From a virus, in IMG/VR virus record IMGVR_UViG_3300022744_000046, positions 1 through 43,550 of that record: DNA of 43,550 bases; one strand, written 5' to 3'. Shown here piece after piece: positions 1 through 43,550 of this stretch; position 1 is the stretch's first letter, and each line of letters opens with the position of its first letter. The position numbers and the translations under genes were made by a program. Below the pieces are notes generated by a model. The model was not told the origin of the DNA. It worked only from the letters and a program-made list of their open reading frames with translations, and ran no database searches.

Positions 1-1
1 C

Positions 2-121
2 AACCCCTACAGCACCACCGGCAGCCCGGGAAGCAGCCAGTCCACCAAGGACAAGGCCAACGCGCCGGATACACCCACTCAAAGCAAGGGCCCGGCAGCG
101 TCGTTGGTCCGCGTGATCTAA
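2..121 (+). CDS. C-terminal fragment of probable portal protein
   Basis: This is an open frame entering from the left edge and ending with TAA at 119-121; only 39 codons are visible. The residues are low-complexity and polar (Ser, Thr, Pro, Lys rich), as is common for a disordered tail of a head protein. The portal assignment is inferred from position: in lambda-like head modules the portal gene directly precedes the S49 prohead protease, which lies at 1098. No portal domain can be seen in the fragment. Its stop codon overlaps, on the opposite strand, the stop codon of the HNH gene, so an antisense cassette has been fitted exactly against its end. Confidence 0.45.
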   Translation, partial: NPYSTTGSPGSSQSTKDKANAPDTPTQSKGPAASLVRVI

Positions 122-942
122 GGAGAGGTTGTGGGGCCCTTCCAGTACAAACCCAAAACGACACCTCTTGCGGTGGTCCAAGACACTCCGAAGCGCCTTC
201 CGAGCTCGGCGTATGAGAGCGTACCGGCCAAGGAACGCATCTCCAATACGGAAGCAGGGGTGAGCTTCACCCGACGCCCCGTATTTACAAAGGGGTTGTT
301 AAGGGGCCGCTTCACTCGGTGGCGCTTCTGCACGTCGCTCCAGGTCAGTCCTGACGCAATGCAGCGCACAGCGACGACGGACATCCCAAATCTGCGGGAC
401 AGCTCAGGAATGTCTAAGGTGCCTGACGATATTCCGCTCTCCACCTCGACCTTCAGTCGTAAAGCTACTTCAGTCGATACTGATTGCCTGGGGACCGGAG
501 ACTTACGGCGTATTGGGTTGTATACGCCGTGGGCAGCTGCGTGGTCCATGTTTTCTTGGTTAGTAACCCACTCCAGGTTGTCCACTAGGTTGTTGGCCTT
601 ATTCAGGTCTTTATGGTTTACGAACTTCTTATCGCCGATGCTCGGTCCATGGAAGGCCTCGCAAACTAAACGGTGGACCAGCTTGTTCAACCGCTTGGCA
701 TTGTCCAGAGAGTACAGCCCCACTCTCATATACCCAGCGCGGTCGGGTGACTGCTTGAAGATCTTCTCGGGCTGTGGGTGCGCCCTGCCGTTAGCACGTA
801 TCAAGCAACGAGGAAGGCTTTTAACCCTGCCCAAGTTACTGACCTCGTATCGGCCTTCATACCCGACTACGGGCTTCCAAATCTCTTGTTCCATTTCCAA
901 CTCTTTTCGGCGGCTTTTGGGGTTTACGAACACGAAGGTCAC
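118..942 (-). CDS. Free-standing HNH homing endonuclease (NUMOD4 + HNH)
   Basis: This protein of up to 274 residues resembles free-standing phage homing endonucleases. The segment starting EIWKPVVGYEGRYEVSNLGR is a NUMOD4 motif. It is followed by an HNH_3-type core (HRLVCEAFHG, then NHKDLNKANNLVDNLEW). The C-terminal third carries two helix-turn-helix-like repeats (PELSRRFGMS and YAELGRRFGVS), probably for DNA recognition. The GTG at 942 overlaps the stop of the upstream ribbon-helix-helix gene (GTGA), which suggests coupling; an ATG at 894 that begins just before the NUMOD4 motif is an alternative start. The gene runs against all its late-gene neighbours and its TAG overlaps the portal stop. 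The family cuts phage-lacking alleles to spread itself; the target here is unknown. Confidence 0.85.
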   Translation of the reverse strand: MTFVFVNPKSRRKELEMEQEIWKPVVGYEGRYEVSNLGRVKSLPRCLIRANGRAHPQPEKIFKQSPDRAGYMRVGLYSLDNAKRLNKLVHRLVCEAFHGPSIGDKKFVNHKDLNKANNLVDNLEWVTNQENMDHAAAHGVYNPIRRKSPVPRQSVSTEVALRLKVEVESGISSGTLDIPELSRRFGMSVVAVRCIASGLTWSDVQKRHRVKRPLNNPFVNTGRRVKLTPASVLEMRSLAGTLSYAELGRRFGVSWTTARGVVLGLYWKGPTTSP

Positions 943-1067
943 TGACGCTTCAAGAACTCCTGTATCGCTTGACGAACAAGCTCTGAGACGGACACATCTC
1001 TTTGGTCTGCCAGCTTTTTCAGCTGCTCCAGGAGAGGCTCTGGTAGGAAGTAGTTGACTCTTTTCAT
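939..1067 (-). CDS. Small ribbon-helix-helix (Arc/CopG-like) DNA-binding protein
   Basis: This is a 42-residue protein. It opens with a short beta strand (KRVNYFLPEPLLEQLKKLA), then a helix, a turn (DVSVSEL) and a second helix (VRQAIQEFL), the standard ribbon-helix-helix layout of small dimeric repressors. Its TGA overlaps the GTG start of the HNH gene downstream, so the two form a compact cassette. It is divergent from the protease gene, with only 30 bp between the two starts, so a bound dimer could affect both. A TATGAT -10-like hexamer lies just upstream on the minus strand, without a good -35. The fold assignment is fairly secure; the regulatory role is inferred. Confidence 0.7.
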   Translation of the reverse strand: MKRVNYFLPEPLLEQLKKLADQRDVSVSELVRQAIQEFLKRQ

Positions 1068-1097
1068 GCCCACATCATACACACAAAAGGCATACAC

Positions 1098-2579
1098 ATG
1101 TTGCACGAGCTAGGAAAGTTCTGGGCCGGTAGTGAGGACCTGCTTCTGCAGTACGTCACGCAGGCCGCCATCCAGTTGAAGCACGGTTACCAGCCGCCGA
1201 GCCGCCCTCAGGACGACGAGCGATCGCGTTTACTGGACGTGCAAGGCTCTATCGCTGTTGTTGGTGTGCGTGGGTCGCTGACCAACGGGTCAGCCGGATA
1301 CGGCAACTACTCCACGACGTACTCAGAGATCCGAACAGCACTGATTCAGGCCGCTTCGGACCCATCGGTGAAAGCTGTCCTGTTGGACATCTCCTCTGGT
1401 GGCGGTGCTGTCAATGGGGTCAGCGACACCGCGCAGTTGATCCGTCAGGTTGACAAGATCAAACCCGTCTACGCCCACACGGACTCCAGCTGCTGCAGCG
1501 CGGCGTACTGGCTTGGGTCGTCTGCTCGAGCCATCTACGGGTCCGATACGGCCGAGGTCGGTTCCGTTGGCGTCATCACCGTCATGCAGAGCTACAAGCG
1601 CATGTACGAGGAGATGGGTATTGACACCGCCGTGATTCGCTCTGGCGAGTTCAAGGCCCAAGGGCATCCACTCGACAAGCTGAACGAAAAATCCCAAGCA
1701 GCTGTTCAGGCTCAGCTCGACCAACTCTACGGCATGTTTGCCGGCTACGTCGCCGAGCGACGCGGCATGAACATCGACACGTTCAACAAGACGGCCGGCG
1801 AGGGCCGCGTGTTCATCGGCGCCAAAGGCGTTGAGGCCGGCCTGCTGGATGGCGTGACGAGCTTCGACAAGCTGATCTCCCGTGTGGAATCCGACATTCA
1901 ACCTGAGCCACGGAACGCGTTTACGCGCATGTCTGCGCCCCAAAACGCCGTTGCACAAGCCTCTGCAGAAATTTTTGCAGCAGGGGGGATTGCTTTTTCT
2001 CAAAACCCTCTCCAGTCTGGATCGAACGTCATTCAAGGTACCACCATGAAGAAAGCCCTCACTGAACAGCAATTGGCCGCACTGGCCGAAGGCGCCGGTG
2101 CAGCCGTAGAGGCTTCCATCGAGCAGCCTGAGCAAGCAGCTGCCCCCGCAGCGGAAGCCTCTCAAGCCGAACCGGAAGCCGCACAGGCGCCCGAAGCCTC
2201 CGCCGCTCCCGAAACATCCATCGTCCAAGTCCTGCAGGCGCAGTTGCAAGCCTCTCAGGACAAGGTCATCGAGCTGTCCGTCGAGATGAAGTCTATGAAG
2301 GCTGAGCTCGAGGGCGCCAAGAACGCAAACGCGGGTCTGCGCTTCATTGCACAGGCCAGCGTTGACCGCATGAAAGTGGCTCTGGGCATGCCCGGTGGCG
2401 TGGCCGCAGCCAATGACGAGGCCTTGTTGGCCGAGCACGGCACTCTGCGCTCGACTTTCGAGGCCAAGTTCAAGTCTGGCGGTGTTGCAGCGGTTTCCGC
2501 TGCAGCGCCTCAGGAAGGGGCAGTCTCGCAGCCGGATCCGGCTCGTCAGGCCCGTATTCAAGCGACTCGCCTCAAGTAA
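1098..2579 (+). CDS. Prohead protease, peptidase family S49 (lambda C-like), with C-terminal scaffold region
   Basis: This 493-residue protein has an S49/SppA-ClpP fold domain at about residues 45-265. The candidate nucleophile is Ser134 in SCCSAAYWLGSSA, and the general base is Lys186 in RSGEFKAQGHPLDK. The glycine-rich DISSGGGAVNG segment and the GSVGVI strand are typical of the family. In lambda-like phages this enzyme cleaves the scaffold and portal during prohead maturation. Residues 317-493 are Ala/Glu/Gln rich with a predicted coiled coil, and are also encoded as a separate nested gene from 2046. The ATG at 1098 has an AAAGG ribosome site 7 nt upstream. A copy of the phage's 37-bp repeat element lies within the coding sequence at 1984-2020. 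Confidence 0.9.
   Translation: MLHELGKFWAGSEDLLLQYVTQAAIQLKHGYQPPSRPQDDERSRLLDVQGSIAVVGVRGSLTNGSAGYGNYSTTYSEIRTALIQAASDPSVKAVLLDISSGGGAVNGVSDTAQLIRQVDKIKPVYAHTDSSCCSAAYWLGSSARAIYGSDTAEVGSVGVITVMQSYKRMYEEMGIDTAVIRSGEFKAQGHPLDKLNEKSQAAVQAQLDQLYGMFAGYVAERRGMNIDTFNKTAGEGRVFIGAKGVEAGLLDGVTSFDKLISRVESDIQPEPRNAFTRMSAPQNAVAQASAEIFAAGGIAFSQNPLQSGSNVIQGTTMKKALTEQQLAALAEGAGAAVEASIEQPEQAAAPAAEASQAEPEAAQAPEASAAPETSIVQVLQAQLQASQDKVIELSVEMKSMKAELEGAKNANAGLRFIAQASVDRMKVALGMPGGVAAANDEALLAEHGTLRSTFEAKFKSGGVAAVSAAAPQEGAVSQPDPARQARIQATRLK
1984..2020 (+). promoter_or_regulatory. 37-bp bipartite late-gene element, copy 1 (inside protease gene)
   Basis: GGGGGATTG (1984-1992), a 19-nt spacer, then CCAGTCTGG (2012-2020). 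It is read through in frame by the protease gene and ends 25 nt before the nested scaffold ATG at 2046. The spacer has a weak TTTT/AAAA dyad (1994-1997 with 2002-2005). Here the bases after ATTG are CTTT rather than ACT. The placement supports a promoter or other start-linked signal for the scaffold. Confidence 0.75.
2046..2579 (+). CDS. Nested scaffold protein (lambda Nu3-like), in frame with protease C-terminus
   Basis: An in-frame ATG at 2046 has AAGG 7 nt upstream and would give a 177-residue protein identical to the protease C-terminus. It starts KKALTEQQLAALAEGAG, continues with an Ala/Glu/Pro-rich stretch, then a likely coiled coil (VLQAQLQASQDKVIELSVE) and a basic C-terminal end. These are properties of head scaffolds. 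The arrangement matches lambda, where Nu3 starts within gene C and shares its C-terminus. The strongest local evidence is the copy of the repeat element placed immediately before this ATG, as it is before four other late genes. Scaffold expression in excess over protease would be expected. Confidence 0.75.
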   Translation: MKKALTEQQLAALAEGAGAAVEASIEQPEQAAAPAAEASQAEPEAAQAPEASAAPETSIVQVLQAQLQASQDKVIELSVEMKSMKAELEGAKNANAGLRFIAQASVDRMKVALGMPGGVAAANDEALLAEHGTLRSTFEAKFKSGGVAAVSAAAPQEGAVSQPDPARQARIQATRLK

Positions 2580-2592
2580 GGAGTAACTCACC

Positions 2593-3075
2593 ATGGCGAA
2601 ATTCAAGTTCGGACCCTTGGTCGATTCGACCGAAGTCATCACTGCCCGTACCGCTGACGGTACGGGCGCATCCAACCAACTGCTGGACGCCGACACCGGC
2701 AAGTTCCTGAAGCTCAAAGGCGACAGCCAGTATGGTCTGTGCGCTGTGGGCGACGAGATCGAGGGCGTGTTGGTAGCCGCCAACTATCCCGCTCCCGCCG
2801 ACGGCTACAACCTCGGCTCTGTGGCAGTTGAAGGACGCGTTCGCGTGACTCTGGACGGTCTGCAGGCTACGCCCGGCACCGGTGTGATCGCTGTTGGCGA
2901 CTACGTTGTGTGTGGCACCGTTGTCGCACGCGGTACCGCTCTGGGCACCGGTGTGTACCCCAAGGTCTGCAAGGCTACTGCCGCTGGCAACACCTTGAAC
3001 TTCAAGTGGCGCGTGGTGTCTCTGGACGGCACGACAGCAGTGGGTCAAACCGCTGTGATCGAATCCCTCTGCTGA
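2593..3075 (+). CDS. Probable head decoration protein
   Basis: This 160-residue protein lies between the protease/scaffold gene and the major capsid gene, the place of gpD in lambda-like phages. It is rich in small residues and short beta strands (for example VGDEIEGVLVAANY, GRVRVTLDGLQATPGTG) and has no membrane segment or catalytic motif. The ATG follows AAGGAG, which overlaps the upstream stop codon; the spacing sequence GGAGTAACTC is nearly the same as that before the capsid gene, suggesting similar high translation. Decoration proteins bind outside the expanded capsid and stabilise it. The role is inferred from position and composition; I cannot identify the family with certainty. Confidence 0.6.
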   Translation: MAKFKFGPLVDSTEVITARTADGTGASNQLLDADTGKFLKLKGDSQYGLCAVGDEIEGVLVAANYPAPADGYNLGSVAVEGRVRVTLDGLQATPGTGVIAVGDYVVCGTVVARGTALGTGVYPKVCKATAAGNTLNFKWRVVSLDGTTAVGQTAVIESLC

Positions 3076-3090
3076 TCAGCGGCGCAGCTC

Positions 3091-3113
3091 AACAACAAGA
3101 ACAACAGGAGTAA
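3091..3113 (+). promoter_or_regulatory. A/C-rich translational leader and RBS of the capsid gene
   Basis: Bases 3091-3101 read AACAACAAGAA, followed by CAACAGGAG and TAACTCC before the ATG at 3118. The leader should be unstructured and ends in a strong AGGAG. The same 11-mer occurs on the minus strand before the polymerase and ligase starts. Confidence 0.55.
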
Positions 3114-3117
3114 CTCC

Positions 3118-4293
3118 ATGAGCCTCGTTTACATCGCCGCAAACGGCGACAAGTTGCCAGTCGACCTGTCGCTGGATCTGTACAAAGACGCCGCAGACGC
3201 GGGTCAAAGCCTGCCTCAGCTGCTGGCCAATCGCTACCCCACCAACGCCGAAAAGCATGGCTCGACCTACGAGCAGCTGATGGAACAGTGTGGTGTGTTC
3301 GTCAAGGGCAACAAGGAATTCGGCATCCGCGCAAGCACGATGCAAGAAGTCCTGGCACCCAAGGAAGCCAATGGCCTGATCACACGCGAAGGCATCCCCG
3401 CATCGCGCATTCTGTTCCCTGCCACCATTCTCGGCATCATCGAGAACAAGCTGGCTGTGGACCTGACCTCTGACGCCGACGCCTTCAACGGCTTGGTGGC
3501 TCAGGACGACACCATCGCTACCGACAAGTTCGAGCGCCCTGTGCTCAACTTCTCCGAAGCTGAAAAGGGTCGTGCGATGCCTGTGGCCCAGTTGGCCAAG
3601 CCCCAGACCATGCTGAGCATCACTGCCAGCGACAAGTCGATGCGTATCCCCACGTGGGGTATCGGTATGGAGATCTCCGAGCAAGCCTTGGCCTCCACAC
3701 CTATCGACCTGGTAGGTCTGGCCATGGCTCGTCAAGCCGCTGTGGAGAAGAACGAACGTGCCCACAACTTCATCCTGTCCCTGTTGAACGGTGACGTGGA
3801 TCTGGGTATGGCCGCTCTGAGCACCATCTCCAACAAGGTCGTGACCGCTGTGTCTCTGGACAGCACCTCCACCACCGGCATCAGCCACAAGGCTTGGATC
3901 AAGTGGCTGGGCACCAACAGCAAGAAGCGCAAGATCACCCACGTGGTGACCGACGTTGAAGGCATGTTGGCCATCGAGCTGCGCTCCGGTCGCCCCAACT
4001 ACAGCGACAACATCAACGGTGTGACTCAACGCACCAACACCACCTTCAATGTGGCCAACCCCAAGTGGGAAAGCAACGTGACGGTGATCCTGATCGAAAA
4101 CGCCAGCTGGCCTGCCGGCACCATCATGGGCGTCGACGCACGTTACGGCGTGCACCGCGTGTCCAGCCTGATGGCCCAGTACAGCGCCGTCGAGCAGTTC
4201 GCCCTGCGCCGTGCCACTGCCCTGCGCGTGGACTCCGGCGAGATGGCTTACCGCCTGTTCGACGAGGCGTTCGAGGTTCTGACCTACTCCTGA
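3118..4293 (+). CDS. Major capsid protein (HK97 fold)
   Basis: This 391-residue protein builds the icosahedral head. It has the look of an HK97-fold capsid protein: an N-terminal helical region with KDAADAGQSLPQLL, an E-loop-like segment around PVLNFSEAEKGRAMP, a P-domain helix (LVGLAMARQAAVEKNERAHNF), and a C-terminal part with INGVTQRTNTTFNVANP and a receding A-domain. Its place after the decoration protein and before the connector genes matches lambda E. The gene has a strong RBS after an A/C-rich leader, and a strong terminator 15 nt after its stop, which together suggest very high and separately controlled expression. A long antisense open frame on the minus strand here is a codon-bias shadow. 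Confidence 0.88.
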   Translation: MSLVYIAANGDKLPVDLSLDLYKDAADAGQSLPQLLANRYPTNAEKHGSTYEQLMEQCGVFVKGNKEFGIRASTMQEVLAPKEANGLITREGIPASRILFPATILGIIENKLAVDLTSDADAFNGLVAQDDTIATDKFERPVLNFSEAEKGRAMPVAQLAKPQTMLSITASDKSMRIPTWGIGMEISEQALASTPIDLVGLAMARQAAVEKNERAHNFILSLLNGDVDLGMAALSTISNKVVTAVSLDSTSTTGISHKAWIKWLGTNSKKRKITHVVTDVEGMLAIELRSGRPNYSDNINGVTQRTNTTFNVANPKWESNVTVILIENASWPAGTIMGVDARYGVHRVSSLMAQYSAVEQFALRRATALRVDSGEMAYRLFDEAFEVLTYS

Positions 4294-4307
4294 TAGGTCT
4301 GAATGAG

Positions 4308-4334
4308 GAGGGCGGCTTTGGCCGCCCTCTTTTT
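4308..4334 (+). terminator. Intrinsic terminator after the capsid gene
   Basis: A 9-bp stem GAGGGCGGC (4308-4316) and GCCGCCCTC (4321-4329) closes a TTTG loop and is followed by TTTTT (4330-4334). It should end or reduce transcription after the major capsid gene and so lower expression of the connector genes. Confidence 0.85.
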
Positions 4335-4358
4335 CTCCACCACCGCAAGGAAACCAAA

Positions 4359-4598
4359 ATGAGTGACGTAGACACCGCCAAGACTGACCACGTGCAGCCG
4401 GAAACCACATCAGGGAAGCCACCCAAAGCAACGAAAGAAGCAAAGCCAAAGGTTGCTCGCGTGCGCTCTCTCGTCGGCGACTTCCTGATCCTGCACAGCA
4501 ACACCCGCATCGGCGACGGCGAGGAGAAGAAGGTCGAGATCGACCCTTGGGTCCAGCTTCAGATCGATTCAGGCAAGCTCGAAATCGTGGTCGACTAA
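4359..4598 (+). CDS. Small hypothetical head-tail region protein
   Basis: This is a 79-residue protein starting at an ATG preceded by AAGGAAACC. The first 35 residues are polar and rich in Lys, Thr and Pro and are probably disordered. The remaining part (VRSLVGDFLILHSNTRIGDG, then VEIDPWVQLQIDSGKLEIVVD) looks like a compact beta-rich domain. It lies between the capsid terminator and the first connector gene, where many siphoviruses carry a small unassigned head or connector protein. I do not recognise a named family. A longer frame open from 4065 runs over the capsid gene and terminator and is not credible as the real start. Confidence 0.65.
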   Translation: MSDVDTAKTDHVQPETTSGKPPKATKEAKPKVARVRSLVGDFLILHSNTRIGDGEEKKVEIDPWVQLQIDSGKLEIVVD

Positions 4599-4619
4599 TA
4601 CCCTTGGCGGGGTTTCGGC

Positions 4620-5114
4620 ATGGCTTTGACACCTTACTGCACCAACGACGAAGTTCGTGCTGTCCTCGGTATCACGCAGAGTGAGATCAAGGACGAAGTG
4701 CTGGACTTGCCCATCTACGAGATGGGCTTGAAGCGAGAACTCAACCGGATCTCGCCGTCACTGCCTGCCGCTTTTTCCACCGTCAATGGGCTGTCCGCCC
4801 TGACCAGTGCGGAGCAGACCTTCAAGGAAGCTGTTCAGGTCTTCTCCGTCTACGCGGTGGCGCGACAGGCGGGAGCTCCACTTGGCCTTTCCGCGCCAAA
4901 GAGCCTCAATGACGACAAGTCCGGGTTCAGCCGATACGCAGATTCACCCTACCGTGACGTCCTCGAACGAGTCGACATGATGTTCCAACAGGCGCGGCAA
5001 GACCTTGTGGATGCTTTCGCCGCCTACGCTGGGGCGACTTCAGCGGCATTCTACGGAATGCCTGCTGGACTCGCCTTGTCGAGCCGATCCTATGACCCTG
5101 TAACCGGAGCGTGA
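4620..5114 (+). CDS. Head-tail connector (adaptor) protein
   Basis: This 164-residue, mostly helical protein starts with a segment around YCTNDEVRAVLGIT, a pattern seen in gp6/gp15-type adaptor proteins that bind below the portal. The middle has a long helix region (AEQTFKEAVQVFSVYAVARQAG), and the C-terminal part is Ala/Tyr/Ser rich. It is first in the connector series and is followed by a stopper-like, a tail-completion and a tail-terminator gene in the usual order. Its stop is next to the following start, so translation is probably coupled. The adaptor role rests on order, size and the N-terminal pattern. Confidence 0.6.
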   Translation: MALTPYCTNDEVRAVLGITQSEIKDEVLDLPIYEMGLKRELNRISPSLPAAFSTVNGLSALTSAEQTFKEAVQVFSVYAVARQAGAPLGLSAPKSLNDDKSGFSRYADSPYRDVLERVDMMFQQARQDLVDAFAAYAGATSAAFYGMPAGLALSSRSYDPVTGA

Positions 5115-5116
5115 CC

Positions 5117-5947
5117 ATGGAGCTGGTCGACGTCGCCAGCTTCTTTGACAAGATCCCTGCGCGGGATCCAGTCTCTGGCGCTTTGCTGTTTCACTGCCAG
5201 ATCCTGGCCTTCGACGAGAGCAAGCGGGACGCCTACACGGCCTACCGCCGTATCCTTTCTGTCCACCCAGACACAGTGGTTCCGGTGGGCCGGGTCATCA
5301 GCGCCTACGGCACCAAGTGGATGATCGGTGAGGGACAATCTGACGGCTGGGAGAATGAACACCGCCGCAAACATGTGCTCCATAAAGTGACAGGTCAGGT
5401 GTCTGTGTACCGCCTGTCAGGCTTCCTCACCGGTACACCTGCTGCACAGGTGTGGGGCGATGTACAGTGGGTTGCGGACAAGAAAGAGATGGAGGTTTCC
5501 AGCCGGACCCCACAAAAGTTCGCCGCCATCCTGCCGTCCAGCACCACAGTCCAGTTGGGCGATGTGATCGTTCTGGGTGAAACAACCGTTTTGGTGGGTG
5601 CCCGTACCACCCACGCCTCCGGGTTCGTGCAGGCTGAGGGCACGGAGCAGGGGATGCCTGACGCGGCGTCCGTCACCCTGACCACCCGCACATACTCTCC
5701 GGCGGCCGGCGGTTACACCAGTCCGACGAACACTGCCGTCAGTGCGTGGCGTGTGCGGTGGCAGGATATGTTTGCGTACGATGACCAGCTCGACGAGCGT
5801 TACCAAGAGGGCGATTGCACCTGGGTGCTGCCAGCCTCTGCCACCGTGTCCACCGCCACAGAGATTACCTACGGCGCGTTCAAGTACACCGTGCTGGCCA
5901 TCCGCGAAGAGTTTGGCTGCAAGTTGATCCACGCGAGGCAGCGGTGA
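5117..5947 (+). CDS. Head closure (stopper-like) protein
   Basis: This 276-residue beta-rich protein is in the position of the head-tail stopper. It opens with ELVDVASFFDKIPARDPVSGALLFHCQ and carries several segments of the type WMIGEGQSDGWE and VLVGARTTHASGF. The ATG at 5117 has GGAG 8 nt upstream; a GTG at 5111 in the same frame overlaps the upstream stop but is too close to that site. The gene is longer than many stoppers, so it may carry an extra domain from about residue 100 to 200. Its stop overlaps the next start as GTGA. The assignment depends mainly on gene order. Confidence 0.5.
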   Translation: MELVDVASFFDKIPARDPVSGALLFHCQILAFDESKRDAYTAYRRILSVHPDTVVPVGRVISAYGTKWMIGEGQSDGWENEHRRKHVLHKVTGQVSVYRLSGFLTGTPAAQVWGDVQWVADKKEMEVSSRTPQKFAAILPSSTTVQLGDVIVLGETTVLVGARTTHASGFVQAEGTEQGMPDAASVTLTTRTYSPAAGGYTSPTNTAVSAWRVRWQDMFAYDDQLDERYQEGDCTWVLPASATVSTATEITYGAFKYTVLAIREEFGCKLIHARQR

Positions 5948-6531
5948 AGGTTGATCTGCGGTCATTCGATAAGGCCTCCGCCATGGTCATTCTCCGGGCG
6001 GAGGAGACACTCGTGGCGGAGTACCGTGATGTTGCTAGAGAGATATTCTGGCGCATCCTGAATGAAACCCCGCAGTTCACGGGCAGGGCGACGGCGCACT
6101 GGCAGGTCGGGATAGACGCACCAGATCTGAGCTACCAAGACGACTCTGTGGGGAAGGTGGTCAATATGTTGACCGGCCGCCACAAGAAGAACGGTCAGTT
6201 CTACAAAGCAGATTCAGCTCTATCCAAGGGGCACCAAGATGCTGTAATGGCTGCGTGGGCGCGCAACGAGCACAAGTTTGATCTGATCAAGCGCAGATCC
6301 AAGGTATTCTTTTCCAACAACGTGCAGGGTGACACGGACGGCGGCAAGAGAAGTGAGAACTACATCACATCTCTGCAGGAGTCTGGGTACTGGGTAGAGA
6401 AGCTACGTGGCGTGAACAAGCCCTATGAAACAGTGGCTGAGACCATCATGTTGGTTCAGCTAGCCCGCTCACCGACTGGCCGAGGCCCGTTCACATTCAG
6501 AGGAAGCCGGCAGGCATTCACCAACCTATGA
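5944..6531 (+). CDS. Tail completion / neck protein (HK97 gp10-like)
   Basis: This 195-residue protein starts at GTG 5944, overlapping the upstream TGA. Around residues 25-55 it has an amphipathic helix ending in EIFWRILNETPQFTGRATAH, the pattern found near the N-terminus of gp10-type neck and tail-completion proteins. It continues with a basic middle part (NEHKFDLIKRRSKVFFSNN) and ends in a conserved-looking GPFTFRG segment. Its stop overlaps the start of the tail terminator gene. A longer frame begins at 5815 within the upstream gene and is not needed. The protein is expected at the head-tail junction. Confidence 0.65.
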   Translation: MKVDLRSFDKASAMVILRAEETLVAEYRDVAREIFWRILNETPQFTGRATAHWQVGIDAPDLSYQDDSVGKVVNMLTGRHKKNGQFYKADSALSKGHQDAVMAAWARNEHKFDLIKRRSKVFFSNNVQGDTDGGKRSENYITSLQESGYWVEKLRGVNKPYETVAETIMLVQLARSPTGRGPFTFRGSRQAFTNL

Positions 6532-6932
6532 CCACGCAAGCCTTCCGATCTGCCGTCTTCTCCCTGCTCGATGGCCACCTGTCTGCCAACCACCCCGGCG
6601 TGTTCGTCATGTGGGAGAACGGGCCGGAGGTGGATGAAGCCTCCGTCGGCGACCTCTTTGTCGATGTTGAGCTGCGCTTCTATGGGGCGCAGCTGATTGA
6701 GGTGGGGCAGGGCGGCAGAGGTCGGCACAGCGGGGCCATCAGTGTGGACGTCTACGCCAAGCAGGCCACCGGAACAGCCAGCGGGGATGAGATCGTCGAT
6801 GGCTTGGTCTCCCTGTTGAAGTCCAAGCGGCTAGCAGGCGGCATCACCACGATGCCCCAGCGCAAAGTGCCCAACCCGGCAAAGGGCTGGCACCGAACAG
6901 GGGTCTTGGTTCCCTTCCTTCTCAACGAATAA
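6528..6932 (+). CDS. Tail terminator protein (lambda U-like)
   Basis: This 134-residue alpha/beta protein has a beta strand GDLFVDVELRFYGAQ, a small-residue loop (GQGGRGRHSGAI), a strand SVDVYAKQATGT and a helix DEIVDGLVSLLKSKRLAGG. This fits tail terminators, which form a hexameric ring capping the finished tail tube and joining it to the head. It overlaps the upstream gene by 4 nt and lies directly before the tail tube gene, as U lies before V in lambda. The second copy of the 37-bp repeat element follows its stop. Confidence 0.7.
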   Translation: MTTQAFRSAVFSLLDGHLSANHPGVFVMWENGPEVDEASVGDLFVDVELRFYGAQLIEVGQGGRGRHSGAISVDVYAKQATGTASGDEIVDGLVSLLKSKRLAGGITTMPQRKVPNPAKGWHRTGVLVPFLLNE

Positions 6933-6944
6933 TTTTTTCGTATA

Positions 6945-6981
6945 GGGGGATTGCTTTTTTCGAAAAGCTCGTCCAGTCTGG
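6945..6981 (+). promoter_or_regulatory. 37-bp bipartite late-gene element, copy 2 (before tail tube gene)
   Basis: GGGGGATTG (6945-6953), a 19-nt spacer, then CCAGTCTGG (6973-6981); the tail tube ATG is 33 nt further on. The spacer and last G of the first block form a perfect 6-bp hairpin GCTTTT-TTCG-AAAAGC (6953-6968) with a UUCG-type tetraloop. An A/T-rich stretch follows the tail terminator stop just upstream. Confidence 0.8.
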
Positions 6982-7014
6982 TTTGAAACATTTTCTGCCT
7001 GATTGGAGATACCC

Positions 7015-8238
7015 ATGACCTACGCGTCCGGCGCCTTTGGCCAACTGCGCTACATCCCCGAGGTGACCCAAAACGTCACGCCCGTTGCCGGCAACGGTGT
7101 CAACTTGCGGGTCACCAATCCGACCTTGAAGGCTTCCGTCAAATCGGTCAAGTCCAACGAGATCTCTTCTACCCGCATGGTGTCCGGTTCCACCAACGTG
7201 GACATCGATGTCAGCGGCGGCTTCGACTTCGAGCTGTCTGGTAAAGAATACGACCCGTTCATCGAAGCCTCGGTGTACGGCGCATTCGCCCACTACGGCA
7301 CCAATGGCCTCGGCTCCACTTTCTCCTGCACAACCACAGCTGGCAAGATCACTGCCGGCGCAGCCCCCACAGGCGGCTCCGCTTTCACCGGTCTGGCTGC
7401 CGGCTCTTGGTTCAAGCTGAACCCACCTGCAGGCGCGAGCGACACAGTGAAGACCTACTTCGCTGACAAGTGGTTCAAGGTGGCCTCTACTACCTCCACC
7501 GAGATCACTCTGGACGCAGCCACTCAGATCAGCGGCGCTGGTTTGGGCATCACTGCTGTGGCTGGCTTCTCTGTGACTCAGTCTGTGGTGAGCAACGGCA
7601 ACACTGCCAAGTTCTTCACGTTCGAGTACGACCAGACCGACATCGCTCAGTTGCTGCAGTTCCGCGGCATGCAGACCAACTCCATGGACCTGAAGCTGGA
7701 CGTTGGCTCGATCATCACCGGTTCGTTCGACTTCATGGGCATGTCTCACGGCATCACCCAGACCACGACTCTGCCCGGCAGCCCCGTGGCCAGCCAGTCT
7801 CTGGACCCCATGAACGCTGTGACCGACGTTGGCCTCGTGATGGAGAACGGCGCGAACCTATTGTCCGCAGGCTCTTTCATCAAGTCCGTCAGCCTGAACA
7901 TCGCCAACAACCTGCGTGCCCAGAAGGCTGTCGGTGTGTTCGGCAACGCTGGCATCGGTTCCGGTGAGCTGGCCGTTAGCGGCTCTCTGGAGGTGTACTT
8001 CGAGGACGCCACCTACTACAGCAAGTGGCTGAACGGCACCACCACCAGCCTGGCAATCGGCATGGCCGACCAATTGGGCAACGGCTATCTGTTTGAAATG
8101 GACAAGGTCAAGTTCAAGGACGGCGGCCTGAAGCCCGGCGGCAAAGACTCCGACGTGATGTTGAGCTTGCCTTTCGACGCCTTCTACAACGCAGGCACTG
8201 GCCGCGGTATCCGCATCACACGCGCCATCTCTGCGTAA
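7015..8238 (+). CDS. Major tail (tube) protein
   Basis: This 407-residue beta-rich protein is the likely tail tube subunit. The N-terminal part (residues 1-90) and C-terminal third (LEVYFEDATYYSKWLNGTT, LPFDAFYNAGTGRGIRITRA) resemble a group of long siphophage tail tube proteins. The middle, about residues 95-190, is Thr/Gly/Ala rich and could be an inserted Ig-like or surface domain. The ATG at 7015 has GGAG 6 nt upstream; a TTG at 7003 is in frame but has no good ribosome site. The gene has its own upstream repeat element, fitting the need for many copies per virion, and is followed by two hairpins. Confidence 0.8.
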   Translation: MTYASGAFGQLRYIPEVTQNVTPVAGNGVNLRVTNPTLKASVKSVKSNEISSTRMVSGSTNVDIDVSGGFDFELSGKEYDPFIEASVYGAFAHYGTNGLGSTFSCTTTAGKITAGAAPTGGSAFTGLAAGSWFKLNPPAGASDTVKTYFADKWFKVASTTSTEITLDAATQISGAGLGITAVAGFSVTQSVVSNGNTAKFFTFEYDQTDIAQLLQFRGMQTNSMDLKLDVGSIITGSFDFMGMSHGITQTTTLPGSPVASQSLDPMNAVTDVGLVMENGANLLSAGSFIKSVSLNIANNLRAQKAVGVFGNAGIGSGELAVSGSLEVYFEDATYYSKWLNGTTTSLAIGMADQLGNGYLFEMDKVKFKDGGLKPGGKDSDVMLSLPFDAFYNAGTGRGIRITRAISA

Positions 8239-8246
8239 TAAGAATC

Positions 8247-8290
8247 CGGGGGCCTCGATGCCCCCGATCCCTTCTCCCGTGGGTTACGGG
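8247..8290 (+). other. Two tandem hairpins between tail tube and chaperone genes
   Basis: Hairpin one is CGGGGGC (8247-8253) with GCCCCCG (8260-8266). Hairpin two is CCCGT (8276-8280) with ACGGG (8286-8290). There is no T-tract, so this is not a classic terminator. It may protect the tail tube mRNA from 3' exonucleases or reduce read-through into the low-copy chaperone gene. The next gene then starts after an A/G-rich leader without a strong Shine-Dalgarno. Confidence 0.6.
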
Positions 8291-8317
8291 TGATCTCCGC
8301 CAAGAAGAAGTACAACA

Positions 8318-8725
8318 ATGGACATTTTTGCCACATTCGCCACCGACGAAGCTCTCGAGACCGAGGGCAAATGGTTCAACATGGGTAAGACCACCCGTGT
8401 GAAGGTTGCCCGCTCCGGCAACCAAAAGTACGTCAAGCTGCTTCGCAAGAAGCTCGAAGAAAACAAGCTGGACCTAGAGACCATGGGCGACGACGCCAAC
8501 GACTTGGCCGAGAAGGTTCTGGTTGACGTGATCGCTGACACCATCCTGCTGGACTGGGAAGACATTCAGTACCAAGGCAAGGAAATGGAGTACAGCCGTC
8601 TGAACGCACGTCTGCTCCTGCAGATCAAGGACTTCCGCAAGAAGATTGTTGGCTTCTCCGAGAGCTTTGAAGCCTACAAGATCAAGCAGGAAGAAGAACT
8701 GGGAAACGACTCTCAGACTTCCTGA
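8318..8725 (+). CDS. Tail assembly chaperone (lambda G-like, unshifted product)
   Basis: This 135-residue protein lies between the tail tube and tape measure genes, as lambda G does. It is mostly helical and charged, with a first part around MGKTTRVKVARSGNQKYVKLL and a C-terminal helix ending EEELGNDSQTS. It should bind the tape measure protein and tail tube subunits during assembly and be absent from the finished tail. Near its end the frame crosses a slippery heptamer at 8701-8707, which allows the longer G-T fusion. The leader before the ATG is AAGAAGAAGTACAACA, with no clear GGAGG. Confidence 0.8.
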   Translation: MDIFATFATDEALETEGKWFNMGKTTRVKVARSGNQKYVKLLRKKLEENKLDLETMGDDANDLAEKVLVDVIADTILLDWEDIQYQGKEMEYSRLNARLLLQIKDFRKKIVGFSESFEAYKIKQEEELGNDSQTS

Positions 8726-9066
8726 GCTGGCAGCTCAAGTGGGGCCCGCACCTGAAAGCCTTTCAGGCGCAGGCCAAAAAGACAGGGGTGGTTCCGCCGC
8801 CCCTTTTGCGTAGGCCCAAACTCAAGAGGGACGATCAAGACTTCTTGAGTGCCTTCTACGCCTGCAACCACAGTCGGCAGTCCGGGGGCATGGGCGGCCA
8901 TAACCCCATCACCATCTCCGAGGTGAGGAATTATCTTGACGTGGTGGGGATTGACACCACGGACGAGAGGGCCAAGTATCTGAGGGTCATCCAGCTTCTC
9001 GACTCCATCTACCTGACAGATGCAGCCGAAAAGGTGAAGGCTCAACAGAAGAACAAGAAGCCCTAA
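8318..9066 (+). CDS. Tail assembly chaperone GT fusion by -1 frameshift
   Basis: A -1 slip at G GGA AAC (8701-8707) moves ribosomes from the G frame into the frame that stays open to the TAA ending at 9066. This gives a protein of about 249 residues: 130 from G, then 119 from the T part, which begins RLSDFLSWQLKWGPHLKAF. The T part has no sensible start of its own and would be orphaned without the shift. It ends 2 nt before the tape measure ATG, exactly the G/GT/H layout of lambda. Established knowledge: GT recruits tail tube subunits to the tape measure, and the G to GT ratio matters. Confidence 0.82.
8701..8737 (+). promoter_or_regulatory. Programmed -1 frameshift site with downstream hairpin
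   Basis: The heptamer GGGAAAC sits in X XXY YYZ phase with the G frame. Fifteen nt later a hairpin TGAGCT (8723-8728), GGC loop, AGCTCA (8732-8737) includes the TGA stop of G and may stimulate the slip. Lambda uses GGGAAAG at the same gene position. Confidence 0.8.
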
Positions 9067-9067
9067 T

Positions 9068-12000
9068 ATGAGCAACAGTGACTTTACCGTCAAAGGCTCC
9101 CTCGACATAGACCTCAATGATGCGGAGTCTGCGCTTAAGCAATTCAAGCGCATGCTGCAGGCCGCAGCCAATGACGACCCCCTGTCCCAGATCGGTAAGG
9201 GCGTAGATAAGAATTTCAGCCAGATCGGTTTGGGTCTGGTGGGTGTCCTTGAGAAGATGCACAAGGCTGTGCAGGCTTCCAACCAGCGGACAGTAGCTGA
9301 GGCCAAGAAGACGGGTAAGGATGTGGCCGATGCTATGGAAGCGGAGGTCGGCAAGAAGACGATCAAGGTCAAGATTGAGGGGCAGTACACCCCCTATAAC
9401 GCGCAGACTGTGTTGTCTAGGGATCTGGCGAACAACCAGAAGGCCATACAGCAAGCGTACAACGCGATGTACACGGAGAGGCAAAGGCTCCAGAAAGAGA
9501 TGGAGTCGGCTAGGAACTCCTCGGCCTCCAAGTTCTCCGAGGACGATACAAGAACTCTTTTCGGTCTTCCTTCACGTGATGGGATGAAATCCTTCGCTGC
9601 GCAGTTGAAGGCGCAGATGCAAGCGGACCAAGCACAGCTCGTAAAGGACGCCAGTGAGAATCAGGCACGGATGCTTGCGTCGCTGAAGAACCAGACCAAG
9701 GCAATGTGGTCTGGCCAATCAGCCGATCAGAATGCAGCCCTGACCACCCTCAAGAACCAGTCCAAGGTGATGTGGGCTGAGCAAGCTCAGACGCAGCAAG
9801 CGGGCCTTGAGCGTCTGAAATCTCAGAGCAAGGCCATGTGGGCCGACAAGGCCAAGGAGCAGGCGGCACAGAAGGAGGCACTCCAGGACGACCTGAACTT
9901 CTACCACAACATCTTGAACCTGAAGGTCAAGGCAGAGCGCAAAGCGGCGGAAGAGATAGCGGCGGCGCAGAAGGCAGCTACAGCTTCAGCGGCCAAGGCC
10001 ATGGTCAACCAATCCATGCAAGGTTTGCCACCAGACCACAAGGTTCGGATCGGGGACTATTCCGCATGGAACGCAACCGCTACTGGCAGTCAGCACGGCA
10101 CGCTTCAATCGATTTACAGGCAAGCAAAGACACCTACCCCCAAGATCGAGTCAAACAGAGAGCCGAACTGGGCTGAGGTCATCACAGGTACGGGTGCTGC
10201 CGCTCGCGGCGCGTCGAGAGACGTGCAGATGTTCAGTGGTCACATGAATGACCTCCACTCCGCCGCTCGCGGCGTGGCGTCAGGCTTTAATGCGATGTGG
10301 TTGACGTGGGGCAACATCGTCCCGCTGCTGGCCGGCGCAGGGTTCTCAAACATGCTGGTGCAGACCGCCAAACTCGGGACTGAGTTTGAGAGCGTCATCC
10401 GCGCTATGCAGAACCTGGGAGAAGTGGGCGGAACATCCATCAACCAGCTGTCCGCTGCAGCACTGCAGATGGGGTTGAACACACAGTACGGACCCATAGA
10501 GCTGGCCAAGGGGTTGAAGACGCTCACCCTCGCAGGCCTGGATGCCGGGGAAGCACTCGCTGCTCTGCCGCAGATGATGAGCTTCGCCACGGTGGCTGAG
10601 ATGCCGCTCGACAAGGCGTCTGAGTCCTTGATAGGCATATCCAAAGCCTTCGGGTACACCGCCGAACGCGCTTCAGTGGCTGGGGATGTAGTAGCCAAGG
10701 CTGCAGCCGTCTCCATGTCGTCTGTATCGGATATGACAGAGGCTTTCAAGCAGGCGTCGACTGTCGCGCAGCAGTACGGCGTATCAGTGCAGGACGCGTC
10801 GGTGTCCCTTGCCTTACTGTCAAACCTCGGCATCAAGGGGGCATCCGCCGGCACCGCCGTGCGCAATATGTACAACGAGCTGATAGGGATGGGTAAGGAG
10901 GCGCGAAAGATCCTCTCAGAGAAGCTCGGAGTCAACGTGTTTGACGAGCAGGCGAAGGCCCTGAAACCCCTAGCCACAATCATGAAGGACCTGTTTGGTT
11001 CGCTGAGCAGGTACGACTTCGAGAGCCAGATACGCATGCTCACCAAGCTGGGCGGTGAGCGAGGAATGAAGACGTTCTCTGCTGACCTGATCGCTATGGC
11101 TACCGCAGCTAAAGAATCCGGCAAGGACGTCAACTCTGTGTTCGACGAGATCAAGAAGCAGATGGAAGACGCGCCCGGTTTCACAGCCAAGGCTGCGGCA
11201 GGTATGGCCTCGTCTACAGAGAACATCATGAAGCAAGTGCCAAGCGCCTTGCAGTCTGCACTTATTCAAACCTTCGAGGAGATGTCTCCGTACCTCGTCA
11301 ACTACAGCATCCAGTTGCGGGACATGTTCAAATCCAACGAGTTCAAGGAAGGACTCGCTGCAGTCGTCAGAGGCGTAGGGGAGTTCACAGGCCTGCTTGT
11401 AGACGGTATCAAGTACCTGTACGAGCATAGGTCCGCTGTAGTGCTGCTTATAGAGGCATACGCTGGGTTCAAGATACTGCAAGCACTTGGCGGGATGCTC
11501 GCCGGTGTAGCCGCGCAGACCTTGGCGTTCAACGCCGCGCTGGTAGCCCAGTCGCGAGCGGCGGCGGGCGCTGAAGCGTCAATGATGACGTTGAGAGCCG
11601 CACTGATAGGTGTCAACACTGCTATGGGTGTGGTCGGCCTGGTGCTCGCGGCTGGCGCCGCAGCGTGGGGTGTCTACCAGTGGGCGACGGCGGACGCCGC
11701 TGATCAGACCAAGGACAGCACTGATCGGATTAAGGCGGCTGCCAGTGAGGCAGCCAAGGCCGAGCAAGCGCGTTTCGATGTGTCCATGGAGTCCATGCAG
11801 AAGGAGCTGGACAGGTTGGACGCCGTTCTAAAGGCTAAAGGCGACGATAAGTTGGCTGCCCAGATACTGAGGGACTCCGAGGCTGATCGAACGGTACAGC
11901 GATTGGCAGACCTGAACTTTGAGGAGATCTCTCTCAAGCGCCTGGAGGCCGCCACAAAGCGAGCGGAGGCTGCAGAGGTTGCCCGTATCGGGGTGGGAGG

Positions 12001-15000
12001 CGGGAACCAGTCCAGAATTGCAAACCTCAACGCTGAGGCTGATGCTCTGGAAGGGGCTGCCAAGGCCATGCAGGATGACAACGATAGGCAGATTAACGCC
12101 TATCTGAAGATGTTGGACGCCATCCGCACCAAATCCAAAGCGGTGGCCGACCTCGGCACGACCAATACGCGCCTGCCGAAGGGGTCAAACAAGTACAACC
12201 CAGACGAGGGCTCCAACAAAGGTCGCGGCCTCTCCCTCAAGCACGATAACGAGCTTCAGCAGGTTGAGAAGCGCTACGCCGACGAGTTGTCCACCATCAA
12301 GGGATTCGAACATAACGAGCAGAAGTTCCTGAAGGAGAGCCACAGCGCGAAGCTCATCAGCGACGGCCAGTTTTACGCGCAGGAGACCTTACTGGCCCAA
12401 GAGGCAGAGGCGGCGCAGCTTGCACTGATAGCGAGGACTGAGACGGCCTACATGGAGTCTCAGTCGAGGCGCATCGAAGATCTGCAGGGGCAGCATGACA
12501 GGTACCTCGCCAGTATCAAGGGCAAGGTCAACTCGTCCGAGCTGAAGGCTAAAGCCGACGAGGACCTTACTCGCCAGATGGTTGACATCGGCAACGCTGC
12601 TGTGACCTTTTGGCAGAAGATGAACAACGACGGCAAGTCAGTCGAAGACAACGCACTTGCACGCGTGCGATCACAGGCCATCAAGGCGGCAGGAGCGATT
12701 AAAGAGGTCGATACAGCCACAGAGAAGTTCTGGAGGGATGAGGCGAATAACCGGGCCAAGGCGGGTCGGGTGACGTCGGTGGAGGACGCCTTGCGTTATG
12801 CCACCCCAGAGTCGGCTGCGTACATCTCAGCTGCCGCAAGCGAAACAGAGAGGATCAACGACCTGTTGTATGCACAGGACGAGATCATCCGAGTGAAGAC
12901 ATTGTCGGTAGAGTCTGCAAGGGCGGCCGCAGCGCTGGAGGGGCAGGCCAACGATGAGTTGAATAAGCTGTACGAAGCTCAGCGCCTGGAGCTCGATAAG
13001 TTGATTGGGGCGAGAAAGACACTTGCCGGCATGCAAGGGGACATGGCCAACATCTCCGGTCAGCGCGCCCTCACCAAGTTCCGTAAAGACGAAGAGGCCG
13101 CTCTCAAGAACGGCGTCGCCGACGCCATCGTTACCGGCCTGTTCGAGGGCGGGCAAGCAGGCAAAGGCAAGCTGCGCAACCTGATCATGGCCGAGCTGCG
13201 CAAGCCGATCACCGTGGTGGTGCAGGCCATCGTCAACCCGGTCATGGGCGCTCTTCTGGGTAGCCTTGGACTGAGCAGCACTGCGGCGGCAGGGCAGGCG
13301 GGAGACTCCATGTTGGGCAGCGTGTCGGGCTCAGTCGGAAGCTCAGCCTTGAGCACGTCAATCTTTGGTCCTGGCGGTGTGTCGGGTTTCGCTACCAGCG
13401 TAGGCGAGGGCGTTGCCGCCACGATCTCCGGCACGAGTGGGGTACCGCTCGCCTCAGCCGGATCAACGGCATTCAACATCGGCGCATCTCTACCTTACGT
13501 CGGAGCAGCTCTCTTGGCCCTCAACGCCCTTGGCGCGTTCCGCACAACAAGGACAGTGGGCGGTGGCTTGTCGGGCACGCTGGGCTCTGGAGACATCCAG
13601 TCCTATGACCTGACTCGCACATCCGGCACATTGTTCAGCGGTCCAGACTACAACATCTCCAACAAGCAGAAGTCGGCTTGGTCAGAGATGATCCAGAATG
13701 ATTGGAAGTTGGCCCGCAACTCTATCATCGACATGGCCAAGTCGCTGGATCTGGCCACAGACGGTGTCAAGAACTTCACAACCACACTGGGCACGGATGT
13801 CATCCACCCTGACACCGGAGGTCTTGGCATCAAGCTCGACGACCTAGTGGGCAAGGGGTTGACGGACGCCCAGTACGCGCAGGAGGTGAAGAAGCGCATC
13901 TCCGAAGCAATCCTTGCCGGCTCGGACGCGATGGCTCAGGAGCTGATCGGATCCTGGAAGACCACTACTGAAGTCATCAAGACTCAGGTGCAAGGCATCT
14001 TCTCCGACGACTTCGTCACAACCGAAGAAGAGAAGACCGTCACCAAGCGCGAGTACGTGGTCAGTGAGTTTGCCCGCTCGAATGAAACTGCCATCGCGAC
14101 GCTGACACGTCTGTCAACCAGCTTGTCCTCTTTCCGCAATGCAGCTGAACTGCTCGGCTACTCCACCAAGGTGGCAGGGCTGGCGGGCGCCAACGCGGCC
14201 AGCCAGTTCATCGACCTGTTCGGTAGCCTGCAAAACTTTGAGTCCCTGACGGCAGACTACTTCAAGAATTTCTATACGGATACCGAGCAGATTGCGCGGC
14301 AGAAGGCGATCCTTGACGGAAAGTTCAATGACCTTGGGTTGGCCATGCCCACGACCAAGTCGGCATACCGAGCGCAAATGGACGCGGCAGTGTCATCAGG
14401 AGACCAGCAGAGGATCGCGGATCTGCTCAAGCTGGAACCAGCCCTCGCGGCCCTGTTTGACTCCCAAGACAAAGCACCCGAAAAGGCCGCCCAAGACGCG
14501 CAAAATGCTGCCGACGCCGCTCAGCAACTGGCTGAAAAGTACCAACAGATCACCGATAAGCTGAACGAGGACGCTGCCCAGACTTCCATCGACACCCTGC
14601 GCGCTCTCGGTCAGAGCGAGCAAGTCGTCGCCCTTGAACGCCAGCAGGCCATCAAAGGCATGGACCAGTACCAGATCAGCCTGTACGACGCCAACCAAGC
14701 CAAGAAGCTGGAGTTGAAGGCCATCAACGAAAACAAGGATCTTGAGGGTCAGTTGGCTGAGTTGATGGGCGACACAGCCTTCGCACGCAACAAGGAGTTG
14801 GCCGCACTCGAGCCCGGCAACCGTGCGCTGCAACAGCGCATCTGGGCGCTGCAGGACGAGAAGGACGCTCTCAGTGCCTTCTACTCCGCCACCGACAGTG
14901 CCGCCGAGGCGCTTCTCAGTCACGCAGACCTGATCACGTACAAGTATGCGCGACAGGCCAAGGCACTGAGTGACGCCGGCGTGGGCACAGGCAACGTGCT

Positions 15001-17053
15001 GGCCGACGCCCAGACGCTGGCCTCCCTCAGCCCCCAGCAAGTAAGGGCGCTGGCAGTCGGGTTTGTCCAGACCTACGGCGCGGCCAACAAGGCCACACCA
15101 GTGGTACTGGAAGTAGCTGACGCCCTGATCCAGTTGGCCAATGCGGCCAATCCGGTGGTTGAAGCCTTCACCGGTGCGGCTGACAACCTCCTGAAGGGTG
15201 GGGCGCTTAGTACGTTCAAGGTGTACAGCGCAACCATCGATGCGCTGAACTCTGCGAATCTCGACACAGGTGTGGCCACACAACTGACCAACACACTCGG
15301 CGCGATGTCGTCCGACGAGCTGCGTCAGGCGGCCTTCGCGTTTCTGGCTGTTGACGAGAACAGCGCGGAGGCCAAGGCTGCCGTCATCAAGTTGGCTGAC
15401 ACACTGATCACGATGCGTGACGCAGCGGTCAAAGCCAAAGAGGCTGCCGAAGACCAGGTGCGCAGCACCTACAAGGCGATCACCGATGCGCTCAAGGCCG
15501 AGGAGGACAAAATCATCTCCGGCCTCGTCGGCGCCCAGACCACCATCATCGACGGTGTGGTTGCCGCTCAGACCAACGTCAACAACCTGCTCAAGGAATC
15601 GGCCAACACCCTGCGCACGTTCGCCACGTCGATCACCGACTTCATCAACACGATCGACAACAGTGACCTATCTGGCAAGGACAAGCTGACTCAGTACGCG
15701 CAGGCTCAAAGCCAACTGGCGATCCTGAAAGCTCAGGCACTGGCCGGCGACGAGAAGGCCCAAAGCAAGCTCACCGACACTGCCCAGCGTGTGCTGGAGT
15801 TGGGGCGTGGTAATTCTGCAACAGCTGTTGACTATCAGCGCATCGTCGCTCAGGTCAAGAACTCACTGCAGGAAGTCGCGGATGCCGCTAACGCTCAAGC
15901 AAACCTGCTGAGCCCAGCAGACACCACCAAGCCGTTGGACGCTGCGCAGGCTGAGTTGGCAAAGTGGACCGAACTGGCCCACAAGTACAACATCAGCGAC
16001 GCTACCATCCAGTACAAGCTGTCAGCCACGCAGGACAAGCTGCTTGAGGCGGACGTGGCCATGGAGGAGTGGACACGCCTGACCAAGGACGCCGCAGTCT
16101 CGTCGGAGCGCATCGCCGCCGCCCAGTTGACCGCCGTGCAGAATGCACGCACCGATTGGCTGAAGGCGTCCGAGCTGAAGACTGAAGCTGACCGCATCAT
16201 CGCTGCCAACAACCTGACTGGTGTCATCACCGCCATCACCGAGAACCCACAGGTGAAGGCGCTGGCTGAGGCCGTGACTACCTACCAAGGTGCAGTAGCA
16301 GCGCTGAGCATCAACGTCAGCAGTCTCGGTATGGCCACCGGCGGCGTCGCCACATCTTTGGTTGCCACGCTGCAACCTCTGGTGACAGCTATCAACAACC
16401 TTGCTGAGGCTATTACAGGCATGAAGCCGACCAATGGCGGCTTGCAAGCGCCCAGGACACCTGCAGGCCCGTCGGCCCCGCTGAACCCGACAGCACCGAT
16501 CACACCCAGCTCGCCGATACAGGACATCGCTGCCACGGCGAGCGACCTGCAGGCGCGGTACGGTGTGAACCAAGTGGCCGGTGCGATTGACTTCATCAAC
16601 AGCGCCGTGGCTGCGGGCGATGCGCTTGGCCTTGCCCAAGCGGCCATCGCTGCCGGCGTGCCCAGCTCAGACTTGTCCAGCATGTTGGCGCTCACCGGTG
16701 TGGCCATCTCCGCGTCGGAAATCAGCGACTGGGCCGTGGCCCAAGGCCTGCCACGCTTCGCCAGCGGCGGGTTCCACTCCGGCGGCTTGCGTCTGGTGGG
16801 TGAGAACGGCCCAGAACTGGAGGCCACAGGTGCGGCACGTATCTGGACAGCCGACCAGACGCGCAGCATGTTGAGCGGCGGTGGCGGGGATGACGACGGC
16901 GAGACGCTGGAGGTGCTGCAGGAGGTGCGCGACCTGCTGGTTTCCCTTGGGTACGAGGCCAAGGCCATTGCAGGCCACACCAACAAGACGGCACGTATCC
17001 TGACCCGTGTGACGCAAGACGGTGAGGCGGTGACCACCACACCTTTGGTGTGA
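9068..17053 (+). CDS. Tape measure protein (TP901-type core)
   Basis: This 2661-residue protein sets tail length. Residues 1-380 are charged helices and include three tandem motifs of the form LKNQxKxMW at about 205-262. A TP901-type core spans about 400-690 (GFNAMWLTWGNIVPLLAGAG, then NLGEVGG, GLNTQYGPIELAKGL and SNLGIKGASAGTAVRNMYNE). Hydrophobic segments follow at about 790-820 and 845-875, then long coiled coils. The C-terminal FASGGFHSGGLRLVGENGPE segment (about 2564) is common at tape measure ends. There is no recognisable lytic domain. ATA and AGG codons are frequent up to about 13,050 and then almost vanish, so the gene may be mosaic. By the lambda ratio, it predicts a tail near 400 nm. 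Confidence 0.93.
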   Translation: MSNSDFTVKGSLDIDLNDAESALKQFKRMLQAAANDDPLSQIGKGVDKNFSQIGLGLVGVLEKMHKAVQASNQRTVAEAKKTGKDVADAMEAEVGKKTIKVKIEGQYTPYNAQTVLSRDLANNQKAIQQAYNAMYTERQRLQKEMESARNSSASKFSEDDTRTLFGLPSRDGMKSFAAQLKAQMQADQAQLVKDASENQARMLASLKNQTKAMWSGQSADQNAALTTLKNQSKVMWAEQAQTQQAGLERLKSQSKAMWADKAKEQAAQKEALQDDLNFYHNILNLKVKAERKAAEEIAAAQKAATASAAKAMVNQSMQGLPPDHKVRIGDYSAWNATATGSQHGTLQSIYRQAKTPTPKIESNREPNWAEVITGTGAAARGASRDVQMFSGHMNDLHSAARGVASGFNAMWLTWGNIVPLLAGAGFSNMLVQTAKLGTEFESVIRAMQNLGEVGGTSINQLSAAALQMGLNTQYGPIELAKGLKTLTLAGLDAGEALAALPQMMSFATVAEMPLDKASESLIGISKAFGYTAERASVAGDVVAKAAAVSMSSVSDMTEAFKQASTVAQQYGVSVQDASVSLALLSNLGIKGASAGTAVRNMYNELIGMGKEARKILSEKLGVNVFDEQAKALKPLATIMKDLFGSLSRYDFESQIRMLTKLGGERGMKTFSADLIAMATAAKESGKDVNSVFDEIKKQMEDAPGFTAKAAAGMASSTENIMKQVPSALQSALIQTFEEMSPYLVNYSIQLRDMFKSNEFKEGLAAVVRGVGEFTGLLVDGIKYLYEHRSAVVLLIEAYAGFKILQALGGMLAGVAAQTLAFNAALVAQSRAAAGAEASMMTLRAALIGVNTAMGVVGLVLAAGAAAWGVYQWATADAADQTKDSTDRIKAAASEAAKAEQARFDVSMESMQKELDRLDAVLKAKGDDKLAAQILRDSEADRTVQRLADLNFEEISLKRLEAATKRAEAAEVARIGVGGGNQSRIANLNAEADALEGAAKAMQDDNDRQINAYLKMLDAIRTKSKAVADLGTTNTRLPKGSNKYNPDEGSNKGRGLSLKHDNELQQVEKRYADELSTIKGFEHNEQKFLKESHSAKLISDGQFYAQETLLAQEAEAAQLALIARTETAYMESQSRRIEDLQGQHDRYLASIKGKVNSSELKAKADEDLTRQMVDIGNAAVTFWQKMNNDGKSVEDNALARVRSQAIKAAGAIKEVDTATEKFWRDEANNRAKAGRVTSVEDALRYATPESAAYISAAASETERINDLLYAQDEIIRVKTLSVESARAAAALEGQANDELNKLYEAQRLELDKLIGARKTLAGMQGDMANISGQRALTKFRKDEEAALKNGVADAIVTGLFEGGQAGKGKLRNLIMAELRKPITVVVQAIVNPVMGALLGSLGLSSTAAAGQAGDSMLGSVSGSVGSSALSTSIFGPGGVSGFATSVGEGVAATISGTSGVPLASAGSTAFNIGASLPYVGAALLALNALGAFRTTRTVGGGLSGTLGSGDIQSYDLTRTSGTLFSGPDYNISNKQKSAWSEMIQNDWKLARNSIIDMAKSLDLATDGVKNFTTTLGTDVIHPDTGGLGIKLDDLVGKGLTDAQYAQEVKKRISEAILAGSDAMAQELIGSWKTTTEVIKTQVQGIFSDDFVTTEEEKTVTKREYVVSEFARSNETAIATLTRLSTSLSSFRNAAELLGYSTKVAGLAGANAASQFIDLFGSLQNFESLTADYFKNFYTDTEQIARQKAILDGKFNDLGLAMPTTKSAYRAQMDAAVSSGDQQRIADLLKLEPALAALFDSQDKAPEKAAQDAQNAADAAQQLAEKYQQITDKLNEDAAQTSIDTLRALGQSEQVVALERQQAIKGMDQYQISLYDANQAKKLELKAINENKDLEGQLAELMGDTAFARNKELAALEPGNRALQQRIWALQDEKDALSAFYSATDSAAEALLSHADLITYKYARQAKALSDAGVGTGNVLADAQTLASLSPQQVRALAVGFVQTYGAANKATPVVLEVADALIQLANAANPVVEAFTGAADNLLKGGALSTFKVYSATIDALNSANLDTGVATQLTNTLGAMSSDELRQAAFAFLAVDENSAEAKAAVIKLADTLITMRDAAVKAKEAAEDQVRSTYKAITDALKAEEDKIISGLVGAQTTIIDGVVAAQTNVNNLLKESANTLRTFATSITDFINTIDNSDLSGKDKLTQYAQAQSQLAILKAQALAGDEKAQSKLTDTAQRVLELGRGNSATAVDYQRIVAQVKNSLQEVADAANAQANLLSPADTTKPLDAAQAELAKWTELAHKYNISDATIQYKLSATQDKLLEADVAMEEWTRLTKDAAVSSERIAAAQLTAVQNARTDWLKASELKTEADRIIAANNLTGVITAITENPQVKALAEAVTTYQGAVAALSINVSSLGMATGGVATSLVATLQPLVTAINNLAEAITGMKPTNGGLQAPRTPAGPSAPLNPTAPITPSSPIQDIAATASDLQARYGVNQVAGAIDFINSAVAAGDALGLAQAAIAAGVPSSDLSSMLALTGVAISASEISDWAVAQGLPRFASGGFHSGGLRLVGENGPELEATGAARIWTADQTRSMLSGGGGDDDGETLEVLQEVRDLLVSLGYEAKAIAGHTNKTARILTRVTQDGEAVTTTPLV

Positions 17054-17056
17054 TAG

Positions 17057-17093
17057 GGGGGATTGACTGGAGCACAAAGGTGTTCCAGTCTGG
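17057..17093 (+). promoter_or_regulatory. 37-bp bipartite late-gene element, copy 3 (after tape measure gene)
   Basis: GGGGGATTG (17057-17065), a 19-nt spacer, then CCAGTCTGG (17085-17093). It begins 3 nt after the tape measure stop, and the next ATG is 58 nt downstream. The left block end, spacer and right block form an 11-bp stem (17065-17075 with 17080-17090, loop AAAG, one G-T wobble), the strongest dyad of the five copies. Confidence 0.8.
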
Positions 17094-17151
17094 TAGCCAC
17101 CTTTGAAAATAAGGCCCACGACAGGTACGGACCTGCAAGTGGGCGTGCCCG

Positions 17152-18066
17152 ATGATCGTCCTCAAGCCCAACAAACTCAGCGCTGCCAGCCTGATCTCCA
17201 CCACTGCGGTGGAGACGGTTGCGCTTTGGAACGCGGCTACGAGTTACGCCGTGGGCAACCTTGTGCGTCGGGACACGACCAACCGCATCTATGAGTGCCT
17301 GACCGCAGGTGTCGATGCGACGTTGCCGGAGGTGTCGGCGGCGCTGGCCACCGGCGCACGCTGGCTGGACACCGGTCCATCGAACAAGTACGCGATTCTG
17401 GACGAGCAGATCAACACGAAAACGTCGGCGACTACAACGCTGACCTTCGTCATCGCCCCGGGTGCATGCACCTCAATCGCGTTGTTCGGCATCGAGGGAG
17501 CCTACACAGCCACAGCCACCGTGCGTGACGGTCTGGCTGGATCAGTCGTGTTCACGAAGACCCAGACATTGGACGCCACGATCATCACGGACTGGTTCGA
17601 CTACTTCTTCGAGCTGAACGTGCCGAAGCCAGATTGGGTTGTGACGGGCATCCCGCCATACAACAACGCGCACGTGACCATCACCCTGACGGCCACCACC
17701 GGCACCACCGTCAAGTGCGGTGTATTCCTCGCCGGTTTCACCTATGACCTCGGCACCACCAACTACGGTGCGTCGGCCGGGATCATCGACTACAGCAAGA
17801 AGGACACCGACGAATTCGGCAACACCACGTTCGTCCGTCGGGCGTACAGCAAGCGCCTGAGCGCCAAGCTGGACCTGCCGAATTCCAAGCTCAACAAGAT
17901 CCAGTACGTGCTGGCTGAGCTCCGCGCCACCCCATCCGCCTGGATGGGCACCAACGAGTTCGGGTACGACCCGCTCACGGTGTACGGCTTCTACAAAGAT
18001 TTCAGCATCGAGGTGCAGTACGCCGACTGGTCGTCATGCAGCCTCGAGATTGAGGGGTTGATTTAA
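17152..18066 (+). CDS. Tail tip protein with carbohydrate-binding-like N-terminus
   Basis: This 304-residue protein is the first gene after the tape measure. Around residues 24-75 the pattern ALWNAATSYAVGNLVRR ... YECLTAG ... RWLDTGPSN resembles a chitin-binding type 3/CBM5-12 module (Trp, then Tyr-x2-Gly-x-x-Val, then Trp). The rest is beta-rich, with ELNVPKPDWVVTGIPP and KKDTDEFGNTTFVRRAYS segments, ending in EVQYADWSSCSLEIEGLI. A distal tail or baseplate hub role with sugar contact is inferred from position and module. Its TAA overlaps the next ATG (TAATG). The ATG has only a weak GTGGG ribosome site, despite the repeat element upstream. Confidence 0.55.
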   Translation: MIVLKPNKLSAASLISTTAVETVALWNAATSYAVGNLVRRDTTNRIYECLTAGVDATLPEVSAALATGARWLDTGPSNKYAILDEQINTKTSATTTLTFVIAPGACTSIALFGIEGAYTATATVRDGLAGSVVFTKTQTLDATIITDWFDYFFELNVPKPDWVVTGIPPYNNAHVTITLTATTGTTVKCGVFLAGFTYDLGTTNYGASAGIIDYSKKDTDEFGNTTFVRRAYSKRLSAKLDLPNSKLNKIQYVLAELRATPSAWMGTNEFGYDPLTVYGFYKDFSIEVQYADWSSCSLEIEGLI

Positions 18067-18995
18067 TGGCAATGACCGCTTTACCTGATCCACCTTCCAG
18101 GCAGGATCCGACCACGTTCGCCACGAAGAGCGACGCCCTCCTTGGTGCGCTGCCCGCGTTCGTCACTGAGGCGAATGCCCTGCAAGTTGACGTCACTGCG
18201 AAACAGACCACGGCCAGTACAGCGGCGGGCACAGCTACGACCAAGGCTGCCGAGGCCCTCGCAAGCGCCAACACCGCCAGCGGACACAAGGACGCTGCGG
18301 CTACGTCGGCAGGTCAGGCGGCTACGAGCGCCTCCCAAGCAGCCAACTACGCTGCCGCGCTTCTCGCTACCAGCACCTCGAGCATCACGATCGGTACGGG
18401 CAGCAGGTCATTCACCACGCAGGCGTCCAAGCAATTCGCCGCCGGCGTGTGGGTGCTGATTGCCAGCGCCGCGAACACCGCGAACTACATGCACGGGCAA
18501 GTGACGAGCTACTCCAGCACGACGCTGGTCGTCTCTGTGGACAACATCGGCGGCACCGGAACCTTCGCCGATTGGGTGATCTCAGTCGCAGGTACGCGGG
18601 GAGCCGTAGGTGCGACGGGCGGCCTGACCGGCGGGACGATGAGCGGCGCGCTGAATTACAACACTACGCAACCTGTCGCCAGCGCTTCCACAGTCGACCT
18701 CTCTCTGGTGACCAGCAACGTCGTCACCGTGACAGGCACGACCACGATCACTTCTCTGGGCACGATCGCTGCCGGTGCCGAGCGCTTGATCACGTTCGCC
18801 GGTGCCCTGACCCTGACCCACAACGCTACCAGCCTGATCCTGCCCGGCGCGGCCAGCATCACCACGGCTGCGGGAGACACGGCGTACTTCATCTCTCTGG
18901 GATCTGGCAACTGGCGTTGCACGTCCTACCAGAAAGCGGACGGAGCACCCCTGAGCTCTCCGGCCCTGTTCATGTTCTACATGTCAAACATCTGA
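18066..18995 (+). CDS. Tail fibre protein
   Basis: This 309-residue protein begins ALPDPPSRQDPTTFATKSD, a pattern common at the N-terminus of siphophage tail fibres. It is followed by an Ala/Thr/Ser-rich helical stalk (about residues 35-105) and then beta-rich repeats. A segment around TTITSLGTIAAGAERLITFAG and AGDTAYFISLGSGNWRCTSY resembles a fibre C-terminal module found in many phages. No enzymatic motif is visible. It is translationally coupled to the tail tip gene before it and lies in a run of fibre and adhesin genes. It probably trimerises and contacts the cell surface. Confidence 0.65.
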   Translation: MAMTALPDPPSRQDPTTFATKSDALLGALPAFVTEANALQVDVTAKQTTASTAAGTATTKAAEALASANTASGHKDAAATSAGQAATSASQAANYAAALLATSTSSITIGTGSRSFTTQASKQFAAGVWVLIASAANTANYMHGQVTSYSSTTLVVSVDNIGGTGTFADWVISVAGTRGAVGATGGLTGGTMSGALNYNTTQPVASASTVDLSLVTSNVVTVTGTTTITSLGTIAAGAERLITFAGALTLTHNATSLILPGAASITTAAGDTAYFISLGSGNWRCTSYQKADGAPLSSPALFMFYMSNI

Positions 18996-19004
18996 GGTTA
19001 CCCA

Positions 19005-19316
19005 ATGGCCACCGCAATATCCGGCACAACCGCCGTCACCGCCAACACCGACACGACGCTCCTGAACGTCGCTGCAGGCAAGCAGGCAACCTGCACAGTC
19101 AACGTGTGCAACCGGGGCACTTCGGACGCCACCGTTCGCATCGCCTTGTCCGCAACAGCTACACCCGCCACGTCCGAGTACATCGAGTACGACGTGGTTG
19201 TTCCTGCGAGCGGTGTGCTCGAGCGCGGCGGGCTTGTCCGCCCCGCCAGCACCTACATCGTTGTTCGATCTTCCAGCACATCCGTCAGCTTTAACTATTG
19301 GGGGTTCCAAGAATGA
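19005..19316 (+). CDS. Small beta-sandwich tail accessory protein
   Basis: This 103-residue protein lacks a signal peptide and appears to be an all-beta domain (TLLNVAAGKQATCTVNVCNRG, then TSEYIEYDVVVPASGVLER and STYIVVRSSSTSVSFNYWG). Two cysteines lie close together at about 31 and 36. It is placed between two fibre genes, and its stop overlaps the ATG of the large receptor-binding protein (ATGA). I infer a small fibre-associated or adhesin protein; a similar small all-beta protein follows the large fibre gene at 22144. No specific family is recognised. Confidence 0.55.
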   Translation: MATAISGTTAVTANTDTTLLNVAAGKQATCTVNVCNRGTSDATVRIALSATATPATSEYIEYDVVVPASGVLERGGLVRPASTYIVVRSSSTSVSFNYWGFQE

Positions 19317-22135
19317 GCCGCAATTTGACCGTTACACAGGCGTCCACAGTTCAGGATGACCCCATCTACGCGACCACAGCATCCGCTGTCGCTGCCAACG
19401 ATCTTCTCGTCTACGACGAGAACAACGCCGTCAAGACCGCATCCGTGTCGTCCACGATGACGGTCTACGGACCGAAACTGAACCCTTCGTATACGTTTTC
19501 AAGTGTAGGTAGATCAACCTACTACCCGTCGACAGGTGTGAACCACCTCGCATCTACCTGCCTGAACAACGGCAACATTGCCTATGTGTTCAATGACACG
19601 GGTAACTCAAACCGCGCATCCGTGACGGTGATGAGCCCGACATTGACATCCGTAGTTGCACCAATCGCGCTACATGCGTCGGCAACTATCATCACTTGCG
19701 ACATCCATAGTCTGGCTGGAGGTGGGTTCGTTGTTGGTGTTTGGTTAAATACCAACGAAATCATCGTGGCTGCGTACCAGGCTGATGGTACTGTGATCTT
19801 GGCCCCTACAAACGTCGCAACTCTTACTATCGCCGCCGGGTGCACGGTCAAAGTCTGCCGGGCCGATACCACCGGAACTGGTTTCGCTATTTTCTACTGT
19901 AATGGTGGGTCTTCCCTCACCGGTCGCAATTACACGTCAGCTGGTGTCGCTCTAACGGCCGCCACTATCTACTCGTCTGCAGCTGCGGCCTCCCAGTTCG
20001 TCAGCTATGGGTACGGCAGCAAGTTCACTGTCATGCGCAACCCATATGACGGTCTCATTTACTTGGCGACCTTCAACAACACAACCACCACAAGCTCCTA
20101 TACAGACCACGTCTACATTGCGTCAATCTCCTCCTCCAGCCTGGCGAATAACAGCTCCGTAAACACATTCAGCTGGACAACACCAAGCGCAATCACGGCA
20201 TTCAAGCGGATTGAGATGTTGCCGTGGGATGGCACGATATTGGTATTCGTAGCAGCAGCCAAGTACTACAACAACGCGAACTACGGTGGCTATAGATTCA
20301 AGTCGTTCGCTGCCGGCAGCCTCACGTCAAGTTGGTCAGCCGAAGCCGGGTTCTTCGGGGACTCGGGGCTGTCTGAAAGCGCCTATGCGTATGGTCACGT
20401 AGGTACGATGAAAGCCTGCATAGCTGATCACAGCACAGGCCGCTCCTTCCTTGCCTTGGCAGACCCTAACGGCAACCGCATTCGAGTGCTCGAATTCGCC
20501 CCCGGTGCGGCCACCGCGCTGGAGCGCAACACGGTGAATCACGGCTGCAGCCCAGCCTACCCCAATATCACCATTTGTGCCAACGGTGACAACGTCTATA
20601 CGATGCGCCCGGCGAGCGTGAGCGCCCCGTCAGCCGCGTCTATCTACTTTGATGCCCTCAGTGCGGCTCCAGAGGTTGTGTCCGTGACGGCGACCTATGA
20701 CGCCTACGGGAAGGCTGTCGGAGTCCCTACCGCGACTGACTACGCAGTGCCAAGTGGAGACTACAACATCCAGTACGCCCTGAAGAACGGGCAGGGTATG
20801 GTTACCGAAGATCACAACCAGTACATGCACCGTAAATCGGTGTCGCTGCCAAACGGCGGCTTCGCGTACCTCGCCAACTCCATAACCGGAAGCAGCGAGT
20901 ACAACACGTACGGCGCGGGCAATGCGCAGAGCTACGCACCGCAGATTGTGTTCCTGCACGCCGATGCATCCTCCGCCTACTCGGCGGTGATCCTGCACAA
21001 GCAAGGGTCCATCTACAGCTACGGCCCAGTGGGCGGCCCGACTACGGTCAATGTGTATGGGACCATTCACTTCGTCAACAACAGGTTCTGCCTGCTGCGC
21101 AAGATCTACAACGTCAACTCGGTCTACTCACTGGAGTTGACGATCCTCGATGCGACGGGCCGCACCTGCACGTACAACGGCGATCTGTTCAACCTGTCCA
21201 GCGGGTCGACTCTCTCGCACTACGACGCAGTGGACGTTGGCGGCAATCGCCTGTTTGTAGCCTGGACCGATGTTCTTTCTACATCAAACGCCACAGGCAG
21301 GGTAGTTTGCTACAACATCACTAGCGGTGGCAGTATCTCGACAGCTTTGGCGCTCACCGCTATGACTGGCAACCAGTCATACCAGTACGGTCGTGTGGCG
21401 GTTGGGTACAACAAGACGCATGCTATTGCCGTGACGTGTCAGGATGGGTCGCCGGCAACCACACCGACCTTCAGCACCACAACGGTCCCACTGGCCACGA
21501 TGGCCAGCCCGAGCCACGGGACTGTTGCCAGTCCTAACGGACTAAGCCAAAACAACGCAGCCTTGCGCATCGTGCCGTTTGGGTCTGGATCTTCAAAGTT
21601 CGCCATCTTTTTCTCTACAAGCAGCTCATCAAGCGTCTACGAATACCTGTTCACTACCAACGGATCGAATACTGTATACAGCACCAACACAACCGGCGTT
21701 CTTTACGGCTTCAAGGTGTTCAACAAGCCTGATGGATCCGCTGCATTCGTCTACAACCCGACAACGTCAGGCACTGCGGTGAACAACTACGGGCCAGACA
21801 AGACAACCGTGTCTACCGGGTATGCGACTGTGGGGACCAACACTAACTACGGCTACACCTTCCGAGCAGCTGACGGCACCTTGCTGGCGCGTATCCCGAC
21901 CAATACCGACTGGAGCTACTTCTCCTCGGCCGTAGTGCCGTCTGTCGCAGGTGTCGCCAAGGCGGCGGCCAACTCCGGGGACGTTGTGGGCATCGCCCGC
22001 ACCGGCACCTACCGCCTGAACAAGTCGTACGGCACGTTCGTGTTCAACAACAAGGGGAGCTCACCTCCCGGAGCCAAGGGCATTGTCACTGGTGCCACGG
22101 CCATCCTCAACTCTTCAAAAACCAACATCAATTGA
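19313..22135 (+). CDS. Large tail fibre / receptor-binding protein
   Basis: This 940-residue protein is dominated by Ser, Thr, Asn, Gly, Ala and Tyr and by short beta strands. It shows recurring segments in which aromatic and Asn residues alternate (for example GSEYNTYGAGNAQSYAPQIVF and SYQYGRVAVGYNKTHAIAVT), suggesting beta-propeller or beta-helix repeats. No catalytic motif, signal peptide or membrane segment is seen. The size, composition and position after the tail tip make it the best receptor-binding candidate. The ATG at 19313 overlaps the upstream stop; an in-frame TTG at 19298 is less likely. The first third looks slightly more A/T-rich than flanking genes, as is usual for swapped host-range genes. 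Confidence 0.65.
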   Translation: MSRNLTVTQASTVQDDPIYATTASAVAANDLLVYDENNAVKTASVSSTMTVYGPKLNPSYTFSSVGRSTYYPSTGVNHLASTCLNNGNIAYVFNDTGNSNRASVTVMSPTLTSVVAPIALHASATIITCDIHSLAGGGFVVGVWLNTNEIIVAAYQADGTVILAPTNVATLTIAAGCTVKVCRADTTGTGFAIFYCNGGSSLTGRNYTSAGVALTAATIYSSAAAASQFVSYGYGSKFTVMRNPYDGLIYLATFNNTTTTSSYTDHVYIASISSSSLANNSSVNTFSWTTPSAITAFKRIEMLPWDGTILVFVAAAKYYNNANYGGYRFKSFAAGSLTSSWSAEAGFFGDSGLSESAYAYGHVGTMKACIADHSTGRSFLALADPNGNRIRVLEFAPGAATALERNTVNHGCSPAYPNITICANGDNVYTMRPASVSAPSAASIYFDALSAAPEVVSVTATYDAYGKAVGVPTATDYAVPSGDYNIQYALKNGQGMVTEDHNQYMHRKSVSLPNGGFAYLANSITGSSEYNTYGAGNAQSYAPQIVFLHADASSAYSAVILHKQGSIYSYGPVGGPTTVNVYGTIHFVNNRFCLLRKIYNVNSVYSLELTILDATGRTCTYNGDLFNLSSGSTLSHYDAVDVGGNRLFVAWTDVLSTSNATGRVVCYNITSGGSISTALALTAMTGNQSYQYGRVAVGYNKTHAIAVTCQDGSPATTPTFSTTTVPLATMASPSHGTVASPNGLSQNNAALRIVPFGSGSSKFAIFFSTSSSSSVYEYLFTTNGSNTVYSTNTTGVLYGFKVFNKPDGSAAFVYNPTTSGTAVNNYGPDKTTVSTGYATVGTNTNYGYTFRAADGTLLARIPTNTDWSYFSSAVVPSVAGVAKAAANSGDVVGIARTGTYRLNKSYGTFVFNNKGSSPPGAKGIVTGATAILNSSKTNIN

Positions 22136-22143
22136 GGTGACAC

Positions 22144-22425
22144 ATGGCTACAGGAATTTTGATTGCGAACGGCAACACCAGCGTCACGTACACCTACACC
22201 CCTAACGTGGACGCCCGGGTGATCATCGCCTGCGGGTCTCCAGGCACAGTCAACGGCTACTCAATGACCGTCAACGGAGCCACCCTCTACAGCTCGAGCG
22301 GCGTCACCAGTGGTATCGCTACTCCCCCGCAGTGGGAGATTTTCGTGGGGGCAGGCCAGACCCTGACCCTTGTCTGGCCGGGATCCGCTGCCATGTCCGC
22401 CGTCGTCTCTTGCATCGAGGAGTAA
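22144..22425 (+). CDS. Small beta-rich tail-associated protein
   Basis: This 93-residue protein follows the large fibre gene after GAGGTG and ACAC. It appears to be all beta: GILIANGNTSVTYTYTPN, then ARVIIACGSPGTVNGYSMTV and a final WEIFVGAGQTLTLVWPG. The final stretch is of the type that ends in a hydrophobic strand, as in small phage head or tail fibre adhesins. No known family can be named. The similar size and composition to the 19005 gene suggest both decorate or cap the fibre. It is followed 4 nt later by the next gene. Confidence 0.5.
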   Translation: MATGILIANGNTSVTYTYTPNVDARVIIACGSPGTVNGYSMTVNGATLYSSSGVTSGIATPPQWEIFVGAGQTLTLVWPGSAAMSAVVSCIEE

Positions 22426-22429
22426 TCAC

Positions 22430-22852
22430 ATGAAAGCCATCTTCATCAAAGCCGGCGTCGTCACTGGCGTGGCCTCTTTCTCCACCGGTGCTATCGCGTC
22501 GAGCGACCCCGACGTCGTCACCATCTACCAGCCGGACGACTTCGCTGTCAACGCCGGTGACACCTACGCGGACGGCGTGTTCACGCCCGGCACGCCCCCG
22601 GCACCGCCTGCGCCCGTGGTATCGCCAGTCCAGTTCAAACTGCTGTTCACCGCGCAGGAGCGCGTGGCCATGCGGACGGCACGCGCCACAGACCCTGTCA
22701 TCGACGACTTCTTCGACATCGTCGAAGACCCTCGCCTGACCGGTGTTGACCTCGGCATGCAGAGTACGCAAGATGCCGTCGCATACCTCAACGCTCAGGG
22801 TCTCCTGACCGATGAGCGCGCTGCGGAGGTGCTGACAGGGGTGCTGAAGTGA
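22430..22852 (+). CDS. Conserved-type tail-end protein, unknown function
   Basis: This 140-residue protein starts at an ATG after GAGGAG. The N-terminal part (KAIFIKAGVVTGVASFSTG and VVTIYQPDDFAVNAGDTY) describes a short beta domain often found before fibre assembly-type segments. A Pro-rich linker (TPPAPPAPVV) leads to a helical C-terminal domain (FKLLFTAQERVAMRTARA, VIDDFFDIVED, STQDAVAYLNAQGLL). This layout is seen in small proteins encoded after tail fibres in proteobacterial phages, but their role is not settled. Its stop overlaps the start of the peptidase gene. Confidence 0.55.
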   Translation: MKAIFIKAGVVTGVASFSTGAIASSDPDVVTIYQPDDFAVNAGDTYADGVFTPGTPPAPPAPVVSPVQFKLLFTAQERVAMRTARATDPVIDDFFDIVEDPRLTGVDLGMQSTQDAVAYLNAQGLLTDERAAEVLTGVLK

Positions 22853-23733
22853 ATCAAGTCGACCTGCGATCAGCCTACGACCAGGTCTACAACCAAGGCT
22901 CCAACCCATCGTGCGGGCCTCACGCGGTGACCGCCGCGCTGGACTGCATGTACGAGCGCGTGCTTAACAAGCAGGTGCGGTTCAGCAAGGACTACATCTG
23001 GGAGTGGAGCCGCTTCCACTTGGGCCTCGCCGGGCAGTCTGTTGGCAGCACGTTCGAGTCGCTGGAGAAGACCCTGCGGGTGAACGGTGCCCGGCTCGGT
23101 GACGACGTCATCAGGGGGTTCCGACTCGAGCGCACCTTCGTCAGCGACCCCACCTACACCGAGATGCGCAACCTGCTTTGTGCAGGCTTCCCTGTCATCT
23201 GGTTGATGAAGGCCACACCAGACCTCATCGCACTGGACGGCAAGCGCAACTGGCGGCAGCACCACCTGAGTACCGACACCTCCGAGACGTGGGGCATGCA
23301 CTTCGTGGCCATTGTTGGCTATGACGACGACGCCCAAATGTGGCTGGCTGAGAACTCCTGGGGCCCCGACTGGGGTGACGGCGGTTTCTTCGGCATCCCA
23401 TACAAATCGTTCAGCGCGCTGACCGAGGGGATCATGCACATCAACGTGGCACCCATCAACCCGAAACCCGTGGAGGGATACAAGATGCCAATGGCATACA
23501 TGCTCACGAACGATCGCGCCGCATTCGCCGAGCGCGTTACACCAGCCCTGATCGAGGTGCTCACCAAGGCCATGACGGACGGGGACGTGCCCGGGTTGAT
23601 TGCCGCCTGCAAGAAGTGGGGTGTCGGCGACAAGCACTTGGAGACCATGCTTGGCTGGGAGCGCGGGTCTGTTCGGTCCTTCAAGACGGAGCACCCCAGC
23701 CTCGAGTGGGACGATTTCGTCTGGGAGCAGTGA
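22849..23733 (+). CDS. Papain-like cysteine peptidase (family C1)
   Basis: This 294-residue protein has the papain catalytic layout. Gln16 (oxyanion) and Cys22 lie in VYNQGSNPSCGPHAVTAALD, His151 in WGMHFVAIVGYDD, and Asn169 in the classic NSWGPDWGDGGFFGIPY. No pro-domain or signal peptide is seen; the mature domain begins at once. A C-terminal extension of about 80 residues (from around 210) is helical and charged. The gene overlaps its neighbours by 4 nt on the left and by TGATG on the right, so it is part of the fibre-to-lysis transcript. Possible roles are virion-borne cleavage of host surface proteins, processing of tail fibres, or help in lysis. The fold is secure, the role is not. Confidence 0.8.
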   Translation: MNQVDLRSAYDQVYNQGSNPSCGPHAVTAALDCMYERVLNKQVRFSKDYIWEWSRFHLGLAGQSVGSTFESLEKTLRVNGARLGDDVIRGFRLERTFVSDPTYTEMRNLLCAGFPVIWLMKATPDLIALDGKRNWRQHHLSTDTSETWGMHFVAIVGYDDDAQMWLAENSWGPDWGDGGFFGIPYKSFSALTEGIMHINVAPINPKPVEGYKMPMAYMLTNDRAAFAERVTPALIEVLTKAMTDGDVPGLIAACKKWGVGDKHLETMLGWERGSVRSFKTEHPSLEWDDFVWEQ

Positions 23734-23969
23734 TGAGTTACTGGCTCGCCCTGTTCGTCGCCATCGATCAGCTGCTCAACGTAATGCTGTTCGGCAGCCC
23801 TGACGAGACCCTCAGCAGCCGCGCATACCGGGCCGACCGTGACGGCAAGGTCTTCGGCAAGCTGTTCCGCCCCTGCATCGACGCCTTGTTTTTCTGGCAG
23901 GCGCAACACTGCTACCAGGCATACCTGTCCGAGCTTCGGCGCAAGCAGTACTCCGCCAATTTCAGGTAG
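23733..23969 (+). CDS. Small conserved-type phage protein near lysis genes
   Basis: This 78-residue protein starts at an ATG overlapping the peptidase stop. It begins with a hydrophobic helix (SYWLALFVAIDQLLNVMLFG), then GSPDETLSSRAYRADRDGK, a Phe/Cys-rich helix around ALFFWQAQHCYQAYLSEL and a basic end. Similar small proteins are common just before lysis genes in proteobacterial phages, without known function. The first helix may associate with the membrane. Its stop TAG abuts the first G run of repeat element copy 4, so the transcript unit appears to end here and a new one to begin. Confidence 0.6.
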   Translation: MSYWLALFVAIDQLLNVMLFGSPDETLSSRAYRADRDGKVFGKLFRPCIDALFFWQAQHCYQAYLSELRRKQYSANFR

Positions 23970-24006
23970 GGGGGATTGACTTTGGTCCGCGGCCGCTCCA
24001 GTCTGG
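23970..24006 (+). promoter_or_regulatory. 37-bp bipartite late-gene element, copy 4 (before holin)
   Basis: GGGGGATTG (23970-23978), a 19-nt spacer, then CCAGTCTGG (23998-24006). It starts right after the upstream TAG stop and ends 22 nt before the holin TTG start. GACT (23978-23981) can pair with AGTC (24000-24003), with a GCGGCCGC palindrome in the spacer. Confidence 0.8.
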
Positions 24007-24028
24007 TTCAAACCACTGGAGCTTCGGA

Positions 24029-24394
24029 TTGGCTGAACCAACCTCGACCGCATCCATCAGCCTGACGGTCCTGGCTGTTGGATTTTTTGGCCCCTTAGCC
24101 GGGCCTTACACCGTCATTATTTTCGCCGCACTGGCTGGTGCCATGTGGCCTCTGTCCGCACACACAACAGGGAGCAAGCTGGCCGGAGCATGGCTGTTGC
24201 TGCGCTGCACGCTGACCGCTGTATTCATGACCGGCGTATTTGCCACGTTTTTGGAGCGGCACCTGCAGGTACCGATCAATGAAGGACTTGCCCCCATCGC
24301 CTTGATCATCGGTGCCTTGGGTAATGGTTGGCGGCCGGTGTTTGAAGCCATCAGCAACGCGATGGCTGCACTTGTTGGACGGAGAGAGAAATGA
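24029..24394 (+). CDS. Holin-like membrane protein
   Basis: This 121-residue protein has hydrophobic segments at about 9-35, 55-75 and 88-102, and a short charged end (GRREK), as in three-segment holins. Holins form lesions in the inner membrane that start lysis. The start is TTG with GGAG 8 nt upstream; no ATG is available at the N-terminus. Use of TTG would hold translation down, which suits a lysis timer. It is the first gene after repeat element copy 4 and overlaps the next membrane protein gene by ATGA, so the lysis cassette has its own control point. Confidence 0.65.
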   Translation: MAEPTSTASISLTVLAVGFFGPLAGPYTVIIFAALAGAMWPLSAHTTGSKLAGAWLLLRCTLTAVFMTGVFATFLERHLQVPINEGLAPIALIIGALGNGWRPVFEAISNAMAALVGRREK

Positions 24395-24738
24395 CAAACT
24401 TTGATGTGCTCGCCGTCGTGGCGAGCGAGGTCTTGTGCGCGTCCCTCTTTTACGGGTGCTTTGTTCGGGCGGTTAGGTCGTCATCCGACATCGTCCTCTT
24501 CGAGGTCCGCCTGGCGTTCAACATGCTGTCGGCCGCGGCCCTGTGGGGGATGGCGGCCCCGATCTTCGGCCACGTACCAGACGTCGGCGACCTGCTCATG
24601 TTGGCAGCCATCTCATACACACAGCACATCACAACTCGCCACTGGGAAGAGAATGTTCCGCCCAGATTCCTCAAACGTGAGTACCGCCGGCGTCGGGATG
24701 ACTCCGACTTTATGACCAGCAGGATGCACCGATCATGA
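24391..24738 (+). CDS. Second holin-like / lysis membrane protein
   Basis: This 115-residue protein overlaps the holin gene by 4 nt. Hydrophobic stretches occur at about 6-26 (VLAVVASEVLCASLFYGCF), 40-60 (LAFNMLSAAALWGMAAPIF) and 65-78, followed by a strongly basic tail (REYRRRRDD). It could be an antiholin, a second holin or a spanin-like partner; the sequence alone does not decide. The stop overlaps the start of a tiny W/R-rich peptide gene. Membrane location is well supported; the specific role is inferred from neighbours. Confidence 0.5.
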   Translation: MTNFDVLAVVASEVLCASLFYGCFVRAVRSSSDIVLFEVRLAFNMLSAAALWGMAAPIFGHVPDVGDLLMLAAISYTQHITTRHWEENVPPRFLKREYRRRRDDSDFMTSRMHRS

Positions 24739-24833
24739 TGTTCAATCTCCTGTGGCCACATCTCTGGCCGCGTATCTGGTGGAGGTTGGACGACGTCATC
24801 CCCCGACGACGCCGACGACATGAGTCTGCGTAG
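24735..24833 (+). CDS. Tiny tryptophan- and arginine-rich peptide in lysis cassette
   Basis: This is a 32-residue frame starting at ATG 24735 and overlapping the upstream stop. The first half contains four tryptophans in a hydrophobic run (LLWPHLWPRIWWRL); the second has five arginines in a row after DDVIP. AGGA lies about 11 nt before the start. A short amphipathic, cationic peptide in a lysis cassette could disturb membranes, but it could also be a leader that couples translation to the endolysin, whose start is 12 nt after its stop. No homologous family is recalled. Confidence 0.4.
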   Translation: MMFNLLWPHLWPRIWWRLDDVIPRRRRRHESA

Positions 24834-24845
24834 GAGCCTGTTGCT

Positions 24846-25415
24846 ATGAGCCCACAACAACTGCAGCTGGTGATGGGCATCAAACCCAATCTCGCCTCCC
24901 GGTGGGCCCCCTTCATCGAAAGGGCTCTTAAGCTCAGTGAGTGCAACACCAAGCAGCGCAAGGCCGCTTGGCTGGCTCAGATCGGGCACGAGTCCGGGTG
25001 CTTGCGCTACACCCGCGAGATCTGGGGCCCAACCCCACAACAACTCCGGTACGAGCCTGGCACCACGCTGGCGGCCCGCCTCGGCAACACCCAACCCGGA
25101 GACGGTGCCCGGTACATGGGGCGCGGCCTCATCCAGATCACCGGCCTCGCCAACTACCAGATGTGCACGCAGCAGATGCGAAAGCTGGTGGAGGGCCTTG
25201 AGGTGCCTAACTTCGTTCAGGAGCCTGAGCTACTGGAGCGCCCGAGCTGGGCCTCCCTGACCGCTGCCGTGTTCTGGAAAAAGAACAAGCTGAACCGGTT
25301 CGCCGACAGCGGCAACTTTGTCGAGCTGACCAAACGAATCAACGGTGGCCTGAACGGCCTGGCACACCGTCAACACCTATACGTGGCCGCCTTGGGAGTG
25401 CTTGAAAATGAATGA
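24846..25415 (+). CDS. Endolysin, glycoside hydrolase family 19
   Basis: This 189-residue enzyme hydrolyses the peptidoglycan sugar backbone. GH19 chitinase/lysozyme features are clear: AWLAQIGHESG with catalytic Glu49, a second candidate Glu58 in TREIW, YMGRGLIQITGLANY, and TKRINGGLNG near the end. There is no signal peptide, so release to the periplasm should need the holin. The protein consists of the catalytic domain alone. It follows the W/R-rich peptide and overlaps the downstream membrane protein gene. Its RBS is AGGAG, 7 nt or so before ATG. Confidence 0.88.
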   Translation: MSPQQLQLVMGIKPNLASRWAPFIERALKLSECNTKQRKAAWLAQIGHESGCLRYTREIWGPTPQQLRYEPGTTLAARLGNTQPGDGARYMGRGLIQITGLANYQMCTQQMRKLVEGLEVPNFVQEPELLERPSWASLTAAVFWKKNKLNRFADSGNFVELTKRINGGLNGLAHRQHLYVAALGVLENE

Positions 25416-25977
25416 TTTGGTGACCTCCGTCCTTGGGGCGGTCTTTTCTGGTGGGGCCACAGGCCTCCTCGGTGTCCTGATCCAACGCTGGTTCGACTTC
25501 AAGCACAAGCAGCAGGAGATCGAGGTGGTGAAGCTGCAACTCGAGAACGCCAAGGAATTGGCGCAGATCGAGGCAGGCCGCAGCACCCGTGTGGCTGAGA
25601 TGGACATGGAGGCCCGGTTCGTGGAGGCCGACGCCGCCGTGATGCAGGCCAGCTTCAAGCACGACCAAGCCAGCTACCTGCTTCCAGAGGCACAACAGCG
25701 CAAGGGCTTCGTGGGCGGCCTGATCGTCTTCCTGATGGCCAGCGTGGACTTTCTGCGCGGCATCTTGCGCCCGGGTATGACCGCCTACCTGTGTGGGTTG
25801 GTCACGGTGATGTTCTTCTGGGTGCGCAACCTCGCCGCCAGCTACGGCATGTCGCTCTCATCTGACCAAGCGTTCCAACTGATGCTGCAGATCATCCTGA
25901 CCATCCTGTACGTTTTCTCCACGTGCACAACGTGGTGGTTTGGCGCCCGGCCGCCCAAAACGAAAGAGTCGTCGTAG
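25408..25977 (+). CDS. Coiled-coil multi-span membrane protein (lysis-associated)
   Basis: This 189-residue protein starts at ATG 25408 inside the endolysin end. It has an N-terminal hydrophobic segment (about 4-24), a charged coiled coil (about 30-90, HKQQEIEVVKLQLENAKELA), then three hydrophobic segments (about 100-117, 125-145 and 155-180) and a short basic tail. It resembles three-segment holin-type membrane proteins such as GTA_holin_3TM, and the coiled coil also recalls i-spanins. Adjacent location to the endolysin supports a lysis role. Its stop TAG forms the left edge of repeat element copy 5. Confidence 0.5.
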   Translation: MNDLVTSVLGAVFSGGATGLLGVLIQRWFDFKHKQQEIEVVKLQLENAKELAQIEAGRSTRVAEMDMEARFVEADAAVMQASFKHDQASYLLPEAQQRKGFVGGLIVFLMASVDFLRGILRPGMTAYLCGLVTVMFFWVRNLAASYGMSLSSDQAFQLMLQIILTILYVFSTCTTWWFGARPPKTKESS

Positions 25978-26013
25978 GGGGATTGACTTTCGGGGCCGGA
26001 CTCCCCAGTCTGG
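25977..26013 (+). promoter_or_regulatory. 37-bp bipartite late-gene element, copy 5 (after lysis cassette)
   Basis: GGGGGATTG (25977-25985) shares its first G with the upstream TAG stop. A 19-nt spacer and CCAGTCTGG (26005-26013) follow, and the next ATG is 34 nt on. GACT-GGGG (25985-25988, 25992-25995) pairs with CCCC-AGTC (26003-26010) with a 3-nt bulge. Confidence 0.8.
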
Positions 26014-26047
26014 AACGATCAGAACCCAATATCTATGAGGTGAACCC

Positions 26048-26176
26048 ATGGCATCTGCCGAAAGCCTGTACGCATCTGATGGCTTCGCTATCTCGGCTTC
26101 TGCCGGGAGATTCAACTCTGCCTCTCCATCGCGCCGGTGGGGTGTCAAAGCAGACCCCAACAAGTACCGAATTTAA
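26048..26176 (+). CDS. Small hypothetical protein (42 residues)
   Basis: This short frame starts at an ATG with GAGGTG about 5 nt upstream and ends with TAA directly before the GGAG of the next gene. The product is rich in Ser, Ala and Arg and has no hydrophobic segment; around its middle is SAGRFNSASPSRRWGV. Good ribosome site, tight packing with the next gene and placement just after repeat element copy 5 support it as real. The function is unknown. Together with the next gene it may form a small late operon. Confidence 0.5.
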   Translation: MASAESLYASDGFAISASAGRFNSASPSRRWGVKADPNKYRI

Positions 26177-26186
26177 GGAGTAGGTC

Positions 26187-26486
26187 ATGAAAATCATGGG
26201 ACCCAAGGACCCAGAAGAGTCCAAAGTGCTGGCGTTCGAGTTCGATCAGGACATCGCCAGCACTGACAGCATTGTGTCAGCGGTGGTGACTGCGTCCGTC
26301 CACGCAGGCACGGACCCGACAGCGTCCACGTTGGTGTCCGGGGCGGCGACGTTCTCCGGCACAACCGTCTACCAGCGGGTGTCAGGTGGCGTGAGTGGGG
26401 TCACCTACAAGCTACGAGCCAAGGCCACAGACAGCGCCGGAAATGTGCACATCTTGGTGGCCGGCCTGCATGTGGGTTGGGCTTGA
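26187..26486 (+). CDS. Hypothetical protein, possible small structural protein
   Basis: This 99-residue protein starts at an ATG after AAGGAG. It begins MGPKDPEESKVLAFEFDQD, followed by beta segments (SIVSAVVTASVHAGTDP, GTTVYQRVSGGVSGVTYKL, HILVAGLHV) that suggest a small Ig-like or fibronectin-like domain. Similar phage proteins, with a start of the form GPKDP, occur near structural genes in proteobacterial phages, where the role is unassigned. The gene lies far from the head and tail genes here, after lysis. I cannot give a function. Confidence 0.5.
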   Translation: MKIMGPKDPEESKVLAFEFDQDIASTDSIVSAVVTASVHAGTDPTASTLVSGAATFSGTTVYQRVSGGVSGVTYKLRAKATDSAGNVHILVAGLHVGWA

Positions 26487-26557
26487 AATGGTGGTCATCT
26501 GGTGGCCACTGATGTTGAAGGTCTGGCGCTCGTGTTGGCGCGTATAGGGAGAAAAAG

Positions 26558-26914
26558 ATGAAACTGTTGATCGCACTGCTGCTCCTGCCTCTGCAGGTTT
26601 GGGCCAATACCAGCCCATTCATGGAGTACCGAATGTGCCTGCCCATCGTCAGAACTGAAGATGGGACGATCTACCGGAGCTCAGCCATCAAAGCCGCCTT
26701 CCAGCGTCTGCACCCATGCCCATCGACAGGGTTGCAGAAGGGTTCTTGCCCGGGGTGGTCCATTGATCACGTCATCCCGTTGGCGGTGGGCGGCTGCGAT
26801 GCCGTCGTCAACATGCAGTGGTTGCCTGACCAGATCAAGTCGGCGGCTGGCACTTACCCGAAGGATCGGTGGGAGCGCAAGGTGTACGCTGACCCGATGC
26901 AAGTTGTGAAGTGA
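26558..26914 (+). CDS. Secreted HNH nuclease
   Basis: This 118-residue protein has a clear N-terminal signal peptide (KLLIALLLLPLQVWA, cleavage near residue 16) and an HNH nuclease core: SIDHVIPLAVGGCDAVVNMQW, then a Lys/Arg-rich end with KDRWERKVY. Four cysteines (about 27, 54, 63 and 74) could form disulfides or bind metal. The protein should act in the periplasm. Such exported HNH enzymes may degrade incoming DNA (superinfection exclusion) or host DNA released on lysis. It is the last late gene before the convergent terminator and attP. GGAG lies 7-8 nt before the ATG. Confidence 0.75.
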   Translation: MKLLIALLLLPLQVWANTSPFMEYRMCLPIVRTEDGTIYRSSAIKAAFQRLHPCPSTGLQKGSCPGWSIDHVIPLAVGGCDAVVNMQWLPDQIKSAAGTYPKDRWERKVYADPMQVVK

Positions 26915-26916
26915 TT

Positions 26917-26944
26917 TTGCGGAGCAGCTCCTGAATTGCGGAGC
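26917..26944. repeat. Direct repeats TTGCGGAGC left of attP core (candidate arm sites)
   Basis: TTGCGGAGC occurs at 26917-26925 and 26936-26944, 19 bp apart, roughly two helical turns. A third exact copy is at 27160-27168 on the other side of the tRNA-like core, inside the 3' end of the integrase gene. Direct repeats that flank a core in this way fit integrase arm-type binding sites; this is inferred. Confidence 0.45.
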
Positions 26945-26971
26945 GGACTGCCTGTATGATCCAGAAAAGAA

Positions 26972-27003
26972 AAAGCCAGCAAGGTCTTGATCTTGCTGGC
27001 TTT
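26972..27003 (-). terminator. Bidirectional terminator at convergence of late and early units
   Basis: A 12-bp stem AAAGCCAGCAAG (26972-26983) pairs with CTTGCTGGCTTT (26992-27003). On the minus strand it is followed by a T-rich run, and on the plus strand by TTTCTTG. It lies just after the tRNA-like segment, so it may be the original host tRNA-Leu terminator carried in attP, and it also separates the late and early transcripts. Confidence 0.8.
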
Positions 27004-27009
27004 CTTGTT

Positions 27010-27062
27010 TGGTGCCCAGGAGAGGACTCGAACCTCCACGCCTCTCAGCGCTAGTACCTGAA
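27010..27062 (-). other. attP: Phage attachment site core: 3' half of tRNA-Leu
   Basis: Read on the minus strand, these 53 bases run from the anticodon loop (TTCAGGTACTAGC) through a long class II variable arm, a T arm with GGTTCGAGTCC and an acceptor strand ending CCTGGGCACCA. This is the 3' half of a tRNA-Leu, with loop sequence fitting a CAG anticodon. The 5' half is absent: similarity stops at the anticodon loop. It sits 57 bp from the integrase end. Established knowledge: many tyrosine integrases use tRNA 3' halves, and the phage copy restores the tRNA after insertion. Confidence 0.85.
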
Positions 27063-27118
27063 GCTGTTGAAGAATGGCTCAACCATGCGGCTTACAGCCA
27101 CATTGCCGCTCCCCAAAA

Positions 27119-28180
27119 TCAGGTTGATTTCCTCTTCAACTCCGTGGGGTCGGCGCTTTTTGCGGAGCGTTCGGGGAGCATAGAAACCTCTCTGGCTTTG
27201 CCTGAAGCGTAATGCTCCGTCATGGTCACACTGGCATGGCCAAGCAGTGCCTGCGCCTGCTCGATGCCACCTTGATCCCGCAAGTCCGCTGCCGCCTTTC
27301 GCCGCAAGTCTCTGAACTGAAAGGACGCAGCAGGTATTCCAGCCTTGTCTCTGGCACTTTCAAACCGGAGGCGCAGCTTGGGCTTGGTCATTGGTTTGCC
27401 CAACTCATCGACAAGCAGGGCCTTGGCCAGACTACCAACAGATCGCTTCCGCACCTGGATCCGCTGAAACAGTGAGGCCAGATCACCTACTATGGGGATT
27501 CTCATGGGTCGGCCGGTCTTGTCCTGCCCGAACACGAGCACCCCGTCGACGACGTCGTTCTCGGACAGCTTCAGGACATCGGACACCCGTTGCCCTGTCA
27601 GGTAGGCGAGATCGAGGGCATCCTTCAAATCCTGTGAGGCTCGCCCGTAGACTTCGTCGAAAACCTTGTCCTCGATGTAGACGTTTTTGCGCCCGGGCAG
27701 GCGTTTGGTTTTGATGGCGGCCACCGGGTTCGTTGTGCAGAAGTCGCGTGCCATGCACCACGAGAACAGCATGGACAGCACGGCTTTTTCTCGCAAGGCG
27801 CGATGCTTGGATTGGGCGCTGCGCTTGTCGATGTAGAGGGTGATGTGCGAGGGCTTCACTTCGTCCAGCGGCGCCTGCCCGAAAGCAAGGGCGAGTTTGT
27901 CGAGCGCGAATTTGTAGTCGGCCTGTGTGCCACGGCCAACCTCCTCGAACTGTGGGCTGCCGAGGTACTTGGCAATGGCCCAACCAACCGTGGGCTTGGC
28001 TGTCACCGGCGCGGCATGGAGTTCGGACCACTTGCGCACGGCCAGAACGTAGTCGGGGCCAAGTGGGATCTCTTTGCGCGGTGTGCCGCCGGTGTCATAG
28101 TAATAGTGTGTCGTGTCCCAACGGGTGCGAGCCCGCATCCGGGGCGGTAGGTTCAGGTTGGCAGTTGCGCGTCGGCCCAT
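27119..28180 (-). CDS. int: Tyrosine recombinase, phage integrase
   Basis: This 353-residue integrase inserts the phage at tRNA-Leu. The N-terminal region with NLNLPPRMRAR and YYYDTGGTPRKEIPLG is a typical arm-binding domain. A core-binding helical domain follows, then the catalytic domain. Numbered from the ATG at 28192, the catalytic residues are Arg202 (TGQRVSDVL), Lys225 (QDKTGRPMRIP), Arg297 (FRDLRRKAAAD), His319 (LLGHASVTMTEHY) and nucleophile Tyr328. Position 294, often His, is Arg here, a variant I recall from related integrases. The ATG at 28180 has a better spaced ribosome site than the one at 28192. The end lies beside attP; the start overlaps the excisionase candidate. Confidence 0.93.
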   Translation of the reverse strand: MGRRATANLNLPPRMRARTRWDTTHYYYDTGGTPRKEIPLGPDYVLAVRKWSELHAAPVTAKPTVGWAIAKYLGSPQFEEVGRGTQADYKFALDKLALAFGQAPLDEVKPSHITLYIDKRSAQSKHRALREKAVLSMLFSWCMARDFCTTNPVAAIKTKRLPGRKNVYIEDKVFDEVYGRASQDLKDALDLAYLTGQRVSDVLKLSENDVVDGVLVFGQDKTGRPMRIPIVGDLASLFQRIQVRKRSVGSLAKALLVDELGKPMTKPKLRLRFESARDKAGIPAASFQFRDLRRKAAADLRDQGGIEQAQALLGHASVTMTEHYASGKAREVSMLPERSAKSADPTELKRKST

Positions 28181-28368
28181 GGAGGAGTCCATCCTTGAGA
28201 CTTGGTCGGCCTTTGCTTGCCGCCTCCCTCAAGAACGGCCCGGGCCACGCGTGGGTGGCCGGCCTTGTTCAGGTAGAACGGAATGCGCTGGGACTTCAGG
28301 TGGGCGACCTGCTTGGTGGCCTGCCTGTAACCCGTCAGCTCGACAAGCTCGGCTTCGGTAAGGAACAT
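28153..28368 (-). CDS. DUF4224-type protein, candidate excisionase
   Basis: This 71-residue protein begins FLTEAELVELTGYRQATKQ and continues with HLKSQRIPFYLNKAGHPRV, matching the DUF4224 pattern of a small winged-helix-like DNA-binding domain. Such genes stand directly upstream of integrase genes in proteobacterial phages and prophages. The layout and fold suggest a recombination directionality factor or a regulator of integrase. It overlaps the integrase start by 28 nt. A basic, Pro-containing tail ends the protein. The excisionase role is inferred from position. Confidence 0.7.
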   Translation of the reverse strand: MFLTEAELVELTGYRQATKQVAHLKSQRIPFYLNKAGHPRVARAVLEGGGKQRPTKSQGWTPPWADAQLPT

Positions 28369-28413
28369 GATCTCGACGGGCGAGGTACATAGCCTCTGCC
28401 TCTTGTAAATGAG

Positions 28414-28437
28414 AAGGCCCGCAATGTAGCGGGCCTT
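28414..28437 (-). terminator. Hairpin terminator between early operon and DUF4224/int
   Basis: A 9-bp stem AAGGCCCGC (28414-28422), loop AATGTA, GCGGGCCTT (28429-28437). On the minus strand it is followed by CTCATTT, so the T-tract is short. It lies after the last small gene of the replication operon and would separate that operon from the integration genes. Confidence 0.65.
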
Positions 28438-28455
28438 TGGGGTTGCGTGTTGAAC

Positions 28456-28647
28456 TCAGGAATCCGGCTGGAATACCAGAGTGCCGCGTACGGCTTCTGT
28501 CTCGCCCGGCGGGCTTGTCACCCACCGCTCAATGACGACGGAGGGAAGCCTCCCTGCCATCAGGTTGATGGAGACCCGGTGGATGTCTCCGGTGTCGGGG
28601 ATGCCGAGCCGCCTGAGGATTTCGATGTTGGGGTCAGGTTGGGTCAT
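28456..28647 (-). CDS. Small hypothetical protein at end of early operon
   Basis: This 63-residue protein begins TQPDPNIEILRRLGIPDTGD and continues with beta-like RVSINLMAGRLPSVVIERWV and GTLVFQPDS. It has no membrane segment or recognised motif. The start overlaps the preceding gene by ATGA, so it is translated with the operon, and it is followed by a terminator hairpin. Small proteins with the form RVSINLxAGxLP are seen in phages with replication genes, function unknown. Confidence 0.55.
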   Translation of the reverse strand: MTQPDPNIEILRRLGIPDTGDIHRVSINLMAGRLPSVVIERWVTSPPGETEAVRGTLVFQPDS

Positions 28648-28853
28648 TTCGGTTCCCCTCTCGTGCAGTCCACTGCTTCCAGCAGCCAGTCATCGCAGTA
28701 CTTGTCGTAGTCGTACACCTCGAACGCGACTTGTCCATCTTCGTGGCCGAGGCTGAAGCCGTGCCTCTTGCACACGGCCAGCATCTCGACAAGGAAGGCG
28801 TCGATGTCGGGGCGTTCGACGTCGGCTCGTTTTGATCTGTTCCAGCGTTTCAT
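28644..28853 (-). CDS. Small hypothetical acidic protein
   Basis: This 69-residue protein starts with a basic patch (KRWNRSKRAD), then DIDAFLVEMLAVCKRHGFSLGHEDGQVAFEVYDYD and an acidic, Trp-containing end. The segment GFSLGHEDGQGAF-like resembles a conserved pattern in small phage proteins of unknown role. It starts 10 nt after the SbcC-like gene and overlaps the next by ATGA. No enzymatic motif is visible. Its operon neighbours suggest a minor role in early replication or host takeover, but there is no direct evidence. Confidence 0.55.
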   Translation of the reverse strand: MKRWNRSKRADVERPDIDAFLVEMLAVCKRHGFSLGHEDGQVAFEVYDYDKYCDDWLLEAVDCTRGEPK

Positions 28854-28862
28854 GCCTTCACC

Positions 28863-30974
28863 TCACAGTTGAATCAAGTGGTCGGCCACCGCCTCGGTCG
28901 CTTCTTCGTGCGACACGATGATGGTCTGCTTGAAGCCGGTCTGCGTCAAGAAGCCCAACGTCGTCGCGGTTCGCTCCACGTCCATGGCGGCGGTGGGCTC
29001 GTCCAACACCAGCAGCGGAGCATGAGGTACGAAGGTCTTGACCAGCGCAACCCGAACAGCCAACCCCAGAATGTCCAAGGTAGAGCCTGACAGTGTGGCA
29101 GCGTTGTGGCCGTCGACGACGAACCCATCAGGTGTCTTCGTCACCAGAGAACGGTTGCCTCGCATGTCGCTGAAGTACTTCGACACGGCACCCAACACCA
29201 AGGCCCAGAGCTTGTCGGCAATCACCGGCCGGGCGGTGCGAACAGCTTTCAGCAGAGTGTTGTTGAACTGGAGAACTCGCAGGTCTTCCTTGGCCTTGCT
29301 CAGGGTGCCTTCCACCTGACTGCGCAGCTTCAGGTACGACTCCCACTTGGCCACCGCCTCGCGGTTGTGGCTGCGGCGCTGCTCCAGCTGGGTCCGGGCC
29401 TTGTCCAAGTTCTCGCGGCGTTCGCGCACGGCTTGCTCACGCTCCTGCTCCACACGCTGCAGAGAGCTCAGGTCGATCTCCTCCCGTCCGCCCAGCGATG
29501 TGACAGCGTGGTCCAAGTCCTGCTTGGAGGCTTCGACCGCCTTCAGCGCCTGCTCTTTGCGGGCGTTGGCCGTCTTGTGTGCATCCAGCGCCTGCTTCAG
29601 CTCCGCCAGCTCCTCTAGGGCAGCGGCCACATCTTTCTCCACCGCCTCGAACGACACCGCTCCCGGCCACTTCAGAAGCGGTGGAGTGACGCTGGCGTCG
29701 ATGTCCAGATGCTTGGCGTACTTGTTGGCGAGGTTGACGGCGGTCTTCGACTTCGAGCGGATCGTCACCAACTCAGCCTCGTCCTTCAGAGCCTGAGCCA
29801 CCTTGCCGCCCAGAGAATCTGCCTCTTTTTTAAGCAGTGAAGCCTTGGCTTCGAGCTCTTCGTTCTTGGCCACAACCTCGGCAACCTCGGACACGTCCTT
29901 GCCGCACAGGGTGCAGGAGCCTGCGACCTTGAGGGCCAGAGTCGTCTCGATGGCTGCCGTCAGCTTGACGCGTTCCATCTTCCACTCGGAGGACCGCTTG
30001 CGCAGGGAGTCGATCTCCTGCTCCAGCTGCTCGAAGGTTCCTTCGTACAGGGGTTCCAAGCCCAGCGCAGGTTTAACTGCCTTGTACACGTCCTCGAGGG
30101 CGAGGGCGGCATTGCCTTCGCGGATGATGGCCTCCTGCTTCTGGATGGCTGTGGCGGCTGGAGCCTTGGGGACTTTGATCGCCTTGAACTCCGCCTCCGA
30201 CTTCGCCAGCCGCTCGTTGGCTGCCTCGATGTTTGACTTGGCTCGCCGAATGTCGGCGTTGACTTCCTTTGCGTTGGCCAGTGCGGCGGTGGCCTCCCGG
30301 TGCTCGGTGGTGGCGGTGGCCACCAACTGGGTGCACAAGGTGACAGCGCCCTCAGCGCTCATCTCCCGTGCGCGGAGAACGACCATGTCGGGCTGCTCCA
30401 TGGTGCCGAGGTTGTCCATCTGCACCTGAGCGGATTCGACAGCAGCCTCCGCGGCAGCGGTGGACCCGGTGACGAGCTTGGCCTGAATCAGGTCGATCAG
30501 GTTGTCGAGCTGGTCGAACTCGGCCAGCTTCTCGATCAGCTCCGTGGTGGCCTTAGTGCCTGCCGCCAAAGCGCCGCGGATCTCGTTCTGGTTGGCCAGA
30601 ATGAGTTTGGGCGCAGCCTGTGCGTCTGTGCCCAGCAGCTTGCCGATGTAGGCGGCTGTCTCGGTTTGGCCGGTGACGGACCCGCCGGCGTAATTGATCT
30701 CAGCACCTGACTTGCCACGGGAGATGGTGTAGTCCACCCCGTCGACGACAAAGTCCAGCACCACTTTCAGTGTGCTGACGGGCTTGCCGTAGGTGACAGT
30801 GTCCTCGAGGGAGTAGGGCAGGGCCTTGGTGCCGAAGAGGGCGTAGGCCACCGCCTGAAGCAGGCTGCTCTTGCCCTTTTCGACGGCCCCACGGATGGCA
30901 ATCAACCCCAGACCGAAGTCCAGTGTGAGAGCTTCATGGCATTTGAAGTTGGTGATTTGGATTCGTTTCAGCAT
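28863..30974 (-). CDS. SbcC/Rad50-like ATPase subunit of recombination endonuclease (T4 gp46-like)
   Basis: This 703-residue SMC-type ATPase works with the SbcD-like nuclease at 31994 to process DNA ends and hairpins. Walker A is at residues 29-36 (GAVEKGKS). Long coiled coils flank a zinc hook with Cys354 and Cys357 (SCTLCGKD). The signature ATLSGSTLDILGLA and Walker B LLVLDEPTAAMD are near the C-terminus. It is shorter than bacterial SbcC and of the size usual in phages. The start has AGGA 8 nt upstream. In T4 the pair resects DNA for recombination-dependent replication, and a similar role is likely. Confidence 0.9.
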   Translation of the reverse strand: MLKRIQITNFKCHEALTLDFGLGLIAIRGAVEKGKSSLLQAVAYALFGTKALPYSLEDTVTYGKPVSTLKVVLDFVVDGVDYTISRGKSGAEINYAGGSVTGQTETAAYIGKLLGTDAQAAPKLILANQNEIRGALAAGTKATTELIEKLAEFDQLDNLIDLIQAKLVTGSTAAAEAAVESAQVQMDNLGTMEQPDMVVLRAREMSAEGAVTLCTQLVATATTEHREATAALANAKEVNADIRRAKSNIEAANERLAKSEAEFKAIKVPKAPAATAIQKQEAIIREGNAALALEDVYKAVKPALGLEPLYEGTFEQLEQEIDSLRKRSSEWKMERVKLTAAIETTLALKVAGSCTLCGKDVSEVAEVVAKNEELEAKASLLKKEADSLGGKVAQALKDEAELVTIRSKSKTAVNLANKYAKHLDIDASVTPPLLKWPGAVSFEAVEKDVAAALEELAELKQALDAHKTANARKEQALKAVEASKQDLDHAVTSLGGREEIDLSSLQRVEQEREQAVRERRENLDKARTQLEQRRSHNREAVAKWESYLKLRSQVEGTLSKAKEDLRVLQFNNTLLKAVRTARPVIADKLWALVLGAVSKYFSDMRGNRSLVTKTPDGFVVDGHNAATLSGSTLDILGLAVRVALVKTFVPHAPLLVLDEPTAAMDVERTATTLGFLTQTGFKQTIIVSHEEATEAVADHLIQL

Positions 30975-30975
30975 G

Positions 30976-31191
30976 TCAAAGTCCTATCTTGTCGTCTTTG
31001 GCGAATGTGGGGTATGGCGCCCAGTGCGTCCATTCGCTGCCAGGAGTCCACTGGCCTCGGGCGGGGATGCCGCGTTTGCGGTTGATCAGCTGCAATGTGC
31101 TGCCCCGTGGGGGCATGCCTCTGGACACTGGGATCCAGTGGTACCCGGTGTCCACCACCGCAGCTTTGTCCGTGGTGGTCTTGATGGTCAT
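30976..31191 (-). CDS. Small protein resembling DUF551
   Basis: This 71-residue protein, starting at the ATG that overlaps the ThyX stop (ATGA), has the form HWIPVSRGMPPRGSTLQLIN and later TPGSEWTHWAPYPTFAKDD. The pairing of WxPV, a Pro-rich turn and a final THWxPxP is like DUF551 proteins in phage early regions, whose role is unknown. A longer frame exists up to 31230 within thyX, but the internal ATG fits the overlap pattern of this operon. Confidence 0.6.
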   Translation of the reverse strand: MTIKTTTDKAAVVDTGYHWIPVSRGMPPRGSTLQLINRKRGIPARGQWTPGSEWTHWAPYPTFAKDDKIGL

Positions 31192-31997
31192 GCGAGCCTC
31201 CGCTCGATCAGCTTGCGGTGCTGGATCCACCCGACAAAGTTGCCGCTCTGGTGGTCGGCAAACTCAGAGGGCGTGGCTTGGTGCTCCGCAGGCGATGCGT
31301 GGATTGGATGTGACCCGACAAGGCGCTCGTAAAGCTCAATGTCCTTGTTGATGTCGGGTTCCGCGCCGTCATGCGTCAGGTAGGAGACGCGTGCGCAACG
31401 TGCGGTGGACAGCTTCAGGAGGATCTCGCGCTTGTACAGATCCCGCTCACTCGCCTTGACGTAAGGCAGGTGCCACTGGTCGGGGCCCAGTCGCTCTGGT
31501 TCGGTCTCCAAAGCGACCCGCATCGCCTGTGCGAGCGCCTGAATCTCAGGCTGGGCGTCTGGATGGTCGCGCAGGTGCAGGAAGTTCTCCCATGTGGTTG
31601 AGGTGACGATCGTCCGCATCAACTGGTAGGGCTCTAGGATGCGGTTGACGATTTGCTTGTGCAGCCCAAGGGCGTTCATGAATTCAGCCTGGTCCGCAGC
31701 CTTGTTGGCAGCCTGTACCCAGAGATCTTTGGCGTTGCCGACGTGCTGCACCTCCTCCCGCGCCTGCATCCCCGGCTGGTTCTTGCCCCAGTGGATTGGC
31801 ATAGCCGGGTCGTTGCGAACCTGTTGGATCATTTTGGCCACAGGGATGGCGCGGGATGATGCTGCGTTGCGTGAGAAGACCCGGTGGGTCATGAACTCAC
31901 TGTGGATGAAGCGTGGGTACTGCAACTCCAATGTGTGGATTGCCTGCCTGTAGGAGTTGACGCTTGCGGCGACGCACTTGGCGGTGATTTGGATCAT
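31188..31997 (-). CDS. thyX: Flavin-dependent thymidylate synthase
   Basis: This 269-residue ThyX makes dTMP from dUMP using FAD and methylene-tetrahydrofolate. The family motif, usually RHRxxSxNExSxRY, appears as THRVFSRNAASSRAIP at about residues 37-52, a change accepted in phage members. The region with NRILEPYQLMRTIVTSTTWENFLHLR and later SAERDLYK-like and CARVSYLTH segments is also typical. It is made in the same run as dNMP kinase and MazG-like genes, so the phage boosts its own nucleotide supply. It overlaps genes on both sides by 4 nt. Confidence 0.9.
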   Translation of the reverse strand: MIQITAKCVAASVNSYRQAIHTLELQYPRFIHSEFMTHRVFSRNAASSRAIPVAKMIQQVRNDPAMPIHWGKNQPGMQAREEVQHVGNAKDLWVQAANKAADQAEFMNALGLHKQIVNRILEPYQLMRTIVTSTTWENFLHLRDHPDAQPEIQALAQAMRVALETEPERLGPDQWHLPYVKASERDLYKREILLKLSTARCARVSYLTHDGAEPDINKDIELYERLVGSHPIHASPAEHQATPSEFADHQSGNFVGWIQHRKLIERRLA

Positions 31998-33070
31998 TGC
32001 TCTTGCTCCATCAATGCGCGGACAACAGCCGCTTGTTCCTCTGTCAGGCTCTCCAGCAACATCTCGACGACGTTGACGCTGCGCACGTCCTCGGCGCTCA
32101 CATCCAGCTCATCGGTATCGATCAGTTGGGCCACCTTGACGGCGTTGGTCACCACAAAGGTGGAGGCCCCGATGCGCTGGCGGAAATTGGAGATCGCCTT
32201 GATGACGTCGGCGGCCTCATCCGCCTCGGCCTCGCCGATGACGCGCACAAAGGCGCGTGAGCCCTGCCGGTCCTTCAGGTCACGCCAGTCGATCTCGTCC
32301 AAGCCATCAGGGCCTGACCGCGACCATGTCTGCACCTTGTGATACCCGTCGTCGTCAAGGATCAGGGCGAACTTCTTGCCGTCTGTTTGGCCGTCGCCGT
32401 GGGCCATGCAATCCGAGATGCTGGATGACAGCTGGTTTCCGACGATGACGACCTTGCCGCCAAAGGCGGTACGTCCTTGATGCTCGTGCCCAAAGACCAC
32501 GGTGATGCCGCGATCGGTCAACTCTTTGGCCTGAGCCCGGCTCATGTTGAGCGAGTGGTCAGCCTGGGCTGCAAAGGTGCTGTCGAAGTTTACGTGGACC
32601 AGCAGGTATTTTGTACCAGTTGGTACATTTTCCAACGCGAGGTCGAAGTGAGCCTGATTCACGAGGTGCGGCACCACATAAATGCCGTCGCCGATGTCGG
32701 TTGGCTTGTCGATCAGGGTGAAGTTGTCGGGGTGCTTCAGGTGCAGCAACGCCCCGACAAACTGCTCGGTGCCCAGCTTGGCGCTGTCCTTGGACAGCGA
32801 GTGGTTACCCAGTGCGAGGTACATCTCCCTATCTGGTTTTTCTGACAACCAGTCATCGAGGACTTGGTACATGTCCAACGCCTCCCCCAAAGGGATGTCG
32901 AACTGGTCAGTCAGGTCGCCGTTGATGATGACCTTGTCGGGGCCCAGCCGCAGCAGGTAGGCAAAGCCTTGGAGGAGGTCGTCCTTCAGGGCTGCCGCAG
33001 ACTGCGGTGTGGTGCCCGCAGAACGGGCTACGCCCAGGTGGACGTCATTCAATATGAGTGTGGGTTTCAT
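31994..33070 (-). CDS. SbcD/Mre11-like nuclease subunit (T4 gp47-like)
   Basis: This 358-residue metallophosphoesterase has metal-binding motifs D9-x-H11 (LILNDVHLG), GDLTD (51-55), GNH (88-90), then HVNFDST and GHEHQGR. The third motif reads GNHS instead of the usual GNHD/E. It is the nuclease partner of the SbcC-like ATPase, although thyX and a small gene lie between them. The C-terminal region (from about residue 250) holds an acidic capping domain. The leader before ATG is A/G-rich and ends in GACTCC. Confidence 0.9.
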   Translation of the reverse strand: MKPTLILNDVHLGVARSAGTTPQSAAALKDDLLQGFAYLLRLGPDKVIINGDLTDQFDIPLGEALDMYQVLDDWLSEKPDREMYLALGNHSLSKDSAKLGTEQFVGALLHLKHPDNFTLIDKPTDIGDGIYVVPHLVNQAHFDLALENVPTGTKYLLVHVNFDSTFAAQADHSLNMSRAQAKELTDRGITVVFGHEHQGRTAFGGKVVIVGNQLSSSISDCMAHGDGQTDGKKFALILDDDGYHKVQTWSRSGPDGLDEIDWRDLKDRQGSRAFVRVIGEAEADEAADVIKAISNFRQRIGASTFVVTNAVKVAQLIDTDELDVSAEDVRSVNVVEMLLESLTEEQAAVVRALMEQEQ

Positions 33071-33768
33071 GGAGTCTTTCTCTTTCTAGTTCTTGCTTCC
33101 TTGGCCAGCAACACACGCGTGGCTTGCTCGCCTTGGCGCACTTCTGTGTCCTTGCGGACCTTCTCGGCTTTCGCCTCGGGGTTCCCCCTGACTTCGTGAC
33201 ACTCTGGACAGCGGTACCGTTTGGTGCCGTTGATGTGGCTGAGCACTTTGAAGCCGGTGGACGGCTTGTGTGTGCGGCAGTAGTGACAATAGACAAGTCG
33301 TCCCTGCAAGTCCAACAAGTGGGAAAACATCTCGTGGGAGTTCCCCAACGCCTCCTGCGCCGACGGGTAGTTCGGCCAGTCCGTCAGGTTCCAGCTTCCT
33401 TTGTCTCCGAAGGTGACCAGTTCCTTGACCTGCACCGTGCGCCAGACGTCCAGCGTCGAGTGGTGGACCAGCACGATGCAGACGCCGCCCGCCAACTCAC
33501 GCTTTCGCATGCGCGGAAGTTGGGGGACTTTGTCCCGCGCCAGACGAAAATCGTGGACGGTCTCTTTGACTTCCACCAACCCATGTGCGCCGATGGTGAA
33601 GAACTCAAAGTCGGCGGCTGCAGACTTGACGATGCGCCCGGCGGCCCGGGTGTCCATCAGGCGGGTGAAGTCCCTGTCCGCCCGGCCGTACACCCAACGC
33701 TCGAGGGCCTTGTGAACTGCGTCCTCGGCCTTCTTTCCCCTGTCGGCAAACGCGCTCTTGAAGGTCAT
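33067..33768 (-). CDS. PD-(D/E)XK nuclease with C-terminal zinc ribbon
   Basis: This 233-residue protein has a nuclease core with Glu15 (GKKAEDAVHKAL), Asp53 (SAAADFEFF) and Glu66-x-Lys68 (GLVEVKETVH), the PD-(D/E)XK pattern found in RecU-like resolvases and related phage nucleases. Near residue 170 a zinc ribbon begins, with CHYC and later CPEC, followed by a very basic tail. It likely binds and cuts branched DNA in replication or recombination; it is coupled by ATGA to the SbcD-like gene. A longer frame extends to 34134 but runs through the next gene in another phase and is rejected. Confidence 0.7.
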   Translation of the reverse strand: MTFKSAFADRGKKAEDAVHKALERWVYGRADRDFTRLMDTRAAGRIVKSAAADFEFFTIGAHGLVEVKETVHDFRLARDKVPQLPRMRKRELAGGVCIVLVHHSTLDVWRTVQVKELVTFGDKGSWNLTDWPNYPSAQEALGNSHEMFSHLLDLQGRLVYCHYCRTHKPSTGFKVLSHINGTKRYRCPECHEVRGNPEAKAEKVRKDTEVRQGEQATRVLLAKEARTRKRKTP

Positions 33769-34022
33769 TTGCGCCTCCAGAGGTTCTTCAGTGCTGACCA
33801 AAGCCGTCGGTACCAGACTTGGTACACGATGGTGATGACGGCTTCGACGGGGGCTGGCTCGTAGCCTCTGGCTTCTGGGCCGCAGAAGCCATACAGCGGG
33901 CTGCGGACCATGCGAGCGGCTACGGGGCGGCCGGTGACTGGATCCCTGACGTTGTCGGGGTGCAGGCAGTAGGAGATCAGTTGCGACTTGTCGCAGTGTT
34001 TGCATTCGTGACAGAAGGTCAT
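33765..34022 (-). CDS. Small cysteine-rich (zinc-finger) protein
   Basis: This 85-residue protein begins TFCHECKHCDKSQLISYCLH, with Cys4, Cys7, Cys10 and Cys19 placed for zinc binding, and another Cys in GFCGPEA. The second half has aromatic and basic residues (VYQVWYRRLWSALKNLW), forming a probable amphipathic helix. It starts after a hairpin and an ACAACAAGAA leader and overlaps the nuclease gene by ATGA. It may bind DNA or RNA polymerase; nothing more specific is visible. Confidence 0.6.
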   Translation of the reverse strand: MTFCHECKHCDKSQLISYCLHPDNVRDPVTGRPVAARMVRSPLYGFCGPEARGYEPAPVEAVITIVYQVWYRRLWSALKNLWRRK

Positions 34023-34076
34023 CTCTTTGTTGTTCTTGTTGTGAGATGGAGGGAAAGTGGCCGCTTACGGCGGCCA
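34023..34076 (-). promoter_or_regulatory. Hairpin plus A/C-rich leader before zinc-finger gene
   Basis: On the minus strand a 7-bp stem TGGCCGC/GCGGCCA (34058-34064 with 34070-34076) is followed by CTTTCCC and then an unstructured leader with ACAACAAGAACAACAAAGAG just before the ATG. The hairpin could end or process the upstream HNH transcript, leaving a well translated leader. Confidence 0.55.
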
Positions 34077-34084
34077 GTCGTCGG

Positions 34085-34810
34085 TCAATCAGATGAGCTG
34101 TACGAACCTCCTGAGTCAGGCTTGTAGGACTCAACCGCCCTCTGAAGGAGAGCCTTGTCCTCCGATCGCCAGTCAGAGAATCTCCTGCCGTTTGGCTGAG
34201 TGGCCACCAAGTCCTCAGTCGACCACTTCCGGTGCTTCATTCGGTCTCTTATCAATTCAGGCCCGACACCTGTAATCTCGGTCCACTGATAAAGCTGAAG
34301 TGTTCGCCCGAAAGCTGTTACGACAGTCTTCTTGGATCTGTTTCTGCAGTTCACCTGATGCGGGACCCACCTGACGTTCCCCGGTTCATAATTTCCGTCG
34401 TTGTCAATTCGATCCAATGTCATTCCTTCTGGTCTAGGTCCTACATCATTCTTGAAAGACTCGAAGGACGCTTGCCACTTCGGGTCCATACGGATACCTC
34501 TACCTCCGTATCTTGGGTAACACCTGACGTTGGGGTTGGTTGTTCTGGATTTGATGTTCATCCAAATTCCGTGCAAGGAAGTGCCACCCTCTCCGTGAGT
34601 TGTCTTGAGCCGTCTGGCTACCTCTTTTTGAATACACCCGCATGACTTGTGCTTGTCATTCAGCAGGTGGTACTTGATAGCTATAGACTCATTCCCACAG
34701 TCACACAGACAGCGCCACTTACTTGGTCGGTGTGATACTTTCTCGATGACTGTGAGCCTGTGGATCTTCTGGCCTGGAGTTGGATCTGGCGTTGGTTTCC
34801 GCGGCATCAC
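34085..34810 (-). CDS. HNH homing endonuclease downstream of DNA polymerase gene
   Basis: This 241-residue protein has an N-terminal zinc-binding region (CLCDCGNE, then KSCGC), a middle part with HGIWMNIKSRTT and RYGGRGIRM, and the HNH-type segment MTLDRIDNDGNYEPGNVRWV. This is a common free-standing phage homing endonuclease type. Its C-terminal part has a helix-turn-helix-like segment (YQWTEITGVGPELIRDRM). Its ATG overlaps the polymerase stop. A stretch I counted near its middle is about 47% GC, lower than the replication genes, suggesting recent entry. The likely target is the polymerase gene in phages lacking it. Confidence 0.82.
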   Translation of the reverse strand: MMPRKPTPDPTPGQKIHRLTVIEKVSHRPSKWRCLCDCGNESIAIKYHLLNDKHKSCGCIQKEVARRLKTTHGEGGTSLHGIWMNIKSRTTNPNVRCYPRYGGRGIRMDPKWQASFESFKNDVGPRPEGMTLDRIDNDGNYEPGNVRWVPHQVNCRNRSKKTVVTAFGRTLQLYQWTEITGVGPELIRDRMKHRKWSTEDLVATQPNGRRFSDWRSEDKALLQRAVESYKPDSGGSYSSSD

Positions 34811-37800
34811 TCGCCTCCAAACAGTTCTTGAACTGCTTTCAAGATGACGGCATCGTCTACCACCTCACCCACCTCGACAGGGCATGTGAAATCCCTGCCA
34901 ATGGCGATTGAGCTGACGGCAGGGATACACATGTCCGCGAACGGGGCAGTCATGTGCTTGTGCATTTCACGAATGAAAGGAACAACCTGATCGCGGTGCA
35001 CACTGGCCACACATTCATCGTGGATGGTTGCAATGAACTCCGCGTCAAACTCTCCAGAGGTAAACAACCCAGAGGACCACATCCGAGACATGGCCAGCTT
35101 CACCTGAGCTGCAGAACTCCCCTGAATGACTGCGTTACAGGCTTGGCGTTCGGCTCTGGACTCTTCTGACCTGTCTGTTGAACTAAGGGCTGCCGCTAGG
35201 TGTCTCCGGTCTCCTAAGAATGTCCTCGAGTAACCCAACAGGTGGGCCTCCTCGGTGACCTTGTCTTTCCACTTGTTGACTCCCGGGAAGGCTTCATCCA
35301 AAGCGTCCAAGAACTTCTGGGCGGTGTCCTCATCTGTCTTCAGCTGCAATGCCAGTTTCGGAGCTGCAATACCGTAGATCGAGCCAAACAGCGTGGCTTT
35401 GGCTCCCTTTCTGAGGGCGTCTGCCTTATCTCTGATGGCCTTATCAGAAGACTTTCTCATCGCCATGAAGTCTTCGTAGGTGATGGTCTCACCCCATACG
35501 TACGGAGCAGCTCTCACCGCTACCAGCGAGTGCACGTCCTGCTTCTTTTCACCTACATAGCAACCAATCAGGTTCTGGTCCTGACTTGCGTGCGCAGTAG
35601 CTCGAATCTCCTGTGCGTTGAAGTCAAGGCTTACAACAACAGCTTCGTCGTGGTGAGCTTTCAGCACCGCCCTGAAGCCAGACACCGAAGGCAACTGCTG
35701 CAGGTTTGGGTCGCTGCTCGAATACCTCTTGGTCACTGTGGCGCATTGGTTGAAGTTGGGGTGGATACGCCCATCAGACCAATGCACAACCTTCTTGTAG
35801 GTGTTGTAGAACATCTTCATCCGCGTGGTGACCTCCTTGATCTTGAGGTACGCCTTGAGGACCTTGCGCTGGTCGTCGGTCAGGTCGTCCTTGGCCAAGG
35901 CCAAGTCGATGGCTTGGTCGTCCGTCGACGCTTTCTTCTGCCACATCTCCCGCATGGCATCCGTGACCTCGACCTTGCGGCCTTGGTTCAGGCGCTTGAG
36001 GGCGCTGAACGCCTCACGCATCTCTTCGTTCTCACGCTCTTTCGGGGTGAGCTTGTTGTAGATGCGGGGCACCATGCCCAGAGAGCCGTACAGCAACTTC
36101 TGCACCTGACGTGGCGAGTCGAAGTTGATCTTGGGCTCACCGTTGAAGTGACGGTCGACGAAGGCGTTGAGCGCGACCACAGAACCCTGCTCCACGGCCA
36201 GTGCGATGGCCTCGGCGGTCTCGTTGTCGGGGAACTGGAGACGCAGGTCGGCGGCCACGGCTGGCAGCTTCTTCTTGCGGGTGGTGAACTCCTCGCCCAG
36301 AACGATCTCGCACACCTGCTTGACGGCGGCCACATCCACGTCCTCAAACACCGGCTTCACGGTGCCGGACCAGCCTTGGGTGAACAGGTAGTCCCGCAGG
36401 ATTTCCCAGTTCGTCTGGTAGGTGGCTTTGTCTTCGCGCTCGAGATCCATCAACGTCTTAAGGTCGACACGTACTCCCTTGACGAAGGCCAAGTTGGTCA
36501 GATACATGGGCAGCCTCTCGACTTGGTCGAATACGGCTGCAGTCTGCTCGACTCCCATAACCAGGCGGAACTGCACATGCAGCCAAGCGGTGACGATGGT
36601 GTCGTCGCAGCCGTAGTTCATGACGCGCCGGCCTGTCAGCTCGCACATCTTGTACTGCTTCTTGTACCAACCGTCCTCAGTGACGGCGGGCTTGGTCTCG
36701 ATGGTGCGGGTCACTTCCACCATCTGCTCCTCGACCTCCTCCAGTCTTGTCACTTCCGTGTACTCGGCAGGCTCCACCGTCTTGGTGAACGGCCCAGCCA
36801 CCACGATGCCGCCCGGGAGGATGACGTCGAGGGGGCCTTCCATGGTCGTCACCTGCTCATAGGTCTCCTGCTCGTACCCTAGAACCGCCTTGGCCCTGTG
36901 CTTCAGTCCTCTAGGCTGGTTCTCGTCGACGTAGGATGCTTCAACCATCGTGTCAACCACGTTTGGCAGGAAACCGAACCAACCGTTGTCCTTCCACTTG
37001 TCTCCCCACGCCCGATGCAGTACGGGCCCCTCAAAGGCTGCGTTGTGCACGATCAGGTCGACAGATTTCGGCACTTCTTCCACCATTTCGCGGCACTGGT
37101 CTACGGAAATGTTCTCGGTGTCGGCATGGTTTACGCTCATGTAAACCGTGTGCTGCAGGTTGTCGCCGAAGGTCAGGGACATTCCTGTCAGCTCTGCACC
37201 CAAAACGTCGACCTTCTTTCCTCGTGCGCCGATGTACTCCAGCCACTCGTCGGACGCCTCGCCAGACGATGTCTCGATGTCCAAGGAGACAAACTCGGTC
37301 TTCTCGAGGGCGGACTTGAACCTGCTGCGGGCGGAGGCGTAGTTGAGGGCGGTCACCAAAGTCTTGGTGCCGTACCAGTGCTTCATCTGCGGGATGCGCT
37401 GCTCTTCAGGCACCTCATTCCACGGCATGGCCATGGCTGGCACCCAATCAATGGCGTGGTGCTTGGTGGCCACCTCGTCAGGCATCAGGCGTGCCACCTG
37501 CCAGCTCTTGTAGACCAGATCCTCGCTGTCGATGATCTTCTGTAGCTTGGGGAACTCGGATACATCCTCGCGCAGCTTCTTGATGTCTTGGCTGAGGATC
37601 AGCTTCTCGAGCATCTCGAGTCCATCGAGGCCGAAGATGCGCACCAGCTCCACAAAAGACGCATCCCCGAAACCGCGAGCGCCGGGGATGTTGTCAGAGG
37701 TATCGCCCACCAGCGCCTTGTAGAGCGTGATGTAGCGATGGGGGAAGGCCCCGAAAGGGTTCTTGTTGAGCTCCCCGCCTTTCCAGACGTGGGTGTTGGG

Positions 37801-38280
37801 GTCGACGAGGACGCACAAGTCGCCGTCACCGGTGGAGACGACGTTGGGGCGGTCGCGCAGGTCTCGCACCAACCGGGCGATCACGTCGTCCGCCTCCCGG
37901 GCCTTCACGCTGCACACCGTAAAGCCCACCTGACGGAGCATGGGGGCCAGCATGTCACGGGCCATACCCAGCTGGATGTGGACGGCGGAAGCCTTGTCAC
38001 GCCCCTGCTTGTAGGGCGGGTACATGGTCTGGCGAAAGGACTTGGCGCCGAGGCCGTCCCACACGCCGATGCAGTCTTTGGGAGCCACACCGAAGTGGTT
38101 CATCGTGTCCAAAAGCGCATCGAAAAAACGCTCTACACCGTAGAGCGCCGTATTCACATGTTGGACCTTGCCGGTTTCGGGGTCGGTGACCATCTCGCCG
38201 TCGGGGTCCTTGCCTCCGAGGAGGGCGGCGTTGAGCATTCCGTTCAGGTCAACGATCAGCCTTACGGGTGATTTTTTCAT
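34807..38280 (-). CDS. polA: DNA polymerase I with 5'-3' exo, 3'-5' exo and family A polymerase domains
   Basis: This 1157-residue replicative polymerase has three domains. A PIN/FEN 5' nuclease (1-300) has acidic residues in READDVIARL and STGDGDLCVL, and the helix-hairpin-helix KALVGDTSDNIPG. A DEDDy 3'-5' exonuclease (about 328-570) has Asp334/Glu336, Asn413, Asp443 and Tyr556/Asp560. The family A polymerase (580-1157) has motif A with Asp886 (SLDFNAQEIR), motif B RKGAKATLFGSIYG (957-970) and motif C HDE (1087-1089). It is larger than E. coli Pol I; an insertion around 480-540 is Glu/Thr/Val rich. The ATG at 38280 follows an AACAACAAGAA leader. It overlaps the upstream gene by 32 nt. Confidence 0.93.
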   Translation of the reverse strand: MKKSPVRLIVDLNGMLNAALLGGKDPDGEMVTDPETGKVQHVNTALYGVERFFDALLDTMNHFGVAPKDCIGVWDGLGAKSFRQTMYPPYKQGRDKASAVHIQLGMARDMLAPMLRQVGFTVCSVKAREADDVIARLVRDLRDRPNVVSTGDGDLCVLVDPNTHVWKGGELNKNPFGAFPHRYITLYKALVGDTSDNIPGARGFGDASFVELVRIFGLDGLEMLEKLILSQDIKKLREDVSEFPKLQKIIDSEDLVYKSWQVARLMPDEVATKHHAIDWVPAMAMPWNEVPEEQRIPQMKHWYGTKTLVTALNYASARSRFKSALEKTEFVSLDIETSSGEASDEWLEYIGARGKKVDVLGAELTGMSLTFGDNLQHTVYMSVNHADTENISVDQCREMVEEVPKSVDLIVHNAAFEGPVLHRAWGDKWKDNGWFGFLPNVVDTMVEASYVDENQPRGLKHRAKAVLGYEQETYEQVTTMEGPLDVILPGGIVVAGPFTKTVEPAEYTEVTRLEEVEEQMVEVTRTIETKPAVTEDGWYKKQYKMCELTGRRVMNYGCDDTIVTAWLHVQFRLVMGVEQTAAVFDQVERLPMYLTNLAFVKGVRVDLKTLMDLEREDKATYQTNWEILRDYLFTQGWSGTVKPVFEDVDVAAVKQVCEIVLGEEFTTRKKKLPAVAADLRLQFPDNETAEAIALAVEQGSVVALNAFVDRHFNGEPKINFDSPRQVQKLLYGSLGMVPRIYNKLTPKERENEEMREAFSALKRLNQGRKVEVTDAMREMWQKKASTDDQAIDLALAKDDLTDDQRKVLKAYLKIKEVTTRMKMFYNTYKKVVHWSDGRIHPNFNQCATVTKRYSSSDPNLQQLPSVSGFRAVLKAHHDEAVVVSLDFNAQEIRATAHASQDQNLIGCYVGEKKQDVHSLVAVRAAPYVWGETITYEDFMAMRKSSDKAIRDKADALRKGAKATLFGSIYGIAAPKLALQLKTDEDTAQKFLDALDEAFPGVNKWKDKVTEEAHLLGYSRTFLGDRRHLAAALSSTDRSEESRAERQACNAVIQGSSAAQVKLAMSRMWSSGLFTSGEFDAEFIATIHDECVASVHRDQVVPFIREMHKHMTAPFADMCIPAVSSIAIGRDFTCPVEVGEVVDDAVILKAVQELFGGE

Positions 38281-38647
38281 GGCGGGGTTCGCTTTCTTCT
38301 TCTTGTTGTTTTGCGAAATCGAGAGACGCAATGAAGCGTCGGCCGGTGAAGCGCGGCACACGGCGCGGCTCCATCCAGCTTGGGTAGATGGATGGCTCCA
38401 TCTCTTCAGGGTCAATCACGGCGGTGGCCATGATGTACAGGGGTTCTTTCTGCGTGGGCGTCTGGACGAGCATCACGCGACCTTCTCGCACCTCAACGGC
38501 CAGCCAACCCCACACATACCTGTGTGTCAGGCCCAGACCGGCGACCGACGCGCAGAGTCCTCGCCGGGTCTTGGGGCTCTTGAGCAGGGCGACCAGCATC
38601 TTGGTAGCCCGCTCGGAGATCTCGGTTGTGGTCGCTTTGCGTTTCAT
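38249..38647 (-). CDS. Small winged-helix-like protein upstream of polymerase
   Basis: This 132-residue protein starts at an ATG overlapping the TraR-like stop. Its first part (TEISERATKMLVALLKS, then GLCASVAGLGLTHRYVWGWLAVEVREGRVML) suggests a helix-turn-helix with a beta wing. The end is charged and overlaps the polymerase start by 32 nt in another frame, including the polymerase's AACAACAAGAA leader. It may be a DNA-binding regulator or replication accessory. The fold is inferred from the pattern, and I do not recognise a named family. Confidence 0.55.
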   Translation of the reverse strand: MKRKATTTEISERATKMLVALLKSPKTRRGLCASVAGLGLTHRYVWGWLAVEVREGRVMLVQTPTQKEPLYIMATAVIDPEEMEPSIYPSWMEPRRVPRFTGRRFIASLDFAKQQEEESEPRHEKITRKADR

Positions 38648-38880
38648 CCCCGGTACCTCTCCCAATCCACCTGACAGAGGTAGCAGCGGCGCTTACCGAG
38701 ATTCAGTCGGGCTGCCTCGATGGGCTCTGAGCAGTCCATGCAATCGGGGTAGGGGTAGGTCCCATCGGCTCGTGGCACCTGCTCAGGGCGGGCTTTCTTA
38801 CGGGCCAGGTACAGGTGGTTGGCTGTCTCTCGCTCAGCCAGCTCGTTAGCCTGATCGACTTCGTCACCGACTTCTCTCAT
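38644..38880 (-). CDS. TraR/DksA-type zinc finger protein
   Basis: This 78-residue protein has an N-terminal helix (DEVDQANELAERETANHLYLA) and a C4 zinc finger with Cys47, Cys50, Cys66 and Cys69 (DCMDCSEPIEAARL, then RRCYLCQVDWE). This is the pattern of short TraR-like phage proteins, which insert into the secondary channel of host RNA polymerase and change promoter choice without needing ppGpp. The start and stop overlap neighbouring genes by ATGA. A role in switching from host to phage or from early to late transcription is inferred. Confidence 0.82.
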   Translation of the reverse strand: MREVGDEVDQANELAERETANHLYLARKKARPEQVPRADGTYPYPDCMDCSEPIEAARLNLGKRRCYLCQVDWERYRG

Positions 38881-39440
38881 CTGCGGCCTCCGTGTACGGC
38901 CACAAATTCGGCGATCTTTCGCAGCTCGACCTTCAGCTCTCCGATCGTGCCGTTGTTGTCAACGTCGAAATCGACGAGGTCGGGGTCAATCCCTCGCTCG
39001 GATGCATGGTCGGCAGCTTCGCCATTGAGTCCACCCACGTCCCGGTGCATGCGGAGGATGAAGCCGCCGCGGTCCATGATGGCGTGGGCTTCGTGGTCGA
39101 AACGAATATCGGTGACGATCACCGACTTCTCGTTCTTGTACCAAGTGTCCAGGCGGTGCATCAAGTGCCTGACCCAGATGTCATCGCCAAACACCGGCTT
39201 CATGGCGTCGTTGCCAAGCAGCTGCATGATGCGTCGGCGGGTCATCCCCAGCCACTCCACTTCACCCTCTTTCAGGGCGTCGTGGTTCATGGCCTGAACG
39301 TGCTCGTCGGTGAGCACGGCAGCCATCTTCTTCATGGGGGTGGCAAAGGCGACGGGCGTGTACCCGAACTCCTGTTGCAAAAAGGACGCAGCTGTGTCCT
39401 TGCCGGAGCGTGCCCGCCCGGTGATACCTATCAGGTTCAT
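38877..39440 (-). CDS. Deoxynucleoside monophosphate kinase
   Basis: This 187-residue P-loop kinase phosphorylates dNMPs for phage DNA synthesis. Walker A is at GRARSGKDTAASFL (residues 8-21). Further features are ATPMKKMAAVL, the segment TRRRIMQLLGNDAMKPVFGDDIWVRHL, and IVTDIRFDHEAHAIMDRGG, as in phage dNMP kinases. It complements ThyX and the MazG-like protein in nucleotide supply. It overlaps the TraR-like gene by ATGA and starts after a hairpin and A-rich leader. Confidence 0.85.
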   Translation of the reverse strand: MNLIGITGRARSGKDTAASFLQQEFGYTPVAFATPMKKMAAVLTDEHVQAMNHDALKEGEVEWLGMTRRRIMQLLGNDAMKPVFGDDIWVRHLMHRLDTWYKNEKSVIVTDIRFDHEAHAIMDRGGFILRMHRDVGGLNGEAADHASERGIDPDLVDFDVDNNGTIGELKVELRKIAEFVAVHGGRR

Positions 39441-39487
39441 CTCGACTCTTTATTCTTGTTTTAGGTGAGTCGCCGCTTTGTGCGGCG
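39441..39487 (-). promoter_or_regulatory. Hairpin plus A-rich leader before dNMP kinase gene
   Basis: A 6-bp stem CGCCGC/GCGGCG (39471-39476 with 39482-39487) precedes, on the minus strand, a leader with AAAACAAGAATAAAGAG before the ATG. There is no long T-tract. The arrangement repeats the hairpin plus A/C-rich leader design at 34023 and 43081. Confidence 0.5.
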
Positions 39488-39506
39488 CGTGATGTTACCA
39501 ACTTAC

Positions 39507-40619
39507 TCAGTCGACGTCATGCAGGTTGTCATGCCAGCGTTTCAGCCTCCAGATTGCGACGTTTGCGACCACCGCCTGAGGCTCCGGTTTCTCAACCAAC
39601 GGGTCGATTCGGGTCAGGTCGTAGAAGCCCTTGGGACTCACCACTTCATGCCTCAGGACGTAGAAGTTGAAGAGCTCCAGCATGTTGACCGTGTAGCCCA
39701 TGCGCTTGCTCAGCCTCTGCTCCCTGCACCTGACCAAGATGTCCCCGAGTGAGGCTTCCTTGGCCAGCTTCGTGGTGTCGTACCGGTGGCGGAACGCGCC
39801 CCGACGACCTACTGGTTGTGTTCCGACTCCCTCGACTGCGTCGTACACAGAGGCAGCGTGAGCTCTCGCCTCCATGTCCGTCCTGAGCTGTCGGAAGATT
39901 TCGTTGAGTTGCGCATACTGGGACGGGAACCTCTCCGGAAAGAGGTCCCGCATCGTGTGGTGATACGCAGCCAGAATGGTCTCGAGGAACGGGTCGTCCA
40001 CGCAGATGACGTCACGAACCAACGCCCTGTAGGCGATGGGCGTGGCGATGCGAAACTGCTTGGTGCACATCTGGCCCCACCGGAGGTCCCCGGTGCCGTG
40101 GTACAGGTCCAGCCCGTAATTGAGTGACCCACCTGCGACCTCGATGAACGCTCCATTGATGGACTTGCGGCCGTTCGACAGGCTGTCGTCGAACGCTGTG
40201 ATGACCCCTCGGGGCTGCAGGGCGGCTATGACGGCTGCCACCGTTGAAAGGTTCGAGCCCTTCTTGACGTGTGGCCCGCGCAGCTTTCCTCTGTGGCCCT
40301 CCAGCGTCCCAAAGGGACTGCGCCCCTTGGTCGGCAACCCTTTCAGCACCTTGCCGAAATCACTGCAGATGTTTGCCCACTCGCGCTCTGTGATCGGATG
40401 CTGCTTGAGCAGCTGGAACAGGACCGTCGAGCCGTGCAAGCCCCACGCCATGGGGCGTGGGTCTGGTCGGTAGGATTTGGGGGCATCGAGACCGTACACC
40501 TCCAAGCCCATATCCACCACCTCGGTGAACACTTCGTATGCCCCGTGGTAGCGAAGCTGGCGTTGGATGGCGCCCGCCAGCTTCATCAGATCAAACTCCG
40601 AATACTCGACTGAGATCAC
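39507..40619 (-). CDS. Unknown early protein, 370 residues
   Basis: I do not recognise this protein. The best start is GTG 40619, with AAGGAG 6 nt upstream; an ATG at 40637 lacks a ribosome site. It begins VISVEYSEFDLMKLAGAIQ and is mixed alpha/beta with many aromatic and charged residues. Possible motif-like stretches are GKLRGPHVKKGSN, NGRKSINGAFIEVAGGS and DLYHGTGDLRWGQMC; none matches a nucleotide-binding or nuclease motif known to me. The last third is helical with ARAHAASVYDAVEG. It lies between dNMP kinase and MazG-like genes and overlaps the latter by 29 nt, which favours a role in DNA metabolism or host takeover. Confidence 0.7.
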   Translation of the reverse strand: MISVEYSEFDLMKLAGAIQRQLRYHGAYEVFTEVVDMGLEVYGLDAPKSYRPDPRPMAWGLHGSTVLFQLLKQHPITEREWANICSDFGKVLKGLPTKGRSPFGTLEGHRGKLRGPHVKKGSNLSTVAAVIAALQPRGVITAFDDSLSNGRKSINGAFIEVAGGSLNYGLDLYHGTGDLRWGQMCTKQFRIATPIAYRALVRDVICVDDPFLETILAAYHHTMRDLFPERFPSQYAQLNEIFRQLRTDMEARAHAASVYDAVEGVGTQPVGRRGAFRHRYDTTKLAKEASLGDILVRCREQRLSKRMGYTVNMLELFNFYVLRHEVVSPKGFYDLTRIDPLVEKPEPQAVVANVAIWRLKRWHDNLHDVD

Positions 40620-41262
40620 GCAACTCTCCTTCCACATCCCTATTCAGGGCGGCGTGGGTCGAGAAGCCGCCCTTGTATCGGTGCTTGAGCTTGGCGACAT
40701 TGGTCTTCACCAGCATCGGGATGACCTCTTCGATGGTGCCGAGGTCCTGCAGTTCGGTGTCTTTGCTGTGGAGCAGCAGGAAGCCGTAGGTGGCGCAGAG
40801 CATGGCCTGCTTGGCCTGCTCGTCGTTGGGTTCTTTGTCGTACGCCAACCAACGCTTGGCGATGTCCAGCAGCGGGTTGAAGTTGAACTGCGCGGCGTCC
40901 GCCATGCTGGGTTCAATGTCATCTTCGCTGGGGATTCCGCTGTCGGGGAAGAACTGCCAAGACTCGTTGGCCACCCTGTGCGCATGGTCGTGGAGCTCAT
41001 CGTCCTCGTACGTCGTCGGGGGCAGTTGCTGCAGCGCGGCCGTCATGAAGAACAGGTAGTCACCGCACTCCTCGATGAAGTTGGTGCGGTCCTTGGCTGT
41101 ACAGGCTTCGTGGTACTCGGTCACCATCCCCAGGACGGCGTGAGTGAACATGGTGGATCGGGGTAGGGGGCGGAAGAGGTTGGCCACGAACTGGTCATAG
41201 GTGACGTCAGGGATACCTGTGTCGGCGTGTCGGATCATGTTGTGGGTGTCTGTGAAGCTCAT
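40591..41262 (-). CDS. MazG-like nucleotide pyrophosphohydrolase
   Basis: This 223-residue protein has an all-alpha NTP pyrophosphatase pattern: FTHAVLGMVTEYHEACTAKD, then TNFIEECGDYLFFMTAAL, giving the metal-binding ExxE...EExxD arrangement. A second helical part, around FNPLLDIAKRWLAYDKEPN and QAKQAMLCATYGFLLLHS, may be a duplicated or helper half. Such enzymes remove unwanted nucleotides or lower ppGpp in infected cells. The ATG at 41262 overlaps the exonuclease stop; a longer frame to 41334 is not required. Confidence 0.72.
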   Translation of the reverse strand: MSFTDTHNMIRHADTGIPDVTYDQFVANLFRPLPRSTMFTHAVLGMVTEYHEACTAKDRTNFIEECGDYLFFMTAALQQLPPTTYEDDELHDHAHRVANESWQFFPDSGIPSEDDIEPSMADAAQFNFNPLLDIAKRWLAYDKEPNDEQAKQAMLCATYGFLLLHSKDTELQDLGTIEEVIPMLVKTNVAKLKHRYKGGFSTHAALNRDVEGELRDLSRVFGV

Positions 41263-41942
41263 TGTGGCTCTCCGATGATGGAGTTGATGGTGTAGAGGGT
41301 GTCGTTGTCGAGGGTCATGTTCTCTCTGGCCCAACGTAGGTAGCTCTTGGGGACGGCCTCGATGGCCTCACCCCTGTGCTTACCAAAAGGCAGTGAGGCG
41401 ATGCGCATGGGCCTCTGAGCGTGCCGGGCAAGCTCAGGCAGCGTCATGTTCATGCGCTCGGCGATGTGCTTGGCCAGGTGGTAGGCCCACATCACATCGT
41501 TAAGTACACGGTGAGCGCCCCCAAAGTGACGGGGTAGGCCGAGGGCGTAGACGCAGGTGCTGAGCTTGTGGTCGTCCATGTCGGGGTACAGCTGCCTGAC
41601 GTAGCGCAGGGTGTCCAACTCGAACACCTCGCCGTCGACGTAAGGTTCGAAAGCGGGGCGGTCGAACCCGATGCGGTGGCCGATCAAGGTCACCGGGCCT
41701 TGGAACCGCTTGCCGTGCACCTCGCCGAAGAACTCGTCCAGTGTGGGCGAATCCTTGACATCGTCGTAGGTCAGGCCGTGGATGCCCGACGCCGACGGGG
41801 AGATGGGCTGCTGTGGGTCAATCAGGCTCTCCACCTGATTGATGATGTTCCACTCCGAATCGATCTCGACCCAGCCAATTTCACATACGCCGCGGTCATC
41901 CTTGGCACTGGTTGTTTCGCTGTCTGCTACCAGCCACTTCAT
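41259..41942 (-). CDS. DEDDh 3'-5' exonuclease with DUF3820-like C-terminus
   Basis: This 227-residue protein is a DnaQ/ExoX-type exonuclease. Asp7 and Glu9 lie in LVADSETTSA, an acidic motif in GHRIGFDRPAF, and the final His/Asp pair in GAHRVLNDVMWAYHL. After residue 175 a DUF3820-type segment follows: RIASLPFGKHRGEAIEAVP, then YLRWARENM. This fusion is known in phages and bacteria. It could provide proofreading, end trimming or host DNA breakdown. It overlaps genes on both sides by 4 nt. Confidence 0.87.
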   Translation of the reverse strand: MKWLVADSETTSAKDDRGVCEIGWVEIDSEWNIINQVESLIDPQQPISPSASGIHGLTYDDVKDSPTLDEFFGEVHGKRFQGPVTLIGHRIGFDRPAFEPYVDGEVFELDTLRYVRQLYPDMDDHKLSTCVYALGLPRHFGGAHRVLNDVMWAYHLAKHIAERMNMTLPELARHAQRPMRIASLPFGKHRGEAIEAVPKSYLRWARENMTLDNDTLYTINSIIGEPQ

Positions 41943-42115
41943 GCTGCCTCCCTTTGGCGCAGGAGCGCCATGAAGTAGATTGCGCTGGCCTGGGCCAGTG
42001 GTGCCACTTCCATGGCTGCCATCTCATCAACGGTCATGAACTTGTCGGGGTTGGCGCGGAAATTGGTCTCCCAGTCCTCAAACGCCTGGACGAGCTTTTC
42101 GTGGGTGACGTTCAT
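41939..42115 (-). CDS. Small helical hypothetical protein (58 residues)
   Basis: This protein begins NVTHEKLVQAFEDWETNFR, then PDKFMTVDEMAAMEVAPLA and a helix with AIYFMALLRQREAA. It appears all helical and soluble. The ATG at 42115 overlaps the ligase stop by ATGA, and its own stop overlaps the exonuclease start, so it is locked into the operon. The form KFMTVDEMAAM is seen in small early phage proteins without known role. No function can be given. Confidence 0.55.
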   Translation of the reverse strand: MNVTHEKLVQAFEDWETNFRANPDKFMTVDEMAAMEVAPLAQASAIYFMALLRQREAA

Positions 42116-43362
42116 GCTGGTTCTCCGATGTCGATGGGGTCTCGCAGGCACTCAAATGTCGCCATCCGAGGTTGGTCAATGACGCCATACGCGAGGTGCT
42201 TGATCTTGGCGATGTGGCCGACGATCGTCTCTGGGTTCTCAAAGAACGCTTTGGCCTCTGCCGCCTTCATCCGCCCAGACCCAGCCGTGATCTCTTTGCC
42301 CTTCTCGAAAAGCAGGCGCCCTGTGATTGAGCACCTGACATCGTTCAGGACTTCCCCAACAATCGCTCCAACGCTGCCGTTGGCCACTTTGCCGGCCTTC
42401 GCGCTACTGCGTTCGGTCTTTCCGAGGGTGTTCTTCTTGGCCTCGTTAGTGTTGGTCTCTTCCTCGATCAGCTTCGTGACCCGGATCTCGAAATCACCCC
42501 AAGGCTTGAAGCGCATGAACTGCTGGCCTGACTTGGTGGGCCGCCCTTCCTTCACCTTCTCACGTGGGTTGCGGAAGACTGCGCCTTCGTACCCCTCCTC
42601 CAAGCAGTCAGCGGCAAACGCTCTGGCCTCGTCGGCGTTGAGGATCACAGTGAATGGCACAAGGCGAAGCCGATCGTTTTTCAGTTTGATGATCAGCTCT
42701 CGCAGGGTGGTGTACCTGACTGCGTACTCTTGGTCTTGTGTCTCTGGCGTCACAAGGTCGAACAGCCACCAGTACAGGTTTGGCGGTTCGGTGACGCCCT
42801 TGAACGCACCGACTGCGCCAGTTGTCTGTGCACACAGGCTTTCGCCGGGGGCTGCGACAGGGTTGACGCCGAGTGTCAGCTCTCCGTCGAAGCCTCTGTG
42901 AGCGAGGTAGCTGAAGAGTTCAGTGACACCGAAGCCCTTGAACTCATCGAGGCTGCGGCCGACCAGCTTGTCGTTGGGCTGTAGGGCGCGGACTCCGTCG
43001 ATTTTGGGCATACCCCAGACGGGGTAGGGGAGGGTGTCGAAGTTCGCGTCATCCGCGAGCTGTGGTTTGATGGTGCTCATGTTCTTGTTGTTCTGTTGAG
43101 CTGAAGAAAAGCGGCCGCTTGGGTCGCATGCTTTGCCTAGTGCGAAGTCATCGGACTGGGCGGCGTGGAAGGCGTCCAGCCGCTCAGTCAGGACGGCGAC
43201 GTAGTCGGTCATGATCGCCTCCTGCCGGATCAGGCGCTGCCGTTCGGCACGCTCAACTTCGAGCCACTTGTCGGAGGCGATGAAGGTTCGGAGGCTGGAG
43301 AGTCGGGTCGAAAGCTGTTCGCGTTCGGCGACCATCCGCTCGATACGGGGATCAGTCAGCAT
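42112..43362 (-). CDS. ATP-dependent DNA ligase, with in-frame N-terminal helical extension
   Basis: This 416-codon frame encodes a phage ATP-dependent DNA ligase from about residue 95 on. The nucleotidyltransferase motif KxDG is in MPKIDGVRAL, with GFDGELTLG, WWLFDLVTP, EGYEGAVFRNP and FMRFKPWGDFEIRV following in order, then an OB-like C-terminal domain. Residues 1-70 look like a separate small helical phage protein (RMVAEREQLSTRL, then YVAVLTERL), similar to crAss001_48-type proteins. Residues 71-94 read like translated leader. An ATG at 43080 with an AACAACAAGAA leader is a strong alternative ligase start. So this is either a fusion or two genes that happen to be in frame. Confidence 0.82.
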   Translation of the reverse strand: MLTDPRIERMVAEREQLSTRLSSLRTFIASDKWLEVERAERQRLIRQEAIMTDYVAVLTERLDAFHAAQSDDFALGKACDPSGRFSSAQQNNKNMSTIKPQLADDANFDTLPYPVWGMPKIDGVRALQPNDKLVGRSLDEFKGFGVTELFSYLAHRGFDGELTLGVNPVAAPGESLCAQTTGAVGAFKGVTEPPNLYWWLFDLVTPETQDQEYAVRYTTLRELIIKLKNDRLRLVPFTVILNADEARAFAADCLEEGYEGAVFRNPREKVKEGRPTKSGQQFMRFKPWGDFEIRVTKLIEEETNTNEAKKNTLGKTERSSAKAGKVANGSVGAIVGEVLNDVRCSITGRLLFEKGKEITAGSGRMKAAEAKAFFENPETIVGHIAKIKHLAYGVIDQPRMATFECLRDPIDIGEPA

Positions 43363-43399
43363 GGGTTGCTCCTGTTGTAGTTATGGAGTGAGCAAACGG

Positions 43400-43426
43400 A
43401 AAAAGCCTACGGCCGAAGCCGTGGGC
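43400..43426 (-). terminator. Terminator with TTCG loop upstream of ligase gene
   Basis: On the minus strand GCCCACGGC, TTCG, GCCGTAGGC (one C-A mismatch) is followed by TTTTT (43404-43400). It lies 38 nt before the ligase ATG, so transcripts from further right should end here unless antitermination acts. AGGAG lies 7 nt before the ATG at 43362. I see no convincing promoter in the gap. Confidence 0.7.
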
Positions 43427-43433
43427 AAGGGTG

Positions 43434-43501
43434 CCCGGTTGTTACCGGGACTTGGCGGGATTACAGCTTGTTGGGCAAGCTGGAAGCAAAGCTGAGCTTT
43501 G
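43434..43501. other. Run of further hairpins at right edge
   Basis: Three dyads follow the terminator in close order: CCCGGT/ACCGGG (43434-43449), CAGCTTG/CAAGCTG (43464-43482) and CAAAG/CTTTG (43487-43501). No credible gene covers this stretch. It may be part of a structured RNA or regulatory region that continues past the window. Bases 43502-43550 show nothing I can name. Confidence 0.4.
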
Positions 43502-43550
43502 TCCATTTGTTACTATTTGCTGACACCACCTCGCGGATCACGAAGAACGT

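Follow-up and report, generated by a model that had tools for sequence, protein, structure and literature searches.

A bipartite start-associated element, probably a promoter class, in a group of uncultured phages

The element and its copies in the window

A bipartite element of the form GGGGGATTG-N19-CCAGTCTGG recurs before genes in a 43,550-nt stretch of viral DNA (positions 1 to 43,550 of IMG/VR record IMGVR_UViG_3300022744_000046; hereafter the window) and, judged by its sequence conservation and its orientation with the genes, probably constitutes a phage-specific promoter class. The window contains five perfect copies, each with 0 mismatches and on the plus strand, and a search of both strands allowing up to 3 mismatches returned none beyond these five; 100 dinucleotide shuffles of the window searched with the same tolerance gave a mean of 0.06 copies and a maximum of 1. 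Either block alone, GGGGGATTG or CCAGTCTGG, occurs in the window only at the same five sites. The first-pass annotation's description of five copies with identical blocks and a constant 19-nt gap was thus borne out. Its placement of them 22-58 nt before a start codon, with three abutting the upstream stop, agrees with the measured distances: the end of the element precedes the next start codon by 25, 33, 58, 22, and 34 nt for the five copies in order, and the upstream stop is abutted or overlapped by the copies at 17057, 23970, and 25977, while the copy at 6945 begins 12 nt past a stop. The intergenic gaps that hold copies are minimal, and the upstream stop codon is often overlapped.

Copy 1 (1984..2020) lies within a head-protease open reading frame, with a -35-like TTGCTT at 1990-1995 and the second box, CCAGTCTGG, at 2012-2020. 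Copy 2 (6945..6981) precedes the major tail (tail tube) gene, which starts at 7015, and copy 3 (17057..17093), the tail-tip copy, is located between the tape measure gene and the gene at 17152-18066 (phrog_6278, annotated as of unknown function). Copy 4 (23970..24006) abuts a stop codon and is followed by a holin-like membrane gene with a TTG start at 24029, and copy 5 (25977..26013), the post-lysis copy, overlaps the stop of the gene at 25408-25977, with the start of a small gene downstream at 26048.

Copy 1 is the most telling copy for promoter anatomy. It is embedded in the protease reading frame (1098-2579), 25 nt upstream of an in-frame internal ATG that opens a predicted nested gene (2046..2579, plus strand) sharing its frame with the protease C terminus, 948 nt or 316 codons from the start of the reading frame, and apparently encoding a scaffold protein. 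The arrangement of protease, nested start, and element is kept in a diverged relative (contig G005, record L015). In phage lambda, too, the scaffold protein (Nu3) is encoded in frame within the 3' portion of the protease gene (C); here the nested gene has its own copy of the element inside the protease coding sequence.

Copies in related phages

A stretch of a 76.8-kb IMG/VR contig (G001) is near-identical to the window, and its capsid protein is 100% identical. Among deposited phages, megablast matched nothing in the first 25 kb of the window. At the protein level, distant relatives of the capsid and the DNA polymerase (~25-32% identity) occur in Pseudomonas phages PMBT3, Lana, and UAntarctica and in Vibrio phages, SHOU24 among them. 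A temperate lifestyle is probable, since a tyrosine integrase gene (27119..28180, minus strand) is present in the window and an excisionase was also found.

The first-pass annotation had proposed a scan of the complete genome and of related phages. G001 carries ten copies, six perfect and four with a degenerate left block; one perfect copy sits at the terminase-portal junction, upstream of the window's extent. Of the four degenerate copies, two are on the minus strand and precede early HNH genes (GAGGGATTG.. at 73266-73302 and TAGGGATTG.. at 71626-71662), and the other two stand before a KilAC gene (AGGTGCTTGAC.., 5145) and an endonuclease VII gene (ATGTGGTTGAC.., 6883). The earlier claim that the element is missing from the minus strand and from early genes therefore holds inside the window and fails in the near-identical longer contig; because G001 has minus-strand and early-gene copies, the apparent restriction to plus-strand late genes is an artefact of the window. 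Additionally, five further related contigs (G002-G006) carry copies, part of them at the same gene junctions and part at new ones.

A scan of IMG/VR with the correct spacing found multiple copies per contig in this phage group only, whereas the chance control, a scan of the collection with the wrong spacing (N17), returned singletons only. The same bipartite repeat was absent from the scanned regions of PMBT3, UAntarctica, and SHOU24, and no relevant paper appeared among the matches listed for the second block, CCAGTCTGG, in the phage literature. A host-wide promoter class was also considered and rejected, as a 19-base version of the pattern had two chance-level matches in 85,000 genomes. Within the collections scanned, the element is a signature of a family of uncultured, seemingly temperate phages, in which it stands ahead of capsid, tail, lysis, and endonuclease genes.

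Conserved core and promoter-like features

The 18 distinct copies share the core TTG(AC)-N16-(T)CCAGTCTGG, of which TTG-N19-CCAGTCTGG is invariant, and a T precedes the second block in nearly all of them. TTG is kept in 18/18 copies and TTGAC in 14/18; TTG was required by the scan that defined the 18 copies, yet it was also retained in a scan allowing 3 mismatches. When these mismatches were allowed anywhere, the left block accounted for all of them and CCAGTCTGG was untouched. Within the left block, GGGGGA, which lies just upstream of the -35-like box, is found mostly in the late-gene subset and is variable in the early set; by this sequence comparison it is the dispensable part, and TTG(AC) is the part conserved in relatives. 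Position weight matrix scores were bimodal, with true copies at 27-49 bits and everything else in the scanned sequence at or below 7.4 bits, and therefore no degenerate background is present; the matrix was built with TTG and CCAGTCTGG required, so the invariance of CCAGTCTGG rests instead on the 3-mismatch scan. All 18 distinct copies run with the local genes, and at orthologous sites the blocks are retained while the spacer and flanks have diverged.

In the proposed promoter, a -35-like TTG(AC)(T/A) is combined with the invariant (T)CCAGTCTGG, placing CAGTCT exactly 17 bp downstream in the -10 position. Compared with sigma70 promoters, a TTGACA-like -35 hexamer is present (TTG and TTGAC at the frequencies given above) and the distance from TTGACT to CAGTCT is 17 bp in all copies, within the 16-18 bp of a sigma70 spacer; the invariant CAGTCT, in contrast, matches TATAAT at 2/6 positions. 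These two shared positions, A-11 and T-7, are the most important in a -10 box. Because the -10 hexamer departs from TATAAT, the label "sigma70 promoter" is not justified, and the sequence of the second box corresponds to none of the known bacterial promoter boxes. The likeness to sigma70-type promoters thus comprises TTGAC at -35, the 17-bp spacing, A and T at the key -10 positions, and an oriented position before genes, and the difference comprises an invariant (T)CCAGTCTGG that is not TATAAT-like, a far greater uniformity, and the GGGGGA extension in late copies. The idea of a two-contact promoter site in the first-pass annotation, with TTGACT and CAGTCT 17 nt apart, is the best-supported reading, with the correction that the element is not purely a late-gene element.

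RNA polymerase would start ~5-8 nt past CCAGTCTGG. The portal ATG follows the element by 5-7 nt (7 or 5 nt), and structured leader RNAs begin 3-13 nt after it. Given the unusual -10 box, the host enzyme would need a phage-encoded partner, and the element promoters would turn on after early expression from ordinary TATAAT-type promoters. One such ordinary promoter, a rightward TTCATA-N17-TATGAT, precedes the first rightward gene of G001 (gene X, discussed below), which indicates that TATAAT-type -10 boxes are used elsewhere in the phage. It belongs to an AT-rich divergent region (L037:4520-4700) that also holds a leftward TTGATG-N18-TATAAT. Its TATGAT ends 8 nt before the ATG, which suggests that this phage has leaderless starts.

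Late promoters that depend on P1 Lpa, P2 Ogr, Mu C, and T4 gp55 resemble the element in being dispersed, near-identical sites before morphogenesis and lysis genes; in the present phage, a search that had no positive control detected no polymerase of its own. Those promoters keep a good -10 and have lost the -35, whereas the element retains the -35 and is unusual at the -10. Relatives of the four factors were not recognised among the proteins scanned, and a search of the window for the T4-type late promoter TATAAATA gave a single hit with 1 mismatch, fewer than the 1.67 expected by chance. The start-associated sequences found in cluster K mycobacteriophages, with which the first-pass annotation had drawn a parallel, are also repeated, oriented, and placed before gene starts; this parallel is superficial, since those sequences (GGGATAGGAGCCC) are contiguous 13-mers in ribosome-binding-site position (PMC3203893), whereas the element is bipartite, and GGGATAGGAGCCC had zero matches in the window within 2 mismatches.

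At the terminase-portal junction, PMBT3 and UAntarctica have a common promoter-like block, TTGTA-N18-TAAACT, which lends weak support to an ancestral promoter at that junction. The sequence that the two phages share between terminase and portal (L112:1786-1909 and L113:16399-16534) is CTTGTAWTTCAGC..ACTAAACTCGCGCCATCT. In UAntarctica a second TTGACA-N18-TAAACTCGG is found before the tRNAs.

Predicted hairpins and leader RNAs

For 12 late copies, we compared the energy needed to open the ribosome-binding region when the RNA reads through from upstream with that needed when it begins at element position 43. The mean opening cost fell from 12.3 kcal/mol in read-through RNA to 5.6 kcal/mol in element-started RNA. 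Burial of the ribosome-binding site in read-through RNA only was in significant excess over both 96 other gene starts (Fisher p = 9e-6) and sequences in which the spacer and the upstream 20 nt had been shuffled (p = 0.003). By these folding statistics, ~7/12 late copies fit hairpin gating of the T4 type and ~5/12 give no signal; the signal is driven by the copies at the tail tube, portal, holin, tail tip (relative), and post-lysis (relative) genes, and neither scaffold copy contributes to it, nor do the tail-tip and post-lysis copies of the window or the second holin copy. Orthologous portal copies have differing hairpin arms (GCCCAT/ATGGGC versus TTCAGC(CC)/GGGCTGAA).

In about half of the late copies, then, read-through RNA would fold so that element sequence pairs with the start codon or the ribosome-binding site, and element-started RNA would lack the 5' arm and would therefore be free for translation. 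In these folding models, several copies look built to silence the gene on read-through messages. A promoter combined with a hairpin that gates read-through RNA has been described for T4 gene e and I-TevI (PMC2988022, PMC3014915), and in T4 gene e, soc, I-TevI, and segB the promoter and the 5' arm of such a hairpin overlap, and the ribosome site of read-through RNA is buried, as proposed here; the difference is that here the arrangement is deduced from folding statistics and concerns structural genes, and that T4 late promoters have the sequence TATAAATA.

Five early element copies are followed by a structured leader RNA of ~90 nt (L037:5207-5293, L037:6962-7050, L010:2578-2663, L010:3895-3980, and, on the minus strand, L015:6757-6833), which is itself followed by KilAC, HNH, and endonuclease VII genes. 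Its outer part is a long bulged helix, GCC(C/T)TTGG..CCAAGG(G/C)C, which encloses an inner three-way junction, and a pseudoknot of six pairs joins the strand just 5' of the helix to the loop of the first inner hairpin. Across the five sequences, a small alignment from which the structure itself was derived, 96.5% of the cells pair and 17/29 pairs have changed on both sides, with a covariation score of 0.672 compared to 0.278 for shuffled and at most 0.114 for slid alignments. The leader RNA is absent from Rfam, and a search of IMG/VR with a restrictive pattern found no more members.

The Rfam search likewise gave no hit at the element copies or in their vicinity, its sole match being a tRNA in L040, and known RNAs, such as a group I intron or a ribozyme, were set aside as candidates; a conserved hairpin in every copy was also rejected, the enrichment being mild and uneven. 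On the minus strand of record L039 (e.g., 5043-5028, 5947-5932, 4256-4242, and 9713-9699), repeated small hairpins (for example GCCGCCTCGTTGCGGC-TTTTTAGGAG) followed by TTTTTAGGA(G) were seen before early genes. These are possibly a second start-associated element in which hairpin and ribosome site are combined.

A candidate regulatory gene beside the first copy

Among the five records searched, no match to Sigma70_r2 was found, and Sigma70_r4 gave weak, sub-threshold helix-turn-helix (HTH) matches in G002 and G003 only, in searches that diverged sigma factors would escape. The T7-type single-subunit RNA polymerase family (PF00940) had no match, and no control genome matched either. These searches thus gave no convincing match for a phage-encoded sigma factor or T7-type polymerase as the reader of the element.

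Gene X encodes a protein of 146-162 aa with two predicted HTH segments (L037:4694-5167, L010:2101-2541, L015:6886-7374) and lies immediately before, and overlapping, the first element copy in 3/3 phages with that region. Its C terminus is conserved, and no homolog was found in the deposited-phage collection. The predicted model contains two HTH units at moderate confidence, but it places the domains poorly (pTM 0.36); its matches to PDB structures were weak and of the KorA/ArdK type. A predicted two-HTH protein encoded beside a two-block site is suggestive of a candidate regulator. We consider it possible, with considerable doubt, that a phage factor, perhaps gene X, redirects the host RNA polymerase such that the -35 is read normally and TCCAGTCTGG replaces the -10, and that this is coupled genome-wide to hairpins gating read-through translation. 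Such redirection would amount to sigma appropriation in reverse.

Alternative explanations

Oriented repressor sites could just as well be dispersed through the genome of a temperate phage, and this weighs against the promoter reading. Stoperators like those of mycobacteriophage L5, at which a two-contact prophage repressor would block transcription in lysogens, are conceivable here because the phage looks temperate from its integrase and excisionase and because L5 stoperators also track the direction of transcription; we nevertheless judge them unlikely. In L5 and other cluster A phages, stoperators are asymmetric intergenic sites correlated with the direction of transcription (PMC9283540), the element is likewise intergenic and oriented with transcription, and KilAC/antirepressor genes lie downstream of copies. 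Known stoperators, however, are contiguous 13-mers with a known repressor, whereas the element has two blocks with an invariant 19-nt gap, and no cognate repressor was recognised. TTGAC and the -10 position at exact sigma70 spacing, the copy inside the protease gene that marks a nested start, and the leaders and start codons right after the element also argue for a promoter over a repressor site.

That the blocks act in mRNA, through processing, antitermination, or translation control, and not as DNA, appears highly improbable. The spacer and flanks show a mild excess of self-complementarity (Fisher p 0.007 and 0.008) and many copies fold better than shuffles; such a role is disfavoured, however, because no structure is common to all copies, about half being without any. 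Furthermore, the blocks show no consistent pairing with each other, and the strongly covarying RNA begins downstream of the element and is missing at late copies. We give least credence, and very little, to a recombination or module-boundary sequence for cassette swapping whose promoter-like features would be coincidental. Copy 5 (25977-26013) does sit at a mosaic joint, since G003 (L040:5819-5855) is identical at 59/60 positions upstream and has unrelated genes downstream, and some copies precede mobile HNH genes, but this explanation is supported at one site only, and it has to contend with fixed positions before core genes (portal, scaffold, tail) and leaves the orientation rule and the 17-bp spacing between TTGAC and the -10 position unexplained.

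Implications

Should the element be a promoter, it would define a phage regulon whose -10 box is not of the TATAAT type; the all-or-none conservation of the element makes it easily tested with reporters. It would also point to an undiscovered factor that redirects RNA polymerase in a phage where neither a sigma factor nor a polymerase could be recognised. Finally, it would suggest that the hairpin gating known from T4 arose in an unrelated, probably temperate phage group, where it would cover capsid and tail genes.
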